From Mycoplana azooxidifex (GTDB taxonomy: Bacteria; Pseudomonadota; Alphaproteobacteria; Rhizobiales; Rhizobiaceae): a stretch of 64,000 nt of DNA. The translations under genes and the position numbers were made by a program. The stretch covers positions 1-64,000 of the forward strand of contig NZ_JACIEE010000008.1 in assembly GCF_014196765.1 (NCBI RefSeq). The letters run 5' to 3'. Shown here in pieces: positions 1 to 64,000 of this stretch. Numbering within the stretch: the stretch's first letter is position 1; each line of letters starts with the position of its first letter. A model generated the notes under the pieces. The model searched no databases and was not told the origin of the DNA. It saw nothing but the letters and a program-made list of their open reading frames with translations.

Positions 1-92
1 TCGCGTTGCCACCGGTTGCTCACACCGCGCCAACTGGCGTATCAAAAAACGCCGAAACTCTAATCGCCTTTGGATGAAAGTTCAGTGGCAGG
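1..92. other. Unassigned sequence beside the truncated ATPase
   Basis: No gene can be supported in these 92 bases. On the minus strand the ATPase reading frame stops at a TGA that begins the string TGACCTGCCACTGAAC, and what follows does not continue the ATPase family. A sequence starting TGACCTGCC could be the end of an insertion sequence, perhaps of the IS3 family, that cut off the 3' end of the gene. The rest of such an element would lie outside the window, so this is only a suggestion. Confidence 0.2.
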
Positions 93-2030
93 TCAGTAGT
101 TCTCCAGAATGCGTCGGAGGGTGTTCTGGATCGTTAGATTGGACCGATTTTCGTCCCTGACTTCCTGCCACAACAACTCATAAGTCGTCTTCACTGGGTT
201 GGTGGCGTGGCTGACCAGTTCCGAATGCCCTGTGCCTTTTCGGACAACCCAGAACGTCTCGAATGCCCGACGCTCTCCCGTCCGCTGGGGGTCGAAAGTC
301 ACTTCCTTATGGAAGTAAATATTGTGGGTCAAAACGAACACCTGCTTGATCGTGCTGGTCGGATCGCAAGCCCGCACGATGACCCTACGGATCAAGTTGC
401 TGACGACAAACAGGATGTCGCTATCAAGGCTCGAAACGGGGTCGTCAAATACGATGATGCGATTGGACCTCGTACCCGACTCTGACATGCTTCCACTGAT
501 GCGGTGGTAGAAATAGAGGAAGGTGACGAACGTCTTTTCCCCCTCGCTCAGAGTCTCTCCCGCGTCCGAGCCGTCCGACCTGACTATCTTGTAGAAGACC
601 TCATTCTCGCCCGCAGTAGCCAGCCTGAAGTTTCTAAATCCAAATGATGTGAGTAGCTGGTTTATCGCCGTGACCGTGGGTTGGACGCTGGTGACGGACT
701 TCTCAAGCTCGCGCAGTTCCGTGACTTTTGTCCTTTGTTCAGCTGTTTTCGCTTCGATGCTCTGGCTTAGACCTTGTTGAGCCGAAACCAGATTTTGGCG
801 TTGTCCGCGGTAGGTTGCTAGGAGAAGACAGTTTTCTTCGAGAATGTACCGCCAGACGTCCATTGCCAGCGCCGCGCGCTCGGTCGCGAGATTGTCTACG
901 AGATCGTTGTGACGCCGAACGTCAATGTTTGCGGCGTCGACTGCGTCCTCGATTTCCTTGAGGATCGTCGCGACCGGCTCGAGCGTGACCGCAGCACTGG
1001 GTTCCTTCCTCTTCCTCTCGAGGTGCTGCGCATTGTGGCTTAATGACAATTGGAGAGTATCGTGCAATCGGGAAATTAGGGGAATGTCAAGGTGATCGGA
1101 ACCTGAAGAGATCAAAGCTTCGACGTGTGTGAGGGCGGCATCTGAAAGTGCCGTGTACCTCTCGATTAGGCCACTGATCACGTCGATCTCCGCCTGGTAT
1201 TGCTCATCGAAATACTCGTCAATCTTCTCGCGGAATGCGTGATCGGTATCTTGCTGACAGAACGGGCAGCGGTCGTCATGGAAATACTGAAGACCTGCCT
1301 TCACCCAATCGCTGTTGCGGAGCTTCTTGATCAAGGGACCGATATCTACGTCTTCCTTTCCGACGATTCTCTTGGCGAGAATCGGAGCTAATTCAATTTC
1401 CACCAAACGAGAACCATCGGGGGCTTGCAGAAGCGTCGCATGCGCTTTGGTCGGGCCGAACAGGGTCGTAGCCCGCTCGGAAAGCTCTGCTAGGTCTTTC
1501 AGCTCGGCCTGATTCTCGGAGTCTTCCTTGATCAGTCGCTCGGCGAACTTCTCTTTCGAATTCAGGACGCCCTGAAACGCTTCTTTGAAAACGTTCTCGT
1601 GCTTGAGTTTCGTTTTCCAGCCCTCTTCCCGAAAGCTGTTGTTGAGTTCGTCGAGTTCTGTGTTTTTAGTTTCAAGGACGGCACGCCTACGATTGATATC
1701 GTCTTGAAGCGTCGCAGCCTCATGTCTTGCGTTCTCGATCCTCGCGATAATCGCGGCGTCTTGCTGGCCAAGGGTGAAGATACCTCGCATCCGCGAGGTG
1801 AAATTATCCGCCACGAAGTCTCGGTTATAGACTAGGCACTCGAGAGCCAGATTTTGCGCCCATCGCACGCTGCAGGACTGATAGTTAGCCGGTGACGCGA
1901 TCACCCGGGATATCGTCGTCTTCCCAGAGCCATTTGCACCATAGATGAAATTCACCTGCCGAAGTCCGACCAGGGTTTGCTGCGGTCCCACGTAGGTGGC
2001 GACGCCATGAATATCGATCTGTTCGAGCAT
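93..2030 (-). CDS. RloC/PrrC-like AAA ATPase, C-terminally truncated
   Basis: A 645-residue SMC-like ATPase of the AAA_13 type, the family that includes the anticodon nucleases PrrC and RloC. Visible features are a Walker A GANGSGKTT at residues 31-39, coiled coil on both sides of a zinc-hook CPFCQQ near residue 258, the ABC signature LSEGEKTF near 493, Walker B VFDDPVSSLD near 528, and the switch histidine in VLTHNIYFHKE near 570. Family members usually continue for several tens of residues after the IQNTLRRILENY motif, but here a stop follows at once, so the C-terminus appears cut off. The start is supported by GGGGAAG upstream of the ATG. The upstream DNA is coding sequence of the broken tail gene, so any promoter is borrowed or lost. 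A role in phage defence is inferred; activity is doubtful because of the truncation. Confidence 0.7.
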   Translation of the reverse strand: MLEQIDIHGVATYVGPQQTLVGLRQVNFIYGANGSGKTTISRVIASPANYQSCSVRWAQNLALECLVYNRDFVADNFTSRMRGIFTLGQQDAAIIARIENARHEAATLQDDINRRRAVLETKNTELDELNNSFREEGWKTKLKHENVFKEAFQGVLNSKEKFAERLIKEDSENQAELKDLAELSERATTLFGPTKAHATLLQAPDGSRLVEIELAPILAKRIVGKEDVDIGPLIKKLRNSDWVKAGLQYFHDDRCPFCQQDTDHAFREKIDEYFDEQYQAEIDVISGLIERYTALSDAALTHVEALISSGSDHLDIPLISRLHDTLQLSLSHNAQHLERKRKEPSAAVTLEPVATILKEIEDAVDAANIDVRRHNDLVDNLATERAALAMDVWRYILEENCLLLATYRGQRQNLVSAQQGLSQSIEAKTAEQRTKVTELRELEKSVTSVQPTVTAINQLLTSFGFRNFRLATAGENEVFYKIVRSDGSDAGETLSEGEKTFVTFLYFYHRISGSMSESGTRSNRIIVFDDPVSSLDSDILFVVSNLIRRVIVRACDPTSTIKQVFVLTHNIYFHKEVTFDPQRTGERRAFETFWVVRKGTGHSELVSHATNPVKTTYELLWQEVRDENRSNLTIQNTLRRILENY

Positions 2031-2049
2031 ACGGACTTCCCCAACTGCA

Positions 2050-2569
2050 GGCGAAGTCTACCGGCGGATGGTGCTGCACTATGCGCTGCTGGCGGAAGCC
2101 GCGGGCGGCGTCGACGGCTTCATCGTCGGCTCCGAACTACGGGGGCTGACGCAGGTGCGCGACGGGGCGGGCGCGTTTGCCTTCGTCGAGGCGCTGTGCG
2201 ACCTCGCCACCGACGTTCGCCCGATCGTCGGGCCGCAGACGAAGCTGACCTACGGCGCCGACTGGAGCGAATACTTCGGCTACCATCCGGCGGACGGCAG
2301 CGGCGAGGTGCATTTCAACCTCGATCCCCTCTGGGCGTCCGAGGCGATCGATGCGATCGGCATCGACAACTACATGCCGCTCTCCGACTGGCGCGACGGC
2401 GATGCGATCACCGGCAATCCGGACGGCTTTCGCCTCGCAGACGACGCGGCGGCCATGCGCGGCCAGATCGCGGCCGGGGAGGGATACGACTGGTACTATG
2501 CGAGCCCGGCCGACCGGGCGGCAAGGCTGCGCTCGCCGATCACCGACGGCATGGCCGGGCGGGACTGGC
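2050..2569 (+). pseudogene. Gene-transfer-agent/phage tail megatron protein, internal fragment (GTA TIM-barrel domain)
   Basis: This frame encodes part of the glycoside-hydrolase-like TIM-barrel domain of the large baseplate protein of gene transfer agents and related prophages (RcGTA g15 type). Conserved strings include YRRMVLHYA, FIVGSELRGLT, ADWSEYFGYH, DAIGIDNYMPLSDWRDG and EGYDWYYAS. The 5' part of the gene is missing: the frame begins abruptly at about 2050, right where the ATPase gene on the other strand starts. The fragment runs colinearly up to GMAGRDWL and is then interrupted by the Tn7-like element. The reading resumes at 34585. With both ends missing it cannot make a functional protein. 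Confidence 0.85.
2565..2569. repeat. Target-site duplication CTGGC, left copy
   Basis: CTGGC directly precedes the TG terminus at 2570 and recurs directly after the CA terminus at 34584. The surrounding identity is 7 bp (ACTGGCT), but 5 bp is what places TG and CA at the element ends, and 5 bp is normal for Tn7/Mu-type transposition. Removing the element with one copy of the repeat gives a continuous frame reading GMAGRDWLYRYKDLHGWW, the same length as the conserved family sequence at this point. Confidence 0.85.
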
Positions 2570-2595
2570 TGCGGCCCGGCAACTACCCTTGTGAA
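2570..2595 (+). repeat. Left terminal inverted repeat of the Tn7-like element
   Basis: This 26-bp end begins TGCGGCCC and finishes with the core ACTACCCTTGTGAA. It matches the reverse complement of 34559-34584 at 21 of 26 positions, with all mismatches in the outer 12 bases. The TG tip and TGNGG start resemble the tips of known Tn7-family ends. Confidence 0.85.
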
Positions 2596-3000
2596 AATGG
2601 CAACTGAACTTGGGAGAGATGCGAATAATACATTGCTCTGGCGCTATGTCAATTTTTTATATTTTGCAGAAAGCGCGGTTCGAACTCCAAAAATTGCCCA
2701 TCATGGTCTCCTGAGTAGGGCTATCCAATTCGCCTTTGATTCGCGAGTTTTTGCGGCTCGTTGGGAGGGAGGAACAAAAAAACCGCCAGAAAGGCGGTTT
2801 TTTCACATCGGTTCAAAATAATTTTGGTACCGCGTTTTTTTGGTTTTTGGCGGGTTCTTGGCTATCATCCCGCTTGCTCTGCCCGATGAGACCTCGGCCG
2901 GCGTTAACTATTTTCCTGGGGTGGGCGTTTAAAAAGACGTGGTTACTACCTCAGCCATGAAGCACTGATTGGAATTTTTCTAAGTAAAATTGAAGTCGCT
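2596..3000. other. Left-end non-coding region of the transposon
   Basis: About 400 AT-rich bases with no convincing gene, in clear contrast to the GC-rich tail gene beside it. It holds the left end and an intrinsic terminator at 2776-2803. Tn7-type left ends normally hold several transposase-binding sites; a partial match (ACTACC, 2944-2949) is visible, but I could not make out a second convincing copy of the core. Confidence 0.5.
2776..2803. terminator. Bidirectional intrinsic terminator in the left end
   Basis: A perfect stem ACCGCC / GGCGGT with loop AGAAA is flanked by an A-tract on one side and a T-tract on the other, so it can end transcription in both directions. It would insulate the FtsH-like operon (leftward) from transcription entering from the tail gene (rightward), as expected near a transposon end. 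Confidence 0.8.
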
Positions 3001-4950
3001 CTAATTAAAGACGTCGTTGGAGAGATCAATGGCGAGTTTTTTAATTGAGCGGTGTGATCCGAATACGATCTGGCGGACCTCGTCGCCAGTTAACGACTGT
3101 TGCCTGACCAAGGCGTCGGAGACCTTTCGCAAGACCCCGATGCGCTCGCTGAGCATTTTCTCCACTCGCTTGTACTGCGCCTTCAATCGAGCCTCGACGT
3201 CTTGCGCCAACCTCGGTCTTACATCCCGAAGGCGCTCAAGTTCGCCCGTCCGTTCGGCCGCCTGTGAGGAAATCATAGACCCGAAGCCCCATTTGACTTC
3301 CATCATTGTCGCCAGTTCGGTAGCCCGGACGAGGTCAGATTCCATATGACCGCCGGACCCGTTCGTATGTTCTCCGAAAACGAGTCTCTCTGCAGCCATG
3401 CCTGCCAGCAGTACCGCGATCTTGTTGTCGAAGAAGGTTGAAGTCCGTCTTTCGAACAAACGCTCTTCGAACAGGGTTCCGCCAAGGCTTTGCGTTCTGA
3501 TCGCGCTCGACACCGTCTCGGAAATTGTTACTGACTGCAGTCGGTCCGCTTCCACCATGACACCCACAATCGCATGGCCGGCCTCGTGGACCGCGACCAT
3601 TTTCAAGACGTCGAGCGGGATCGGATTCCTCTCCGGCATCGCGGCCATTAGGTCCGCCATAGTCAAAGGACGCTTACCGCGGCGCGCCACTCGACGGGCC
3701 GACCTTACACACTTGGCAATGTCCGCGCCCGACCAACCCTCGGACCATTTGGCGGGTTCGCCCAGGTCGGCATCCAGGAGGTCGATACCGAGATGAAATC
3801 TAAAGATATCAGCGCGGGTCACAGCGTCTGGCATTTTGATTTCGAACTGCCTCTCGAGCCGGCCCGGTCTCAATAGTGCCGGATCGATCAGCTCTGGGAA
3901 GTTGGTTGCCCCGACAACCACCACGCCTTCCAATTCCTGCGCGCCATCCACGCACTCCAGCAGGGCGTTGATGACTTGTCGTTGATAAGAGGCGTTGTCG
4001 CCCGACGCCGAAGCCCTGTCGCCGATACTGTCAAACTCATCGATGAAGAGGATCGTCGGCGATTCCTTCCTAGCCTCGTTGAATGAGCGTCTCATTGCCT
4101 TCAACATGTCGCCGAGATGACCGTGACTCTGCCACTGAGCAGCCGAGGTCGCGACAAACGCCGCGCCACAGGACTGCGCGAGAGCTGAGGCGAATTGTGT
4201 CTTCCCTGAACCTGGTTGCCCAGAAATCAAGACCCCGCGATCAATCGCGCTCCAGTCAAGTTTCCCCGTCTTCCAGTCGGCGAGGTCTTGCGCCAAGTCC
4301 ATTCCCCATACCATCGCCTCGCCGTAGCCGGAGAGTTCTTCCAACCTCGGGCCAGCCGTTTCCGGTGTTGATGCGGACTGTTCGCCCGGAGTGTTCAGAC
4401 GACGAAGTCTTCCGATAACCGCGTTCGCCGATCGACCAATCCGGAATGCCAACGACACCCTGCCGAGGTCCTGGGTTGCAAGGAATGCCGCATCTTCTCT
4501 GCTGATCCTCCCGAACCCCATACGCCAAGCGGCAATCATGAAGTCCGCGCCTGTCGGAGGAGGAATGGCGACGACGACGTCAGATGCTGCGATAAGTTCG
4601 TCCGTCACCAGGTCCTTGTGCTTCAACAGGACGATGGCTCGTTCGCAGTACCGAAGCTTGCCAAGCTGGGAAGCCGCATCCTCAACGGTGTCGATACTGA
4701 TGACGTCGAAGCTGTTGGCGAAATCCAATTCATCCGCCGCCTTAGGTTTGTCCAAGACACGGAGGCCCGCGACACGAAAGGCTCCATGGTTGGCCTGGTC
4801 ATCGAGTACGAGACTGGCGACGAAACGACGTGACCGCTTTAGCATCGGCCTGATTGCGCGTGAAATGATTGCGAGGGCTACGTGCGACGAGAGAGTGAGT
4901 TCATCATCGATACGTGCCCGACGGCGAGCTGCATATGAAGAGCTTTGCAT
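3001..4950 (-). CDS. Soluble FtsH-like AAA+ zinc metalloprotease
   Basis: 649 residues. The C-terminal two thirds have the architecture of FtsH: Walker A GQPGSGKT at 244-251, Walker B ILFIDEF at 300-306, second region of homology GATNFPELIDPALLRPGR at 348-365, and M41 peptidase motif HEAGH at 455-459 with a probable third zinc ligand Asp539 in ESDLVRATELA. Unlike true FtsH it has no transmembrane segments; the first 210 residues form an unrecognised domain. It is therefore likely a cytosolic ATP-dependent unfoldase-protease. It lies 40 bp after the TnsA-like gene, so the two probably form an operon, and it sits between the transposon left end and the tns genes. It could act on the transposition complex, as ClpX acts on MuA, or be a defence factor. 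Both ideas are inference; the enzyme class is clear. Confidence 0.85.
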   Translation of the reverse strand: MQSSSYAARRRARIDDELTLSSHVALAIISRAIRPMLKRSRRFVASLVLDDQANHGAFRVAGLRVLDKPKAADELDFANSFDVISIDTVEDAASQLGKLRYCERAIVLLKHKDLVTDELIAASDVVVAIPPPTGADFMIAAWRMGFGRISREDAAFLATQDLGRVSLAFRIGRSANAVIGRLRRLNTPGEQSASTPETAGPRLEELSGYGEAMVWGMDLAQDLADWKTGKLDWSAIDRGVLISGQPGSGKTQFASALAQSCGAAFVATSAAQWQSHGHLGDMLKAMRRSFNEARKESPTILFIDEFDSIGDRASASGDNASYQRQVINALLECVDGAQELEGVVVVGATNFPELIDPALLRPGRLERQFEIKMPDAVTRADIFRFHLGIDLLDADLGEPAKWSEGWSGADIAKCVRSARRVARRGKRPLTMADLMAAMPERNPIPLDVLKMVAVHEAGHAIVGVMVEADRLQSVTISETVSSAIRTQSLGGTLFEERLFERRTSTFFDNKIAVLLAGMAAERLVFGEHTNGSGGHMESDLVRATELATMMEVKWGFGSMISSQAAERTGELERLRDVRPRLAQDVEARLKAQYKRVEKMLSERIGVLRKVSDALVRQQSLTGDEVRQIVFGSHRSIKKLAIDLSNDVFN

Positions 4951-4990
4951 TGTTGGACCTCGAGCAGAATTCAGGAACGGCGTGCAGCTG

Positions 4991-5629
4991 TCACCCAGCT
5001 ATTCGCCGCACCGCCGTCCGAGGTCCGATAAGCTCGTCATCCAATTCCACTTGCACGAACTCCCGGAGGATCATCGAGGCAAGTCCCGCCATGGGTTTGA
5101 CCTCTTGGAAAGCGCCGAGGCATTCGGCGACCGTGAGGGTGGTGTGCTCGTCAAGGGCCGCCAATAACCGAACACGATCGTTAAGGCCGACTTCGTAGTT
5201 GCCGTAGCGCAGGAGATCACGGGCGTTCTTCAGTCGAAAGCCCGAATAGACTTCGTTCGCCAAATAGCCCCGATATCCGCATCCCATTTTCTCGGCCGCT
5301 CGGGTAGCCACGAAGGCATCGCGGCGACGCGCACGGTCCGGCGCATCCACCACTTTTGGGTTGCCGAAGCGGTCTCTGATGATGAAGTCGAAAGGAGGTT
5401 CGTCGAGGTCCTCATCATCGACCGGCGTCGCGGAAGTCCAAGAAACAATGTCCGGATCAACGTCAAACAGGCAGGCGAGGTCTCGGGTAACTTGCGATCT
5501 GAAAGAGATGTTACCCTCCGCCTTCACAGTGGCCCGGGGATAGAAATCAGTGATGGCCCGAGCTAGCTGGGGAGCTACGATTCCATTCACGCGATATAAG
5601 GTTCCCATCGGATTACTCGCATTTGACAT
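4991..5629 (-). CDS. TnsA-like protein with degenerate catalytic site
   Basis: 212 residues from the ATG at 5629 (an upstream TTG at 5668 would add 13). The pattern follows TnsA endonuclease-like proteins: FRSQVTRDLACLFDVDPDIV matches the family SxxERDxxxLLxxDPDV stretch, FDFIIRDRFGNPKVVDA matches PDFxVxxxDGxxxxVEVK, and then a helical C-terminal half ending VELDDELIGPRTAVRRI follows. The catalytic Glu of SxxERD is Thr and the EVK motif is VDA, so two of three expected active-site positions are lost and a nuclease role is unlikely. It precedes the FtsH-like gene in an apparent operon. It may act as an adaptor that recognises TnsB or TnsC. The family call is by eye and could be wrong; it is then an unknown protein. 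Confidence 0.55.
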   Translation of the reverse strand: MSNASNPMGTLYRVNGIVAPQLARAITDFYPRATVKAEGNISFRSQVTRDLACLFDVDPDIVSWTSATPVDDEDLDEPPFDFIIRDRFGNPKVVDAPDRARRRDAFVATRAAEKMGCGYRGYLANEVYSGFRLKNARDLLRYGNYEVGLNDRVRLLAALDEHTTLTVAECLGAFQEVKPMAGLASMILREFVQVELDDELIGPRTAVRRIAG

Positions 5630-6532
5630 TGACGACGATCTGCGGCCCACCTTGGGCGGTAAGATCAACTTATTCGCCGAGCGATGTCTGTCTGGGTCCT
5701 GAGCATGGGGGCATTCGTACCGGGCTCGGGGAACTCACGTCAACGCGGGCGATCCATTTTCACACGCGGATACCTTTGGGAGCCGAGGCACCAGGAATTC
5801 CGGACTTCGCGAGGAAGACCCGGCTAGGACGCTCAAGACGCGCGTACGACCTTTTCGGGGCGACGTGTTAACCTTTTGGTCCGGCAGGCGGCCGCCAATC
5901 GTCAGGTTGCATCAAATCGTAAGGCCACTTTTACGCGCAGAGGCAGCCTTTGGGATATACGCTTTGTTAACCAGCTCCGGCTTCACTCGGCTTATCCGCT
6001 ACTCTAGGCGGGTGCCGAAAAGGGGCGGCGAGACACCCGAAACAGGAGTAAATGATTGCGGCACCCGAAAATGAGAAAGGGGCCATCTTCAGAATGGCCC
6101 CTTTCTAGTCGGTGTGGCTGACCTCTCTGCAAATCGGTCGAGACACAAACAAAGACAGTTGGACGGTAATCCAGAACGGTTAGCGCCGCGTTAACGCGTG
6201 CAATCTGCGCGGCGTTGGCTGCTGACAATTTATCCGGGAGCCCGGTTGACTGCAGGTTGCGTTCTTCTTATGTTCCACCTCCATCGGAGCGAAGAACCTA
6301 TACCGCCCGACCCGGAGAGACCACGATGACGAGAGTTTGGACAGCCCAGCACCGAATATGATCAGCGTTCGTTGATCCTAGTGGTGGCCGTGCGATCATC
6401 GTCGATCCCGACCTTCATATACTTGCAGTAATTCAGCGTACCCCGCCGAGTGCGGGTGCTTAGCCGCATGCCGGATTTCCGATTTCACTCATCCGCGACG
6501 GCCCTGCGCCCGCGGAACAGGAGACGTATGTC
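5630..6532. other. Gene-poor stretch between the FtsH module and the transposase remnants
   Basis: About 900 bases with no open frame that I can support on either strand. It must hold the promoter for the leftward TnsA-like/FtsH-like pair near 5640-5750. A strong hairpin terminator lies at 6076-6104. The short frame starting ATGACGAGAGTTTGG at 6325 has a good Shine-Dalgarno sequence but stops after 11 codons, which fits decayed coding DNA upstream of the transposase remnants. Confidence 0.5.
6076..6104. terminator. Intrinsic terminator
   Basis: An 11-bp perfect stem AAAGGGGCCAT / ATGGCCCCTTT with a 7-base loop. The T-rich end is present on the plus strand and A-residues lie on the other side, so it could work in both directions. 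It isolates the tns side from the FtsH-like module. Confidence 0.7.
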
Positions 6533-6727
6533 ATGTTCGTACCCAAGGACGCCTTCAAACCTGCCGAAGAACTGTCCACCGACCTTTGGGCCAACTACGG
6601 CATCCCGGAGGTTCTTCTAGTTGATAATTCGGGCGGTCTCATCCGCGCGATGTTCGCAAACGGCGATGTCCGGCTCGAGACTGACCTTTGTCGCCGAGAG
6701 GAAGCGGAGGAGGACGTGTCCTGGTGA
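6533..6727 (+). pseudogene. DDE transposase remnant (second Asp region)
   Basis: A 64-residue frame with ribosome site AGGAGA. The middle reads LWANYGIPEVLLVDNSGGL, which matches the part of retroviral-integrase-type transposases that carries the second catalytic Asp (DNG/DNS). Everything before and after that region is missing. It is most easily read as a decayed transposase from an earlier transposition module. It could be a translated small protein, but nothing supports a function. Confidence 0.5.
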
Positions 6728-6868
6728 ATAATTCCTCCGCCTGCGGTCGCGGACAGTCGTTGGCCCATCTCGCTCGGCCGCCGCCTTAGTCCGTCAGGCC
6801 CCAATTGCAACCATTTCAGTCCAACCAGCAGCGACGCACAGCGTCAGCGGCATAGGAGAGTCATTGTC

Positions 6869-7066
6869 ATGAAAGCGGAAACAACTGGTCTTCCCACGAC
6901 TCGGCAACTCGACATCGACAGCACGTCAGTTCTTGGGTGGCAGGTCACCGTCGCGATCGATCACGCTACGCGGTGCATTGTCGCCTGCCATGTGGGGAGG
7001 CCCAGCGAGAAGGACAGCATCGAGCGTTTCTTCGCGAGTCTCGAATGTACGAGGAGCGGTCGATGA
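6869..7066 (+). pseudogene. DDE transposase remnant with internal deletion
   Basis: A 65-residue frame with ribosome site GGAGA. QLDIDSTSV and WQVTVAIDHATRCIVACHV match the start of an integrase-core domain, including the first catalytic Asp. The frame then passes straight to EKDSIERFFASLE, which matches the region of the final catalytic Glu. The segment with the second Asp is gone, so this is an in-frame deletion derivative. It overlaps the start of tnsA by 4 bases and may help to translate it. The piece at 6533 carries the missing region but in the wrong order, so the two are probably separate scars. Confidence 0.55.
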
Positions 7067-7809
7067 GGACAGGCTTCGAACCCGACCACGTTCCCGTACA
7101 CACAGTCCCTGCCGTGGTGCACAACGGGGCGATGCCCGTGAACGTACCGAGCTCCAAATGCCGGGGCACGTCGATCCGGGTCCGCCAGCCTCTTTCCGAG
7201 GATGCTGTCATTTTCTGGGAGACCGATCCTCGCGTCGAGGCGATCTCGCACTACCCCGTCGAAATCAAATGGTCTCGTACACGGCGAGACGGCTCGATCA
7301 AGGAAATGAAGCATAACATCGAGTTCGCCATCCGGTGGAAGGGTGGCAGACGCACCTACATCGATGTCGAAAAGGTCTCCCATCACGACGAAACATGGTT
7401 CCAGCTTCGGACGCAGGCCATGAAGTACCGGGTCCCGCGTCAACTCGACGCCATGTACACGGTGATCAGCGAGAAAGTGCTGCACGGCCGACCACTGCTC
7501 TACAATCGTCGGCACATTTACAGTCACCTCCATGTTCGCGACGAGCGTGCCAAGGCGCGCATTCGATGGCTGGTGACGGAGCTGACCCCTCCCATGACCA
7601 TCGCCGCTCTGTCTGAAGCCGCAGTCCTCAGGCGGGTCGGATACCGGATGCTCGACCCTGGAGGTCGACCATTCACCGAGCCGCTTCGCGACGTTGATCG
7701 GGCCTACACCGCCATCATGCAACTCGCCGCCGCCGGAGAACTCCGGATCGATCAATGCCGCGAGATCACCGACCAATCCCTCGTTACCTGGAAGCAAAGG
7801 AGCATCTGA
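7063..7809 (+). CDS. tnsA: TnsA-like transposition endonuclease
   Basis: 248 residues. TnsA makes the 5'-strand cuts that, with TnsB, free a Tn7-type element for cut-and-paste movement. The start ATG at 7063 has GAGGAG six bases upstream; an ATG at 7045 is the alternative. Motifs agree with the TnsA N-terminal nuclease: a Ser-x-Glu start (LSEDAVIFWETDPRVE), a yPVxIKW strand, IEFAIRWKGG in place of PDF, and YIDVEK in place of the EVK motif. The C-terminal half is helical, as in TnsA. The catalytic site is not canonical, so activity should not be assumed. It is first in the operon, and its stop overlaps the tnsB start (TGATG). Confidence 0.75.
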   Translation: MRTGFEPDHVPVHTVPAVVHNGAMPVNVPSSKCRGTSIRVRQPLSEDAVIFWETDPRVEAISHYPVEIKWSRTRRDGSIKEMKHNIEFAIRWKGGRRTYIDVEKVSHHDETWFQLRTQAMKYRVPRQLDAMYTVISEKVLHGRPLLYNRRHIYSHLHVRDERAKARIRWLVTELTPPMTIAALSEAAVLRRVGYRMLDPGGRPFTEPLRDVDRAYTAIMQLAAAGELRIDQCREITDQSLVTWKQRSI

Positions 7810-10193
7810 TGTCCAGATTCGAACCCGCCGCCTCGTTTGTGAATTTCGAAGTTCTCCGCCCTGCCATGACGGCAAAGGAGTTGAAGATTCCCACCGACGA
7901 CGGCCAGCACGCCGACGTACAGCCAATCGATCTCCAAAAGAACGAAGTCATCAGCATCCTCGGCGAGAAGAAGATCAACGCCGCCGCCTTCCAAGTCCGG
8001 TCGATCGACTACGATGAAATCCTCGGGCGAGTGTTCACGATTCAACATGTGAAGACCGACAACCAGACCCGGGTAACGGACTGGCAACTCGCGGTGCTGG
8101 AAAAAGCGGGACGTCTGGTCGTCAACGGGGAACAGAAACCAGGGCGGCGTCCGCCCCCCGACATGGGGCTAACTCCGGAGCAGACCGCTTCCGCGAACAG
8201 GATGCTGGATTACCTCAACGCCGTCCAGGAAGCCTCGGATAACGGCAACATCCGAATGACGGAAGCCAAGATCAGGGCGGCATTGGAGGACCATGCTCGC
8301 AAGACCGGCGATAAGCCGATCTGCGTGACCACATACAAAAAGTACCGCGACATCTACGAGGCCGCGCCGTTCGACCTGCTTTCTTCACTGGTGCCTCCGA
8401 CCTCCAGCGGGAACACGACCAAGGCATACGGCGAGGCATTCGAGCGTCTTGTGACGAAGTGCGTCATGGCGACATGGAGCCAACCCAAGGGAAGTTATCG
8501 CACGCTCAAGCGGCTTGTGCGGAAGGAGCTCAAGAAACCGAGGTACGCGGAACTGCGCAAGCACGTCCTCACCCCCGCTGGTGAGCTGAAACCTCATAAC
8601 AGTTGGTTTTCCCGAAGATTGGCGGCACCAGATGACTTCACCAAGGATGAATTGCGCCACGATGTCAAAGTAGCCCGCCGCAAAAACCCGATGACGACGC
8701 GACGTCCGCTGCCAGACGCCATTCTGGACGAGGTCGAGGCCGATTACACGACACTGAACATCTTCGTCATCGATGACAAGCGGCCACTGCTTTACGGCCG
8801 CCCCAAGATCATCCTGTTCAGGGATCGCAAATCGGGGGCCATCCTCGGTTTCTCGATCTTCTTCGGAAACCCGTCTTACGAGGCTTTCATTCACGGCCTG
8901 AGGCACGCGATCTACCCGAAGAACATGTCGAGGTACCCGGGCTTGTCGTGGCCGATGTACGGAAAGCCTCAAAGGCTGCTGATCGATAACGATCCCCATT
9001 TGCGCGCCGCCGACGTCAAGCACGCTTGCGATGTTCTCGGCATCAGGCTCGTACAGACGCGCCCAGGCGAGCCCAACACCAAGGGCGGCGTCGAGCGGAT
9101 GATGTTGACCCTCGAGGACCTGGTCAACAACATCCGCGGTTCGGTCCAGCACAACCCGACGAGGCGCAAGGACTTCGAAGACAAGGAGGCAGGAAAGCCT
9201 ATCCTGACGCTTTCCGAACTGGAGCACTTCATCACCGTCTTCATCTGCGCCGACTATCACGTAAACCCGCACATCGGCCTTGGCGCTACCAGGTTGATGC
9301 CTGGAATCCCCCAGGCCATCTGGAACGAGGACATCCGCAATGTGAAGGCGCGCAGGCCGATCAATCCTCAGACGTTCGTCCGACTTACGGGCAACCGCCG
9401 TGGCGACATCACGATCCAGGATGGCAAGGTTCGCTGGGACTGCATCACCTATTACAGCGAAGCGCTGCTCGTTCCCAGCTTCGACCATAGGCACAGGTCC
9501 GCCGTTCCAGGCGTCGATACCACCAAGTTTGTCGGCTACCGTGATCCCTCCGATCTCGGCCGCATGTGGCTCGTCGACCATTTCCATAGGACCGTGATCG
9601 AGGTTCCTGTCTGTGACGGAGACAGGGCGTACGCCAACGGCCTGCGTCTCTATCAGCACAACAAGGCCAAGAAGCACTTCAAGCGGAAGATGAAGCGCGC
9701 GGCCGAGAATACCGTCGAACTGATGGACGCTTTGAACGAACACATGGACGTGCTCGACAAAATGCACATGGAGCGCAAGAAGGCGGGCACCGCCCACGCG
9801 CTTGCTTCCTACCACCATGATCTCGTCGGCAGACGTGTCCACGGTGAGGTTGTGGAAATGCCCTACAGCGAAGACCTCGGCGACATGGAAATCGATTGGG
9901 ACGACCCGTTCGAGGTCGAGCCGCTGGAAAGCGGGTCCGAAGCCGACGCGCCATCGGTGCCGCCTAAAACCCCTCGAGCCGAGGTCTCCTACTCCGACGG
10001 CAAGGCCCACACCAGCGACCCCGTGTCCCGCAAGGCGAAGGAAAAGACAACCACAAGCTCCAGCAAGACGGTCGCTGTCTCCAAGCCCGAGAAGAAACGC
10101 GGGGCCGCGAAATCCATCCATGCATCCCTCGACCTCGAACAGGGCGACCTCAAGGAAATGGTTCGCCGCCTCGAAAACAGCAGGAAGGGCTGA
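7809..10193 (+). CDS. tnsB: TnsB-like DDE transposase
   Basis: 794 residues from the ATG that overlaps the tnsA stop, with AAGGAGC upstream. It is the transposase that binds the transposon ends and joins the 3' ends to target DNA. The integrase core has Asp312 (VEADYT), Asp393 (LLIDND) and Glu429 (KGGVERMM); the D-35-E spacing is classical. Before it come about 300 residues of DNA-binding helical domains, after it the Mu-type beta-barrel region, and a charged, Ser/Lys-rich tail from about residue 700 that may contact TnsC. It is followed two bases later by tnsC. The predicted targets are the inverted repeats at 2570 and 34584 and the internal repeat at 34451. Confidence 0.92.
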   Translation: MSRFEPAASFVNFEVLRPAMTAKELKIPTDDGQHADVQPIDLQKNEVISILGEKKINAAAFQVRSIDYDEILGRVFTIQHVKTDNQTRVTDWQLAVLEKAGRLVVNGEQKPGRRPPPDMGLTPEQTASANRMLDYLNAVQEASDNGNIRMTEAKIRAALEDHARKTGDKPICVTTYKKYRDIYEAAPFDLLSSLVPPTSSGNTTKAYGEAFERLVTKCVMATWSQPKGSYRTLKRLVRKELKKPRYAELRKHVLTPAGELKPHNSWFSRRLAAPDDFTKDELRHDVKVARRKNPMTTRRPLPDAILDEVEADYTTLNIFVIDDKRPLLYGRPKIILFRDRKSGAILGFSIFFGNPSYEAFIHGLRHAIYPKNMSRYPGLSWPMYGKPQRLLIDNDPHLRAADVKHACDVLGIRLVQTRPGEPNTKGGVERMMLTLEDLVNNIRGSVQHNPTRRKDFEDKEAGKPILTLSELEHFITVFICADYHVNPHIGLGATRLMPGIPQAIWNEDIRNVKARRPINPQTFVRLTGNRRGDITIQDGKVRWDCITYYSEALLVPSFDHRHRSAVPGVDTTKFVGYRDPSDLGRMWLVDHFHRTVIEVPVCDGDRAYANGLRLYQHNKAKKHFKRKMKRAAENTVELMDALNEHMDVLDKMHMERKKAGTAHALASYHHDLVGRRVHGEVVEMPYSEDLGDMEIDWDDPFEVEPLESGSEADAPSVPPKTPRAEVSYSDGKAHTSDPVSRKAKEKTTTSSSKTVAVSKPEKKRGAAKSIHASLDLEQGDLKEMVRRLENSRKG

Positions 10194-10195
10194 AA

Positions 10196-11128
10196 ATGAT
10201 CCACTTTCCCCAGTTTCACACCACCCCGTTCGACGAGATCACGAGGAAAGAGGTCTTCAAACTTGACGATGGCGAACGCCTCCGTTTCGTTCGAGACCTA
10301 CTCTATCCCTACAACCGCTTTCTTGACGTCCAGGACGCCGTCTCGGAGTGGCACAAACCCGTTGGCGACGCTGGTCCGGCCGAGATCGGTGATTTGGGCC
10401 TGCTCCTCGGAGAGTCGGGGAATGGCAAGTCCTTCATGCTGAAGTCTTTCTATCAGAAGGCAATCACCCCACCAAAGGGCGACCGCATGCGGTTCCCTGT
10501 CATCTACATCGAGGTGCTGCCAGGGTGGAAGGCCGGCGGATTTGCACGCGCGCTGCTCGCAGCCACGGGCAAGTCCAATGGAACCAAAAGGCAGAACGTC
10601 GACCAATTGGCCGCCTCGGCGGTGGAGCGGCTACTGGAGTATGAGACCGTCTTCATCATCATCGATGACGCTCATTTCCTGTTTCACCAGAAGCGATACT
10701 ACGACGAAAACTACAGCTTGTTGAAACAGATCGCGGACGCGCAGTTTGCCAACGTCCTGCTCGCTGGCCTTCCTCACCTGGAGGAGGTCGTCAAGGCAGA
10801 GTATCAGTTGGCGAGACGGACGGGCTTCCTCGAGCCCCTTCCTAAGTTCGATGCCGCAACGGAAGCCCGCCACTACCAGGCGTTTCTCGTGGGTGTCGAT
10901 CAACGTCTGCCCTTCGCGAAGGAATCGGGCCTTGGCAATCCAGCGACAGTCGAGCGCCTTTTCCTTGGAAGCGGAGGCTCGGTGGGCCTGACAATGAGCG
11001 TCATCAAGCGGGCGGCCAGAACAGCCATCACGGCCAAAGCCGCATGCATCATGGATCATCACATCGCGGCCGCCGTCAAACACGTTCTCCTGTTCGACCA
11101 GGAAGCATTCCATGGGGAGGATGACTGA
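10196..11128 (+). CDS. tnsC: TnsC/TniB-like AAA+ ATPase
   Basis: 310 residues. This is the ATP-dependent regulator that links target selection (TniQ) to the transposase. Walker A is GESGNGKS at 72-79 and Walker B is VFIIIDDAH at 152-160, with a sensor-like LLAGLPHLEE further on. It lacks long N- or C-terminal extensions, so it is closer in size to TniB and the short TnsC proteins than to E. coli TnsC. It starts two bases after the tnsB stop and ends two bases before tniQ, so all four genes are almost certainly one transcript. Confidence 0.9.
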   Translation: MIHFPQFHTTPFDEITRKEVFKLDDGERLRFVRDLLYPYNRFLDVQDAVSEWHKPVGDAGPAEIGDLGLLLGESGNGKSFMLKSFYQKAITPPKGDRMRFPVIYIEVLPGWKAGGFARALLAATGKSNGTKRQNVDQLAASAVERLLEYETVFIIIDDAHFLFHQKRYYDENYSLLKQIADAQFANVLLAGLPHLEEVVKAEYQLARRTGFLEPLPKFDAATEARHYQAFLVGVDQRLPFAKESGLGNPATVERLFLGSGGSVGLTMSVIKRAARTAITAKAACIMDHHIAAAVKHVLLFDQEAFHGEDD

Positions 11129-11130
11129 CG

Positions 11131-13278
11131 ATGTCTGACTTCGATCTGCGCCGACTACCCTTCATGCGTTGGGACCTCCCCTTCGAACGCGATGAAAGCC
11201 TGTTGGGCTGGTTCGCCAGGACCGTAGGCCAAAACGGTGATGAGAGCATTGCCGATTTCAATGCTGCCAATGATCTTAGCCTGTTCTCCTTGTCTCCAGA
11301 GCAGGCGCTGCGGAAGACGAAGCGCCTGCCGCTGTCTGACGAGGCTCTTCGGAGAATGGAATGGGCGACGCCGATCCGTAAAGGAGGACTGTTCGTTCTT
11401 TGCGGCGAGCGCGTCCGCCTTTCGGACGTTGCCATCACTCCTCCTCGCTGGTGCCCAGCTTGCATCTCCGAGAAGCCATATCGACGGGTCTGGTTCGATT
11501 TCCTCTCGCTGAAGTGTTGCCCGTACCATGGCGACGAAATCGTCGACCAGGATACCAAAGGCAACAAATTACCTTGGTACGCCACAGACTTCTCCCAAAA
11601 CGCCGACGGCACGCCGCTCGGTCGGCCAGGAGCTGAAGGCCAACTCAAAGCAGGGACCTTCGCACACTATCTGCTTGGCAGGCTTGGCTTCGAAGAGAGG
11701 CTGCCTGCTCCAGTCCTGGACCGCTTCGATCTTTGCGACGTGTTGCCTGTTTGCGAAGTCCTGGGAAAGGAGGCGAAGATTGGAACCGAGATCAAACTGG
11801 AGGATGCCGAAGTCGGCTTCTCGATGATCCGCGGGACGCATGCGGAGCTTGCCGAGGCTCTTCGTCCGCTGGTCAGGCGCATTCCAGGCTTCGACGCAAG
11901 CACCACTATCAAGGAATGCTTTGGCAGGGCGTACGCGACTGCAGGCCAGACATTCAGCGCCGAGATGCGGACGGTGGTCGTGCGTGCGATGGAGGAGGCT
12001 GTATCGGCCGAGTTGCGTCCCACAGGAAGCATCATCGCCGAGCGGGATGTAAACTCGAGACGGGTCACGACGCAGGAGGTAGAGGACCGCTACGGAATTG
12101 ACGCCAGTTCTGTCGCCCAGATCGCCAGGACTATTGGCGTGCATCGCTTCAAGAAGCGAAAACCTCTCATTGAGGCCGACATCCCGCCGATCCTAGATTT
12201 CGTCGCCAAGCTCGTCGATCGGCAAGTCGCGGCAGATCGCCTCAACATCAGTGAGCACGGGATGGACGCCCTGATCAGGGCAGGGTTCGTCCGGCGTTTT
12301 GTCAAACTCCGCGTCGGGGAGTATCTCGGGCCTCGCTTCCATGTCCCTGATCTGGACGACGTCCTGAGACAGCTCGACGCGCTTCCCGCAACGGGTAACG
12401 TGCTGACATCTAAGCCCTTCCATGCCTACGCCCTCGCCAAAACAGGACTTCAACATGGTGATCTTGCGGTGAAGGTTCTGAAAGGCGAGGTAAAGGTCGC
12501 GGGTCGCAAGCCTGACGTACACGGGTTCCGGGCCCTCGTTATCGATACGGGCAAGACGAACAAGCGCCCGCGCGTGACGGCCGATCCCACTTGGCTATCC
12601 CTCGCTAACGTCCAGGCTCTCCTGAATTTCCGCAAGGAGACGGTCTGGGAGATGATGAAGATGGGTATCCTCGTGCCGCAGGGCAATTACGTTCGTCTTC
12701 ACGCGTTCAGGAGGGAAGACGTCGATGCCATTCAGCGGACATACACCCGTAGCACTGATATCTGTGGCGGCCTCGGGATCACCAAATACAGGCTTCGCGA
12801 TCTCATGGCGGAAAAGGGCGTGACGCCACTCGTAAGATCGCATGCCCGGAGTTTTGTCGATACGATCTACAACAGGGCCGAGGTCATGGAGGCGTTGGAC
12901 CTGACGGAAGACCCAGCGGTCGCATCGGACCCCAGGCTCATCGAATTCTGGGAACAGTTGAAAGCTGTCGCGAAAGCGCGGCTCCCCGCGCTCCTGTTTT
13001 CGGACCGACCGATGGCAGGCGGACAGACAGTCGGGATGACGACACGGCTCTCGGTGATGCCGATCAGCTATGATTTGAAGACTCGAACCGTTACTGCGGT
13101 AGTCGCTCCTGCAAGGGATGGCCCGGTCTTCATTTTCGACCTCGATGCCGCCGAGTGGACCGAAGGTCTCGACGAGCTGTTTTCGAAGCTGCTGGAACGC
13201 GAGGGCGAGTTCCTGAAGCGACGCTCCGACTACAACAAAGGGAAGAGGAGGTCGGACAGGCTCAAGCTGGCCCTCTAA
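11131..13278 (+). CDS. tniQ: TniQ/TnsD-type target-selection protein
   Basis: 715 residues. The N-terminus has the TniQ pattern (PFxxDESLLGWFAR at 18-30) and a zinc site CPAC at 108-111 paired with CCPYH at 129-133. The following 550 residues contain several helix-turn-helix-like stretches, for example around 310-340 and 490-540. This length is typical of TnsD-like site-specific targeting proteins rather than the short TniQ of CRISPR-associated elements. It may therefore recognise a sequence at or near the interrupted tail gene, which would make that gene an attachment site; this is inference. Its stop overlaps the stop of the convergent nuclease gene by four bases, and no terminator separates them. 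Confidence 0.88.
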   Translation: MSDFDLRRLPFMRWDLPFERDESLLGWFARTVGQNGDESIADFNAANDLSLFSLSPEQALRKTKRLPLSDEALRRMEWATPIRKGGLFVLCGERVRLSDVAITPPRWCPACISEKPYRRVWFDFLSLKCCPYHGDEIVDQDTKGNKLPWYATDFSQNADGTPLGRPGAEGQLKAGTFAHYLLGRLGFEERLPAPVLDRFDLCDVLPVCEVLGKEAKIGTEIKLEDAEVGFSMIRGTHAELAEALRPLVRRIPGFDASTTIKECFGRAYATAGQTFSAEMRTVVVRAMEEAVSAELRPTGSIIAERDVNSRRVTTQEVEDRYGIDASSVAQIARTIGVHRFKKRKPLIEADIPPILDFVAKLVDRQVAADRLNISEHGMDALIRAGFVRRFVKLRVGEYLGPRFHVPDLDDVLRQLDALPATGNVLTSKPFHAYALAKTGLQHGDLAVKVLKGEVKVAGRKPDVHGFRALVIDTGKTNKRPRVTADPTWLSLANVQALLNFRKETVWEMMKMGILVPQGNYVRLHAFRREDVDAIQRTYTRSTDICGGLGITKYRLRDLMAEKGVTPLVRSHARSFVDTIYNRAEVMEALDLTEDPAVASDPRLIEFWEQLKAVAKARLPALLFSDRPMAGGQTVGMTTRLSVMPISYDLKTRTVTAVVAPARDGPVFIFDLDAAEWTEGLDELFSKLLEREGEFLKRRSDYNKGKRRSDRLKLAL

Positions 13279-16200
13279 CGTTTGCGCCGCCTACGCTTTC
13301 GCTTGGAGATCAGAGGCGTTCTGCCAGCTGCTGCTGTGTGCGGGGAGGGGCCACCCGAAAGCACCGGGACACTTGGTCCTGGCAGTTCCCGAACGGAGGT
13401 TGTCTCCGCATTGCCTTTAACTCGAGCCAAGACTTCACGAAGGACGTAGCTTTTGATAGCTCGCCGTAGACCGTAAACCTGCCACGGATTGAGAAAGTGT
13501 CCCTTCATCCATTGATGAAGATATTCCCTGTCCGCAGGCGGCAGCCCATCGGTCAATCTTTCCATTGCCCAGTGCCACTTTTCGCCGGTTCGCCGAATCA
13601 GGTTACGCACGAGGATACTGATGGCCCGTTGACGCCTCAGCCGATCCATATCTCGATCCAACGCGGAAGCGATGATGAAATCCCTGACAACGCCAATGTG
13701 CGAACCGTAGTCAGCGTTGGCGTTGCCGATGTAGCGGGCCACAGCCTCCAATGTCCTCAATTCCCCGCTAGGGTCCTGTTCGACAACCGTCTTCAAGAGG
13801 CGTGCGTCCACGGCGACAGGAGAATGGCGTGCATATGCGAGGTTGATTACAGCTTCGGCATACCGTTCTTCACTAATCTCCCCGGTCTCACGGGCGTACA
13901 ACAGCACTGCCTGTAACCAAGTGCTCTTCGCCTGCACGGTCTGCGCGGCAAACTGCCTGTAGGCCAGGTCGTCCGAAATGAGAATACGATCACCAGTGCA
14001 AAGAAATATCGCGTCCATCACCCGATCACCGCACTTCTCAAGGATCATATCCTCAAGAGCGGAAAGCTGGTTCGGGGCGATGGCAGGGACGACCGCACAG
14101 GACTTCTCGATTTTTTCGAGTTGTTGGCTGACATACTGGTTGCGGGCTTCTATCGCCTCTGGAGTATGTTCCTGACGATAGGTTTCCCCGTTGCGGTGGA
14201 CCAACGTCATGGTTGGTGCTGTATGGAATTCATCGAAGCCGCGGAAAGCGAGAAGGTCGTCGCGCCCTGACTGAGGAATGTATATCGGGCCGAGAAGCGA
14301 GAAAATTAGGTCGAGAATGTCGAGCGTCGCAGCTGTCCAAGCGGCGTGGGCATCCATAACGACGCCACTGCGGCCCGACTTTGCGATGATCTCGAAGGCA
14401 GCAGTGCGTTCGTACTCAATTCCTTGGCAACAACGTACGTCGTACTCGGTGTCTCGAATTCCGAGAGCGAAGGCAATGGGGTTTTCGTTGAAAAGGCCGG
14501 CGGCCAGTTGGATCGGTAGACCAGATTTCACATGGAGGTTTATGGCCTTCTCGCCGCGTTCGCTGAGTAGGCGGACCTGCTCTATTACCGACGAAAGATC
14601 GTCGTCCTTTATAGAGACCGAAAACATCCCATGGGCATCTGGGAATTTCGTCTGAAAGTTCGCCAGAACGTCATGAAAGGCGTACAGGTATCGGTGCTTG
14701 ATCTCGGCGATCGTCCAAGTGATGTCGTCGCCGAACTGCTGCGGCATGGTGATCGTGTCACCCGCCGCTTTGCCAGCCGCAGCAGCAACCAAAGGGTGGG
14801 TAAGGGCGAGATAACCGCCCTTGGGGTCGTTCGCACCTTCTTCGACTACGAACTCGAAATCCTTTTCCTGGCTACCCGACAGGCGTACCCACGTTCCGTT
14901 AGTTACCGTTGGAGCCGCGATCAGATCGCCGAAATTCTGCATCGAGAAGACGAGGATGGCGTATGCCACGTTGACTTCTGGATCATTCGGGTTCTCGCGG
15001 AGGACAGGGTAGGCGAAATCAAGGGCCTCTGCTTCACGGCCAGCCCGACGCATCTCATGAGCAATCGTCATCTTCTCGATGGGGGTGCCATCCAGTTCCT
15101 CGACGTTAAAGTGGTCGAGTAGGGCCGATATCTCCGGCTCGCGATTCTGACGCCGAAGGGCCATCACCGTCATGCCGAGGACCTGAAGGTCTGGAGCTAC
15201 TGAGAGAGTTGACCTGAAAATCGCCTCCGCAGCGGGAAGGTCACCGCGGTTGAATTCCATCAACCCTTCCATGTAGCGATAGCGTGGAAGGGTGCGTATT
15301 TCGGAAGGCAGCGCCGTGAAAAAGTCGACGGCCCTCTGCTTTATTGGGCGTTCCTGCACCAGAGCCGACGACAGGGCGCGAAGTTCTTCTCCATCCTGAT
15401 CCAAAGCAACGTGACCGTACATGAGGTTCGCAGCATCAGACCACAAGCCATGCTTGACCGCATACATGGCGGCCATCGTTCTGCTTGAAATGTGAGTGTC
15501 GTCTCGGATCAGTGACAGCGCATTCTTCCATGCCGTTTCGGCGAGGCTCGGGGAGCCTTTGGTGCCGCAGAACTGCGCGACGAGCACGCTTGACCGGACG
15601 TCACCCTCGACGTCAGCAACGATGCGGGTGAGCGCAGCCGCGCATTCGTTGCCTGGCGTCTTCCAAAGCTTTGCGAGCCTTACGGCGGTCTGGCATACCA
15701 ATACCTCGGACTCCGGATATCGATCGTCGCTGGGATCGCGGTCAGCCAGTCGCCCCCAATCGCCCTTGGTGACGGCATTCTGTACGGTCAGCAGGTTCTT
15801 AACTTCGCCGTCGGCCATGCGCGGCAGAAGTTCCTCCAGCAAAGGGTCTCCTGCTTCCATCGCGGTGACGCTGGCGCGCAGAATGAATTCGTCGTCGATT
15901 TCGGACAGTGACAGCGCGTACTTCAGCGTGTCCATAGCGGAAACGAAGTCGCCCAACGCTCGATAGGCGAGGACTAGATTCCCGCAGAGCGCGATATCCG
16001 CTTCGTCGAAACGACCCTCGGCTTCCTTTTCGTGTTCCCACAGTTCACGGAGGACTCTTGCCACTTCCTCAAGCCTGGCCCTGTCCGCAAAGGTAACAGC
16101 GGCATGGCTCATCAGTCCGCTCTCGCCGATTACTTCGTCGAGTGTAGCTTCCGCACCGAGTTGGCGCGCACGGGCTTCCTTGGGGAACCGATCCGCGGCG

Positions 16201-17312
16201 TCCCATGACGTCGTTCGCCATGCGTTGTCGCGCCTCCCGCGCTGGTAGAGCGCAAGCGCGATCACTACGCCTTCCGTGTCACGGTCTTTTTCGGGCACCA
16301 GTGCTAGCGGGTCACCCTCGAATCCCCCGAACCTTGCCGCTTGAATCACATGTGAAGAGAGCATTGGGTCCGCCACCTGGCTCTCCAAGTTCTGGCGACC
16401 CATCTCGAGGACCTCATCAAAATTCTCCTGGAGAAGAAGGGCGAGGGCCTTGTTCGAGATAGCCTTCGGTTCACTGGGCGCGTGATCGTATGCTTCGAGA
16501 AGCCACTTGATTGCAGCTTCGTCATCCCCGAGGTTGAGATTGCATGCGCCGATGTTCGCCTTGATACGGAACAGTATGCGACCGCTGGCAGTGTCTCCCA
16601 CTCGTTCCAACAATCGCATGAAATGCCCTAAGGCAGCTACCCGCTGCCCGCCGTTGTTGGCATCTCGGTAGCCATCGATCTCGGCATCCAGGTGCTTTTC
16701 CACGGCCAGCGCGATCTCGACGGTCGAGTCCACTGTACCTTTACCCATCTGAAGCAGCGAGACGATAGTCTGAACGCCCTCACGGGTTTCAGTAAGTATG
16801 GTCGTCTGTGTGTTGAGGGTCTCTTGCTGCTGGCGACCGAACACCCCGTAGCTTTCATCGAACGCCAGTAGTGTTTCCTGGTGTCGGCCGACCTCGTCGC
16901 TGATCGTGTTCCATCCCCATACAAGGAACCGGATGTCATTCCCCTGTTCCTGTTGCTCGACGCTAAGTTCGAGCGCAAGCCTCTGGAGCTTCGTGTCCGT
17001 CGGCGACGTCGTCAGGATATGGAATTCCTTGAGTTTCGGACGAAAACTCAAAGCCTCCTTGAACTCCTTCTTGACCTCCGCCTCCGTGAGTTCGGCATGC
17101 CCATCCTTGAGCTTGCACTGGATGCCGACACCCTTGCGGATGTCGCCATCCATAATGCCATGGATGTCTACGCCGTTCTGCCGTTGACCGTTCCTCCCCC
17201 AGCGCTGGAGGTTCCGGTCGTTCAACCTGTGTTCCCACCAGACGGCGCATCGGCGTTCGAAGTCTTGGAAATTGGCTGGCTTCGGAATCTGGGTACGGGT
17301 GATTGCGCTCAT
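13275..17312 (-). CDS. REase-TPR-GreAB-C-PIN type multidomain conflict protein
   Basis: About 1,345 residues from the ATG at 17312 (a GTG at 17333 adds seven). Numbered from the GTG, the first 150 residues look like an Mrr-type restriction nuclease: Glu26, Asp56 (GVDIHG) and QCK at 72-74. A long helical region of TPR-like repeats follows, about 190-800. Then comes a short beta domain (THPLVAAAAGKAAGDTITMP) like the GreA/GreB C-terminal domain. A region containing SGVVMDAHAAWTAATLDIL resembles a PIN ribonuclease. The C-terminus is very basic (KRKRRRRKR). This order recalls conflict proteins described as TPR-GreAB-C-PIN. It lies downstream of the kinase triad on the same strand, so it may be the effector the triad controls. 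Domain limits are estimates. Confidence 0.65.
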   Translation of the reverse strand: MSAITRTQIPKPANFQDFERRCAVWWEHRLNDRNLQRWGRNGQRQNGVDIHGIMDGDIRKGVGIQCKLKDGHAELTEAEVKKEFKEALSFRPKLKEFHILTTSPTDTKLQRLALELSVEQQEQGNDIRFLVWGWNTISDEVGRHQETLLAFDESYGVFGRQQQETLNTQTTILTETREGVQTIVSLLQMGKGTVDSTVEIALAVEKHLDAEIDGYRDANNGGQRVAALGHFMRLLERVGDTASGRILFRIKANIGACNLNLGDDEAAIKWLLEAYDHAPSEPKAISNKALALLLQENFDEVLEMGRQNLESQVADPMLSSHVIQAARFGGFEGDPLALVPEKDRDTEGVVIALALYQRGRRDNAWRTTSWDAADRFPKEARARQLGAEATLDEVIGESGLMSHAAVTFADRARLEEVARVLRELWEHEKEAEGRFDEADIALCGNLVLAYRALGDFVSAMDTLKYALSLSEIDDEFILRASVTAMEAGDPLLEELLPRMADGEVKNLLTVQNAVTKGDWGRLADRDPSDDRYPESEVLVCQTAVRLAKLWKTPGNECAAALTRIVADVEGDVRSSVLVAQFCGTKGSPSLAETAWKNALSLIRDDTHISSRTMAAMYAVKHGLWSDAANLMYGHVALDQDGEELRALSSALVQERPIKQRAVDFFTALPSEIRTLPRYRYMEGLMEFNRGDLPAAEAIFRSTLSVAPDLQVLGMTVMALRRQNREPEISALLDHFNVEELDGTPIEKMTIAHEMRRAGREAEALDFAYPVLRENPNDPEVNVAYAILVFSMQNFGDLIAAPTVTNGTWVRLSGSQEKDFEFVVEEGANDPKGGYLALTHPLVAAAAGKAAGDTITMPQQFGDDITWTIAEIKHRYLYAFHDVLANFQTKFPDAHGMFSVSIKDDDLSSVIEQVRLLSERGEKAINLHVKSGLPIQLAAGLFNENPIAFALGIRDTEYDVRCCQGIEYERTAAFEIIAKSGRSGVVMDAHAAWTAATLDILDLIFSLLGPIYIPQSGRDDLLAFRGFDEFHTAPTMTLVHRNGETYRQEHTPEAIEARNQYVSQQLEKIEKSCAVVPAIAPNQLSALEDMILEKCGDRVMDAIFLCTGDRILISDDLAYRQFAAQTVQAKSTWLQAVLLYARETGEISEERYAEAVINLAYARHSPVAVDARLLKTVVEQDPSGELRTLEAVARYIGNANADYGSHIGVVRDFIIASALDRDMDRLRRQRAISILVRNLIRRTGEKWHWAMERLTDGLPPADREYLHQWMKGHFLNPWQVYGLRRAIKSYVLREVLARVKGNAETTSVRELPGPSVPVLSGGPSPHTAAAGRTPLISKRKRRRRKR

Positions 17313-17480
17313 GAAGTCCCACAGGTGATTCACCCGCAGTCGGGCAAGTGATCATTGTGCCCGAAAGAAATGGCGGATGCCAACCGGAGTTCATCCTATG
17401 TTCCGCATGTCCACAAATAGGTTGCGCTGGATGGCCGGTGCATCGCTGGGGTGAGCCAATTCGTTGAAAGGGAGCGAGCT

Positions 17481-17672
17481 TTGAATCAGCATCGGTATCC
17501 TCTGGTCGGCGGCAATCAATCTATCAGTTTGCGTGATTTGTCCCTTGGTTGGGCTGCGACAACGGCCGTGATCAAATCGATGTTGCGCGGCGACGTGTAT
17601 CCAGAACCCTTAAAAAACTTCATCAGGCTATTCCTCGAAGATACTGACTTAGATCGTCCTGCCGCTGTCTAG
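17481..17672 (+). CDS. Possible small protein, unknown
   Basis: A 63-codon frame starting TTG with GGGAG about seven bases upstream; a GTG at 17451 would extend it. The product contains mixed helical sequence (LGWAATTAVIKSMLRG, LKNFIRLFLED) and is not low-complexity, but I recognise no family. It lies in the 336-bp gap upstream of the nuclease-TPR gene, on the opposite strand, and overlaps the 3' end of the kinase gene by 24 bp. That gap otherwise must hold any separate promoter of the nuclease gene, so the frame may be chance. Confidence 0.25.
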   Translation: MNQHRYPLVGGNQSISLRDLSLGWAATTAVIKSMLRGDVYPEPLKNFIRLFLEDTDLDRPAAV

Positions 17673-19571
17673 TTCTGCCTGCTTCATCCGTCGATGGGCT
17701 TCGACAAGGCCGGCGGGCGGGGTCGCCCGAAGCTTTGCCGCATCATCGAATATACGCTGGAGCTCACCAGGGGCCTTGAGCAAGTCACGCTCCAGTTCGG
17801 CACGCTGTTTGGCGATGTCGGTTTTGACGTCCCGGATCGCCTGCGGGTCGGTCGGGATGTTGGCGTTAAACACGAACTTGTATTCAACTGACTTCGACCA
17901 GGCTCTGAGTTTCTCCTGCATTGCGGGTCCGAACCCTGGAATGTTAGTGATACGTCTCGATTTAGCGTCCCATGCTGTCTCGATACCGTAGGAGGCGAGG
18001 GTGGCCTTACGGCCGGGGCCGATGCTCGGAACCTTCGCGCGGTCCAGCAGATGAGATTCCATGTGCTTCCGCATTTGGAGGTCACGCTTCTTTCGGTCGA
18101 GTTCCTCTAGCCTCTCCCGTTCGCGCTGGGGCAAGGCACCATGGTTCGCGGCAAGCTTCAGGAAGTGGGCCTTCCTTTCGTCGAAGTGCTCTGGGCCTGC
18201 ATGCTTCTCCCACAACGCGCGCTGCTGATGCCATGCCGCCGTACTCAACTTCAACTCCGCCGCAAACGGGTTGATTTCATTCTTGACGTTGAAGAAGTAG
18301 ATGAGGGCACCGATCGCGAGAACGAGACCGATCACTGGTTGGACGGCGAACGTGACAAACGCGCCCACGGCCGCTGCGATCAACGCGCCTGTCATGTTAA
18401 TGCCACGACTGCTTCTCTTTGACCGTGCGGCTGCCGACACCTTTAGGTCGCGAACGGGCGGCATGATGTTTTCGGCATTGGGCGGGGGTGGAGGCGAGTT
18501 CATTCGCCCGATATGGGCGATGACCTGACCGATGTTCGCCATCGACGACGGCGTCGGCGTAACAAGCTGGGCGGTAAAGAGGGATCGCCCTATCCCTGCC
18601 TCCAGTTTGCACCAGGGACATCTGCCCTTGAACTTGTGATAGTGATGGGAGCGATCGATTTCGCAGGTAATGAGGTTGGACTGCAGGCGGTCGATGATCC
18701 CCACCCAATCGACTGCCGAAGGTCTCCCGCCTGTCTCGGTGCTTCTGGAAAACGCACGTTCGAAAGCGTTTTTGACCTCGTCGCCATAGTCGTTCAGTGC
18801 CGTAACGTGTGGAGGCGGCTCCATCTGGGTTTCCGTGCGCCTGTCACTGTAGGCGAACCGCCTCTGTGCGATGGCGGTCTTGATGTCCATGTCACCGCCA
18901 CCGAGATAGCGCCCGGCGTAGGGATGTCTGCCGAGGAAGAGGAGCTGAAATAGCAGGACGGCCAGTCCGAAGGCGTCGTGGTTCGCCGTACGATCTGTCT
19001 TCTCGAAGGATACGCCTTGAAGTTCGGCGGGCGTGTATTCGGCGACGCCGACAAGAGAGCGGAATGTCTGGCCGCCGTTCCGAAACTGGAAGGAATCACT
19101 GTCAATCAGGGTTACGAGGGCCTGTGTCGAGACGAGGATACCCGAGTGATTAATGTCGCCAACCACGCATCCTGACCGATGGATGCTAGCTATCGCGCTA
19201 GAGAGGTTGTAGGCAGCTCGGACGAGGAAGCGGACGTCCGCGGTAGGGAACTCCACGCGGCGGCTACCCGGGCCGTACAGATCGTGGACCGTCTTGAAGC
19301 CCGCGACCTTCTTCATCGTGAAGCCCGCAAACTTACCATTTTGGCGGTTCACGACCTCCAACGGGAACGCGACGTGGTCTGAGGTGCGCGACAGGCCAGC
19401 CGAAACCATGGCCATGATCTTCTCGCGGCGCTCGGGGGCTTTCCCGTCGTTGTAGATTTTGACGGCTATATCCGGATTTCCGGCGGCGTTGTAGACAGCG
19501 CCTTCGCCGCCCTTTCCAAGCAATGGTCCGAGGCTGACCTTCTTTCCACCGATGACGAAGGTTTCACTCAC
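17649..19571 (-). CDS. Ser/Thr protein kinase with zinc motif, two membrane segments and helix-hairpin-helix tail (TerY-P triad kinase)
   Basis: 640 residues from a GTG start that overlaps the phosphatase stop (GTGA). The kinase domain has the glycine loop GKGGEGAVY at 19-27, the lysine in AVKIY at 38, the catalytic loop GDINHSG at 138-144, and LIDSDSF in place of DFG at 155-161. A Cys-His cluster (C...HHYHK..CPWC) near 300-320 suggests a zinc ribbon. Two hydrophobic segments lie near 395-430. The tail holds helix-hairpin-helix motifs (VPSIGPG, IPGFGPA) that could bind DNA. A kinase with this tail, next to PP2C and a vWA protein, is the arrangement of the TerY-P phosphorylation triads. It is likely a switch that senses damage or invading DNA and signals by phosphorylation; the signal is unknown. 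Confidence 0.8.
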   Translation of the reverse strand: MSETFVIGGKKVSLGPLLGKGGEGAVYNAAGNPDIAVKIYNDGKAPERREKIMAMVSAGLSRTSDHVAFPLEVVNRQNGKFAGFTMKKVAGFKTVHDLYGPGSRRVEFPTADVRFLVRAAYNLSSAIASIHRSGCVVGDINHSGILVSTQALVTLIDSDSFQFRNGGQTFRSLVGVAEYTPAELQGVSFEKTDRTANHDAFGLAVLLFQLLFLGRHPYAGRYLGGGDMDIKTAIAQRRFAYSDRRTETQMEPPPHVTALNDYGDEVKNAFERAFSRSTETGGRPSAVDWVGIIDRLQSNLITCEIDRSHHYHKFKGRCPWCKLEAGIGRSLFTAQLVTPTPSSMANIGQVIAHIGRMNSPPPPPNAENIMPPVRDLKVSAAARSKRSSRGINMTGALIAAAVGAFVTFAVQPVIGLVLAIGALIYFFNVKNEINPFAAELKLSTAAWHQQRALWEKHAGPEHFDERKAHFLKLAANHGALPQRERERLEELDRKKRDLQMRKHMESHLLDRAKVPSIGPGRKATLASYGIETAWDAKSRRITNIPGFGPAMQEKLRAWSKSVEYKFVFNANIPTDPQAIRDVKTDIAKQRAELERDLLKAPGELQRIFDDAAKLRATPPAGLVEAHRRMKQAELDSGRTI

Positions 19572-20338
19572 ATGCGGGCTCCGAGGATTAGTGTCTTGTC
19601 GTCGTCCGTCCGCTCGCAGACTGCCGGACTGGATAGGTAGCTCTGGAGCGCCTTGGACAGCTCGATGTCCCTGCCGGGGTTGGTGAGAGCCGTGATTGGC
19701 TTCAGCATCCTGTTGAAGAACGGCGCATGTGGAGTGCGGTTGGCAAAATCGAGGACCATCCTCTCGATGCCGTCCGAAAAGATAGCTAGCGCGGCGACCG
19801 GCGCGTCTACGACCACAAAGTCCAGCCGTGGCTGAGGGTCATCCGTGACGAAGCTCGTTGTCGAAGCGTATTCCCCCTGATAGGGCCATGACGGAACAGT
19901 CCATTCGTCCGAACCGACAGCGTTGATGGCTACCGCACCGTCACCCACGTGGATGATCGTCGCGCCGCTGTCATCGGCAAGGATTGCCACGATCGTGGCG
20001 GCGAAGTCCCTCGGGCGTATACCCACCCGTTCGGCTTCGAAGTTGATCCGATCGCGAACAGCGTCGAGCCATTCCCATGCCGTCTCTTCCTGGACGGACG
20101 AGCGCGGCAAGTGGCGCAGGAACGCCCGTGCCATTCGCACCAGTGTCGTCGAGGCGATCTTCGAGCCGACGTCGGCATGCGCGGCGCTACCAGCGCCGTC
20201 TGACACCACACCAATGAAGACGGGGCCGACAGGGCTGTCGACCTCGTTGGCGCAACCATAATCCTGACAGGGTGATCCTGTCCTTTCGTGCGAGGTGCCC
20301 TTCGATCTAGCGCCCGCCCAACGCCATGCCTGCGTCAT
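19568..20338 (-). CDS. PP2C-type protein phosphatase of the triad
   Basis: 256 residues from the ATG at 20338, which overlaps the vWA stop (ATGA). The metal-binding motifs of PP2C phosphatases are present in order: SPCQD near residue 23, VSDGAGSA near 45, HVGDGAV near 130, FSDGIERM near 188 and DDDKT near the end. It should remove phosphates placed by the neighbouring kinase. The overlaps on both sides imply coupled translation and a fixed stoichiometry of the three proteins. Confidence 0.85.
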
Positions 20339-21015
20339 GCAATCGATGCCCACCCGTCCGGGGTTGCAGGGTTTGCCAACGGAACGGCGTCGCCGGGGTT
20401 GGACTGGGACACCGAGCTCAACGAGCTGGATAACCAGCTGAACAGATCGCGGAAGCGTAGTTCCTTGAGGACCAAGGGCTGACGGACGCTGATCTGGGAC
20501 AGGACGTCGAAGTTCGCTCCGTCAACGCCAACCGCGAAGAAGCTGAAGGCCTTTTCTGCCTCTCCGGCCTTAACCGCCTGTGCGGCAGCCTGCCAACTGT
20601 CGGTAGGACCGCCGTCGGTTATCAGGAAAATCCATGGGCGATAGTACGAAATGCCGTTCTGCCGATAGGAATTCTTGCGTTCTCGCAGCATCTGGAGGCC
20701 TTGCTCGATCGCGCGCCCCATGGGTGTGTCGCCCTGGTCATGAAGTTCAGGTGCGACCCAGCTCTGGACGCCTGTAAAGTCATTCACCACGTTGACAGGA
20801 CCGAATGTCACGATCCCCACCTCGACGCGCTTGGCCGCCAGGGAGTCAGCGAAGAGTTCGTCTCGGAATTGCACCAGACCCTCGTTCAGTTCCCTGATAG
20901 GTTTTCCGCGCATTGAACCGGATACGTCCAGAAGCAGGAGGCACGGGCAACGTGGTTCGGGATTGTCGATGAATTCTGCGCCGTCAAAAGGCTGTTGTTC
21001 GAAAGGATTGCTCAT
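20335..21015 (-). CDS. von Willebrand A domain protein, TerY-like
   Basis: 226 residues. The start at 21015 is supported by GGAG nine bases upstream; the open frame extends further but without a better site. A metal-ion-dependent adhesion site is intact: DVSGSM at residues 30-35, a Thr in the GDTPMG loop, and an Asp in LITDGGPTD. The sequence belongs with the cytosolic TerY-type vWA proteins. It is the first gene of the triad and probably binds a partner protein when phosphorylated or metal-loaded. It is not near tellurite-resistance genes here, so the name reflects family only. Confidence 0.85.
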
Positions 21016-21130
21016 GAGGACTCCAAATATCGTTGGGCAATTCTTGATTGTGTGTATTCGGAAAAACAAGCCGGTCCTGCTCGTTACACGGAAATATTCA
21101 CAAGACCGGAGGAACCCAGTGCAGGTCGGC

Positions 21131-21730
21131 TTAGTGAAAATCGACAAAAGTTATGCTGTCGAGGATTTTGTCAAATTCAATGAGACCGTAGTCTCTGTAG
21201 GGTTCGTCCCAGCACCCGGTAACAGAGATTGTGTCGGCCAGATTCCAGACAAGCGCTGTTTTGCAACTGACTGTCGGCCAACCCTCGTACGCAGTGAAAG
21301 ATTTGGTGGCCTGCGCCGAATAACCCACGAGGTTTACGCCATGAGCCGTCGTCTTGCGGAAGGACTTGAGGTCTCCGGACATCTCATATCCGATTTGATT
21401 GAACCATCTCCCGATTTCAGGCCTTAGCTTGCTCATCAATTCGGCGATCACCGATTCTGGCATTGAAGCGACATCTGAATTCTCTATTGGAGTCGCGGAG
21501 AGCTGTGACATCGAAAATCTGGCTCCGGTTCCTATGTCGCCAGTCGAAGCAAACCATAGCATCTTACCGCCGCCGAGCTTTCGAAGTAGTTCCGGCGGAT
21601 TTTCTCTACGCAGGTTCGCATCATACGTGGCGACCATTCCCGGAATGGCGTACACGGGGTTACGGGCGTAGACGCTCGTCGCTCCGCAAAGAGTCGCGAG
21701 ACAGGCTATGATTTTCCAACCGATTTTCAT
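21131..21730 (-). CDS. Exported protein of unknown function
   Basis: 199 residues from the ATG at 21730, preceded by an excellent AGGAGGAA. The N-terminus is a signal peptide ([15 protein letters not shown], cleavage after about residue 23), so the product is likely periplasmic. The mature part has two cysteines near the end ([17 protein letters not shown]) that could form a disulphide. I recognise no family. It lies 115 bp upstream of the vWA gene on the same strand and could be read into the triad operon. The start region overlaps nothing, and the divergent membrane-nuclease gene starts 180 bp away. Confidence 0.6.
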
Positions 21731-21912
21731 GATGTTTCCTCCTGGGAGTATCATATGGCGAAATCGGTTGATGTCTCTCCGCCGGTGATGAGGGCGGAGC
21801 AAGGTCGTCAAAGGAGGCGTCGATAGTGTATTTCTTCTGAAAGACAGTCGCCCAAGCCACGGAAAACATTCGACATACATCGAGTATTCCGGCATGAAGG
21901 CATGGGTGCTTG

Positions 21913-24300
21913 ATGGGGGAAGATTTGTACGTACCGCCATGGACGATTTTCGCAGGCCTCGGGGCGCTTGATCGCCGCGAACTCTGCAATCTTATTGCCA
22001 GCTTCGAGGCTACAACGTTGCTCTCGATGTCCATGGACCGTGTTAGCGATGTCCTGTCGCGTTTCCAGAAGGATGGCGAAACTACCGAGACAACCGCCTT
22101 TGCTCGCCGCTTGAAGGACGCCGCGGATGCGCTGGTCGTTTCAGAGGCATCGGAACGCGCGCTGCGGATTCGCTTGTGGGTGCGAGTGGCCGAGGCGCTC
22201 GACCTCGATGCATTGCTTCCACTCTCTACGAGAACGGCCAATTCAGCTGGCGCAGGCGTGGCCGTCAAAGCGGCCGCCATCTTGGCCATGCCTATCGCAG
22301 CCGATAATGACGATGCGACGCAGACAGGGTTTCAAAAGGTATGGCGCGCCGTGAAATCCATTCGGGGCCGACCGCACCAAGACTTCGCCTTCCTCGTCGC
22401 CGAACAGGCGCAACTCGTCGCTAGGGCGGTTGCCGAAGCAGCTGATTCCGACGAGATGTCCGAAGAACTCCGGAGCGCTCTCGGCGAACGCGTCCGCGAT
22501 CATATCCGGAGCCTGCCGCCCGAGCTCCGCGATGACGCGATGCGCAACGCTTTGACGGCCGGAGACAGAGCAGCGTTGGCCGTGCTAGCGACAGGTACGA
22601 CAGCCTTCTCGATCGGAGTCGGCGTAAACCTGGCAGGCTTCAGCGCCTACATTCTGGCTGCCCAAGCCTCGGCGTTCATCCCCTTCATGAGCGGACCAGC
22701 GGTCGTCTCGACACTTTTCATGCTGGCAAACCCGCTGTTCAGCATTCCCACCGTCGTAGGCATCGGCTATCTCGCAAACCGCCACGTAAACGGTGGGCAA
22801 GCCGCAAAGCTGGCGGCTATCGTAGCGGTCCAGTTGGCATTGCGCGGCCTGTCATCCGAACGGGACGGTTTGGCGATCACCCTCAATGATTTCAGGGCGG
22901 CGACAGAGGCCGATTTCAAATCGCTCCCCGCAGACACCAAGGTTGAGACGCTGTCTCGTATCGCGGAGGTCGCTAAAGCGACGGGTAGAAAGTTGCCGAC
23001 TGTTTTGGGCGACCTCAAGGTTTCCACGCCTGCCTCTGACCGATGCGGTGCTTTGCTCGAAGGAGTGCTGTCGAAGACCCGAGGCGATGCGGCAGAGGTC
23101 GCCGCCGTTGCTGGTCTGACATTTGGAGACATCGTCTATAACGCCGTATCGATCGACCCTATGGTTCTCGCCGCAGCGGATTTCTCCCGCTCCGAAGATA
23201 TCGGGGACATCTTTCAGTTCGGAGCGTTCGCCGAGAGGGTGGGATCGATGACGGGTGCCGCTCTCGCTGGGGCGGGCAATAATCTGCGCGGATACGTTTC
23301 GGAGCAGTTGGTCGCGGCACGTCTCGCTGAAATTGGCTACGTGGTCAGTTTTCCCGAAACCTCCAATAACCCGGGTTTCGACCTTCTGGTGGACGGCGTG
23401 CCGTTCCAGGTGAAGTGCCTGCAGAACCTCGAAGGCTTGCGGGAACACTTCGCGAAGTACCCGGATATGCCCGTGTATGCGAACTCCGAATTGGCGGAGG
23501 AGGTCGTCAACAGCGGAGCGGCCTGGGCGAATCTGGTCTACTACGTAGATGGGTTCGATCGCGAAATTGCTGATCTGATCATGAGCACTTCGTTGGAGGC
23601 AGGCGAGGCTCTCGGCGACCTGAACGTGCCGTACTTCGCAATGGCTGTTTCCTCAGCGCGTAACCTTCATCGCGTTTGGCGGGGCCGGATGCCATTGTCC
23701 GACCTTCCGTTCTCAGTTGTGATGGATGCCAGTGTCAAAGGCGGGCTTTCGGTAATCGGCGCTCTGTCGGGGAAAGCCCTTGGCCTCCTGGCATTCGGGC
23801 CTGCGGGCGCTCTTGTATTTGGTGGTGTTGGTGGCGTTAGCGCTTTGGCCGGGGCAGGGTGGACGCAAGTCCAGGTCAGCCGCCTTCTTTCTTCGGAGTG
23901 GTTGGTAGAACTGGAGGCATCGACTGATCGGTTTCGAACTGCGCTTTCGAAGGCCATCCGGGCTAAGGTCGACATGCTTCGAAAAAAGCGTATGCAGCTG
24001 CCCGACGAGGTTCCCGAGGTCAGAAACTGGATTGACTCGAGGTTCTCCGACGACATCGTTTCGCTATGCGAAGTTGCCAATGACCTCGAAGCCATGATTC
24101 CCAGGCTCCAGCAGCCAACAAAGGCTCGGGCGTGCCTTACCGCCATGAACGCAGCGAAGGTTCATCCGATTGCTGTCGAGGCGGAATTGAAAGAACTGTT
24201 GGGAATTCTCGGTTCCGAGCCTTCAAAATCTGAATCTGTCGGGAGAGTTGCCGCAGAGGCTTGGACCGAGCTGAAGGCTAAATTACCCTCAAAGAGATAG
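21913..24300 (+). CDS. Membrane-associated PD-(D/E)XK nuclease, unrecognised family
   Basis: 795 residues from the ATG at 21913; a TTG just before it is the alternative and the ribosome site is weak. A nuclease core is visible in the middle: Glu464 (SEQLVAARL), Asp490 (GFDLLVDG) and Gln499-x-Lys501 (FQVKC), the E-D-QxK form of the PD-(D/E)XK fold. It is flanked by two Gly/Ala-rich hydrophobic regions, about 219-289 and 607-655, the second reading ALGLLAFGPAGALVFGGVGG. The rest is helical. I know no described family with a nuclease between two such membrane-like segments. A membrane-linked DNA-degrading defence protein is a reasonable guess. It is transcribed alone, divergent from the triad side. 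Confidence 0.6.
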   Translation: MGEDLYVPPWTIFAGLGALDRRELCNLIASFEATTLLSMSMDRVSDVLSRFQKDGETTETTAFARRLKDAADALVVSEASERALRIRLWVRVAEALDLDALLPLSTRTANSAGAGVAVKAAAILAMPIAADNDDATQTGFQKVWRAVKSIRGRPHQDFAFLVAEQAQLVARAVAEAADSDEMSEELRSALGERVRDHIRSLPPELRDDAMRNALTAGDRAALAVLATGTTAFSIGVGVNLAGFSAYILAAQASAFIPFMSGPAVVSTLFMLANPLFSIPTVVGIGYLANRHVNGGQAAKLAAIVAVQLALRGLSSERDGLAITLNDFRAATEADFKSLPADTKVETLSRIAEVAKATGRKLPTVLGDLKVSTPASDRCGALLEGVLSKTRGDAAEVAAVAGLTFGDIVYNAVSIDPMVLAAADFSRSEDIGDIFQFGAFAERVGSMTGAALAGAGNNLRGYVSEQLVAARLAEIGYVVSFPETSNNPGFDLLVDGVPFQVKCLQNLEGLREHFAKYPDMPVYANSELAEEVVNSGAAWANLVYYVDGFDREIADLIMSTSLEAGEALGDLNVPYFAMAVSSARNLHRVWRGRMPLSDLPFSVVMDASVKGGLSVIGALSGKALGLLAFGPAGALVFGGVGGVSALAGAGWTQVQVSRLLSSEWLVELEASTDRFRTALSKAIRAKVDMLRKKRMQLPDEVPEVRNWIDSRFSDDIVSLCEVANDLEAMIPRLQQPTKARACLTAMNAAKVHPIAVEAELKELLGILGSEPSKSESVGRVAAEAWTELKAKLPSKR

Positions 24301-24315
24301 GGACGCCCGACCATT

Positions 24316-24498
24316 TCAGTCCCGAGGTTCGCCAGAGGTATTTATAGATAAAGGCCGGCGAAGTTTTGCCTGATTCACGCCCGGCTTGATTTTTACCCTG
24401 CGACCGAGTGGTTTGAAGCCCATCTTGTCGAGGACGAAGCCGAGCGAGGTTTCATTTGCTGACTTTTGTTGGGCCTTACGGCGTGGTAGCCGCGTCAT
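24316..24498 (-). CDS. Small basic protein, unknown
   Basis: 60 residues, rich in Arg and Lys, with a strong AGGAGATC ribosome site before the ATG at 24498. It is convergent with the membrane-nuclease gene, 15 bp from its stop. The middle segment (SLGFVLDKMGFKPLGRRVKIKPG) looks folded. No family recognised; a small nucleic-acid-binding protein or antitoxin-like partner is possible, but nothing shows it. Confidence 0.45.
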   Translation of the reverse strand: MTRLPRRKAQQKSANETSLGFVLDKMGFKPLGRRVKIKPGVNQAKLRRPLSINTSGEPRD

Positions 24499-24667
24499 CT
24501 CGATCTCCTATAGTTCGAAGGTGTACCTTGGGCTCCGTGCTGCCATCCGGCAAGGGTGAATAGTCCATAATCCGATCGGCTCGTCTGTGCGACACTGCCA
24601 CATGCTGGTTGACAGGTTGAGAAATGTTCCTTATCTGTTCACGTCATGATCGAGAGTCTCCTGTTTC

Positions 24668-24723
24668 CGATACGAGTGCTTTGACCTCAGCCGCGCAAGC
24701 GGAGGTTTCCAGCTATCGTATCG
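24668..24723 (+). promoter_or_regulatory. Structured leader hairpin before the phosphoesterase pair
   Basis: Outer arms CGATACGA (24668-24675) and TCGTATCG (24716-24723) are perfect complements. Inside them ACCTCAGCCGC and GCGGAGGT pair around a GCAA tetraloop of the GNRA type. The structure ends four bases before the GAGGTGAGGA ribosome site of the next gene, so as RNA it could control translation. As DNA, the outer palindrome could be an operator. Neither is shown. Confidence 0.45.
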
Positions 24724-24732
24724 AGGTGAGGA

Positions 24733-24933
24733 ATGGCATTTAGAGATCATAACCAGTCTGCATTTTGCGAAATCGTCGGGTTTTCCAGCAACATCTCGCC
24801 AAAAGTACCAGCAGTCGCGATTGGCCGTTCAAATGTTGCGTGCGACCTCGTGCAATGCACGGAACGCGGTTCGAAGACAGCGCGGACGACGTCTAAGCGA
24901 CACCTGAAAGTCGAGCGAGGTCCCGAAGCATGA
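24733..24933 (+). CDS. Small protein coupled to the phosphoesterase
   Basis: 66 residues with ribosome site GAGGTGAGGA. Its stop overlaps the start of the phosphoesterase gene (ATGA), which implies translational coupling and supports it being a real gene. The product has a hydrophobic middle (ISPKVPAVAIG) and a basic C-terminus (KRHLKVERG). I do not recognise it. It may be a leader peptide, or a partner of the enzyme. Confidence 0.45.
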   Translation: MAFRDHNQSAFCEIVGFSSNISPKVPAVAIGRSNVACDLVQCTERGSKTARTTSKRHLKVERGPEA

Positions 24934-25694
24934 AGCTCTGGATCATGTCCGATTTGCATATGGAATTCGGCCAACCTTTCGTTGGGCAGCCTCCCGACGC
25001 CGATGTTCTGGTCTGCGCGGGCGATCTTTTGACACGAGGCATCGTCCCCAGCATCGAATGGTTGGCAACCAACATCCCTTCCTCGATGCCTGTCGTGTTC
25101 ACGGCAGGCAACCATGAATACTATGGAGCCTCCGTGCAGGAGAGCATCCGTGAAGCGCGCTTGATGCGTGACCGCTATCCCAACATCCACTGGCTCGAAA
25201 ACGAGGCGGTGGATGTCAACGACATCAGGTTTGTAGGGGCGACACTGTGGACCGACTTCCGCCTCAACGGCGGCGAGCCCGAGTTGGCGATGGCGGCGGC
25301 CCAGAGCGGGATGAACGATTACAAAAAGGTCAAGTTTTCCAAGCTTCCCTACCAGAAGTTCAAGCCGATCCATGCTTATCGAAAACACCACGAATCCAGG
25401 GCGTTCCTCAAATCCGCGCTGGCGGAGTCCTCGGCTGAGAAGACGGTGGTCGTCACACATCACGCGCCGTCGCCCAGATCGATTCCACCGGCGTTCCAAG
25501 GTGATCCGTTGTCTGCCTGCTACGCCAGCGATCTCGAGGAGCTTATCGTTGAAGGGCAGCCTTCATTGTGGGTGCATGGTCACGTTCACAAGAGGGTCGA
25601 TTACCGTGTCGGGGGGACGAGGGTCCTGGCCAATCCGCGCGGGTATCCGGGAGAGGGGAAGGCTTTCGATCCACAGCTCGTCATTGAAGTCTAG
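24930..25694 (+). CDS. Calcineurin-like metallophosphoesterase
   Basis: 254 residues with the full set of metal-binding motifs: SDLHMEF at 7-13, AGDLL near 30, AGNHEYY near 62, VVVTHHAPS near 172 and VHGHVHKR near 213. The length and motif spacing fit small cytosolic phosphoesterases acting on nucleotides, cyclic nucleotides or nucleic-acid ends; the substrate cannot be told from sequence. Genes of this family occur in several mobile defence islands. The gene has no other partner than the coupled small upstream gene, with 214 bp of non-coding DNA after it. Confidence 0.85.
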   Translation: MKLWIMSDLHMEFGQPFVGQPPDADVLVCAGDLLTRGIVPSIEWLATNIPSSMPVVFTAGNHEYYGASVQESIREARLMRDRYPNIHWLENEAVDVNDIRFVGATLWTDFRLNGGEPELAMAAAQSGMNDYKKVKFSKLPYQKFKPIHAYRKHHESRAFLKSALAESSAEKTVVVTHHAPSPRSIPPAFQGDPLSACYASDLEELIVEGQPSLWVHGHVHKRVDYRVGGTRVLANPRGYPGEGKAFDPQLVIEV

Positions 25695-25908
25695 GGCGTC
25701 GCAGGCTGCCCACTCCTGGCCGCATTGCATTGTTGGAAACATGCCTCTAGTCTTCGATCAGTCGTCAGGCGGACCGGACGATTAAGAAGATGAGGCAGCC
25801 GAAACTGCCCGAAGAACCTCCAAGCGGTATCCAAGCCGCCCGCCATTTTCCCCTGTGAACCGAGCGTGCGTCGTATCTGGCGCGGCTTATGGCTGTTTGG
25901 AGATGACA

Positions 25909-26673
25909 ATGAAGTATGCCCTCGTAGAAGGAACCCGTCTGGAGGCAACGACAGGGGTTCGCGGGACTTGCCCGGGATGTTCCTCGCCCATGATCCCCAA
26001 GTGCGGTCTCAAACGGCTGCACCATTGGGCGCACAAGAGTACCATCGCCTGTGACCACTGGTGGGAGCCGGAAACCGAATGGCATCGCGGCTGGAAGAAT
26101 CAGTTTCCTGCGGAGTGGCAGGAGATCAGGCATGCCGCGAGCAACGGCGACGTCCACATAGCCGATGTCAAAACGGCGAGCGGTAGCGTCCTTGAGTTCC
26201 AGCATTCTGCTATCACCCCCGAAGAGAGGGCGTCTCGCGAGGCCTTCTATGGCCGCATGGCGTGGATCGTGAACGGCACTCGGCTGAAGCGCGACCTGCC
26301 GTCATTCCAAGAGGCGCTGACCTACGCTCCATCGGCCGAGACTACGGCGCGGGCATGGCTTCTCCCGGATCAGACATCGGCGATCATTGGACGCTGGAGG
26401 GGAGGCAGTCACCCCGTGTTCCTGGATTTCGGTGATGTGGACTTTTCATCGCCTTGGCTGCCTTCCACAGGATTGATTTGGTGGCTGACCTATATTCCCC
26501 GAGAGCGCGTCATCGCGACTCCCGTTCACAGGCAGAGTGTCATCGACCATTTCCTCTCCGGCACGCCCATACGCGGTTTTGGCAGACCCACTCCGCGCCT
26601 CTCTCGTCGGCCTGCATTGCCGGGTTTTGAGGCATATCGCGCAAGGAAAGATGCCCGCAGGTGGAGGTTCTGA
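25909..26673 (+). CDS. CoiA-like nuclease
   Basis: 254 residues from the ATG at 25909, with GGAG eight bases upstream (in-frame starts exist at 25855 and 25903). The N-terminus has a zinc-finger-like GTCPGCSSPM followed by HHWAHK, and the core reads DVHIADVKTASGSVLEFQHS, the D...ExQ nuclease motif of the CoiA family (PD-(D/E)XK). CoiA-like proteins of natural transformation have this order, but distant homologues are common on mobile elements. The role here is unknown; degrading or processing foreign DNA is plausible. It stands alone. Confidence 0.65.
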   Translation: MKYALVEGTRLEATTGVRGTCPGCSSPMIPKCGLKRLHHWAHKSTIACDHWWEPETEWHRGWKNQFPAEWQEIRHAASNGDVHIADVKTASGSVLEFQHSAITPEERASREAFYGRMAWIVNGTRLKRDLPSFQEALTYAPSAETTARAWLLPDQTSAIIGRWRGGSHPVFLDFGDVDFSSPWLPSTGLIWWLTYIPRERVIATPVHRQSVIDHFLSGTPIRGFGRPTPRLSRRPALPGFEAYRARKDARRWRF

Positions 26674-26886
26674 CAAAGCACTCATCATAAGAGGAACTGC
26701 CTTGGCGGATTTCGATCCTTCGAGGCAGTTCCCGGAGGTCGTAAACGGAGAGCCTCGCGCTGGGGTCTGTACACTAGCCCCGAGTGTTGCGGATGAAGTC
26801 TTGCCCTCGCGTCAGGTGGATGCGCGTCAGCTAACCTGCGTCATTTCATCGAACCCAGTGTTGCACTGCGAGCAATTGCGGTTGTC

Positions 26887-28182
26887 TTGAAGTTAGATAT
26901 TCTCGTCCGCGTGAAGTGCAATTGGGGCAGCGTCGTGCGTTTCTATTCGGCCTTGTTGGGTATGCTTGTAGGCTTCGCGGCATCTATTTTGTCCGCAGAG
27001 GCTGCCGTTTCCATTCAAAAAATCTCGGTGGATGGCCGTGGTACCGTACTCGTCGTACGAGGCGAGTTCGAGTTCACTGACGACGCTAGCGCACTCGTCA
27101 GTGAAGCAAGGTCCTCGGGCGCGCGCGTGGTGACGTTCGACAGCAACGGTGGCAATATTCACGCCGCCATGGCCTTCGGCCGAGCTATCCGCTCCCTTGC
27201 CCTCGATACGATCCAGGTGCGATCCGCACAATGTGCGTCCGCCTGTGCTCTCGCGTATGTGGGCGGTGTGATGCGGACGGCGGAACCAGGTTCTATTGGA
27301 GTTCACCGATCCTCCTTCTCGGGCGATGCTCAGATCGATGGTCATTCAGCGGTCGCGGCTGTTCAGGCGATGACGGCAGACATTATGACTTACCTCATCG
27401 AGATGGGCGTGGACCCCAAGCTCCTTCAGTTGAGCCTATCTGTAGACAGCTCGGATATGAGATACCTGACGGCGAGCGAAATGGTGCAGTTCGGCGTCAC
27501 GTCATCCTCGCCTGCTGGCCAGCAGGTCGCGGCGGCAACTGACAAGGCCACCCCGAATGCCGTGGAACCGAGCAGAAAAGCGGAGGATGTTTCGTCTGAA
27601 GCCCGGGATCAGGCACTCAAGTTCGTTGAGAAGTATCACGAAGCGTGGTCTTGGCCGAACGACATGGCTCTCGCTTTCATGGAGGCGGGCTATGCCGACA
27701 CCGTAGTTTTCTACGGTAAGACAGTCACCAGGGACGACGTTCTCCAGGAAAAGACAGTGTTCGCTGAACGATGGCCAAAACGCGCTTACAGCGTGAAGCA
27801 CGGCTCCGAGCAGGTGCTATGCAGTTCGACCTGCGCGGTTAGCGCGATCGTTGAATGGTATGCCCATAGCCCTAAGCGAGCGAAGACTTCCTCTGGCGCA
27901 GCCGAATTCACCCTTACCTGGAACCCGAGCACGAGAAAGATTGAATCCGAAACAGGTAACGTGTTGCAGACAGATAAGAAGGTCCGAGAACCTGCACGGA
28001 TTATTTCGCAATGGCAGCAGCAAAACGGAGAATGCCGGGGAGGGTCCGGCAACTCCGACGAGACCTGGAAAGCCTGCGATCGAAGGGAAGCTCTCGGGGC
28101 CAAATTGAAGGCAGTTGGATGGTGCTATGGTCGTGAAGGCCAAGCCGGCTATCAGATGGAATGGCATATTTGCGGAATGTGA
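26887..28182 (+). CDS. Exported ClpP/SppA-like serine protease homologue with C-terminal disulphide domain
   Basis: 431 residues if a TTG start at 26887 is used. A hydrophobic segment at about 21-40 (ALLGMLVGFAASILSAEAA) acts as signal peptide. The next 180 residues follow the periplasmic ClpP-like fold common in rhizobia: SNGGNIHAAMAFGRAIR, then CASACALAYVGG where the serine nucleophile lies, then IGVHRSS with a possible catalytic His. A SnoaL/NTF2-like stretch follows (EKYHEAWSWPND to WNPSTRKI), and a cysteine-rich end. The product is probably periplasmic. Its presence as cargo between nucleases is unusual; it may belong to host interaction rather than to defence. Confidence 0.55.
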   Translation: MKLDILVRVKCNWGSVVRFYSALLGMLVGFAASILSAEAAVSIQKISVDGRGTVLVVRGEFEFTDDASALVSEARSSGARVVTFDSNGGNIHAAMAFGRAIRSLALDTIQVRSAQCASACALAYVGGVMRTAEPGSIGVHRSSFSGDAQIDGHSAVAAVQAMTADIMTYLIEMGVDPKLLQLSLSVDSSDMRYLTASEMVQFGVTSSSPAGQQVAAATDKATPNAVEPSRKAEDVSSEARDQALKFVEKYHEAWSWPNDMALAFMEAGYADTVVFYGKTVTRDDVLQEKTVFAERWPKRAYSVKHGSEQVLCSSTCAVSAIVEWYAHSPKRAKTSSGAAEFTLTWNPSTRKIESETGNVLQTDKKVREPARIISQWQQQNGECRGGSGNSDETWKACDRREALGAKLKAVGWCYGREGQAGYQMEWHICGM

Positions 28183-28214
28183 ATGACCAGCCGCTACCCC
28201 GTGGAGAAACGCGA

Positions 28215-28808
28215 ATGCTGACAAAATCCGAGCTGGAATTTCTGAACTCACAAGGCCTGGATGCAAGTCAGGTTTTCGATGCTAAGGGGCGTGCGCCCAT
28301 CGAGGTGAAGGACGAAGCCAAGCGGTTGGGAAAGAAGATCATCCTCGGTGTTCCATGTGCCGCAGCAGGGCACCGGCTGCGGACACGCTACGGTCATTGC
28401 GCGCAATGCAATCCCGCACACCTCGGATATCAAAACCGGGCCTCTGTCCAGGGCGATGTTTATATCGCCGTCTCGCCCAGTTTGAGATGGACGAAGGTCG
28501 GCAGCACCACGAACCGTGATCAACGTTTTGCGAAGCTGAATTTTGATGCTTATGGAACCGCACATGATTGGAAGCCGGTCTTTTGGGTGACGACCGAGCA
28601 GTCTGGAAAGATTGAACTCGACGTACATCGTTCCTTGAGGCGCTACAGTGTCGAGGCGACTTACGTAAAGGATGGAAAGCCGCAGGTATCACGGGAATGC
28701 TTCAGCTGTTCCGCCGTGGTTGCAATGAATGCCGTGGTCGAAAGTATTCGCCGTGGACGGTACAGGACGTCGGGCCAGTGGATGGACCAGCGCTATCAAT
28801 GGAAGTGA
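28215..28808 (+). CDS. T5orf172/GIY-YIG-like DNA-binding nuclease protein
   Basis: 197 residues from the ATG at 28215 with GGAGAAA upstream; the frame is open further back into the end of the preceding gene. The core GDVYIAVSPSLRWTKVG, then NRDQRFAKLNF and KIELDVHRSLRRY is the pattern of T5 orf172 domains, a branch of the GIY-YIG superfamily. A preceding Cys/His group (VPCAAAGHRL, YGHCAQCNP) may bind zinc. Such genes are frequent on phages and mobile elements. Substrate unknown. Confidence 0.65.
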   Translation: MLTKSELEFLNSQGLDASQVFDAKGRAPIEVKDEAKRLGKKIILGVPCAAAGHRLRTRYGHCAQCNPAHLGYQNRASVQGDVYIAVSPSLRWTKVGSTTNRDQRFAKLNFDAYGTAHDWKPVFWVTTEQSGKIELDVHRSLRRYSVEATYVKDGKPQVSRECFSCSAVVAMNAVVESIRRGRYRTSGQWMDQRYQWK

Positions 28809-28861
28809 ACAAGCTCTGTCTCGCCACCTAACAGCACAGGTGGAATGGAAGTTCTTAAACG

Positions 28862-30415
28862 CTACATCGCAGCGTTCAAGGAAATCGCGCGCCATGTTCG
28901 ATCGCCCCTTGATGGATGCTTGCCAAATACGGCTAGCGCGGTCACGTCCTCAGTTGCGCTGTCGATGGAACCGACCAAGAAAGGTGCGACAAAGACATCG
29001 TCTATAAAAGCAAATCCCTTGGTATTACGACGGAGCTGGCCATGTACAAGCTTTACGTTCTTCGTAGGCAAGTCGTTCCGCTCCACGTTGAACGCATCCA
29101 GTCGATCGTTCTTGGGGTTTCTGGCCACTCTAAACCGGACGCAATCGCCTATGCGCAGGGATTTGTCTTCGGAAACGCCCACAGCCGCTTCCTCTCCTGT
29201 TCCGTCGATGAAGACCTTCATTGACGTGTCGTCGGTTGCTTCGCGCACGACCACACCGATGTGTTCCTCAAGGCAATCCCAATATGCGCTATCCAGCCGC
29301 GTTGCAACGTGGATGACGGTCCGCCGATCATCGCCGTGCTGGCGACCGATCACGAGCGTCAACGGCGACCCGGCCTCAAATTTCATTTTACTTGTCTTGG
29401 GGCCGACCAAGCTCCAGGCGAGGCCTTTTGCGTCCTTGATTGCGAACCGCATTAAGAGCTTCTGCTTCCGATCGGGGCGAGTTCCAGCGGGCGAATGCGG
29501 AACAAGGACGCCGAGACAAGTCGCGGTCTTCGTTTCGACGACGTCGAAGCAGAGCGCAAGAGCGGCTGACGAATGCCGAGCGTAGAAGGCTTTTGGCTCC
29601 TCGGCTCCTCCTGCAGACGGGTCGTACCAGGGTTTGGCAAGTAACTCCTCGAGCCTGCGACCAAGCGGCCAGCCCTCCGCTTCGCGGATGGCAATGGTAA
29701 TATTGATCTCTAGGCTGGCTTGCGCGTGTTCGTCCTGCCCTGCCAGCAATTCGGCAAGCTCTTCATGAGCTCGCACGAGAAACTTGGGTTCGGCGGGGCA
29801 TTCGAGTGCACGGCAGAAACACGCCAGCGCCAATTCCGGTTGTTCCGATTGATATAGCCGGCCTGCTTCCGCCCAGACCCAGAACTCATTGCGCTTGGAC
29901 TTGATGACGCCAGACAAAAGCTCGGCGGCACGTTGGAAGTCGCCACTGCGTCGCAACAATGCGGCCACGTCCCAATTTAGCCAGAGCGCGTCATCGCCCG
30001 CGGCCGTTTCCTTGACACGCTCTGCCCATTGAAGCGCCATGCCTATCTGGCTGTTACTGGCGTCGGAATGTGCCTTGACCCATTTGCATAGTGCGCGGGC
30101 AATCTTCATTGCCAAGGATGGGTAGGTCTTGCCTTCAAATTCATTGGGCTTCCAATCCTCCGATCTCAAGCCTTCGGGTCCGACCCAACCGATGATGTCG
30201 GGGAATTTAGGCAGGTGCGGTCCGACTTTTGTCAGCTGGCCGAGGATGGCGGAGCAAGCCATATCCGGAACGCGTGGCTTGAGCCGATAAAACTTTCTCA
30301 TCCAGTCCATGATCTCATCCACATGACGCGGATTGACAGGCTGATTTCTGTCTAGCGCTGCGGCAAAATCGGTGATGAGGGTTTTGATTTGTTTGAAGAT
30401 GTCCCACTCGTTCAC
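28862..30415 (-). CDS. TPR protein with C-terminal OB-like region, partner of the NERD helicase
   Basis: 517 residues. The first 270 residues are helical and repeat-like (AAELLSGVIKSK, AGRLYQSEQPELALACFCRAL), consistent with TPRs. The C-terminal 240 residues are beta-rich, ending in VHGQLRRNTKGFAFID, which resembles a cold-shock/S1 type OB fold that would bind single-stranded nucleic acid. The start overlaps the stop of the upstream NERD-helicase gene (ATGA), so the two proteins are made together and probably form a complex. I do not know a named function for this pair. Confidence 0.6.
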   Translation of the reverse strand: MNEWDIFKQIKTLITDFAAALDRNQPVNPRHVDEIMDWMRKFYRLKPRVPDMACSAILGQLTKVGPHLPKFPDIIGWVGPEGLRSEDWKPNEFEGKTYPSLAMKIARALCKWVKAHSDASNSQIGMALQWAERVKETAAGDDALWLNWDVAALLRRSGDFQRAAELLSGVIKSKRNEFWVWAEAGRLYQSEQPELALACFCRALECPAEPKFLVRAHEELAELLAGQDEHAQASLEINITIAIREAEGWPLGRRLEELLAKPWYDPSAGGAEEPKAFYARHSSAALALCFDVVETKTATCLGVLVPHSPAGTRPDRKQKLLMRFAIKDAKGLAWSLVGPKTSKMKFEAGSPLTLVIGRQHGDDRRTVIHVATRLDSAYWDCLEEHIGVVVREATDDTSMKVFIDGTGEEAAVGVSEDKSLRIGDCVRFRVARNPKNDRLDAFNVERNDLPTKNVKLVHGQLRRNTKGFAFIDDVFVAPFLVGSIDSATEDVTALAVFGKHPSRGDRTWRAISLNAAM

Positions 30416-33084
30416 AAGAATATCCTCTTGACCTCTTCGAGCAGTTCCAAATCACTTACTTGGCGTGGGCGCAGGCCGGAAACCAACCCCTGCTTATCGA
30501 AATTTACCTCTATGACGACACGCTCATCATGGTGCCGCACAAGGGTGATCGTCAGTCGGTATGGTGTCTCTTCATGGGATACGAGCCGCCAGCCCTTTCT
30601 GCCAGATCGCGATCGGATTGATCGAAGTAAGTCATCTGCTTCCGGGGAGTGGGAGTTGGTCTGCAAACACCCAGCCGCCGCCTCCGTCAGTAGCGGCCAG
30701 AACGCCGGATCGCTGAGATGCATGGCCGTGACGATGTTTTTGCCGTTATAGGGAACACGCATTTTGCACTGCGCCCCGTTTGGACCAATCAAGCTATACT
30801 GCTCTTGGTAGGGATAGCATTCTGCCTTGCCTACCCGCCAACCCAAGCTCTCCAGAACCTGGGCTATCCGGAGCCAGATCGCAGCCGATCTGAGAACATC
30901 CTTCGATTGATCAAGCCCAGGCGGCAGATCGCGTTGCAAGTCTCTCTCGGAGGCAACGCCATTGGCTTCGAACGACCAGCCCGCGCCTACCGCGATGTCC
31001 TTGGCAACCGTGACGGTACTCGCATTCCAGGTTGCGGAATCGAACGGATGAATTTCAGTGAAGTTGACAAGGACCAGTTCGCGTTCGCCGACCGTCAACG
31101 CAGAGTAAAGCCAGCGAAAGTATGCTTCCGTATGATTTCCCGCGGCAAGGTCGCAGTTAACGTAGCAAATCGGCTGCGACATTCCTTGCGCGTGGTGAAC
31201 TGTGGAGGCGTAGCCGAACCGCGCGTATACGAAATCCGGTGGTGGAGGGGTTATCGCCAAGCTTCCATCATACCCGTCGTCAGAAGCACTTCTGCGATTC
31301 CGCTCAATATTGCCTCGCCAAACGCTTTCGGCAACTGCGATTTCCTTTTCCAATTCCGGCTTGTCTGCGTTCAAAAACTCTTCGAACAAGTTGATCTTGA
31401 TCTCGTTCAGGTTTCCAACATCGCAGGCAATCGAATGAAACGTGACGGGATTATTCTTCGCCCAGTTCAGCCCCTGAGAGTATCTGGTCTTTTCGCCGAC
31501 CCGTACCACTCTCTGCCTTCCACCCAGTTGCCTGTAAATGCCGGGATCAAGAGGGTCGCGAACATCATGTCCTACATAGATTTCCAATAAATCCCCGGGC
31601 TCGACACTGGCCAGGAGCGTCTTGTCGTGAAGGCGTTCGCGCATCCACTGAGTGAACCCATTGGCCTTGACGTGTGTCTCCGCTAGATACCATGTGGATA
31701 GCGGATCGGAACGGAAGTGTTCGAGCATCTCCACAGCCGCGGACTGTTTCTCCGACTGTCTGAAGCCATCGTCCGTTTTCAATTCCAGTTCGGTAAACCG
31801 TTTCGAACGAATGGCATTCACTAGGCGCTCTGCATTTGCCAGCTTTGCAGAACCACCCGTTACATCTATCACCTGATCAAGCTCCAGGGACTGATGACTT
31901 ATATCCCGCTTCCTCTGATACTCTCCGAGTAATGCGGACTCGTCATCCGCCGAGCGTTGAATCTGATAATGATCGCCGAAGAAAATCACCTTACGCTGAC
32001 TTTTCCCGAGTTCAGCAAAATCAAAATAGTCGGCGAGCAGATGGCCGCTGCCGTACTGCTTTCCATCTGGCGTGGTGAAGCGCGAATTGCCGAGTAGGTG
32101 CGCATCATCTAGGAAATAGACACAATCCTGCGGGTCGTCGCATTGTCGCAACGGGATGACCTTCGCTTTTTTCGCTTCTGAGTTTGGGTCTTGGCCTTCA
32201 TCCTCATCAGCATTGCCAGAATAGAGGTGCGCGTAGATGCTCGAAGCTTCCACCTCTGCGCGCTCGGCAAGGCGGCGATTCGGACCCAGAACAATCGCTT
32301 TTCGCCCGGCTAGAGTAACGTCTTCGACAGCCAAAGCTAAAAGCCTGCTCTTGCCTGTGGAGGTCATGCCCCGCACGGAGAAACTCACTAGGTCGCCAGA
32401 TGAAACGAAGCTGCGTAGGGCCTCGAGTGCTTCCTGTTGATGGAGAGTTGCCGATGCCTGACGCCTGGGCTCTACGGTGCCGGTTTCGATAGTTCGGATC
32501 GCGGGCTTGGTGGACTTCCACTCGATTGGCTGGACGCCCAGACGTTGGACTATTTCCTGTGCTTCCCTCCGCTCAATCCTCAACTCGGGCGACCCGAGAT
32601 TTTCCAAAAGGGTCGCACAGGTAGCCATGTCCGTCGGAAACAACCACGAGCGAACCTTGGATGGGAGTTCGAGTTCGTCAACTATGCGACCGGAAAACAC
32701 GACGCTCCCGGAGATATGGCCAAGGGTGCGGCCCTGAAGCAATGATCTGGAGTTCAGCCAGTTCAATACGGAAAACTTGTTGTCGCGAAGTTGTTGAAAT
32801 GGATTGGTCTTGCTTCCGCCCTTCACCAGGATTCCGTCAGCTTGCCATGGGCCGTTCTCGGTTCCAGTCAGTCTGCCGCCATGGCTTTTGAAGTCAACAA
32901 CCAAGATCGCGGAGGGCAGGATACAAACCGCGTCAATTTCCGTACCATTCCAAAGGGCGTTGGCAATGACGAAAATCCAATCGTTGCTGGTAGCCCAACG
33001 ATCTTCCAGTCCCTCCAGGAACTGTTGCAGCATCTGGTTTTCGTGCGTTCGGGTAGCTCTCTCTCCGTATGCAACTATGCTCAC
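30412..33084 (-). CDS. NERD nuclease-superfamily 1 helicase fusion
   Basis: 890 residues. The N-terminus is a NERD domain: EIDAVCILP with Asp51 and VVDFKSHGG with Asp64 and Lys66 form the D-DxK nuclease site. From residue 210 there is a superfamily 1 helicase or DUF2075-like ATPase: Q-like HQQEALEALR, Walker A GMTSTGKS at 239-246, Walker B YFLDDAHLL, FGDHYQIQRS, and the C-terminal motif TVHHAQGMSQ. The last 150 residues are unassigned. Fusion of nuclease and helicase suits processing of foreign DNA or RNA. It is first in a two-gene operon with the TPR/OB protein; promoter sequence should lie in the 258-bp gap 33085-33342. Confidence 0.8.
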   Translation of the reverse strand: MSIVAYGERATRTHENQMLQQFLEGLEDRWATSNDWIFVIANALWNGTEIDAVCILPSAILVVDFKSHGGRLTGTENGPWQADGILVKGGSKTNPFQQLRDNKFSVLNWLNSRSLLQGRTLGHISGSVVFSGRIVDELELPSKVRSWLFPTDMATCATLLENLGSPELRIERREAQEIVQRLGVQPIEWKSTKPAIRTIETGTVEPRRQASATLHQQEALEALRSFVSSGDLVSFSVRGMTSTGKSRLLALAVEDVTLAGRKAIVLGPNRRLAERAEVEASSIYAHLYSGNADEDEGQDPNSEAKKAKVIPLRQCDDPQDCVYFLDDAHLLGNSRFTTPDGKQYGSGHLLADYFDFAELGKSQRKVIFFGDHYQIQRSADDESALLGEYQRKRDISHQSLELDQVIDVTGGSAKLANAERLVNAIRSKRFTELELKTDDGFRQSEKQSAAVEMLEHFRSDPLSTWYLAETHVKANGFTQWMRERLHDKTLLASVEPGDLLEIYVGHDVRDPLDPGIYRQLGGRQRVVRVGEKTRYSQGLNWAKNNPVTFHSIACDVGNLNEIKINLFEEFLNADKPELEKEIAVAESVWRGNIERNRRSASDDGYDGSLAITPPPPDFVYARFGYASTVHHAQGMSQPICYVNCDLAAGNHTEAYFRWLYSALTVGERELVLVNFTEIHPFDSATWNASTVTVAKDIAVGAGWSFEANGVASERDLQRDLPPGLDQSKDVLRSAAIWLRIAQVLESLGWRVGKAECYPYQEQYSLIGPNGAQCKMRVPYNGKNIVTAMHLSDPAFWPLLTEAAAGCLQTNSHSPEADDLLRSIRSRSGRKGWRLVSHEETPYRLTITLVRHHDERVVIEVNFDKQGLVSGLRPRQVSDLELLEEVKRIFL

Positions 33085-33138
33085 ATGTATTCCTCAAACG
33101 CATCTGTACAGTATCTTAGCCTCCACCAAGACTAAGAT

Positions 33139-33157
33139 ACCGTCAATAACTGACGGT
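33139..33157. terminator. Possible terminator hairpin between NERD helicase and SMEK genes
   Basis: ACCGTCA and TGACGGT form a perfect 7-bp stem with a 5-base loop. The adjoining T-richness is modest on both strands, so termination of the leftward SMEK transcript is possible but weakly supported. The remainder of the 258-bp gap holds no gene. Confidence 0.35.
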
Positions 33158-33342
33158 TCTTCGGCATCAGTGGTAGCAAAATTCAAGGTCTTACAGGACA
33201 CGACCCGATAAGCCGAGCGGAATTCGGGGATATCCATGTGAACCGACGACTCTCAAAGGGTAGGTGAGGGGCCACAGCGGCCCTGTGGGACGCCGATGCT
33301 ATGAGGCAACAAGGTTCGTTCAACATTTCGCTCGAGATTCCT

Positions 33343-34389
33343 TCATGGCGGTTTCCCGAAGAATGAAAAATCTAATGGAACGACTACGCTTTTTGGGTCC
33401 AGCTCATGGGTTGTCAAAAAGTCGAGGAACGCGCCGTCGAACCCATCTCGCTCAGTTCCAGGGAAGTTAAGCCTCCAGTATCCTGATTTGTGAAATTCAT
33501 GTTCCTCTGGCGCGTCGTACGAGATGAACCCTCGGTCCGCGAGAAACCTTAGTTCGCCGACCGTGTCGCCGTATCTTGAACGTCGGGTTATCTGATCCGC
33601 ATTTACATGAAATCCCCAAGCGCCCGCTCCAGGGCGCTCCTCACTCCAACTCAGCATCCATGCTAAAAACTCGCGAGAGATTCTTGGAAGGTCTGCAATC
33701 GCTTCCGCAAAACCATTTAAATCCCGCGCCGCATCGTCGGCGTCGCCGCCATATATCTCTTCACCGATTCCCGAGGTCGCGAAGACACTTCCGTCTGTTA
33801 TTATGACGCTGCTTTTCGGCTCTACAAAGTCCTCGAGGCTAGTAGGAAACTTTCCGTCGTCGCCTTTGACCTCCAGCTCTACGCGGATTCTGACGGTCTC
33901 GGCCATGATCAGCCGGTGTAAATCTTGAAGCTTCAAAATTGGCATCATGACCGCGTCACGAATTAGGTCGGTCATGTCCCAGATATTAGATTCACTGAAG
34001 CCCGTCCTGGCGACGTCTGGGGTATCAAGTGTGTAGCTCCCCTGTTTATTGCCAATCGCTAGAACAAGAATACGATCATAGACTCGCAGATGGTCGGCCG
34101 TCACTTTTTCTAAGGTCTTTTTAACTTTTGGACTCGACGCCGAAGATGTGATCTGGACCGCAACTTTTGCATCAGCGTCTCCAAGATCGAGGCCAGGTTC
34201 GTTGGAGCGTTTCGTGTTAAGATTTACTAGGTTCCAACCGTGAACCAAGTTGAGGACGTCTCTAAAAAAGTTTTCCAGTAGGCTGTTCAGGGCAACGTCA
34301 CCGATTTTGCCCCTCATGTCGACCTGATGCGCTATCGCCGCAAGTTCATCGACGATCTGCCCAATAAAATAACCTCGACTGCTGCTCAT
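33343..34389 (-). CDS. SMEK-domain protein
   Basis: 348 residues from the ATG at 34389; the open frame runs back to 34563 but that part is transposon end. The N-terminus (SRGYFIGQIVDELAA, LENFFRDVLNLVHGWNLVNLN, then PGLDLGDADAKVAVQITSS) matches the SMEK domain found in many suspected defence proteins and related to restriction-like folds (D-x-D and QxTS positions). The C-terminal 170 residues read like a helical winged-helix region (GELRFLADRGFISYD). It is the last cargo gene, leftward, and its promoter must lie inside the right end of the transposon between transposase-binding repeats. Function unproven. Confidence 0.6.
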   Translation of the reverse strand: MSSSRGYFIGQIVDELAAIAHQVDMRGKIGDVALNSLLENFFRDVLNLVHGWNLVNLNTKRSNEPGLDLGDADAKVAVQITSSASSPKVKKTLEKVTADHLRVYDRILVLAIGNKQGSYTLDTPDVARTGFSESNIWDMTDLIRDAVMMPILKLQDLHRLIMAETVRIRVELEVKGDDGKFPTSLEDFVEPKSSVIITDGSVFATSGIGEEIYGGDADDAARDLNGFAEAIADLPRISREFLAWMLSWSEERPGAGAWGFHVNADQITRRSRYGDTVGELRFLADRGFISYDAPEEHEFHKSGYWRLNFPGTERDGFDGAFLDFLTTHELDPKSVVVPLDFSFFGKPP

Positions 34390-34450
34390 ACTGCTGTTGC
34401 CTCGCCGACGATTTAGAAACGCGTCGAACTGAAAGTGTAAAAGTAGATTC

Positions 34451-34470
34451 CTCACAAGGGAATGCCCGAA
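34451..34470 (+). repeat. Internal transposase-binding-site-like repeat, right end
   Basis: CTCACAAGGGAATGCCCGAA matches 34559-34578 in the right terminal repeat at 15 of 20 positions in the same orientation. A weaker copy (CTCAACGCAGGAATGC) starts at 34481, 30 bp on, and another partial one (GCACAAAATAGGGACA) lies near 34495. Closely spaced direct repeats inside the right end are typical of Tn7-family TnsB sites. Confidence 0.6.
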
Positions 34471-34558
34471 AACTGCTTTCCTCAACGCAGGAATGCACAA
34501 AATAGGGACAATGAATGGCTGAAATGCCGCTACTAAGTTGTTGATTCTCGGTAAATTA

Positions 34559-34584
34559 TTCACAAGGGTAGTCGCGAAGCCACA
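34559..34584 (-). repeat. Right terminal inverted repeat of the Tn7-like element
   Basis: Read on the minus strand this end starts TGTGGCTTCGCG and finishes with ACTACCCTTGTGAA. It is the partner of 2570-2595 with 21 of 26 identities, and ends in CA on the plus strand next to the CTGGC duplication. Confidence 0.85.
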
Positions 34585-34589
34585 CTGGC
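34585..34589. repeat. Target-site duplication CTGGC, right copy
   Basis: CTGGC follows the CA tip of the element at 34583-34584 and matches 2565-2569. The tail-gene reading frame resumes here as DWLYRYKDL when joined through one copy of the repeat. Confidence 0.85.
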
Positions 34590-36645
34590 TCTATCGCTAC
34601 AAGGATCTTCACGGCTGGTGGACCAACCACCATCATGAGCGGACGGGCGGGGCGGAAGCGCCGGAGCCGACGCCATGGCAGCCGCGTTCCAAGCCGATCT
34701 GGTTCACCGAACTCGGCTGCCCGGCGGTCGACAAGGGAGGCAACCAGCCTAACGTCTTCACCGACCCGAAGAGCGCGGAGAATGCGTTGCCCTATTTTTC
34801 CGGCGGCGGGCGCGCGGATGCGGTGCAGCGGCGGTTCCTCGACGCCCATCTCGGCTGGTGGCGGGGAGACGGGCCGGAAACCGGCATGGTCGATCCGGAT
34901 CATATTTTCGTCTGGACCTGGGATGCGCGGCCCTATCCGGCCTTTCCCGAAAACGACGCGCGCTGGGCCGACGGCCACAACTGGCAGCTCGGCCACTGGC
35001 TGAACGGGCGGCTGGGTGCGACGACGCTCGCCGACGCGATTGCGGCGATCCTGACCGACCACGGCTTTTCGGACTTCGACGTCTCCATGGTGGGCGGGGA
35101 CCTGATGGGGCTGGTGCAGGCCGAGCCGGGTTCGGCGCGCGGCCTGCTGGAGCCGCTGATGGCGGCCTTCCAGATCGATGCGGTGGAGGAGGGCGTGACG
35201 CTCGTCTTCCGCTCGCGGCTGCGGACTGCCCTCCCGGCGATCCGGATCGACGTGCTGGCGGAACGGCCGGACGAGACCGCATTCGAGGAGGTGCGCGGCC
35301 ACGGCAGCGAATTCGCCGGCGAGGCGGTGCTGGACCATTTCTCCGACACGGCCGCCTATCAGCGGGTGACCGCGCGCTCGCGCCGCAGGACGACAGAGAA
35401 CGACCGGGTGCTGCGGCTGTCGCTGCCGGCCGTGCTGCATGGCGCGGCGGCGGCGGGCGCGGCGGAGGCGATGCTCAGGGACCATCGCGCCGGCATGCGG
35501 CGGCTGACCTTCCGCCTGCCGCCGAACGCGCTCTCGGTGATGCCGGGCGACATCGTCCGGCTTGCCGATGGTCCGGACGGGCGCTTCGTCGTCACGCGCG
35601 TGACCGAGGGCGAGGTGCGCGAGATCCAGGCGCAGAGCTTTGCCGGCGGCGACATCAATGCGCCGGCCCCCTTTGCCCGACAGTCGGCACGGGCGGCCGC
35701 GGGACTGGAGGCGGCGGCCTTCCTGCCGGATGTGCACTGCTCGACCTGCCCGCTTTCGAGGCGGGGGCGGACGAGAGCTTCGCCCGCGTAGGGGTGTTTG
35801 CGAAGCCCTGGCGGCCGGTGCTGGTCTCCTCGTCGCCGGGAACGGACGGATATGCGCCGCGCGTGCGGCTGGAGCGGCCGGCGCGAATCGGGCGGCTGGC
35901 GGCGGACCTCGGGCCCGGCGCCTGGGGCCGGTTCGACCATGGCAATGCGATCGAACTCGACCTGTCCTTCGGCGGGCTTTCGACGAAGACGCGCAACGCC
36001 GTCCTCGGCGGCGACAACAGGATCGCGGTCACCACACCCTCCGGGCGTTGGGAAATCATCGGCTTCCTCGAGGCGGAGGAGACGGCGCCGCGGCGCTGGC
36101 GGCTCGGCGGCCTGCTGCGCGGGCTCGGCGGCAGCGAGGATGCGATGGTCGAGGGGCATCCGGCGGGGTCGGTGGCCGTGCTGCTGGACGAGGCGGTGCG
36201 GCCGCTGTCCCTGACCGCCGACGAGGCCGGGCGGAGCTTCAATATCATCGTCGAGGCGCGCGGCGCCCCGCAGACAAGCACGCCGGTTGCCTTTGCCGGC
36301 GGCATGCGGGCGCGGACGCCGCTTGCGCCGGTGCATCTGCGCGCACGTCGGCTCGGCGACGGCGGAGTCTTCTTCTCCTGGATCCGGCGGGCGCGACGCG
36401 ATGCCGACGGCTGGGAGGGCTTCGACATTCCGCTCGACGAGCCGTTCGAGGCCTACCGGCTGGAGATCCTGGACGGCGGCGCGGTGGTTCGCTCCATCGA
36501 GACGGGCGGGCCTTCCCATACCTATCCGGCGGCGGACGAGGCGCTGGATTTCGGCGCCGCACATCCGGCGATCACCATTCGCGTGCGCCAGCTCGGGCTT
36601 GCGGTGCGCAACGGCATTCCGGCGGAAAGAACCCTAACAACCTGA
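34585..36645 (+). pseudogene. Gene-transfer-agent/phage tail megatron protein, C-terminal part with frameshift
   Basis: This continues the TIM-barrel domain (WLYRYKDLHGWWTNHHH, SKPIWFTELGCPAVDKG, VFVWTWDARPYPAFPEN is seen as HIFVWTWDARPYPAF) and then the tail-fibre-like beta region to the natural stop at 36643-36645. One base is missing near 35737: frame one ends FLPDVHCSTCP and the downstream frame continues LLDLPAFEAGADESF; restoring a C after CAC gives DVHLLDLPAF. So the gene is broken by the transposon, by the lost 5' end and by this frameshift. The protein would have been the largest baseplate component of a gene transfer agent or related prophage. Confidence 0.85.
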
Positions 36646-36662
36646 GAGGAAAGGACAATTCC

Positions 36663-36872
36663 ATGGATGCGGAGACCAAGGTCTGGTATTTGTCGAGAAC
36701 GGTCTGGGGTGGCATACTGGCGATCGCAGCTTCGGTGCTCAATCTTGCCGGGATCGAGATCAGCGGGGCCGACCAGGCCGAGCTGGCCGACAAGATGACG
36801 GCGCTGATGGCCGCCGCGGGCGGAATTGTCGCGGTTGCAGGACGGCTCGCCGCCAGCAGGCGGTTGCGCTGA
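36663..36872 (+). CDS. Small membrane protein, holin-like, after the tail gene
   Basis: 69 residues starting 17 bp after the tail gene with AGAGGAAAGG upstream. It has a hydrophobic stretch TVWGGILAIAASVLNLAG near 12-30 and a second, weaker one (LMAAAGGIVAVAG) near 49-61, with a basic end SRRLR. Short two-helix proteins in this position after gene-transfer-agent or prophage tail genes are often annotated as holin-like. It may now be poorly expressed because the upstream operon is broken. Confidence 0.55.
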   Translation: MDAETKVWYLSRTVWGGILAIAASVLNLAGIEISGADQAELADKMTALMAAAGGIVAVAGRLAASRRLR

Positions 36873-36977
36873 AGGGTGGCGGCTGGTCGCGGGGAATTCA
36901 TCGACACATTCATTTGCCATTCAGCGTCGTTGCGTTAATTCTGACGCCACGTTGTTAGTGCCATCGAAAGTGTGTCC

Positions 36978-37232
36978 ATGACCTCGCCCATCATCATCGC
37001 TGCGACAGCGGCCAGCATGGCGCTCTTCGCGCCGCCGGCCGAGGATCGCCTGCCCGGTGTGCAGTTGGCTGCCGCCGATTGCAGCGACGCGGCGCGCCAG
37101 GTCATTGCCGAGACGGGCGGAGAGCTGCTGTCGGCGCAACCGCGCAACGGCGTTTGCGTGGTCACCGTTCTGGTGCCGGGCAAGGGAAATGCGCGGCCGC
37201 GCAAGATCACCGTGCGCGTGCCGATGCAATAG
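36978..37232 (+). CDS. feuN: FeuN, small periplasmic inhibitor of FeuQ
   Basis: 84 residues with a signal peptide (IIIAATAASMALFAPPAE) and two cysteines (AADCSDAARQ, NGVCVVTVLVPG) in the mature part. Size, export signal and position directly before a PhoP-like regulator and its kinase agree with FeuN of Sinorhizobium meliloti, a short periplasmic protein that restrains the FeuQ kinase. The ATG at 36978 is preferred over a GTG six bases before. The 48-bp gap to feuP implies one operon. Confidence 0.75.
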   Translation: MTSPIIIAATAASMALFAPPAEDRLPGVQLAAADCSDAARQVIAETGGELLSAQPRNGVCVVTVLVPGKGNARPRKITVRVPMQ

Positions 37233-37280
37233 CCGGACGGACCGACGGGTCCTGAGGCGATCAGAAAGGGAAGCCGACAG

Positions 37281-37952
37281 ATGCGCATTCTCGTTGTCGA
37301 GGACGACGAAAACCTCAACCGGCAGCTTGCCGAGGCGCTGAAGGAGGCCGGCTATGTGGTCGATCAGGCCCATGACGGCGTGGAGGGACACTATCTCGGC
37401 GACGCCGAGCCCTATGATGCGGTGATCCTCGACATCGGCCTACCGGAGATGGACGGCATTACCGTGCTGGAGAAATGGCGGGCGGACGGCAAGCGCATGC
37501 CCGTCCTGCTGCTGACCGCGCGCGATCGCTGGAGCGACAAGGTCGCAGGCATCGATGCGGGCGCCGACGACTACGTGGCCAAGCCCTTCCATGTCGAGGA
37601 AGTGCTGGCGCGGATCCGGGCGCTGATCCGGCGCGCGGCGGGCCATGCGAGCTCCGAGATCGTCTGCGGCCCGGTCCGGCTCGACACCAAGGGCTCGAAG
37701 GCGACGGTCAACGGGGTGGCGCTCAAGCTGACCTCGCACGAATACCGTCTTCTCTCCTACCTCATGCACCATATGGGGCAGGTGGTCTCGCGTACGGAAC
37801 TGGTCGAGCACATGTACGACCAGGACTTCGACCGCGACAGCAATACGATCGAGGTCTTCGTCGGCAGGCTTCGCAAGAAGATCGGCGTCGACCTGATCGA
37901 GACCGTGCGCGGCCTCGGCTACCGCATGCAAGCGCCCGGCGATGGCCGCTAA
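37281..37952 (+). CDS. feuP: FeuP response regulator (OmpR/PhoP family)
   Basis: 223 residues. The receiver domain holds DDEN near the N-terminus, the phospho-acceptor Asp in VILDIGLPEMDG near 51-55, and the Lys in ADDYVAKPF near 102. The C-terminal winged helix has SHEYRLLSYL and FVGRLRKKIGVD. In rhizobia FeuPQ controls membrane-transport and cyclic-glucan export genes needed for growth in low osmolarity and for symbiosis. Ribosome site AAGGGAAG. It overlaps feuQ by 11 bp. Confidence 0.85.
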   Translation: MRILVVEDDENLNRQLAEALKEAGYVVDQAHDGVEGHYLGDAEPYDAVILDIGLPEMDGITVLEKWRADGKRMPVLLLTARDRWSDKVAGIDAGADDYVAKPFHVEEVLARIRALIRRAAGHASSEIVCGPVRLDTKGSKATVNGVALKLTSHEYRLLSYLMHHMGQVVSRTELVEHMYDQDFDRDSNTIEVFVGRLRKKIGVDLIETVRGLGYRMQAPGDGR

Positions 37953-39363
37953 GGCACAAGCGGGCGCGCGGTCGCTCACGTTCCGCGTGCTGCTGCTCGC
38001 CTCGCTATGGTCGGCGGTGGCGCTGGTCGTGATCGCGCTGGTGATCTCGACGCTCTACCGGCGCAGCGCCGAGGGTGCCTTCCGCGACCTGCTGCGCGCC
38101 CAGCTCTACAACGTCATCAATTCCGTCTCCACCGACGAGAGCTTCCAGCTGACCGGCAGCCCCCAGCTCGGCGACCTGCGCTTCTCGCAGCCGCAGACGG
38201 GCTGGTACTGGATCGTCGAGCCGATCGGCGACAATTTCCCTTCCGAGCCGATGTCGTCGACTTCGCTGGGCTACGGCAGCATCCCGATCCCCGACACCGA
38301 GACCATTCCCTTCGATACGCGCTACGAGCGCTACTACACGACCGAGGACACCTTCGGAAACCGGGTCGAGGTGGTCGAGACCGAGGTGGTTCTCGACCAG
38401 GACGGACGCACGGCGCGCTTTCGCATCGCCGGCAACCGCAACGTGCTGGAAGACGACATCCGGGCCTTTTCCCGCAATCTCTATCTGGCGCTGGCCGGCT
38501 TCGGCTTCGGCAGCCTGTGCCTGAACGCGGTCGCCATCCTGATCGGCCTGAAGCCGCTCGATCACGTGCGCAAGGCGCTGGAACAGATCCGCGCCGGGCA
38601 GGCCGAACAACTGAGCGGCACTTTCCCGCGGGAGATCCAGCCGCTCGCCAGCGAGGTCAACGCGCTGATCGACAGCAACCGCCGCATCATCGAGCGGGCG
38701 CGCATGCAGGTCGGCAATCTCGCCCACTCCCTCAAGACACCGATCGCTGTCCTCCTGAACGAGGCGCGCGTGCTTTCGCCGTCGCATGGCGAGCTGGTGC
38801 GCACGCAGGCCGAGGCGATGCAGAGCCAGGTGCAATCCTACCTCAATCGCGCCCGCATCGCCGCCCAGCGCGAATCGGTGCTGGCGCGCACGGAGGCGGG
38901 CCCGGTGCTGCAGCGGCTGGCGCGGGTGATGCGGCGGCTGAATGTCGACATCGACTTTCCCGTCTCGATCGAGCCGGAGGACCTGATGGTGGCGATGGAG
39001 CAGCAGGATCTGGAGGAGGTCGTCGGCAACCTTCTGGAGAACGCCGCGCGTTATGCCCGCAATACCGTGGCCATCCGCGCGATGCTGGCCCCCGACGTTG
39101 CCGAAGGCGGCGACGCGCAGCGCCGCCGCTGGGTGCTGCTGGAGGTGGAGGACAATGGCCCGGGGCTGGAGCCCGACCAGATCCAGGAAGCCCTGAAGCG
39201 GGGGCGGCGGCTGGACGAGAGCAAGCCCGGCACCGGGCTCGGTCTTTCGATCGTCCGGGAGATCACCTCCGAGTATCAAGGGACGCTGACTTTGGCGCGC
39301 GGACCCCTTGGCGGACTGCTGGCGCGATTGACGCTGCCGGCGGTCGCAAAGGATGTTGCTTGA
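37942..39363 (+). CDS. feuQ: FeuQ sensor histidine kinase
   Basis: 473 residues. Two membrane segments (VLLLASLWSAVALVVIALVI near 15-35; LALAGFGFGSLCLNAVAILI near 175-195) bracket a periplasmic sensor domain, the expected contact for FeuN. A HAMP-like linker precedes the histidine box NLAHSLKTPIAVL near 260, and the ATPase motifs are NLLENAARYARN, DNGPGL and GTGLGLSI. It is the partner of FeuP and overlaps its gene. Confidence 0.85.
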   Translation: MAAKAQAGARSLTFRVLLLASLWSAVALVVIALVISTLYRRSAEGAFRDLLRAQLYNVINSVSTDESFQLTGSPQLGDLRFSQPQTGWYWIVEPIGDNFPSEPMSSTSLGYGSIPIPDTETIPFDTRYERYYTTEDTFGNRVEVVETEVVLDQDGRTARFRIAGNRNVLEDDIRAFSRNLYLALAGFGFGSLCLNAVAILIGLKPLDHVRKALEQIRAGQAEQLSGTFPREIQPLASEVNALIDSNRRIIERARMQVGNLAHSLKTPIAVLLNEARVLSPSHGELVRTQAEAMQSQVQSYLNRARIAAQRESVLARTEAGPVLQRLARVMRRLNVDIDFPVSIEPEDLMVAMEQQDLEEVVGNLLENAARYARNTVAIRAMLAPDVAEGGDAQRRRWVLLEVEDNGPGLEPDQIQEALKRGRRLDESKPGTGLGLSIVREITSEYQGTLTLARGPLGGLLARLTLPAVAKDVA

Positions 39364-39453
39364 TACCGAAGACAGTGCAAGATAGGTCCCGGCGATGCAA
39401 CGTCGTCCACCGCGCTCGATGAATGAGCGGGTTGTCTCGGGAAAAGGCCTGAA

Positions 39454-39906
39454 ATGAATCAGACAGACCGGATGTACAGAAAGTCTCGTGTCGTAACCAT
39501 TCCGGTAGTCGTCGCTTCGCTCGGGCTTGCAGGCTGCAGCACGACATCGGGGCGCGCCGTCACCATGGCCAATGCCTCCACCGGCGTGGCCGTGTCCTCG
39601 GAATCCTATATCTCCGCGCTCGACGGCGGGCTCGTCTCGCGGGCTTCGGGGGTGACGCTTTCCGCCGCCGACCGCCAGCGCGCGCTCGAGGCCGAGTATC
39701 GCGCGCTCGAGGCCGCCCCCGGCGGCCAGCCCGTGGTCTGGCAGGGTCGCGGCGTGCAGGGGTCGGTCGTCGCCGCAGCCCCCTACCAGGTGGGCTCGCA
39801 GAACTGCCGGCAATACAAACATACGGTGACGGTGGGCGGCCGCGAGACGGTCAGCCGTGGCGCTGCCTGCCGCACGTCGGCGGGAACCTGGACGCCGCTG
39901 AGCTGA
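39454..39906 (+). CDS. Putative lipoprotein
   Basis: 150 residues. The N-terminal segment VVTIPVVVASLGLAGCS ends in a lipobox (LAGC, Cys 28), so it should be lipidated and placed in the envelope. The C-terminal half (NCRQYKHTVTVGGRETVSRGAACR) matches the rhizobial surface-antigen/17-kDa-like lipoproteins. Role unknown; it stands between feuQ and the cytochrome c operon with its own 90-bp leader. Confidence 0.7.
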   Translation: MNQTDRMYRKSRVVTIPVVVASLGLAGCSTTSGRAVTMANASTGVAVSSESYISALDGGLVSRASGVTLSAADRQRALEAEYRALEAAPGGQPVVWQGRGVQGSVVAAAPYQVGSQNCRQYKHTVTVGGRETVSRGAACRTSAGTWTPLS

Positions 39907-40035
39907 ACGGCCGGCGCTGCCCGACAAGTTGCCTGGCAAATGCTTGACAAGCGGAAATGCGGCGAAACGCCTCAAATCTCCGTCAGCAGGGCTTTTGCAA
40001 TTGGAAAAGGCATGGCGTTCCAGTAATTGAACGTC

Positions 40036-41217
40036 ATGCTTTTCTGGATCCTTGTCGCCGTCCTGACCGCTGCGGTCGCCATCGTTCTACTCCTGCCGCT
40101 GTTGCGGGCGGGCCGCAACGCCGATAGCGCCGAGGCGCACGATGCCGAGGTCTATCGCGACCAGCTGGACGAGTTGCGGCGCGACGAGGCGGCGGGACTG
40201 ATCGGCGGGGCCGAGGCGGAGCTTGCGCGTGCGGAGATCGCACGGCGCCTGATCGCAGCCAGCGCTCGCGGACAGGCCGCGCATGCGGAAACCGCACTTC
40301 CGGCATCGGAAACGCGCCGCAACCGGCTGGCACAGGTCATCGTCGTCGTGCTCCTGCCCGCGATCGGCCTCTGTCTCTACTTGCTGCAAGGGCGGCCGGA
40401 GCTTCCCGCCCAACCCCTGGCGGCGCGCCTGGCCGCACCCGGCAACGACCTCAACATCCTGCTCGCCAGGGCCGAACAACATCTGGCCGAAAACCCCGAC
40501 GACGGGGCTGGCTGGGAGCTGCTTGCGCCGATCTATGCCCGCAACGGCCGGCTTGACGATGCGGCGAACGCCTACCGCCAGGCGATCCGGATCCTTGGTG
40601 GTTCGACCGGGCGGCTCGACGGCTATGCCGAGACACTGATCGCCCTCGCAGACGGCATCGTTACCAAGGATGCCCGCGAGGTGCTGGAACAATCGCAGGC
40701 GCTCGACGCGAGCAATCCGCGCACGCGCTTCTACCTGGCGCTGGCGCTGGAGCAGGAAGGCAAGCGGGACGAGGCGAGGGGCGCCTTCGAGGCGCTGGCG
40801 AAGGATTCGCCGGCCGACGCGCCGTGGCTGCCGCTGGTCGACCGCCACATCGCCTCGCTCGGGGGCGACGCAGGCGGGCAGACGGCAGGGCAGGCTCCCG
40901 TTCAACCAGGGAACGGCGCGCCGGGCGGCCCGACCGAGGAAGACGTGGCCGCGGCCGGGCAGATGGATGCGCAGGGCCGCCAGCAGATGATCGAAGGCAT
41001 GGTCGACAGCCTGGCTGCGCGGCTGAAGGAGAATCCGGACAATTTCGAGGGCTGGATGCGCATCATCCGCTCCTATGTGGTACTGGATCAAAGACGGGCC
41101 GCCGAAGAGGCGCTAGCCGTGGCGCTGAAGAGCTTTCCACCCGAGAGCGACAACGGCAGGCAGTTGCTGGCGCTGGCGGGCGAGCTTCGGATAACGGCCG
41201 AGGGTAGCGGACAATGA
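40036..41217 (+). CDS. ccmI: Cytochrome c biogenesis protein CcmI (CycH)
   Basis: 393 residues from the ATG at 40036; a TTG at 40027 is also in frame. One membrane segment at the start ([21 protein letters not shown]) and a second at about 100-117 frame a heptad-rich loop; the periplasmic C-terminal part has TPRs ([38 protein letters not shown]). CcmI holds apocytochrome c for haem ligation with CcmF and CcmH. First gene of a tightly packed operon; its stop overlaps ccmE by four bases. Confidence 0.9.
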
Positions 41218-41666
41218 CACGCAAGCAGAAACGATTGGCAGTCATCGGCGGGGGCGTGGGCTTCCTGGTTGCGGCGGTGCTGCTCGTCATGTTCGCCTTC
41301 AGCCAGTCGATCGCCTATTTCTACGTCCCCGGCGATCTTCAGAAGACCGAGGTTCCGCCGGGCACCCGTATCCGGCTTGGCGGCCTCGTCGAGGCAGGCT
41401 CGGTCGAGCGCGGTTCGGGCTCGACGGTGAGCTTCGTCGTCACCGACACGATCGGCACGGTTCCGGTGACCTATACCGGCATCCTGCCGGACCTGTTCCG
41501 CGAGGGGCAGGGCGTCGTTGCCGAGGGCGCCTTCACCGCCGGCAGCCAGGTCTTCGTGGCCGACACCGTGCTGGCCAAGCACGACGAGACCTACATGCCG
41601 AAGGACGTGGCCGACCGGTTGGAGGCGCAGGGCGTGACGCTGGGCGGCAAGGAGACGATCCGTTGA
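41214..41666 (+). CDS. ccmE: Haem chaperone CcmE (CycJ)
   Basis: 150 residues. N-terminal anchor [20 protein letters not shown], an OB-fold periplasmic domain, and the haem-binding histidine in AKHDETYMP near residue 124 with the tyrosine four residues later. It carries haem from CcmC to the CcmF/CcmH ligase. Overlaps ccmI and ccmF by four bases each, so translation is coupled along the operon. Confidence 0.95.
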
Positions 41667-43654
41667 TCATCGAAATCGGACACTACGCCCTGGTCCTGCT
41701 GCTGGCGACGACGATCGTCCAGTCGCTGTTGCCGCTGGTTGGCACGGCCAGGAACGATCCCGCCCTGATGGCGGTGGCGCCATCGGCAGCGGTGGCGGGC
41801 TTCCTGCTGACCGCCTTTTCCTTCGCCATCCTCACCTTCGCCTATGTGACCTCGGACTTCTCGGTCGCCAATGTCTGGCAGAACTCCCATTCGATGAAGC
41901 CGATGATCTACAAGATCTCCGGCGTCTGGGGGAACCATGAAGGTTCGATGATGCTGTGGCTTCTCATCCTGACCTTCTTCAGCGCACTGGTGGCGACCTT
42001 CGGCGGCAACCTGCCGGAACGGCTGCGGGCCAACGTGCTCGCCGTGCAGGGCTGGATCACGGCGGCCTTCGCGCTCTTCATCCTGCTGACCTCCAACCCC
42101 TTCCTGCGGCTCGACCCGGCGCCGGGCGAGGGGCAGGACCTCAACCCGATCCTGCAGGACGTGGGTCTCGCGATCCATCCGCCGCTGCTTTATCTCGGCT
42201 ATGTCGGCTTCTCCGTCTGCTTCTCCTTCGCCATCGCGGCCCTGATCGACGGGCGGATCGACGCCGCCTGGGCGCGCTGGGTGCGGCCCTGGGCGCTGAT
42301 GGCCTGGAGCTTCCTGACCGCCGGCATCGCCATGGGGTCCTATTGGGCCTACTACGAACTCGGCTGGGGCGGCTGGTGGTTCTGGGATCCGGTCGAGAAC
42401 GCCTCGTTCATGCCCTGGCTCGCCGGCACGGCGCTTCTGCATTCGGCGCTGGTGATGGAGAAGCGCGAGGCACTGAAGATCTGGACGGTGCTGCTGTCGA
42501 TCCTGACGTTTTCGCTGTCGCTGCTGGGCACCTTCCTCGTCCGCTCGGGCGTGCTCACCTCCGTGCATGCCTTTGCGACCGACCCGACCCGCGGCGTTTT
42601 CATCCTGACGATCCTCGTCGTCTTCATCGGCGGGGCGCTGTCGCTCTTCGCGCTGCGCGCGCCGACGCTGAAGGCCGGCGGGCTGTTCGCGCCAATCTCG
42701 CGCGAGGGGGCGCTCGTCTTCAACAACCTGATCCTGACGACGGCGGCCGCGACCGTGCTCACCGGCACGCTCTATCCGCTGGTGCTGGAGGCGCTGACGG
42801 GCGAGAAGATCTCGGTCGGCGCGCCCTTCTTCAACCTGACCTTCGGCCTGCTGATGCTGCCCTTGCTGCTGGCGGTGCCGTTCGGCCCCTTGCTCGCCTG
42901 GAAGCGCGGCGACCTTTTGGCGGCGGGCCAGCGGCTGTTTGCGGCCGCAGGCGTCGGGCTCTTTCTCGCGGCGATCGTCCAATGGACGCACGGCGGCGGG
43001 CCGGTGCTCGCCTATTTCGGGCTGGCGATCGGCTTCTACATGCTGGCCGGCGCGGTGACCGACATGGCGCTGCGCGCCGGCGTCGGCAAGGTGACGGCGG
43101 GCGTCGCGCGCCGGCGCCTGTTCGGGCTTCCGGGCTCCGCCTTCGGCACGGCGCTCGCGCATTTCGGAGTCGGCGTCATCGTGATCGGCATCGTCGCCGT
43201 CACCGCGTTCGAGACCGAGCACGTGGTTGAGATGAAGCCGGGCGCGAGCGTTACGGCCGGGGGGTATACACTGACCTTCGACGGCATGCGTCAGGGCCGC
43301 GGGCCGAACTACACCGAGGAGAGCGGCCACTTCACCATCGCCCGCGCCGGTGTGGCGAAGGGCGAGGTCTGGTCTTCCAAGCGGCTCTACACGGCGCGGC
43401 GGATGCCGACGACCGAGGCCGGCATCCGCACCTTCGGTTTCAGCCAGCTCTACGTCTCCCTCGGCGACGCCATGAGCGACGGCGGCATCGTCGTGCGCGT
43501 CTGGTGGAAGCCGATGATCCTGTGCATCTGGTTCGGCGCCCTGATCATGATGGTGGGTGGCTTCGTATCGCTGTGCGACCGCCGGCTGCGCATCGGCGCC
43601 CCGCAGGGCGCGCGCAAGGCAAGGCCGGCCCCGGCGCTGGGGGCGGCGGAATGA
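41663..43654 (+). CDS. ccmF: Cytochrome c haem lyase subunit CcmF (CycK)
   Basis: 663 residues starting TTG, with about 15 hydrophobic segments. The tryptophan-rich WWD loop is clear ([20 protein letters not shown] near 232-251), with conserved histidines ([21 protein letters not shown]). CcmF is the core of the haem ligase that attaches haem to CXXCH apocytochromes in the periplasm. Full length for the family. Its stop overlaps the ccmH start (ATGA). Confidence 0.95.
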
Positions 43655-44292
43655 TGCGGTGGTCGCCCCTCCTGTTCCGGTACTTGCCCCTCACCCTAGC
43701 CCTCTCCCCGCAAGCGGGGAGAGGGGACGTGCCCCATGCGACGCGATCGTCCTTCTCCCCGCTTGCGGGGAGAAGGTGCCGGCAGGCGGATGAGGGGCAT
43801 CGCGGCGTATTCGCCAGGCTGGCACTGGTCCTCTTCCTGCTGCTTTCCCCGCTGCCGGCCTTCGCCGTCAATCCGGACGAGGTGCTGCCGGACCCGGCGC
43901 TGGAGGCGCGCGCGCGGGCGCTTTCGGCGCAGCTGCGCTGCATGGTCTGCCAGAACCAGTCGATCGACGATTCCAATGCGGAACTGGCCCGCGACCTGCG
44001 CGTGCTGGTGCGCGAGCGCATCGTCAGCGGCGACAGCGACGAGGCGGTGATCGACTATGTCGTCTCGCGCTACGGCGAATTCGTGCTGCTCAAGCCGCGG
44101 TTGCGGGGCGAGACGCTGCTGCTCTGGGGCGCACCGATCGTTCTCTTCCTCGGTGGAGCGGTCGCGATGACGCTGTTTGTGCGCCGGCGCGCGGGCAAAG
44201 CCGTGGGCGAGCCGCTGACGGTGGAGGAGAAGGCGGCGCTGGATCGAATCGTCGGCGAGGGCCACGCAAAGAGTGTCGGCAGCGAAAAATAA
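43651..44292 (+). CDS. ccmH: Cytochrome c maturation protein CcmH (CycL) with repeat-derived N-terminal extension
   Basis: 213 residues. The mature part is standard: thiol motif RCMVCQNQS near residue 91-99 and one membrane segment [21 protein letters not shown]. It reduces apocytochrome cysteines and works with CcmF. The odd part is the N-terminus: after about ten residues from the coupled ATG, a 115-bp palindromic repeat contributes about 40 codons (SPQAGRG...PLAGRR) before the true signal sequence [19 protein letters not shown] starting near residue 54. There is no ATG in frame after the repeat, so the protein must either carry this long n-region or start at an unusual codon. The frame is open throughout, so the insertion was tolerated. 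Confidence 0.85.
43685..43799. repeat. Rhizobial palindromic repeat inserted in ccmH
   Basis: The ends TGCCCCTCACCC and GGATGAGGGGCA are inverted repeats with 11 of 12 matches. Inside are two strong hairpins, CCTCTCCCCGC/GCGGGGAGAGG (43701-43724) and CCTTCTCCCCGC/GCGGGGAGAAGG (43751-43776). This is the look of the short non-autonomous palindromic elements spread through Rhizobiaceae chromosomes, normally between genes. Here it lies inside a coding frame. Confidence 0.8.
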
Positions 44293-44409
44293 GCCGGCCT
44301 CGCGCAAACATTACCAAAATTTCATGCCGCGGATAGTGCGCGGTAATGTGTTGGGCCCTATCTGTTGGTCATCGATCTCCAGTCGAGACACAAGAGAAAA
44401 GGTTCCGCG

Positions 44410-45987
44410 ATGTCCAAGCAAATTTCCCTCCGCCCTTCGCTCAAGACGGTTCTGAAGACCTCCACCGTCGCGGGTCTGGCAGCGCTCATGCTTTCGACCG
44501 GCATTCCCGCGCAGGTCGTGCAGTCCTTCGCCGAGCCGGTGAAGGTCACCGCGCCGCAGGTTGCGAGCTTCGGCGACGTCGTCGACGCCGTATCCCCGGC
44601 TGTCGTCTCCGTCCGCGTCCAGTCCGACGTCAAGCCGGTCTCCGACGAGGGTGACGGCAACAGCTTCAACTTCAATTTCGGCGGCCGCGGCTTCGACGAT
44701 CTGCCGGACGATCATCCGCTCAAGCGCTTCTTCCGTGAATTCGGCGGCGGCCAGGACGGCCCGCGCGCCGACCGCGGCCCGCACCGCTTCGGTGACCGCG
44801 ACGGCAAGCGCAAGGGTCACATGCGCCCGACCTCGCAGGGCTCCGGCTTCATCATCTCCGAGGACGGCTACATCGTCACCAACAACCACGTCGTCGATGA
44901 CGGCGCTGCCTTCACCATCGTGCTCAACGACGGTTCCGAGGTCGACGCCAAGCTGGTCGGCAAGGACAGCCGCACCGATCTGGCCGTGCTGAAGATCGAC
45001 AACAAGGAGAACCGCAAGTTCACCTATGTCAGCTTTGCCGACGACAGCAAGGTCCGCGTCGGTGACTGGGTCGTCGCCGTCGGCAACCCGTTCGGCCTCG
45101 GCGGCACGGTCACGGCCGGCATCATTTCCGCCCGCGGCCGCGACATCGGCTCTGGTCCTTATGACGACTACCTGCAGATCGACGCTGCCGTGAACCGCGG
45201 CAACTCGGGCGGTCCGGCCTTCAACCTCGACGGCCAGGTCGTTGGCATCAACACGGCGATCTTCTCGCCTTCCGGCGGCAATGTCGGCATCGCGTTCGCG
45301 ATCCCCGCTTCCGTCGCCAAGGACGTCGTCGCCGACCTGATGAAGGACGGCAAGGTCGAGCGCGGCTGGCTCGGCGTGCAGATCCAGCCGGTGACCAAGG
45401 ACATCGCCGAATCGCTGGGGCTGGCCGAGGCGCAGGGCGCGCTGGTGGTCGAGCCGCAGGCCGGCTCGCCGGGCGAGAAGGCCGGCATCAAGAAGGGTGA
45501 CGTGATCACCGCACTTGACGGCGACCCGATTAAGGACCCCCGCGACCTCGCAAAGCGCGTCGCCCTGATCGCGCCGGGCACCGAGACTGAGTTCTCGGTG
45601 TGGCGCAACGGCAAGTCCGAGACCGTCAAGGTTGAGATCGCCAAGCTCGAGGCCGACCAGCAGGCTTCGGCCTCGCCGGACCAGGCAACGCCGGACGAGC
45701 CGCAGTCGAGCGAGGAGGAGCTCGCCGACCTCGGCATCGCCGTCAGCCCGTCCGATGACGGCAACGGCGTCACCGTCGCCGCCGTCGATCCGGACTCCGA
45801 TGCGAGCGACCGCGGCCTGAAGGAAGGCGACCGCATCACCTCGGTGAACAACAAGGAAATCAAGTCGGCTGAGGACATCACCAAGGTTATCGACCAGGCC
45901 CGCAAGGACGGCCGCTCCAAGGCGCTGTTCCAGGTCGAGACCGATGGTGGCAGCCGCTTCGTTGCCCTGCCGATCGACCAGGGCTGA
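44410..45987 (+). CDS. degP: Periplasmic serine protease DegP/HtrA (Do family)
   Basis: 525 residues from the ATG at 44410, AAAAGG upstream. Signal peptide at about 1-37 (VAGLAALMLSTGIPAQ). The catalytic triad is intact: His in TNNHVVDD near 160, Asp in RTDLAVLK near 190, Ser in NRGNSGGPAFN near 267. Two PDZ domains follow (GWLGVQIQPV; ADLGIAVSPS). An Asp/Gly/Phe-rich linker near 85-130 (FNFNFGGRGFDD) is typical of rhizobial DegP1. It degrades or refolds damaged envelope proteins. Followed by a two-component system, as in related genomes. Confidence 0.93.
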   Translation: MSKQISLRPSLKTVLKTSTVAGLAALMLSTGIPAQVVQSFAEPVKVTAPQVASFGDVVDAVSPAVVSVRVQSDVKPVSDEGDGNSFNFNFGGRGFDDLPDDHPLKRFFREFGGGQDGPRADRGPHRFGDRDGKRKGHMRPTSQGSGFIISEDGYIVTNNHVVDDGAAFTIVLNDGSEVDAKLVGKDSRTDLAVLKIDNKENRKFTYVSFADDSKVRVGDWVVAVGNPFGLGGTVTAGIISARGRDIGSGPYDDYLQIDAAVNRGNSGGPAFNLDGQVVGINTAIFSPSGGNVGIAFAIPASVAKDVVADLMKDGKVERGWLGVQIQPVTKDIAESLGLAEAQGALVVEPQAGSPGEKAGIKKGDVITALDGDPIKDPRDLAKRVALIAPGTETEFSVWRNGKSETVKVEIAKLEADQQASASPDQATPDEPQSSEEELADLGIAVSPSDDGNGVTVAAVDPDSDASDRGLKEGDRITSVNNKEIKSAEDITKVIDQARKDGRSKALFQVETDGGSRFVALPIDQG

Positions 45988-46007
45988 CCCGCACAGCTCG
46001 ATCCGGT

Positions 46008-46037
46008 GCGCCGCGGAATCGCAAGGTTTCGCGGCGC
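46008..46037. terminator. Hairpin after degP
   Basis: GCGCCGCG and CGCGGCGC form a perfect 8-bp GC stem with a 14-base loop, 21 bp after the degP stop. There is little T-tract, so it may be a terminator or an attenuating structure before the response-regulator gene. Confidence 0.4.
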
Positions 46038-46107
46038 TTGCGTATCGGGACATGTCACCTTCGGGGCGGTCTGTTCAAGCGCGCGCCAACACGTGTAAGG
46101 TTCATCC

Positions 46108-46791
46108 ATGAAGATACTGATTGTAGAAGACGATCTGGATGCCGCCGCCTACCTGACCAAGGCGTTTCGCGAGGCCGGCATCGTCTCGGACCATGCCAGC
46201 GACGGCGACAGCGGCCTCTTTCTGGCGACGGAAAACACCTACGACGTGCTGATCGTCGATCGCATGCTGCCGCGCCGCGACGGCCTGTCGCTGATTTCCG
46301 AACTGCGGGCGAAGGCCATCCACACGCCAGCCCTGATCCTGTCGGCGCTCGGCCAGGTCGACGACCGGGTGACGGGCCTGCGCGCCGGCGGAGACGACTA
46401 CCTGCCCAAGCCCTATGCCTTCAGCGAGCTTCTGGCCCGTGTCGAGGTGCTCGGCCGCCGCAAGGGCTCGCCCGACCAGGACATGACCTATCGCGTCGGC
46501 GACCTCGAACTCGACCGGCTGGCGCATGTCGTGCGCCGCGGCGGCAAGGAGATCCTGCTCCAGCCGCGCGAGTTCCGCCTGCTGGAATACCTGATGAAGA
46601 ACGCAGGCCAGGTGGTGACGCGCACCATGCTGCTGGAGAACGTCTGGGACTATCACTTCGATCCGCAGACCAACGTGATTGACGTGCACGTGTCGCGGCT
46701 GCGCTCGAAGATCGAGAAGGACTTCGACCAGCCGCTGCTGCGTACGGTGCGCGGCGCCGGCTACATGATCAAGGACGAGGTTTCCGCCTGA
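46108..46791 (+). CDS. OmpR-family response regulator
   Basis: 227 residues. Receiver domain with acidic pair VEDDLD, phospho-acceptor Asp in LIVDRMLPRRDG near 51, and Lys in GDDYLPKPYAF near 102; winged-helix output with PREFRLLEYLMKN and HVSRLRSKIEKD. It sits directly before its kinase (one base between stop and start) and after degP, so it may respond to envelope stress. The regulon is not visible. Confidence 0.85.
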   Translation: MKILIVEDDLDAAAYLTKAFREAGIVSDHASDGDSGLFLATENTYDVLIVDRMLPRRDGLSLISELRAKAIHTPALILSALGQVDDRVTGLRAGGDDYLPKPYAFSELLARVEVLGRRKGSPDQDMTYRVGDLELDRLAHVVRRGGKEILLQPREFRLLEYLMKNAGQVVTRTMLLENVWDYHFDPQTNVIDVHVSRLRSKIEKDFDQPLLRTVRGAGYMIKDEVSA

Positions 46792-46792
46792 C

Positions 46793-48229
46793 ATGGCTGC
46801 GCCCAGGATGGCCTCAGGGGTGAAAGCGCTGTTTCGCACGACGGCGGTCCGCCTCTCGGCGCTGTACCTGCTGCTGTTTGCCGCTTGCGCCGCCTTTCTC
46901 GTCTTCTACGTGACATCCATGTCGCAGGGGCTGCTGCGCGACCAGATCCGGGAGACGGTGGCGCAGGAGGCTTCCGAGATTGAGCAGGTCTTTACCCGCG
47001 GCGGCATGAACGGGCTCTTGCGGGCGCTGGAGCGCCGCGCCCGCCAGCCGGGCGCCAACCTCTACATCATCGCCAGCCCCGCCGGCGAGATCCTGGCCGG
47101 CAACGTGCTGTCGCTGCAGCCGGGCGTGCTCGACCAGGAGGGCTGGACCACGGCGCCGTTCCGCTACGAGCGCTACGGCGACGAGGGCAAGTCGGAACGT
47201 CACGCGGCACTGGCCGAGGTCTTCCTGCTTCCCAACAGCCTCAAGATCCTGGTCGGCCGCGATCTCGGCGATCCTGAGAATTTCCGCGGGCTCGTGCGCC
47301 AGTCGCTGGTCGTGGCGCTCGGCATCATGGGCATCGGGGCGCTGGCGATCTGGTACCTGATCGGGCGCAATGCGCTGCGCCGCATGGACCGCATGTCGGG
47401 GGCGAGCCAGCGCATCATGGATGGCGACCTGACGCAGCGCCTGCCGGTCGGCGGTTCCGGCGACGAGTTCGACCGGCTGTCGGAATCGCTGAACGCCATG
47501 CTCGGCCGCATCGAGAAGCTCAACGAGGGGCTGAGGCAGGTCTCCGACAACATCGCCCACGACCTGAAGACGCCGCTGACGCGGCTGCGCAACAAGGCGG
47601 AAGCTGCCCTTGCCGGCAAGACGGAGCCGGCGGAGTTCCGCGAATCCCTGTCGGAGATCATCGCCGAATCCGACCAGCTGATCCGCACCTTCAATGCGCT
47701 CCTGATGATCTCCCGCGTCGAGGCGGGCTCTGCGGTCGCCGAGATGGGTCCGGTCGACCTGACGCAGATCGTCGCCGACTGCGTCGAGCTCTACGAGCCG
47801 GCGGCCGAGGATGCCGGGCTTTCGGTGAAGTCCGAGATCGCGCCCGACATCCAGATCATTGGCAACCGGGAGCTGATCGGACAGGCGCTCGGCAACCTGC
47901 TCGACAATGCGATCAAATATGCGGAAGGGGCGTCCGAGGGGCGCATCGTCGTGCGCCTGGCGCGCGAGGGCGAGACGGCGCTGCTGTCGGTGGCCGACAA
48001 CGGCCCCGGCATTCCCGCCGAGCATCGCGCAGACGCGCTCAAGCGCTTCGTCCGCCTCGACAAGAGCCGCAGCAAGCCGGGCACGGGCCTCGGCCTGTCG
48101 CTGGTCGAGGCGGTAATGGAGGTGCATCACGGCACGCTCAAGCTGAGCGCCACCGCCGACGAGAAGGGGATGGAGCACGGGCTGACGGCGACGATGTGCT
48201 TTCCCGCAAGCGCGGTCGGCAAGGCCTGA
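46793..48229 (+). CDS. HAMP sensor histidine kinase
   Basis: 478 residues. Membrane segments at about 20-42 (LYLLLFAACAAFLVFYV) and 175-195 (VVALGIMGIGALAIWYLIG), periplasmic sensor loop between, then HAMP (GASQRIMDGDLTQRLP), histidine box NIAHDLKTPLTRLRN near 258, and ATPase motifs NLLDNAIKYAEG, DNGPGIP, GTGLGLSL. It pairs with the response regulator whose gene ends one base before. Confidence 0.88.
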   Translation: MAAPRMASGVKALFRTTAVRLSALYLLLFAACAAFLVFYVTSMSQGLLRDQIRETVAQEASEIEQVFTRGGMNGLLRALERRARQPGANLYIIASPAGEILAGNVLSLQPGVLDQEGWTTAPFRYERYGDEGKSERHAALAEVFLLPNSLKILVGRDLGDPENFRGLVRQSLVVALGIMGIGALAIWYLIGRNALRRMDRMSGASQRIMDGDLTQRLPVGGSGDEFDRLSESLNAMLGRIEKLNEGLRQVSDNIAHDLKTPLTRLRNKAEAALAGKTEPAEFRESLSEIIAESDQLIRTFNALLMISRVEAGSAVAEMGPVDLTQIVADCVELYEPAAEDAGLSVKSEIAPDIQIIGNRELIGQALGNLLDNAIKYAEGASEGRIVVRLAREGETALLSVADNGPGIPAEHRADALKRFVRLDKSRSKPGTGLGLSLVEAVMEVHHGTLKLSATADEKGMEHGLTATMCFPASAVGKA

Positions 48230-48389
48230 CGCGACCCGTTCTGCCATCGCGGCGGCCACGTTCCTCACCGCATTTTGCACTGGCATTGCGCTGGCATCGG
48301 TTTTCCCGAAGCGATCGGCCTGCTAGAGCAGGATCCGCGTCGACCACGGCTTGTGGCCGGAACGGATGCGCGTCGGGGAGGCGATGACG

Positions 48390-51341
48390 ATGAGAGAGAC
48401 GGTGCGACTGAGCGAGATGGAGACCTGCCCGATCCGGCCGCTGAGCCAGACGGAGGTCAAGTCCGTCCTCTCCGACCTGAAGGATATCGCCCGCGGGCAG
48501 CCGGATGTCGCAGCCCTTCTCGGCACAGAGGGCGCGCTGAAGGACTTCGTCGTCGCAGCACTTTCGCTGTCCCCCTATCTTCGCGATATCGCCCGCGTAT
48601 CGCCGGACCTGCTGGCAAACGCGATCGGCGGGCCGCTCCTGCCGCAGCTTGAGCGGGTCATCGCCGAAGTGCGGCGCGCCTGGGATCCCGCAATCCACGA
48701 GGACGCCTCCGAGGCGGCGGTGATGGCGCGGCTGCGCCAGGCCAAGCGCAAGCTGTCGTTCCTGACCGCGCTGGCCGACCTCGCCCGGCTGATCGACGGG
48801 CGCCAGACCACCGCCTTCCTCAGCGAATTCGCCGAAGCCGCCGTCTGCGCGGCGATCGACCATCTGCTCCTTGCCGGGCAGTCGGCCGGCAAGCTGAAGC
48901 TCAAGGACGCCACCCGGCCGGGGGAGGGCTCGGGCGTGATCGTGCTCGGCATGGGCAAGCTCGGAGCGGGCGAACTCAACTATTCGTCGGACATCGACCT
49001 CGTCGTCTTCTTCGACCCGCAGGCCGGGATCGCTCTGGACGCGAGCGAGGCGACGGAGACCTTCGCCCGGCTGGTGCGCCGACTGATCCGGATCATGCAG
49101 GAGCGGACCGCCGACGGCTACGTGTTCCGCACCGACCTGAGGCTCAGGCCCGATCCGGGCGCGACACCGCTGGCGATCTCCGTCGACAGCGCGCTGCTCT
49201 ACTATGAGAGCCGCGGCCAGAACTGGGAGCGCGCCGCCTTCATCAAGGCCAAGGCCGTGGCAGGCGATATTCCCGCCGGTGACGGCTTCCTGCGTGAACT
49301 CGTCCCCTTCGTCTTCCGCAAGTACCTCGACTATGCGGCGATCGCCGATATCCACTCGATCAAGCGCCAGATCCACGTGCACAAGGGGCATGGCGAGATC
49401 GCCGTGAAGGGGCACAACATCAAGCTCGGCCGCGGCGGCATCCGCGAGATCGAATTCTTCGTCCAGACCCAGCAGCTGATCGCCGGTGGCCGGATGCCGG
49501 CGCTGCGGCTGCGCGCCACCGAGCCGATGCTGCAGGAACTCGTCCGCGCCGGCTGGATCGACGAGACGACCTGCAACGAACTGACAGCGGCCTACTGGTT
49601 CCTGCGCGACATCGAGCACCGGATCCAGATGGTGCGCGACGAGCAGACGCACCTGCTGCCGGAGACCGAGTCCGAACTGAGGCGGATCGCCTTCATGATG
49701 GGCTTTGCCGATACGGCCGAGTTTTCCGCAGCACTGGTCGAGGTACTCAAAACGGTGGAGCGACGCTACGGCGCGCTGTTCGAGCAGGAGGCCAAGCTTT
49801 CGACGGAGGGCGGGAACCTCGTCTTCACCGGCCAGCGCGACGATCCGGACACGCTGGAGACGCTGCGCAAGCTCGGCTACCAGCGGCCGGAGGCGATCTC
49901 GCAGACGATCCGCACCTGGCACTACGGCCGCTACCGCGCCACGCAATCGGTGGAGGCGCGCGAGCGGCTGACGGAACTGACGCCGGAACTCCTGAAGGTG
50001 TTCGGCGAGAGCAAGCGCGCCGACGAGGCGCTGCTGCGCTTCGACCAGTTCATCTCCGGCCTGCCGGCGGGCATCCAGCTGTTCTCGCTGCTCGGCAACA
50101 ATCCGCGGCTGCTCTCGCTGATCGTCAACATCATGTCGTCCGCGCCGCGGCTGGCCGAGATCATCGCCGGCCGGCCGCACGTCTTCGACGGCATGCTGGA
50201 CCCGCGGCTTCTGGCCGAACTACCGACCCGCAGCCACCTCGCCGAGCGCATCGAGGGCTTTCTCGCCGGCGCAAGCCACTACGAGGACGTGCTGGACCGA
50301 TTGCGCATCATCGCCGCCGAGCAGCGCTTCCTGATCGGCATCCGGCTTCTGACCGGATCGATCGGCGGCGCCCAGGCCGGGCGCGCCCTGACCCATGTCG
50401 CCGACCTGATCATCGAAGCGGCACTGGGCGCAGTGAAGCGCGAGATCGAGGCGGCGCACGGGACGTTTCCGGGCGGGCGCGTGGCGATCCTCGGCATGGG
50501 CAAGCTCGGCAGCTTCGAGCTGACCGCCGGCTCGGACGTCGACCTGATCCTGCTCTACGACTATGACGGCGCGGCCTCGGTGGAATCGAATGGTTCCCGG
50601 CCGCTCGACGCGACGCGATACTTTGCCCGCATGACGCAGCGGCTGATCGCCGCCCTGTCCGCGCCGACCGCGGAAGGGGTGCTCTACGAGGTGGACATGC
50701 GGCTTCGCCCCTCCGGCAACAAGGGGCCGGTCGCCACGCGCATCACCTCGTTTGCGAAGTACCAGCAGGAGGAGGCCTGGACGTGGGAGCACATGGCGCT
50801 CACCCGCGCCCGCGTCGTCTGCGGCGACGAGAACCTTGCGGCAGAAACCCGCGCCACCATCGCCACCGTGCTCGACCGGACCTGCGACGTCGCCGTGATC
50901 GCGAAGGATGTCGCCGAGATGCGGTCCCTGATCGACAAGGAGAAGCCGCCGCGCGACATCTGGGACCTGAAGCTCATTCCCGGCGGTCTGATCGACATCG
51001 AGTTCATCGCGCAGTTCCTGGCGCTGGTGGCGCCGGCGCGAGGCGTGGCCCTGCCGGAGCAGGCGCTGCCGACCGCGGACGCGCTTTCGGTCGTCGCACG
51101 CGGGCAGATGGACGAAAACGACCTCGACACGGTCCAGCAGGCGTTGCGGATCTATTCCGAGATCTCCCAGATCGTGCGGCTGTGCATCGACGGGCCGTTC
51201 GACCCGAAGGAGGCGCCGGCCGGGCTGGTCGATCTCGTCTGCCGCGCGGGCGACTGCCCGGACCTGAAGACGCTGGAGGCGGAGCTGAAGCGGCTTTCTA
51301 AGGCCGTGCGGCGCATCTTCCAGGCCACCGTCGCGATCTGA
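48390..51341 (+). CDS. glnE: Bifunctional glutamine synthetase adenylyltransferase/deadenylase GlnE
   Basis: 983 residues from the ATG at 48390, chosen because GGGGAGG lies eight bases before it; in-frame starts at 48351 (GTG), 48366 and 48384 exist. Two nucleotidyltransferase domains are present, with metal motifs SSDIDLVVFFD near 205-215 (removal of AMP) and GSDVDLILLYD near 710-720 (addition of AMP). Helical linkers separate them. GlnE adjusts glutamine synthetase activity to nitrogen status under control of PII proteins. Full length for the family. Confidence 0.93.
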   Translation: MRETVRLSEMETCPIRPLSQTEVKSVLSDLKDIARGQPDVAALLGTEGALKDFVVAALSLSPYLRDIARVSPDLLANAIGGPLLPQLERVIAEVRRAWDPAIHEDASEAAVMARLRQAKRKLSFLTALADLARLIDGRQTTAFLSEFAEAAVCAAIDHLLLAGQSAGKLKLKDATRPGEGSGVIVLGMGKLGAGELNYSSDIDLVVFFDPQAGIALDASEATETFARLVRRLIRIMQERTADGYVFRTDLRLRPDPGATPLAISVDSALLYYESRGQNWERAAFIKAKAVAGDIPAGDGFLRELVPFVFRKYLDYAAIADIHSIKRQIHVHKGHGEIAVKGHNIKLGRGGIREIEFFVQTQQLIAGGRMPALRLRATEPMLQELVRAGWIDETTCNELTAAYWFLRDIEHRIQMVRDEQTHLLPETESELRRIAFMMGFADTAEFSAALVEVLKTVERRYGALFEQEAKLSTEGGNLVFTGQRDDPDTLETLRKLGYQRPEAISQTIRTWHYGRYRATQSVEARERLTELTPELLKVFGESKRADEALLRFDQFISGLPAGIQLFSLLGNNPRLLSLIVNIMSSAPRLAEIIAGRPHVFDGMLDPRLLAELPTRSHLAERIEGFLAGASHYEDVLDRLRIIAAEQRFLIGIRLLTGSIGGAQAGRALTHVADLIIEAALGAVKREIEAAHGTFPGGRVAILGMGKLGSFELTAGSDVDLILLYDYDGAASVESNGSRPLDATRYFARMTQRLIAALSAPTAEGVLYEVDMRLRPSGNKGPVATRITSFAKYQQEEAWTWEHMALTRARVVCGDENLAAETRATIATVLDRTCDVAVIAKDVAEMRSLIDKEKPPRDIWDLKLIPGGLIDIEFIAQFLALVAPARGVALPEQALPTADALSVVARGQMDENDLDTVQQALRIYSEISQIVRLCIDGPFDPKEAPAGLVDLVCRAGDCPDLKTLEAELKRLSKAVRRIFQATVAI

Positions 51342-51369
51342 TTTTGGGCGCCGTCGCATCTGGCTGAAG

Positions 51370-51500
51370 ACCCCTCCCCACCCTCCCCACAAGGGGGAGG
51401 GCTTAACCCGGCCGCGCTGTCGAGGTTCCATTCGGGCAGACGGGCACCGCAAGTCTTCTCCCCCCTTGTGGGGGAGATGGCCGGCAGGCCAGAGGGGGTT
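51370..51500. repeat. Rhizobial palindromic repeat between glnE and the PAS kinase
   Basis: Two hairpins (CCCTCCCC...GGGGGAGGG near 51381-51401; TCTCCCCCCTTGTGGGGGAGA near 51456-51477) lie between an outer ACCCCTCCCC and AGAGGGGGT. The element fills the space between two convergent genes and resembles the repeat inside ccmH in plan, with different core sequence. Its hairpins could also end transcription from both sides. Confidence 0.7.
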
Positions 51501-51536
51501 TGCGACAGGTGATTGGGCCGGGGCGCTTCCGGCGCG

Positions 51537-53885
<2,349 letters not shown>

Positions 53886-54062
53886 GTCCAATATCCTGTT
53901 TCTTCTGGTGATTCGAAAACGCCGCGTCCGAATCTAAGCTAATGAATCATTCGCGATTCGCCTTGTCCAGAGGAAAAGGTAACGACTTCTTAACCAGTTC
54001 TCATCGTTGGAAAATTGTAGTCCGGCGACGTAGCGCCGCCGGAAGGGAAAAAGGCCGCGTTC

Positions 54063-56711
54063 TCAGCCGTTCAGCATTCGCTCGACGATGTCGGAGACGT
54101 CCGCCGAAAGCTTTTCCGCCCCGGCGATGCGCCGCAACGCGTTGAGCGCATGCTCGGCGCGAACCTCTTCCAGGGCGCGCCAGGAGCGCATGGAGGTGAG
54201 GATGCGCGCGGCGAGCTGCGGGTTCTTCGGATCGATCTCGAGGATCTGCGAGGCGAGGAAGCGATAGCCCTCGCCATCGGGACGGTTGAACCCGGTCGGG
54301 TTGGAGAAGGCGAAGGTGCCGACCAGCGCCCGCACCCGGTTCGGGTTGCTGCCGTTGAAAAGCGGGCTTTCCATCAGCCGCTCGACGCGGGCGAGCGCGC
54401 CGCTGCCGGGGATCGTCGCCTGGATCGCGAACCACTTGTCGATCACCAGCGGGTTTTCGGCGAAGCGGGCGCGGAAGCTCTCGAGCGCCGCTTCGGTCTC
54501 CGGCGCCTCGGGGAAGCGGTGGGCGAGGACGGTCAGCGCCGCGCTCAGGTCCGTCATGTTGTCGGCTGTGGCGAAGGCCTTTGCGGCGCGCTCAGGCGTA
54601 CCTTCGGCAATGGCGAGGTAGCCGAGGGCTGCGTTGCGCAGCGTCCGCTTGCCGGCGCTTGCAGCGTCCGGGGTGAAGCTGCCCCTGGTGTGGTTGCGGT
54701 CGAACAGCGCTGCGAACAGCGCCGCACCCTGGTGGGCGACGACCGAGAGGACGGCCTCGCGCCCGGCGCGGATCGCATCGGGATCGTTGTTGCTGCCATG
54801 CTCGCGGGCGACGTCCGCCTCGCTCGGCAGCGCCAGGATCTGGGCGCGGAAGGCGGGCTCCAGCGTCTCGTCGCCGGCAACCGCGATCAACGTCTCTGCC
54901 AGCAGCGGATCGACGGTGATCTCGCCGCCGTCGCGGGCCTTGCGCGCGGCTTCGACAAGGTTCGGCAGCGCGATGTCGCTGAACGCCTGCCAGCGGGCGA
55001 ACAGGTCGGCATCGTGGCGGGCGATGTGGGCGAGATCGGCCGGCGCCTGCTCGAAATGCACGTTGACCGGCGCGGAGAAGCCGCGGTTGAGCGTGACCAC
55101 GGGGCGGCCGGCGATGCCCGAAAATGTGACGACCTGGTTGCGCCTGGTGAGGTGCAGCACGTCGCCGGTGACCTCGGCGCCCTCGATCGCAGTCGGCTTC
55201 GCCTCGGTTCCGTCGGGAAGAAGCAGGCCGAAGCGCAGCGGAATGTGCATCGGCTCCTTGGCGGACTGGCCCGGCGTCGGCGGCACCAGTTGCTCGAAGG
55301 AGAGCGTGAAGACCCCCTTGGGCTGGTCGAAGGCGCTGGAGACGGAGACGAGCGGCGTGCCGGCCTGGTGGTACCAGAGCGAGAACTGCGTCAGGTCGCG
55401 CCCGCTCGCATCCTCGAAGCACTTGACGAAATCCTCGATCGTCGCCGCTTCGCCGTCGTGGCGCTCGAAATAGAGGTCCATGCCGGCCTTGAAGAGCTGC
55501 GGCCCGAGGATGGTCGCGATCATCCGCGTCACCTCGGAGCCCTTCTCGTAGACGGTCGTGGTGTAGAAGTTGTTGATTTCGCGGTACTTGGTCGGGCGGA
55601 CAGGATGGGCGAGGGGGCCTGCGTCCTCCGGGAACTGCTCCGACTTCAGGTGGCGCACTTCGGCGATGCGCTTGACCGCGCGCGAACGCTGGTCGGCGGA
55701 AAATTCGTGGTCGCGATAGACGGTCAGGCCTTCCTTCAGGCATAGCTGGAACCAGTCGCGGCAGGTGATGCGGTTGCCGGTCCAGTTGTGGAAATACTCG
55801 TGGGCGATGATCGCCTCGATATTGGCGTAGTCGGCGTCGGTCGCGATCTCGGGATCGGCCAGAACGTACTTGTCGTTGAAGACGTTCAGCCCCTTGTTCT
55901 CCATCGCGCCCATGTTGAAATCGGAGACGGCGACGATCATGAAGATGTCGAGGTCGTATTCGCGGCCGAAAACCTCCTCGTCCCACTTCATCGAGCGCTT
56001 GAGCGCATCCATGGCGTAGCCGACGCGCGCTTCCTTGCCGTGCTCGACATAGATCTTCAGCGCCACCTCGCGGCCGGACATGGTGGTGAACGTGTCCTCG
56101 ACGACGCCGAGGTCGCCGGCGACGAGCGCGAACAGATAGCTGGGCTTCGGGTGCGGGTCGAACCAGGCGGCGAAGGCGCGGCCTTCGTCATAGCCGCCGC
56201 CGCCGAGGAAATTGCCGTTCGACAGCAGGACCGGGTTGGCGGCCTTGTCGGCGATGATGGTGATCGTGTAGGGCGCCAGCACGTCCGGGCGGTCGGGGAA
56301 GTAGGTGATGCGGCGGAAACCTTCCGCCTCGCACTGAGTGCAGTAGATGCCGTTGGTGCGGTAGAGGCCCATCAACTGGGTGTTGGCCTCCGGGTTGATG
56401 AAGGTGGTGATCGTGATCTCGAACGGCGTCTGCGCCGGCAGGTCGCGGATCGTCAGGCTCTCGGGGGTTGCGTCGTACTGGCTGGCGGGGATTTCCCCCT
56501 GGTCGAAGAGAAGGCCGGAAAGTGAAAGTTCGTCGCCGTCGAGCACGAGCGGAGCGCCCGGATCGGCTCCCTCCCGGCGATGGAAGATCAGGCGGGCGTC
56601 GACCTTGGTGTTGGTCGGGTCGAGTTCGAAGGTCAGGTCGACGCGTTCTAGAACGAAATCGGTCGGGCGGTAATCTGCCAGATGGATGATCCGGCCGTTC
56701 TCAGTGCGCAT
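54063..56711 (-). CDS. pepN: Aminopeptidase N
   Basis: 882 residues, normal for proteobacterial PepN (M1 family). The exopeptidase motif GAMENKG near 258 and zinc site HEYFHNWTGNRITCRDWF with the third ligand in KEGLTVYRDHEF near 292-330 are intact. It removes N-terminal residues in the last steps of cytosolic protein breakdown. Starts ATG at 56711. Transcribed alone. Confidence 0.95.
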   Translation of the reverse strand: MRTENGRIIHLADYRPTDFVLERVDLTFELDPTNTKVDARLIFHRREGADPGAPLVLDGDELSLSGLLFDQGEIPASQYDATPESLTIRDLPAQTPFEITITTFINPEANTQLMGLYRTNGIYCTQCEAEGFRRITYFPDRPDVLAPYTITIIADKAANPVLLSNGNFLGGGGYDEGRAFAAWFDPHPKPSYLFALVAGDLGVVEDTFTTMSGREVALKIYVEHGKEARVGYAMDALKRSMKWDEEVFGREYDLDIFMIVAVSDFNMGAMENKGLNVFNDKYVLADPEIATDADYANIEAIIAHEYFHNWTGNRITCRDWFQLCLKEGLTVYRDHEFSADQRSRAVKRIAEVRHLKSEQFPEDAGPLAHPVRPTKYREINNFYTTTVYEKGSEVTRMIATILGPQLFKAGMDLYFERHDGEAATIEDFVKCFEDASGRDLTQFSLWYHQAGTPLVSVSSAFDQPKGVFTLSFEQLVPPTPGQSAKEPMHIPLRFGLLLPDGTEAKPTAIEGAEVTGDVLHLTRRNQVVTFSGIAGRPVVTLNRGFSAPVNVHFEQAPADLAHIARHDADLFARWQAFSDIALPNLVEAARKARDGGEITVDPLLAETLIAVAGDETLEPAFRAQILALPSEADVAREHGSNNDPDAIRAGREAVLSVVAHQGAALFAALFDRNHTRGSFTPDAASAGKRTLRNAALGYLAIAEGTPERAAKAFATADNMTDLSAALTVLAHRFPEAPETEAALESFRARFAENPLVIDKWFAIQATIPGSGALARVERLMESPLFNGSNPNRVRALVGTFAFSNPTGFNRPDGEGYRFLASQILEIDPKNPQLAARILTSMRSWRALEEVRAEHALNALRRIAGAEKLSADVSDIVERMLNG

Positions 56712-56979
56712 GTTCGGTCCTGCTCGTGTCCTTCGCCTCTTGTCGTTTTAGAGGAACCAGCCAAGAGGGGAAAGGACGATTGGTCTTCGGCTGGTCCCTT
56801 CATATTCGTGCGGGCTTAACATCTCATTGCCGGATGCCCCGCCCGCATGACTTTATGCAATTGACGGCTGTCATCGATGCAGGGAGTGTGCCGAAGGTTG
56901 CCGCGGCTGGCAAGCTGCCAGCAGGGGGCGGCCGGCCGCAGGCCGGATCGGTCGGGCGGTGGAGGCGAGGGCGGATGCC

Positions 56980-58092
56980 CTATTTCTGCGCGGCCAGCGC
57001 GGCGCGGATCTCGGCGTCGTTCTCGGTCTGCTGGACGACCACGCCGGTCCAGCCGAGCCCGTCATAGTCCTCGTAGCCGATCGTCCTTGCGAAGGCGACG
57101 ATGGTTCCGTCGGGGGCGTAGTAGCTGCCGCGCATCGCGCCGTTCGGATTGCTGAGGCCGAAGCTGGTGAAGATCATCGCGGGGCGGTTCGAGGCGATGA
57201 CGCGGTTGTCGCCGTCGAGCAGCATCACATGGGTGCGCTCGGCCACGTGCGGCGGCAGGCTCGCCTCCTTCTCGACGATCGACTGGCCCTGTTGCTGCCA
57301 GTCGAAGTAGACGCCGAGGCTGCCGAGCAGCCGGCCGTTCGGCAGGCCGCCCTCGCGGATGCCCGCGGCATAGACGATCGCATGCCGCCCGTTGTGCAGG
57401 TTGCTCGGCTGGACCCGCTCCACCGCATAGTCGTCGCCGCTCTTCGTTGCCGCCGCCGCGCGGAACCAGTCCTTGTCGGAGAGGTTCACGCCCCGCACGG
57501 AGCTGGCATAGCCGGGGTTGGCGGAGGCCACCACCCGTCCTTCGGCGTCGGTCATGACCAGGTCGAGGTAGACGGTATAGTACTTGGCGATCACCGACAG
57601 CCGGGCGGCCGCGGCGTCGAAGGCGCTCCGGCCGGGCGCCTGCAGGGCCTGCCACAGCGCGGGATCGGTGGTCCACCACCGTACGTCGGCCGTGCGTTCG
57701 AACAGGTTGCGCACGATCAGCTGCACCAGCGTCTGCGCCAGGTCGACCAGCCGGACGCCCTCCATCTGGTCGACGAGCGACTCCGAGACCGAGCGGCCGA
57801 GCGCAATGCGGCCGAGCACGTTGCGCTCGAACTGCTGGGCGATCGTGCTGGAGATGTCCGCCAGCCGCTGGACCTCGGAGGCGACGACGGCAAACCCCTT
57901 TCCGGCCTCGCCGGCGCGCGCCGCTTCGATGCTGGCGTTGATCGCCAGCATCTTGATCTGGCGGGCGATCGAGCTGTTTTCCTCGCTGAAGTGTTCGAGG
58001 TCGGTGCCGATCCCCTCGGCGATCGCGCGCATCGTCCGGGGCGTGGCGGAAAGCTGTGATGATGCCTGTGCAGTCGCGGGCTTGGCGGACAT
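56980..58092 (-). CDS. Soluble chemoreceptor-like protein with signalling tip before a Cache-type sensor
   Basis: 370 residues without membrane segments or signal peptide. Residues 30-80 match the tip of methyl-accepting chemotaxis proteins (KMLAINASIEAARAGEAGKGFAVVASEVQRLAD). From about 110 to 370 the sequence resembles a Cache/PAS-like sensor (YLDLVMTDAEGRVVASANPG, DWFRAAAATKSG, GSLGVYFDWQQQ, GYEDYDGLGWTGVVVQQ). Usual receptors have the sensor first, outside the cell, and a long signalling hairpin after it; here the order is reversed and the hairpin is only the tip. It may read a cytosolic ligand and act on the chemotaxis arrays. Upstream (58140-58200) is AT-rich with an inverted TTCTCAA/TTGAGAA. 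Confidence 0.7.
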   Translation of the reverse strand: MSAKPATAQASSQLSATPRTMRAIAEGIGTDLEHFSEENSSIARQIKMLAINASIEAARAGEAGKGFAVVASEVQRLADISSTIAQQFERNVLGRIALGRSVSESLVDQMEGVRLVDLAQTLVQLIVRNLFERTADVRWWTTDPALWQALQAPGRSAFDAAAARLSVIAKYYTVYLDLVMTDAEGRVVASANPGYASSVRGVNLSDKDWFRAAAATKSGDDYAVERVQPSNLHNGRHAIVYAAGIREGGLPNGRLLGSLGVYFDWQQQGQSIVEKEASLPPHVAERTHVMLLDGDNRVIASNRPAMIFTSFGLSNPNGAMRGSYYAPDGTIVAFARTIGYEDYDGLGWTGVVVQQTENDAEIRAALAAQK

Positions 58093-58380
58093 GACAATCT
58101 CATGGAATGGCCGACGGGGAGGGCCGCCGGAGAGGTGAAATTGATCAAATTTTTCTCAATTATGATTAATGCTCAATATTTGAGAAATGGTTTATAAATT
58201 GCATGACTAAACCACTGCGTGCAGGAATTCCCGCGCCCATCAAAACCTTTTCGGGTGCATCACCAAAATTGATCCCGAATCCCCGCGCCGTCGTATAGGT
58301 TCGGTGCAACCCCTTCCCCCGCCTATGGACGCTGATGCGCTGCGGCCCTGCAAGGTCGTGAACAAGAGACTGTCAGACGC

Positions 58381-59319
58381 ATGGAATTTGCCGAGCAGCA
58401 GCCGATGAAGGCGATCTTTCTCAAGGTCTCCTCCGTCGTAATCTTCGTTTGCATGTCCACGCTGATCAAGGCGGCGGGGGAGGGTATCGCCACCGGCCAG
58501 ATCACCTTCTACCGCTCGGCCTTCGCCATGGTGCCGATCATGGCCTGGCTTGCGGTGCGCGGCGAACTCGTCGATTCCTTCCGCACGAACAACGTCCTAG
58601 GCCATCTCGGCCGCGGCTTCATCGGCATCCTGGCGATGAGCTTCGGCTTCTACGGGCTTCTCCACCTGCCGCTGCCCGAGGCGATCGCGATCGGCTATGC
58701 GATGCCGCTGATCGCGGTCATGATCGCAGCATTGTTCCTGAAGGAGACGGTGGGCCTCTATCGCTGGTCGGCGGTGCTGGTCGGGCTCGTCGGCGTCGGC
58801 GTCATCACCTGGCCGCGGCTGACGCTGCTGGAGCAGGGCGGTGTCGGTACCGCCGAAGCGCTCGGCGCCATGGCCGTGCTCACCTCGGCCACGCTCGGTG
58901 CCGTGGCGATGGTGCTGGTGCGCCGGCTGGTACAGACGGAGAAGACGCCGACGATCGTCCTCTATTTCTCGCTGTCGGCCTCGATCTTCTCGCTCGCAAC
59001 CCTGCCGCTCGGCTGGGTCGACCTCTCCGGCCGGGCGCTTCTCCTCCTGGCGCTGGCAGGCTTCTGCGGCGGCGTGGCCCAGCTTCTGCTGACGGCGAGC
59101 TATCGTTATGCCGACGTCTCCACCATCGCCCCGTTCGAATATACCTCGATCCTGCTCGGCCTGGGCTTCGGCTACCTGCTGTTCGACGACGTGCCGACGC
59201 TGGCCATGCTGGCCGGCACCGTGATCGTCGTCAGCGCCGGCATTTTCATCATCATCCGCGAACACAGGCTCGGCCTGCGGCGCAAGGCGGCGCGCCGCCA
59301 CGTGACCCCGCAGGGCTGA
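58381..59319 (+). CDS. DMT-family (EamA) transporter
   Basis: 312 residues with ten hydrophobic segments in two EamA repeats (for example IAIGYAMPLIAVMIAALFL with LKETVG following; TSILLGLGFGYLLFDDVP in the second). Such permeases export or import small metabolites; the substrate cannot be read. A start at 58405 is also possible. It is convergent with the MFS gene. Confidence 0.85.
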   Translation: MEFAEQQPMKAIFLKVSSVVIFVCMSTLIKAAGEGIATGQITFYRSAFAMVPIMAWLAVRGELVDSFRTNNVLGHLGRGFIGILAMSFGFYGLLHLPLPEAIAIGYAMPLIAVMIAALFLKETVGLYRWSAVLVGLVGVGVITWPRLTLLEQGGVGTAEALGAMAVLTSATLGAVAMVLVRRLVQTEKTPTIVLYFSLSASIFSLATLPLGWVDLSGRALLLLALAGFCGGVAQLLLTASYRYADVSTIAPFEYTSILLGLGFGYLLFDDVPTLAMLAGTVIVVSAGIFIIIREHRLGLRRKAARRHVTPQG

Positions 59320-59358
59320 GCGGACGGGCCGCCGCAGGTGGCGATGATCCGCTTTCGT

Positions 59359-60678
59359 TCAGGGCTTCGTCCACTGCGGCGTGGTGGTGTCGGCAATGAG
59401 GTCGTCCGTTCCCTCGTCGGTGACAGCATCGGCCTGCAAGGCGGCCGAGGCTTCGGCCGCGAGCGGCTGCACCGGCATGGCCTGGTAGTCGGTCTTCCCC
59501 ACCATGCCTGTCTCGGCGTCGCGCCGCATGATGCGCCAGGCGGCATAGCCGCCGTAGAGGGCAAAATAGAGCGTGAAGACGGCGAACAGCGACGTGGGGC
59601 CGAAGCGGTCCATCACGGGGCCGGCCACCAGCGGGCCGGAGATCGTACCGATCCCGTAGACGATCATCATCCCCGAGGAGATCTCGACATATTCGTCCGG
59701 CTGGGCGAGGTCGTTCGCATGCGCCACGTTCAGCGCGTAGATCGGGAAGAGGACGGAGCCGACGAGGCCGGCGACAAGATAGAGCAGGATCGGCGAGCCG
59801 CCCTGCACGGCGATCATGGCAAGGCTCGCGGCCACGCCGACGCCGCCGCAGACCACCATGACGAGGCGCCGGTCCATCCGGTCCGAAGCACGCCCGATCG
59901 GGATCTGCGCCAGCGTGCTGCCGATGAGGAGTGCCGCGAGTAGCGTGGCGCCCTGCGTCGTCGTCAGGCCGATCCGCTGGGTGAAGACGCCGCCGAGATT
60001 GAGCCAGGCGCCGGAGAGCGCGCCGGCGAGGAACGCGCCGACGACGGCGACGGGCGAGCGGCGATAGAGCTTGGGCACGTTGAACCGGGCCTGGGTCGGC
60101 GCGGCGGGCAGCGGCGAGGAGGTCAGCGCCGTCGGCAGCAGCGACACCGAGAAGATGATGGCGCAGAGGATGAACAGCGTGGTGCTCATCGGATCGCCGA
60201 GCGGCACCAGATACTGCCCCGCGACGCTGCCGACCATGGTCGTCATGACATAGAGCGAGAACACGCCGGCGCGGTTGTCGTTCGTCACCCGCTCGTTCAG
60301 CCAGCTCTCGATGATCAGGTAGCTGCCGGCGATCGCGAAGCCGGAAATGGTGCGGAACAGGATCCAGGCGCGCCAGTCGACCATGACCGAGCAGAGCAGG
60401 ATCGCGATCGAAAGCAGCGTCACCAGCGCCACGAACACGCGCACGTGGCCGACGGCGAGGATGAACTTCGGGGTGACGATGCACGAAGAGGTGAAGCCGA
60501 GCGTGTAGCCCGTCGCGATCCAGGTGATCGTCTGCGTCGACCATCCCTCCGCCACCGCCCGCACCGGGATGACATAGCTCTGAAGGCCGAATGCCACCAT
60601 CATCAGGAGCGTGGACAACAGGAGGCTCACAAAGGGGACGAGACTCGCCAGCATGACAGAATTCCGGAGACGGCGCAC
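59359..60678 (-). CDS. MFS transporter
   Basis: 439 residues with about 12 membrane segments and MFS-type loops (GRASDRMDRRLVM between helices 8 and 9). The GTG at 60678 opens the frame, but the ATG at 60654 (LASLVPFVSLLLSTLLMMVAF follows) may be the real start. Resembles drug/sugar permeases of rhizobia with a YcaD-like pattern; substrate unknown. Confidence 0.82.
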   Translation of the reverse strand: MRRLRNSVMLASLVPFVSLLLSTLLMMVAFGLQSYVIPVRAVAEGWSTQTITWIATGYTLGFTSSCIVTPKFILAVGHVRVFVALVTLLSIAILLCSVMVDWRAWILFRTISGFAIAGSYLIIESWLNERVTNDNRAGVFSLYVMTTMVGSVAGQYLVPLGDPMSTTLFILCAIIFSVSLLPTALTSSPLPAAPTQARFNVPKLYRRSPVAVVGAFLAGALSGAWLNLGGVFTQRIGLTTTQGATLLAALLIGSTLAQIPIGRASDRMDRRLVMVVCGGVGVAASLAMIAVQGGSPILLYLVAGLVGSVLFPIYALNVAHANDLAQPDEYVEISSGMMIVYGIGTISGPLVAGPVMDRFGPTSLFAVFTLYFALYGGYAAWRIMRRDAETGMVGKTDYQAMPVQPLAAEASAALQADAVTDEGTDDLIADTTTPQWTKP

Positions 60679-60802
60679 ACGGCCGATATGGCGCGCGGGA
60701 CAGTAGGGATGTGCCTCTAAAGAAGTCCGTCTGCGGTGTCCACTGCGACAGCGATTGGCGCAAAGAACGGGGTGGCGCGGCTCCGGACCGCGCGCCCGGC
60801 GT

Positions 60803-60946
60803 TCAGTTCGGCAGGAACGCCTTCAACTGGTCGCTCCGCTGGGCGGCATCACGCGGAAGCGAGGCGAGCACGTTGTACTCGCGCGCGGCGTTGACCGCCG
60901 CGCGGATGTCGTGCAGGTCGGAAATCAGCTTGCGGAAACGTTGCAT
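60803..60946 (-). CDS. Small helical protein, unknown
   Basis: 47 residues beginning MQRFRKLISDLHDI, with GGGAAGAAA well placed before the ATG at 60946. The sequence is one amphipathic helix plus a short tail (LPRDAAQRSDQLKAFL), similar in size to the small DUF1127-like proteins of rhizobia but without their usual motif. Probably a real small gene; function unknown. Confidence 0.5.
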   Translation of the reverse strand: MQRFRKLISDLHDIRAAVNAAREYNVLASLPRDAAQRSDQLKAFLPN

Positions 60947-61013
60947 TCGGTTTCTTCCCGGTCTTGGAACGGCAAAGCGCGTCTGCATGGTCCGGATGAA
61001 CGCGAAGGCGCTA

Positions 61014-61190
61014 TCAGCGCTGCACGAACTCGGCGTAGATGTTTGCAGGGCGGTTGATGCGAGCATAGCCGGAAGCGGTCATCTGCTCGTTGGCCGGAGT
61101 GCGCAGGCCACCGAAGCCATCGGCCGGACGGTAGGCGGCATGGCGCAGCGTCTCGAAGCTCGAATGGATGGGGCGAAGGCGGGCGGTCAT
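61014..61190 (-). CDS. Small conserved-looking protein, unknown
   Basis: 58 residues (starts MTARLRPIHSSFETLRH, ends NIYAEFVQR), with AAGG ten bases before the ATG at 61190. The codon use is strongly GC-rich at third positions like its neighbours, which favours a real gene. It lies 67 bp upstream of the 47-residue gene on the same strand, so the two may share a transcript. No family recognised. The 215 bp upstream, to 61405, show nothing else. Confidence 0.55.
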   Translation of the reverse strand: MTARLRPIHSSFETLRHAAYRPADGFGGLRTPANEQMTASGYARINRPANIYAEFVQR

Positions 61191-61405
61191 GATCGTATAT
61201 CCTTAATCTGTCCTCCCGTCGCTTATATTGCAGCGCAGCATCCGACTTGCAATGCGACATTACGCCCCGCTGATATGCGCAGATCGCATGGCTCTCGTAA
61301 TATTCTGTTCATGAAGAAGGCAACGATTCGGGCAGGAACGCGAAGTCCACGTTCGGCTGTTGCGGCTGTATTCGAATAAAGCATTGAAAATAAACAGGTA
61401 ATCTA

Positions 61406-62299
61406 TCAGTCGATTCGCTCAGTCGACCCCGTCAGTCCTGCGCGAAACGCAAGCAAGTCCTGCCAGGCAAGGCGCTTGCTGATCGGTGCGGCGGCAAGAT
61501 CCTGCGGGTGCAGTGTTGCGAGGGCTGCGATTTTTCGCCCGCCGATCTCCATTTGCCGCCATTCTCCGCGCATCTGATGGATGGTCTGGGTGCCGCCGAA
61601 GAAGAACCGGGCGGCGAAATTGCCGAGAATCAGCAGGTGATTCGGCGCCGCCAGCGCGATCTGGCGCTCGATGAAGGGGCGGCAGATGTCGCTCTCCGGC
61701 ACAGACGGCACGCGGTTGCCGGGCGGACGCCAGGGAATGACGTTCGAAAGCAGCACATCGGTGCGGGCAAGGCCGATGCCGGCGAGCATGCGGTCCAGCA
61801 TCGCGCCCTGCCGGCCGGAGAAGGGGAGCCCTTCGCGATCGTCGTCCGCATTGGGCATCGGCCCGATCACCATGATCGAGGGTTGCATGTTGCCTTGCGC
61901 GAAGACCAGTCCGCGGGCGCTGTTCTTCAGGTTGCAGCCGCCGAAACCCTCCATCGCCGCCCTGAGCTCGTCCAGCGTCGTGGCACCTGCCGCTGCGGCG
62001 GACGCCTCGGCCACCGCCTGTCCGTCGGGCATGGCGACCGCGGGCGCTGCGATCTCGCGGGGTGCGGCCCGCGCGGCGTTGCGCGCGCCCGCATTTCCGG
62101 AGGGCGGCTGTCGGTCGTCCGTGCTCCGGGCGGGCGCATCGCCGCTGCCCTGTCGGGCGGCATGGGCTGCCCGCATCGCCTCGAACTCGGCAATGCGGTC
62201 GACCGGTTGGTCCTCGAGCAGCCATTCGACCCCCGCATCGGCGTGGAACGCGAGCAGGGCGGCCAGTTCGGCGGCTTGAAGGTCAGCGGCGGAGATCAT
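61406..62299 (-). CDS. Uracil-DNA glycosylase superfamily protein
   Basis: 297 residues. The first 110 are variable and Ala-rich. The core has MVIGPMPNADDDREGLPFSGRQG (family-4-like motif A region), VLLSNVIPWRPPGNR, LILGNFAARFFFG and a TLHPQDL histidine motif. Typical family-4 enzymes hold an iron-sulphur cluster through four cysteines; only one or two cysteines are seen near the right places, so the cluster is probably absent. It likely removes uracil or another damaged base from DNA. Confidence 0.75.
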   Translation of the reverse strand: MISAADLQAAELAALLAFHADAGVEWLLEDQPVDRIAEFEAMRAAHAARQGSGDAPARSTDDRQPPSGNAGARNAARAAPREIAAPAVAMPDGQAVAEASAAAAGATTLDELRAAMEGFGGCNLKNSARGLVFAQGNMQPSIMVIGPMPNADDDREGLPFSGRQGAMLDRMLAGIGLARTDVLLSNVIPWRPPGNRVPSVPESDICRPFIERQIALAAPNHLLILGNFAARFFFGGTQTIHQMRGEWRQMEIGGRKIAALATLHPQDLAAAPISKRLAWQDLLAFRAGLTGSTERID

Positions 62300-62376
62300 G
62301 CCCTAGCCATACAGGAACGGCCGCACCTGCCGCAAGGCCGCGGCCGGAATGGGCGCGCGCCGTTCGCGCATTCCGC

Positions 62377-63165
62377 TCAGGTCGACCGCGCAGCGCCGCC
62401 GTCGCAGCGCACGAGCGTGCCGGTCACGTAGCTTGCGGGCTCGCTGCAGAGGAAGGCGGCCGTGGCGGCAAACTCTTCGACGCGGCCGTAGCGGCGGGCG
62501 GGGATCTCCGCTTCGGACTCGGTCTGAACCGCCTCGATCGACCTGCCGCTGCGCTTGGCCGCCATCGCATCGAGGCTCTCCAGCCGATCGGTGCGGATGC
62601 TTCCTGGCAGCAGCATGTTGGCGGTGATGCCGTATTGCGCCACCTCGCTTGCCAGCGTCTTCGACCAGCCGGCAAGCGCCGGGCGCAAGGTGTTGGAAAG
62701 CGCCAGGCCGGGGATCGGCTCGATCACGCCGGAGGAGGCGACCGTCAGGATGCGGCCCCAGCGCTGCGCCTTCATCTGCGGCAGCAGACGGTTGGTGAGT
62801 GTGATCAGGCGCAGGACCATCGCGTTGAAATAGGTCGCAAGCGTCTCCGGCGTCATATCCTCGGTCGATCCTGGCGTCGGGCCGCCGGAGTTGTTCACCA
62901 GAATGTCGATCCCGCCGAGCTTTTCGGCGACCGCCGCCTCGAGCTTTTCAACCACGTCGGCGTCGAACAGGTCGGCGATGGCGAACGACGCGCGCCCCTG
63001 GCCTTCGGCGTTGATCGCGGCGCAGTTTTCCGCAAGGCTGTCGGCATTGCGTCCGCACAGCAGCACGTCCGCGCCTTCGCGCGCAAGTGCTGCGGCGATC
63101 CCGCGGCCGAGCCCGCGCGACGAGGCGAGCACCAGTGCTCTCTTTCCCTTGATGCCGAGATCCAT
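62377..63165 (-). CDS. Short-chain dehydrogenase/reductase with altered active site
   Basis: 262 residues from the ATG at 63165 with GGAGAG upstream. The Rossmann motif is slightly changed (LASSRGLGRGIA instead of TGGSRGIG), and NNSGGP replaces NNAG. The usual Ser-Tyr-x-x-x-Lys triad is not seen: SSGVIEPIPGLALSNTLR puts Ser and Arg where Tyr and Lys are expected. A subgroup of SDR proteins has this pattern. It may act with another mechanism or as a binding protein. C-terminal VTGTLVRCDGGA is normal. Confidence 0.75.
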   Translation of the reverse strand: MDLGIKGKRALVLASSRGLGRGIAAALAREGADVLLCGRNADSLAENCAAINAEGQGRASFAIADLFDADVVEKLEAAVAEKLGGIDILVNNSGGPTPGSTEDMTPETLATYFNAMVLRLITLTNRLLPQMKAQRWGRILTVASSGVIEPIPGLALSNTLRPALAGWSKTLASEVAQYGITANMLLPGSIRTDRLESLDAMAAKRSGRSIEAVQTESEAEIPARRYGRVEEFAATAAFLCSEPASYVTGTLVRCDGGAARST

Positions 63166-63616
63166 CTGTTCTCTCCTGCCAGCGCTGTTCGTCCCGAGGC
63201 GGTGCCGAGCGGGGCGCCTCGTATATGATCCGTCATGCCGGCGGGTGCCGGCGTGCAGATGGCTATAGTACGCTCGCCACAGCTTGCCAAACACGTATCC
63301 GACATTTCTCGGGTCGGCTGGCACTGATTCTGTCAAGAATAGTTCCGGGATCGTCAAGAGCGTTCGCGATATCGATCATAGGCTGCGACGTGCCCATCGG
63401 CCGGCGGCGGCCGCCGGGTGCGGGAGAAACGGCCTTCCGACGACATTCGTTGTTGACGTGCACGTCAATGCAAATAAATGTCTGCCCTCGGGCATGACGT
63501 CATGCGCAAATGCGGACACTCCCTGTCGCCCCTTGGCTCGACAGGGACTTGCGCATTTGTCATGAGGGCCGCAATAACCATTCAGCCGTCAAGGGACGGC
63601 AGCGGAGGCAGGAACG
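63166..63616. other. Intergenic region before ETF-QO
   Basis: 451 bp between divergent genes. I see no gene. It holds the promoters of the dehydrogenase (leftward) and ETF-QO (rightward) and a large imperfect palindrome at 63495-63566. Confidence 0.5.
63495..63566. promoter_or_regulatory. Large imperfect palindrome upstream of ETF-QO
   Basis: Inner arms TCCCTGTCG and CGACAGGGA are perfect complements with a 10-base spacer. Outer arms CATGACGTCATGCGCAA and TTGCGCATTTGTCATG match apart from three central bases. The structure ends 50 bp before the ETF-QO start, so it could be an operator, a leader structure or a small repeat. Confidence 0.5.
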
Positions 63617-64000
63617 GATGAGCGAGGCGATGGAACTTCCCGAACGCGAGAGCATGGAGTTCGACGTTGTGATCGTCGGCGCGGGGCCGGCGGGCCTCGC
63701 CGCGGCCATCCGGCTGAAGCAGGTCGATCCCGATCTCACCGTCGTCGTGCTCGAGAAGGGCGCGGAAGTCGGAGCGCACATCCTCTCCGGTGCCGTCGTC
63801 GATCCGATCGGCATCGACCGTCTGCTGCCCGACTGGCGCGAGGACGACAGCCACCCCTTCAAGACCGAGGTGAAGGACGATCATTTCCTCCTGCTCGGCC
63901 CGGCCGGCTCCATTCGCCTGCCGAATTTCGCCATGCCGCCCCTGATGAACAACCACGGCAACTACATCGTCTCGCTGGGCAATGTCTGTCGATGGCTCGC
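63617..64000 (+). CDS. Electron transfer flavoprotein-ubiquinone oxidoreductase, N-terminal part
   Basis: 128 residues up to the window edge. FAD-binding motif VVIVGAGPAGLAAAIRLK near 17-34, then VLEKGAEVGAHILSGAVVDP and PPLMNNHGNYIVSLGN, all typical of ETF-QO. It is a membrane-associated flavin/iron-sulphur enzyme that passes electrons from ETF to ubiquinone during fatty-acid and amino-acid oxidation. Start ATG at 63617 with GGAGGCAGGAA upstream. Continues beyond the window. Confidence 0.93.

What the first reader, a model, noticed from the sequence alone, without database searches (positions are those of the whole stretch)
2570..34584. Complete Tn7-like transposon with exact ends
Ends of 26 bp with 21 identities, TG/CA tips, a CTGGC target duplication and a full tnsABC-tniQ operon define a 32,015-bp element to the base. 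Rejoining the flanks through the duplication restores a colinear host protein, which is strong internal proof of the limits.
Basis: partly seen in the sequence, partly recalled or inferred. Interest (0 to 1): 0.85.

Follow-up and report, generated by a model that had tools for sequence, protein, structure and literature searches.

The report
Tn7-like transposon with FtsH-like protease
A 32-kb jumping element, with ends defined to the base, sits inside a phage-derived gene of a bacterium, and next to its transposase genes it carries an FtsH-like protease paired with a second, apparently nuclease-dead transposase subunit, possibly a built-in machine for taking the finished transposition complex apart.

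Summary
The end pair (21/26, TG/CA tips, CTGGC duplication) is the only such pair in the scanned stretches, and 20 controls gave none. A congener's empty site reads exactly as predicted; five others align there uninterrupted. Corrections: the GTA_TIM host gene also lacks its first 424 codons and has a later frame break; TnsA lost all three catalytic residues.

The surprise lies at the left end: a soluble FtsH-like AAA+/M41 protease plus a 212-residue partner with the TnsA fold (all four PDB fold matches at E<=0.001 are TnsA). In the order, 14 of the 15 closest TnsB loci have such a protease within 10 kb; near the fifteenth a contig ends. On a 55-row TnsB tree its presence needs 7 changes against 18.6 shuffled. 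I propose that the TnsA-like adaptor delivers the protease to the transpososome, as ClpX serves Mu. This is inferred. Most FtsH-like genes found have no TnsB nearby, and in a class-wide sample no other genome had both genes.

The parts
2565..2569 (.). left copy of the 5-base target duplication CTGGC
2570..2595 (+). left terminal repeat of the transposon
   Evidence: boundary fixed by comparison with the empty site of a congener
3001..4950 (-). soluble FtsH-like AAA+ / M41 metalloprotease (Walker motifs and HEAGH present, no strong hydrophobic N-terminal segment)
   Evidence: Pfam AAA 7e-32, Peptidase_M41 4e-21; NCBIfam FtsH 203.6 bits, below its cut-off of 600; hydropathy 1.16
4994..5629 (-). 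TnsA2: TnsA-like protein, nuclease residues not all conserved, directly upstream of the protease gene
   Evidence: profile match to TnsA, NCBIfam NF033179 1.9e-4, below cut-off, AlphaFold model pLDDT 83.8 with all 4 PDB matches at E<=0.001 being TnsA
7063..7806 (+). tnsA, degenerate: E63/D114/K132 replaced by S/E/E
   Evidence: AlphaFold pLDDT 83.4, all 3 PDB matches at E<=0.001 are TnsA
7755..10193 (+). tnsB, DDE transposase (start probably near 7803)
   Evidence: alignment with invariant D314, D395, E431
10196..11128 (+). tnsC/tniB AAA regulator
   Evidence: Pfam TniB 6.1e-12
11131..13278 (+). tniQ target selector, 715 aa
   Evidence: Pfam TniQ 27.4 bits (cut-off 27); HTH_17 24 bits, below its cut-off of 27
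13275..17333 (-). cargo: TPR protein with PIN-TPR-GreABC domain
   Evidence: Pfam PF20698 4.2e-21
17649..21147 (-). cargo: protein kinase, PP2C phosphatase and VWA protein, three genes
   Evidence: Pfam
24930..25694 (+). cargo: calcineurin-like metallophosphoesterase, a gene that recurs near FtsH-like genes elsewhere
   Evidence: Pfam Metallophos 1.1e-15; recurrence
28862..33084 (-). cargo: two-gene TOTE-domain system (PADLOC candidate PDC-M16A/B)
   Evidence: PADLOC E=0 and 7.2e-219, Pfam
33343..34563 (-). cargo: SMEK-domain protein at the right end
   Evidence: Pfam SMEK_N 1.2e-39
34452..34460 (-). possible second TnsB site in the right end (exact CCCTTGTGA)
   Evidence: three exact copies in the window, the other two are the terminal ones
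34559..34584 (-). right terminal repeat
34585..34589 (.). right copy of the target duplication CTGGC
2052..2569 (+). host GTA_TIM gene, part left of the element
   Evidence: PF13547 6.2e-74, 93% DNA identity to a congener
34590..36642 (+). host GTA_TIM gene, part right of the element, with a frame break near 35.7-35.8 kb

Best explanation
The element is a Tn7-like transposon that inserted into a gene-transfer-agent gene and made a 5-base duplication (shown). Between its left end and tnsA it carries a two-gene module, an FtsH-like AAA+ metalloprotease and an apparently nuclease-dead TnsA paralogue, TnsA2 (shown by profile and predicted fold). In the order of the window's genome such protease genes lie near tnsABC-tniQ far more often than chance, and their presence is clustered on the TnsB tree (shown), so the module behaves more like part of the transposition machinery than like ordinary cargo (inferred). 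Most likely mechanism: TnsA2 docks on the TnsA/TnsB/TnsC complex through the TnsA fold and presents TnsB or TnsC to the protease ring, which unfolds or degrades it once the ends are joined, freeing the gapped or forked DNA for repair or replication, as ClpX does for MuA. Because this element's own TnsA has lost its catalytic triad, it should move replicatively, where such clearing is needed most (inferred). My confidences: element 0.98; module tied to the transposition core 0.7; disassembly role 0.4.
For: Element. Module in the window. Linkage: 73 FtsH-like genes of 285 bits or more listed in 397 genomes of the order (at most 3 scored per genome); 23 of 73 lie within 20 kb of one of the 54 TnsB hits of 100 bits or more, 0.5 expected; 13 of the 15 TnsB hits of 340 bits or more have one within 10 kb, a fourteenth has one in two pieces that one search did not list (L148), the fifteenth lies about 3 kb from a contig end. 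TnsB tree, 55 rows: 7 changes of the FtsH label, shuffled mean 18.6, 0 of 500 as low. Distance correlation TnsB-FtsH r=0.59 over 26 elements, 0.34 after thinning to 25, p=2e-4 both; TnsB-TnsC 0.89 and 0.80. TnsA2 lies within 4 kb of 15 of 25 FtsH-like genes with TnsB in the stretch and 4 of 20 without; three of those four have tnsB 21-33 kb away on the same contig or plasmid. HExxH found in 44 of 45, a Walker A pattern in 36 and a Walker B pattern in 39. The module sits near a transposon end in the window and in the likely Rhizobium tumorigenes element. ClpX dismantles the Mu transpososome and boosts Tn7-like CASTs: passages of PMC3325207, PMC12326709, PMC10761935.
Against: 50 of 73 FtsH-like genes have no TnsB hit within 20 kb, and none of the 29 scoring 285-450 bits is linked. 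The 16 fetched FtsH-like loci labelled unlinked show no TnsB or TniQ hit, and DUF6634-like neighbours are common there: 11 of the 20 loci without TnsB in the stretch. Linked and unlinked genes are mixed in the FtsH-like tree (11 changes, shuffled mean 13.3, 54 of 500 as low). In 357 genomes of the class, 12 have the FtsH-like gene (E<=1e-90) and 16 have TnsB (E<=1e-40), with only the window's genome in both lists; the 5 outside TnsB hits above 340 bits lack it. Two of these (L151, L153) fall inside the starred 6-row TnsB set that holds the window, and L142 and L139 lack the protease in other branches. A first 35-row tree gave a single change, but its negatives were only 8. TnsA is degenerate in only 13 of 30, so a replicative need cannot explain all carriers. 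The 14 TnsA2 partners were first picked with an iterated model that had drifted to include them; by sequence alone their profile hits a PDB TnsA only at 0.0085. No interaction of TnsA2, the protease and TnsB/TnsC was tested.
Confidence: 0.45

Rival explanations
1. The FtsH-like/TnsA2 pair is a regulator: it degrades TnsB or TnsC to keep transposition low or to enforce self-immunity, rather than clearing finished complexes.
For: Same linkage and fold evidence; in the window it is divergent from the tns operon, whereas in many relatives it is co-directional upstream of tnsA.
Against: No direct test; proteolytic control usually needs no structural mimic of TnsA (inference).
Confidence: 0.25
2. 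The FtsH-like protease is an anti-phage or other cargo cassette that Tn7-like elements of this order often carry; the TnsA-like partner was picked up locally.
For: FtsH-like genes stand without tns genes in many genomes and often have DUF6634-like or metallophosphoesterase neighbours; the element is otherwise full of defence-type genes; the AAA part matches the defence ATPase IetA at 1.6e-25.
Against: Position next to tnsA in many relatives, clustering on the TnsB tree (0 of 500 shuffles as low), and a TnsA-fold partner whose FtsH-like gene shares a contig or plasmid with a tns operon in 18 of 19 cases.
Confidence: 0.3
3. An ordinary Tn7-like transposon with defence cargo and nothing else of note; module linkage reflects shared islands in one order.
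For: Tn7-like elements with defence cargo are well described (PMC8649781, abstract start and passages); linkage not seen outside the order in the sample.
Against: Linkage 23 of 73 against 0.5 expected and a TnsA paralogue directly upstream of the protease.
Confidence: 0.15

Closest known systems
Tn7 and Tn7-like transposons (heteromeric transposase TnsA+TnsB, TnsC, TniQ/TnsD)
   Same: Gene order tnsA-B-C-tniQ, TnsB DDE triad, TniB/TnsC ATPase, TniQ, TG/CA tips, 5-base duplication, defence cargo
   Different: TnsA triad lost; extra FtsH-like/TnsA2 module; inserted inside a GTA gene rather than at a safe site next to a tRNA or glmS
Elements of Sinorhizobium meliloti USDA1021 psymB, Rhizobium leguminosarum USDA 2370 and R. 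tumorigenes pRt932 found here
   Same: Closest TnsB kin (28-32% identity), degenerate TnsA in all three, FtsH-like/TnsA2 module in S. meliloti and R. tumorigenes
   Different: S. meliloti and R. leguminosarum copies sit just 3' of tRNA-Arg(CCG), with three CAACAGCGTRCAC-type sites in the left end. The module lies about 10 kb beyond tniQ in S. meliloti, at the far end in R. tumorigenes, and was not seen in the 22-kb R. leguminosarum stretch
ClpX in phage Mu and CAST transposition
   Same: AAA+ unfoldase acting after strand transfer is the proposed role
   Different: ClpX is a host protein without M41 domain (recalled); here the ATPase is fused to a protease and carried by the element
Bacterial FtsH
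   Same: AAA plus M41 HEXXH domains
   Different: 203.6 bits against a family cut-off of 600; N-terminal hydropathy 1.16 against 2.33, 2.68 and 1.78 in three frames taken as canonical FtsH

Membership tests
Tn7-like transposons | TnsB-type DDE transposase | tested here: met
   Invariant D314, D395, E431 in 11 aligned TnsB; no Pfam cut-off passed
Tn7-like transposons | TnsC/TniB ATPase and TniQ downstream | tested here: met
   Pfam TniB 6.1e-12; TniQ 27.4 bits, cut-off 27
Tn7-like transposons | TnsA protein by sequence and fold | tested here: met
   Profile of 15 TnsA hits PDB TnsA; model of window TnsA: 3 of 3 PDB matches at E<=0.001 are TnsA; the window sequence alone passes no Pfam or NCBIfam cut-off
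Tn7-like transposons | TnsA nuclease residues E63, D114, K132 (not required of all members) | tested here: not met
   S, E, E in the window; intact in 17 of 30 TnsA examined
Tn7-like transposons | 5-base target duplication and inverted ends | tested here: met
Tn7-like transposons | Arrays of TnsB sites in both ends | tested here: inconclusive
   One extra exact 9-mer in the right end, none found in the left
Tn7-like transposons | Safe attachment site (tRNA, glmS) | tested here: not met
   Inside GTA_TIM gene; two relatives use tRNA-Arg(CCG)
CRISPR-associated transposons | Cas effector genes inside the element | tested here: not met
   No Cas family in Pfam searches of 19 larger reading frames of the element; smaller frames and CRISPR arrays were not searched
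FtsH (equivalog) | Family score at cut-off and membrane anchor | tested here: not met
   203.6 of 600 bits; hydropathy 1.16
Transpososome-remodelling unfoldase (ClpX-like role) | Removes transposase after strand transfer | not testable with these tools
   needs biochemistry

The most novel reading that the evidence does not exclude
A lineage of Tn7-like transposons encodes its own transpososome-dismantling machine: an AAA+ metalloprotease aimed by a nuclease-dead copy of TnsA, so that the element no longer depends on host ClpX; in the branch of this element the true TnsA has died as well, turning it into a replicative, Mu-like transposon.
Probability: 0.33. Interest if true: 0.85.

Novelty: new variant of a known kind. 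Interest (0 to 1): 0.6.

Why it matters
ClpX, hypothesised to clear Tn7-type complexes after integration, raises CAST activity in human cells but is toxic there (PMC12326709, passages). An element-borne protease with its own TnsA-like adaptor would be a dedicated, testable answer to how such complexes are cleared, and a possible helper for gene-insertion tools. In an open-access library, searches for Tn7-like with FtsH (1 paper, unrelated by its passages), tnsB with FtsH (1 paper, listing only, title unrelated) and FtsH with TniQ (0) showed no description. A wider search for TniQ, protease, AAA+ and transposon gave 8 papers, of which I looked at passages of two. Subscription papers are not covered.

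Tried and rejected
Wrong frame: one search covered 41 genomes with an out-of-frame stretch (34858-35800); its matches mean nothing and are not used. One search used DNA from the same stretch and only showed GTA-like phage records. One search asks the genus in the right frame.

Single origin of the module on the TnsB tree: one search gave one change on 35 rows, but its negatives were only 8. I then fetched 20 more TnsB loci, 17 of the order and 3 of the class sample; the tree of 55 rows gives 7 changes. One of the 17 (L148) proved to carry a broken protease gene, and one row counted negative (L143) holds a 148-residue FtsH-like piece at a contig end. Several negatives have contig ends close to the tns genes. 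Left out of that tree before counting: L075, L076, L077, L135 and the G305 element. Not fetched: a second G050 copy, G163, G067 and the TnsB hits under 100 bits, and most class hits.

Profile drift: the iterated TnsA model also picked up TnsA2, and the iterated TnsC model some probably unrelated ATPases (for example in L098); TnsA2 was therefore retested with models built from position-defined sets, by NCBIfam and by fold.

GTA gene as a recurrent target: no GTA_TIM homologue in the fetched tns loci, so a GTA-targeting TniQ is not supported; those stretches often do not reach the element ends. Ends of the second element of the same genome (contig C12) were not found by the end-pair scan. Of four controls fetched for hydropathy, the frame picked in L131 lacks HEAGH and looks like the wrong one (1.08); L130, L132 and L133 gave 2.33, 2.68 and 1.78, and only L130 holds the exact HEAGH string. 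Genome searches over the order score at most 2 (TnsB) or 3 (FtsH-like) candidates per genome.
Full report
The ends at 2570 and 34584, their 21 of 26 identity, the TG/CA tips and the CTGGC duplication are in the sequence. A scan of the window (left side 1-15000, right side 20000-63990) for any pair with these properties finds this pair and no other, and 20 decoupled controls find none. The base composition changes at the right limit, from 53-60% G+C inside to 64-70% outside; on the left it cannot be judged, because a low-G+C gene abuts.

The host gene is the GTA_TIM gene of gene-transfer agents (PF13547). All six other genomes of the genus hold the homologous site without the element. In the closest one (92% protein identity) the gene is one open frame of 1282 codons and contains the predicted 17-mer exactly; the other five align over 73-79 bases at 83-89% identity. 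One of the six (G435) has its own inversion in the gene and another (G438) has a contig end in it. The window's copy is broken beyond the transposon: homology starts only at 2052, a search for the preceding 424 residues found nothing in the genome, an AAA_13 gene of lower G+C abuts there, and the frame changes again near 35.7-35.8 kb. The contig begins at window base 1, so the far side of that left event cannot be seen.

The transposition genes are tnsA, tnsB, tnsC/tniB and tniQ on the plus strand. They are divergent: neither TnsA nor TnsB passes a Pfam cut-off, the nearest TnsB kin are at 28-32% identity, and a genome scan with three kin found three loci. TnsB keeps D, D and E. TnsA is a TnsA by profile (PDB 1f1z, 1.7e-6) and by fold, but the catalytic E63, D114 and K132 are S, E and E; the residue names are recalled from work on Tn7 TnsA, and their columns were checked on the 1f1z alignment. 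Of 30 TnsA examined, 17 keep all three and 13 do not; four have none, among them the window and the R. tumorigenes element. The window, R. tumorigenes, S. meliloti and R. leguminosarum elements form one supported TnsB clade, all with degenerate TnsA. TnsA catalytic mutants lose cut-and-paste but keep replicative transposition (passages of PMC8649781), so this branch is predicted to form cointegrates. No resolvase family appeared among the 19 larger frames of the element searched with Pfam.

The new part is the module at 3001-5629. The minus-strand gene next to the left end encodes AAA plus M41 domains with HEAGH and Walker motifs. It scores a third of the FtsH cut-off and lacks a strong hydrophobic N-terminal segment: 1.16, against 2.33, 2.68 and 1.78 in three frames taken as canonical FtsH; 6 of 46 FtsH-like proteins reach 1.6 or more. 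A profile of seven such proteins separates them from canonical FtsH in 397 genomes of the order: canonical ones match positions of about 220-645 at roughly 250-278 bits, the others score 285-892 bits and most extend into the N-terminal part.

The gene upstream of the protease encodes TnsA2. A model of 33 tnsB-adjacent TnsA scores 14 of 14 of these partners at 17-63 bits; the 14 had first been picked with an iterated model that had come to include them. Independent support: profile-profile comparison, 99.4% probability, E 4.7e-22 over 180 columns; NCBIfam's TnsA-like model, 1.9e-4 over residues 37-207, below its cut-off; and the AlphaFold model (pLDDT 83.8, pTM 0.78, 12 sequences), whose four PDB matches at E<=0.001 are all TnsA, including the TnsA/TnsC complex. 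TM-scores are moderate (0.45-0.50 by query, rmsd 6.6-10.2), and by sequence alone the profile reaches a PDB TnsA only at 0.0085. Its nuclease positions are not all conserved: in the main group the aspartate of the PDF motif remains and the lysine does not, by eye.

Linkage. In those 397 genomes 73 FtsH-like genes of 285 bits or more were listed, and 23 of 73 lie within 20 kb of one of the 54 TnsB hits of 100 bits or more, against 0.5 expected if placed at random in 4.5-Mb genomes. Of the 15 TnsB hits of 340 bits or more, 13 have one within 10 kb; a fourteenth has a broken one with TnsA2 (L148), and in the fifteenth the contig ends about 3 kb beyond tnsB. Of 33 TnsB hits of 180-340 bits, 8 are linked within 20 kb; of 29 FtsH-like genes of 285-450 bits, none. 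Among 45 FtsH-like loci (L052 dropped as a duplicate of L095), TnsA2 lies within 4 kb of 15 of 25 that have TnsB in the stretch and of 4 of 20 that do not; for three of those four tnsB lies 21-33 kb off on the same contig or plasmid. DUF6634-like genes (one of them checked in Pfam) show the opposite trend, 6 of 25 and 11 of 20.

Phylogeny. On a TnsB tree of 55 elements, 29 with and 26 without the protease, the label needs 7 changes; shuffles average 18.6 and none of 500 is as low. FtsH-like and TnsB distances correlate (r 0.59; 0.34 after thinning; p 2e-4), less than TnsC with TnsB (0.89; 0.80). So the module is inherited with the core more than chance allows, but less tightly than tnsC. Against this, the FtsH-like tree mixes linked and unlinked genes, and in 357 genomes of the class 12 have the FtsH-like gene at 1e-90 and 16 have TnsB at 1e-40, with only the window's genome in both lists.

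Position. In the window the module lies between the left end and tnsA. In R. tumorigenes the likely element (15517-59243 of the joined stretch, duplication AGGAT, 20 of 26) has tns genes at one end and metallophosphoesterase, TnsA2 and protease towards the other, the protease about 1.9 kb from the end. In S. meliloti USDA1021 the element is about 34 kb, absent from strain SM11, and sits just 3' of tRNA-Arg(CCG); its duplication is imperfect and the module lies inside the cargo; the R. leguminosarum copy has the same tRNA and left-end sites. Insertion next to tRNA genes is known for Tn7-like elements (passages of PMC11406308 and PMC8649781). The window's GTA site is different and, from one case, looks like an off-target or second-pathway insertion (inference).

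Mechanism. In Tn7, TnsA contacts TnsC and TnsB (recalled; the 1t0f entry is a TnsA/TnsC complex). A nuclease-dead TnsA beside an AAA+ protease is what an adaptor for that machine would look like. ClpX remodels the Mu transpososome before replication and is needed for the repair pathway too (passages of PMC3325207); it raised integration by a type I-F CAST about fourfold in human cells, and in an E. coli selection its deletion cut phage propagation about 200-fold (passages of PMC12326709). I therefore propose that the module clears TnsB/TnsC after joining. No step of this was shown here; regulation by proteolysis and a defence function remain open.

Cargo is defence-like: a TOTE two-gene system matching PADLOC candidate M16, kinase/PP2C/VWA genes, a PIN-TPR-GreABC protein, a SMEK protein and others. 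That part is ordinary for Tn7-like elements (PMC8649781, passages).

Noticed in passing
window 93-2030 (-): AAA_13 gene (PADLOC PDC-S06, 1.4e-240) of lower G+C abuts the truncated GTA gene at about 2035-2050, a separate insertion or deletion event left of the transposon; the contig starts at base 1.
   Followed up: partly
window 35731-35809: Frame break in the host GTA_TIM gene downstream of the element; the gene has decayed or the assembly errs.
   Followed up: partly
own genome contig C12:54700-73500 (L086, L087): A second Tn7-like element in the same genome, with its own TnsA2, FtsH-like protease, tnsABC and tniQ; its ends were not found.
   Followed up: partly
L044 positions 3182-3300, 7590-7697, 7740-7883: Dispersed repeats of about 110-145 bases, apparently non-coding, with many copies in the window's genome (80 matches listed, several repeats and both strands).
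   Followed up: no
L032 14322-14398, L075 6577-6653: Two relatives inserted directly 3' of tRNA-Arg(CCG): an attachment site of this transposon branch.
   Followed up: yes
L109 (G259:C111) 5185-8788: FtsH-like, TnsC-like and TniQ-like genes tightly packed on one strand, without a TnsB hit, on a 9.4-kb contig.
   Followed up: no
L098, L101, L102, L110, L113, L114 and others: FtsH-like genes outside Tn7-like elements often have a DUF6634-like or metallophosphoesterase neighbour, a possible separate two- or three-gene system.
   Followed up: partly
window 6503-7040: Short reading frames that look by eye like pieces of DDE transposases upstream of tnsA; one was searched in Pfam without a hit.
   Followed up: partly
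L045 (G435) 8882-11215: The same GTA_TIM gene is split by an inversion in a congener, and ends a contig in another (L046).
   Followed up: no
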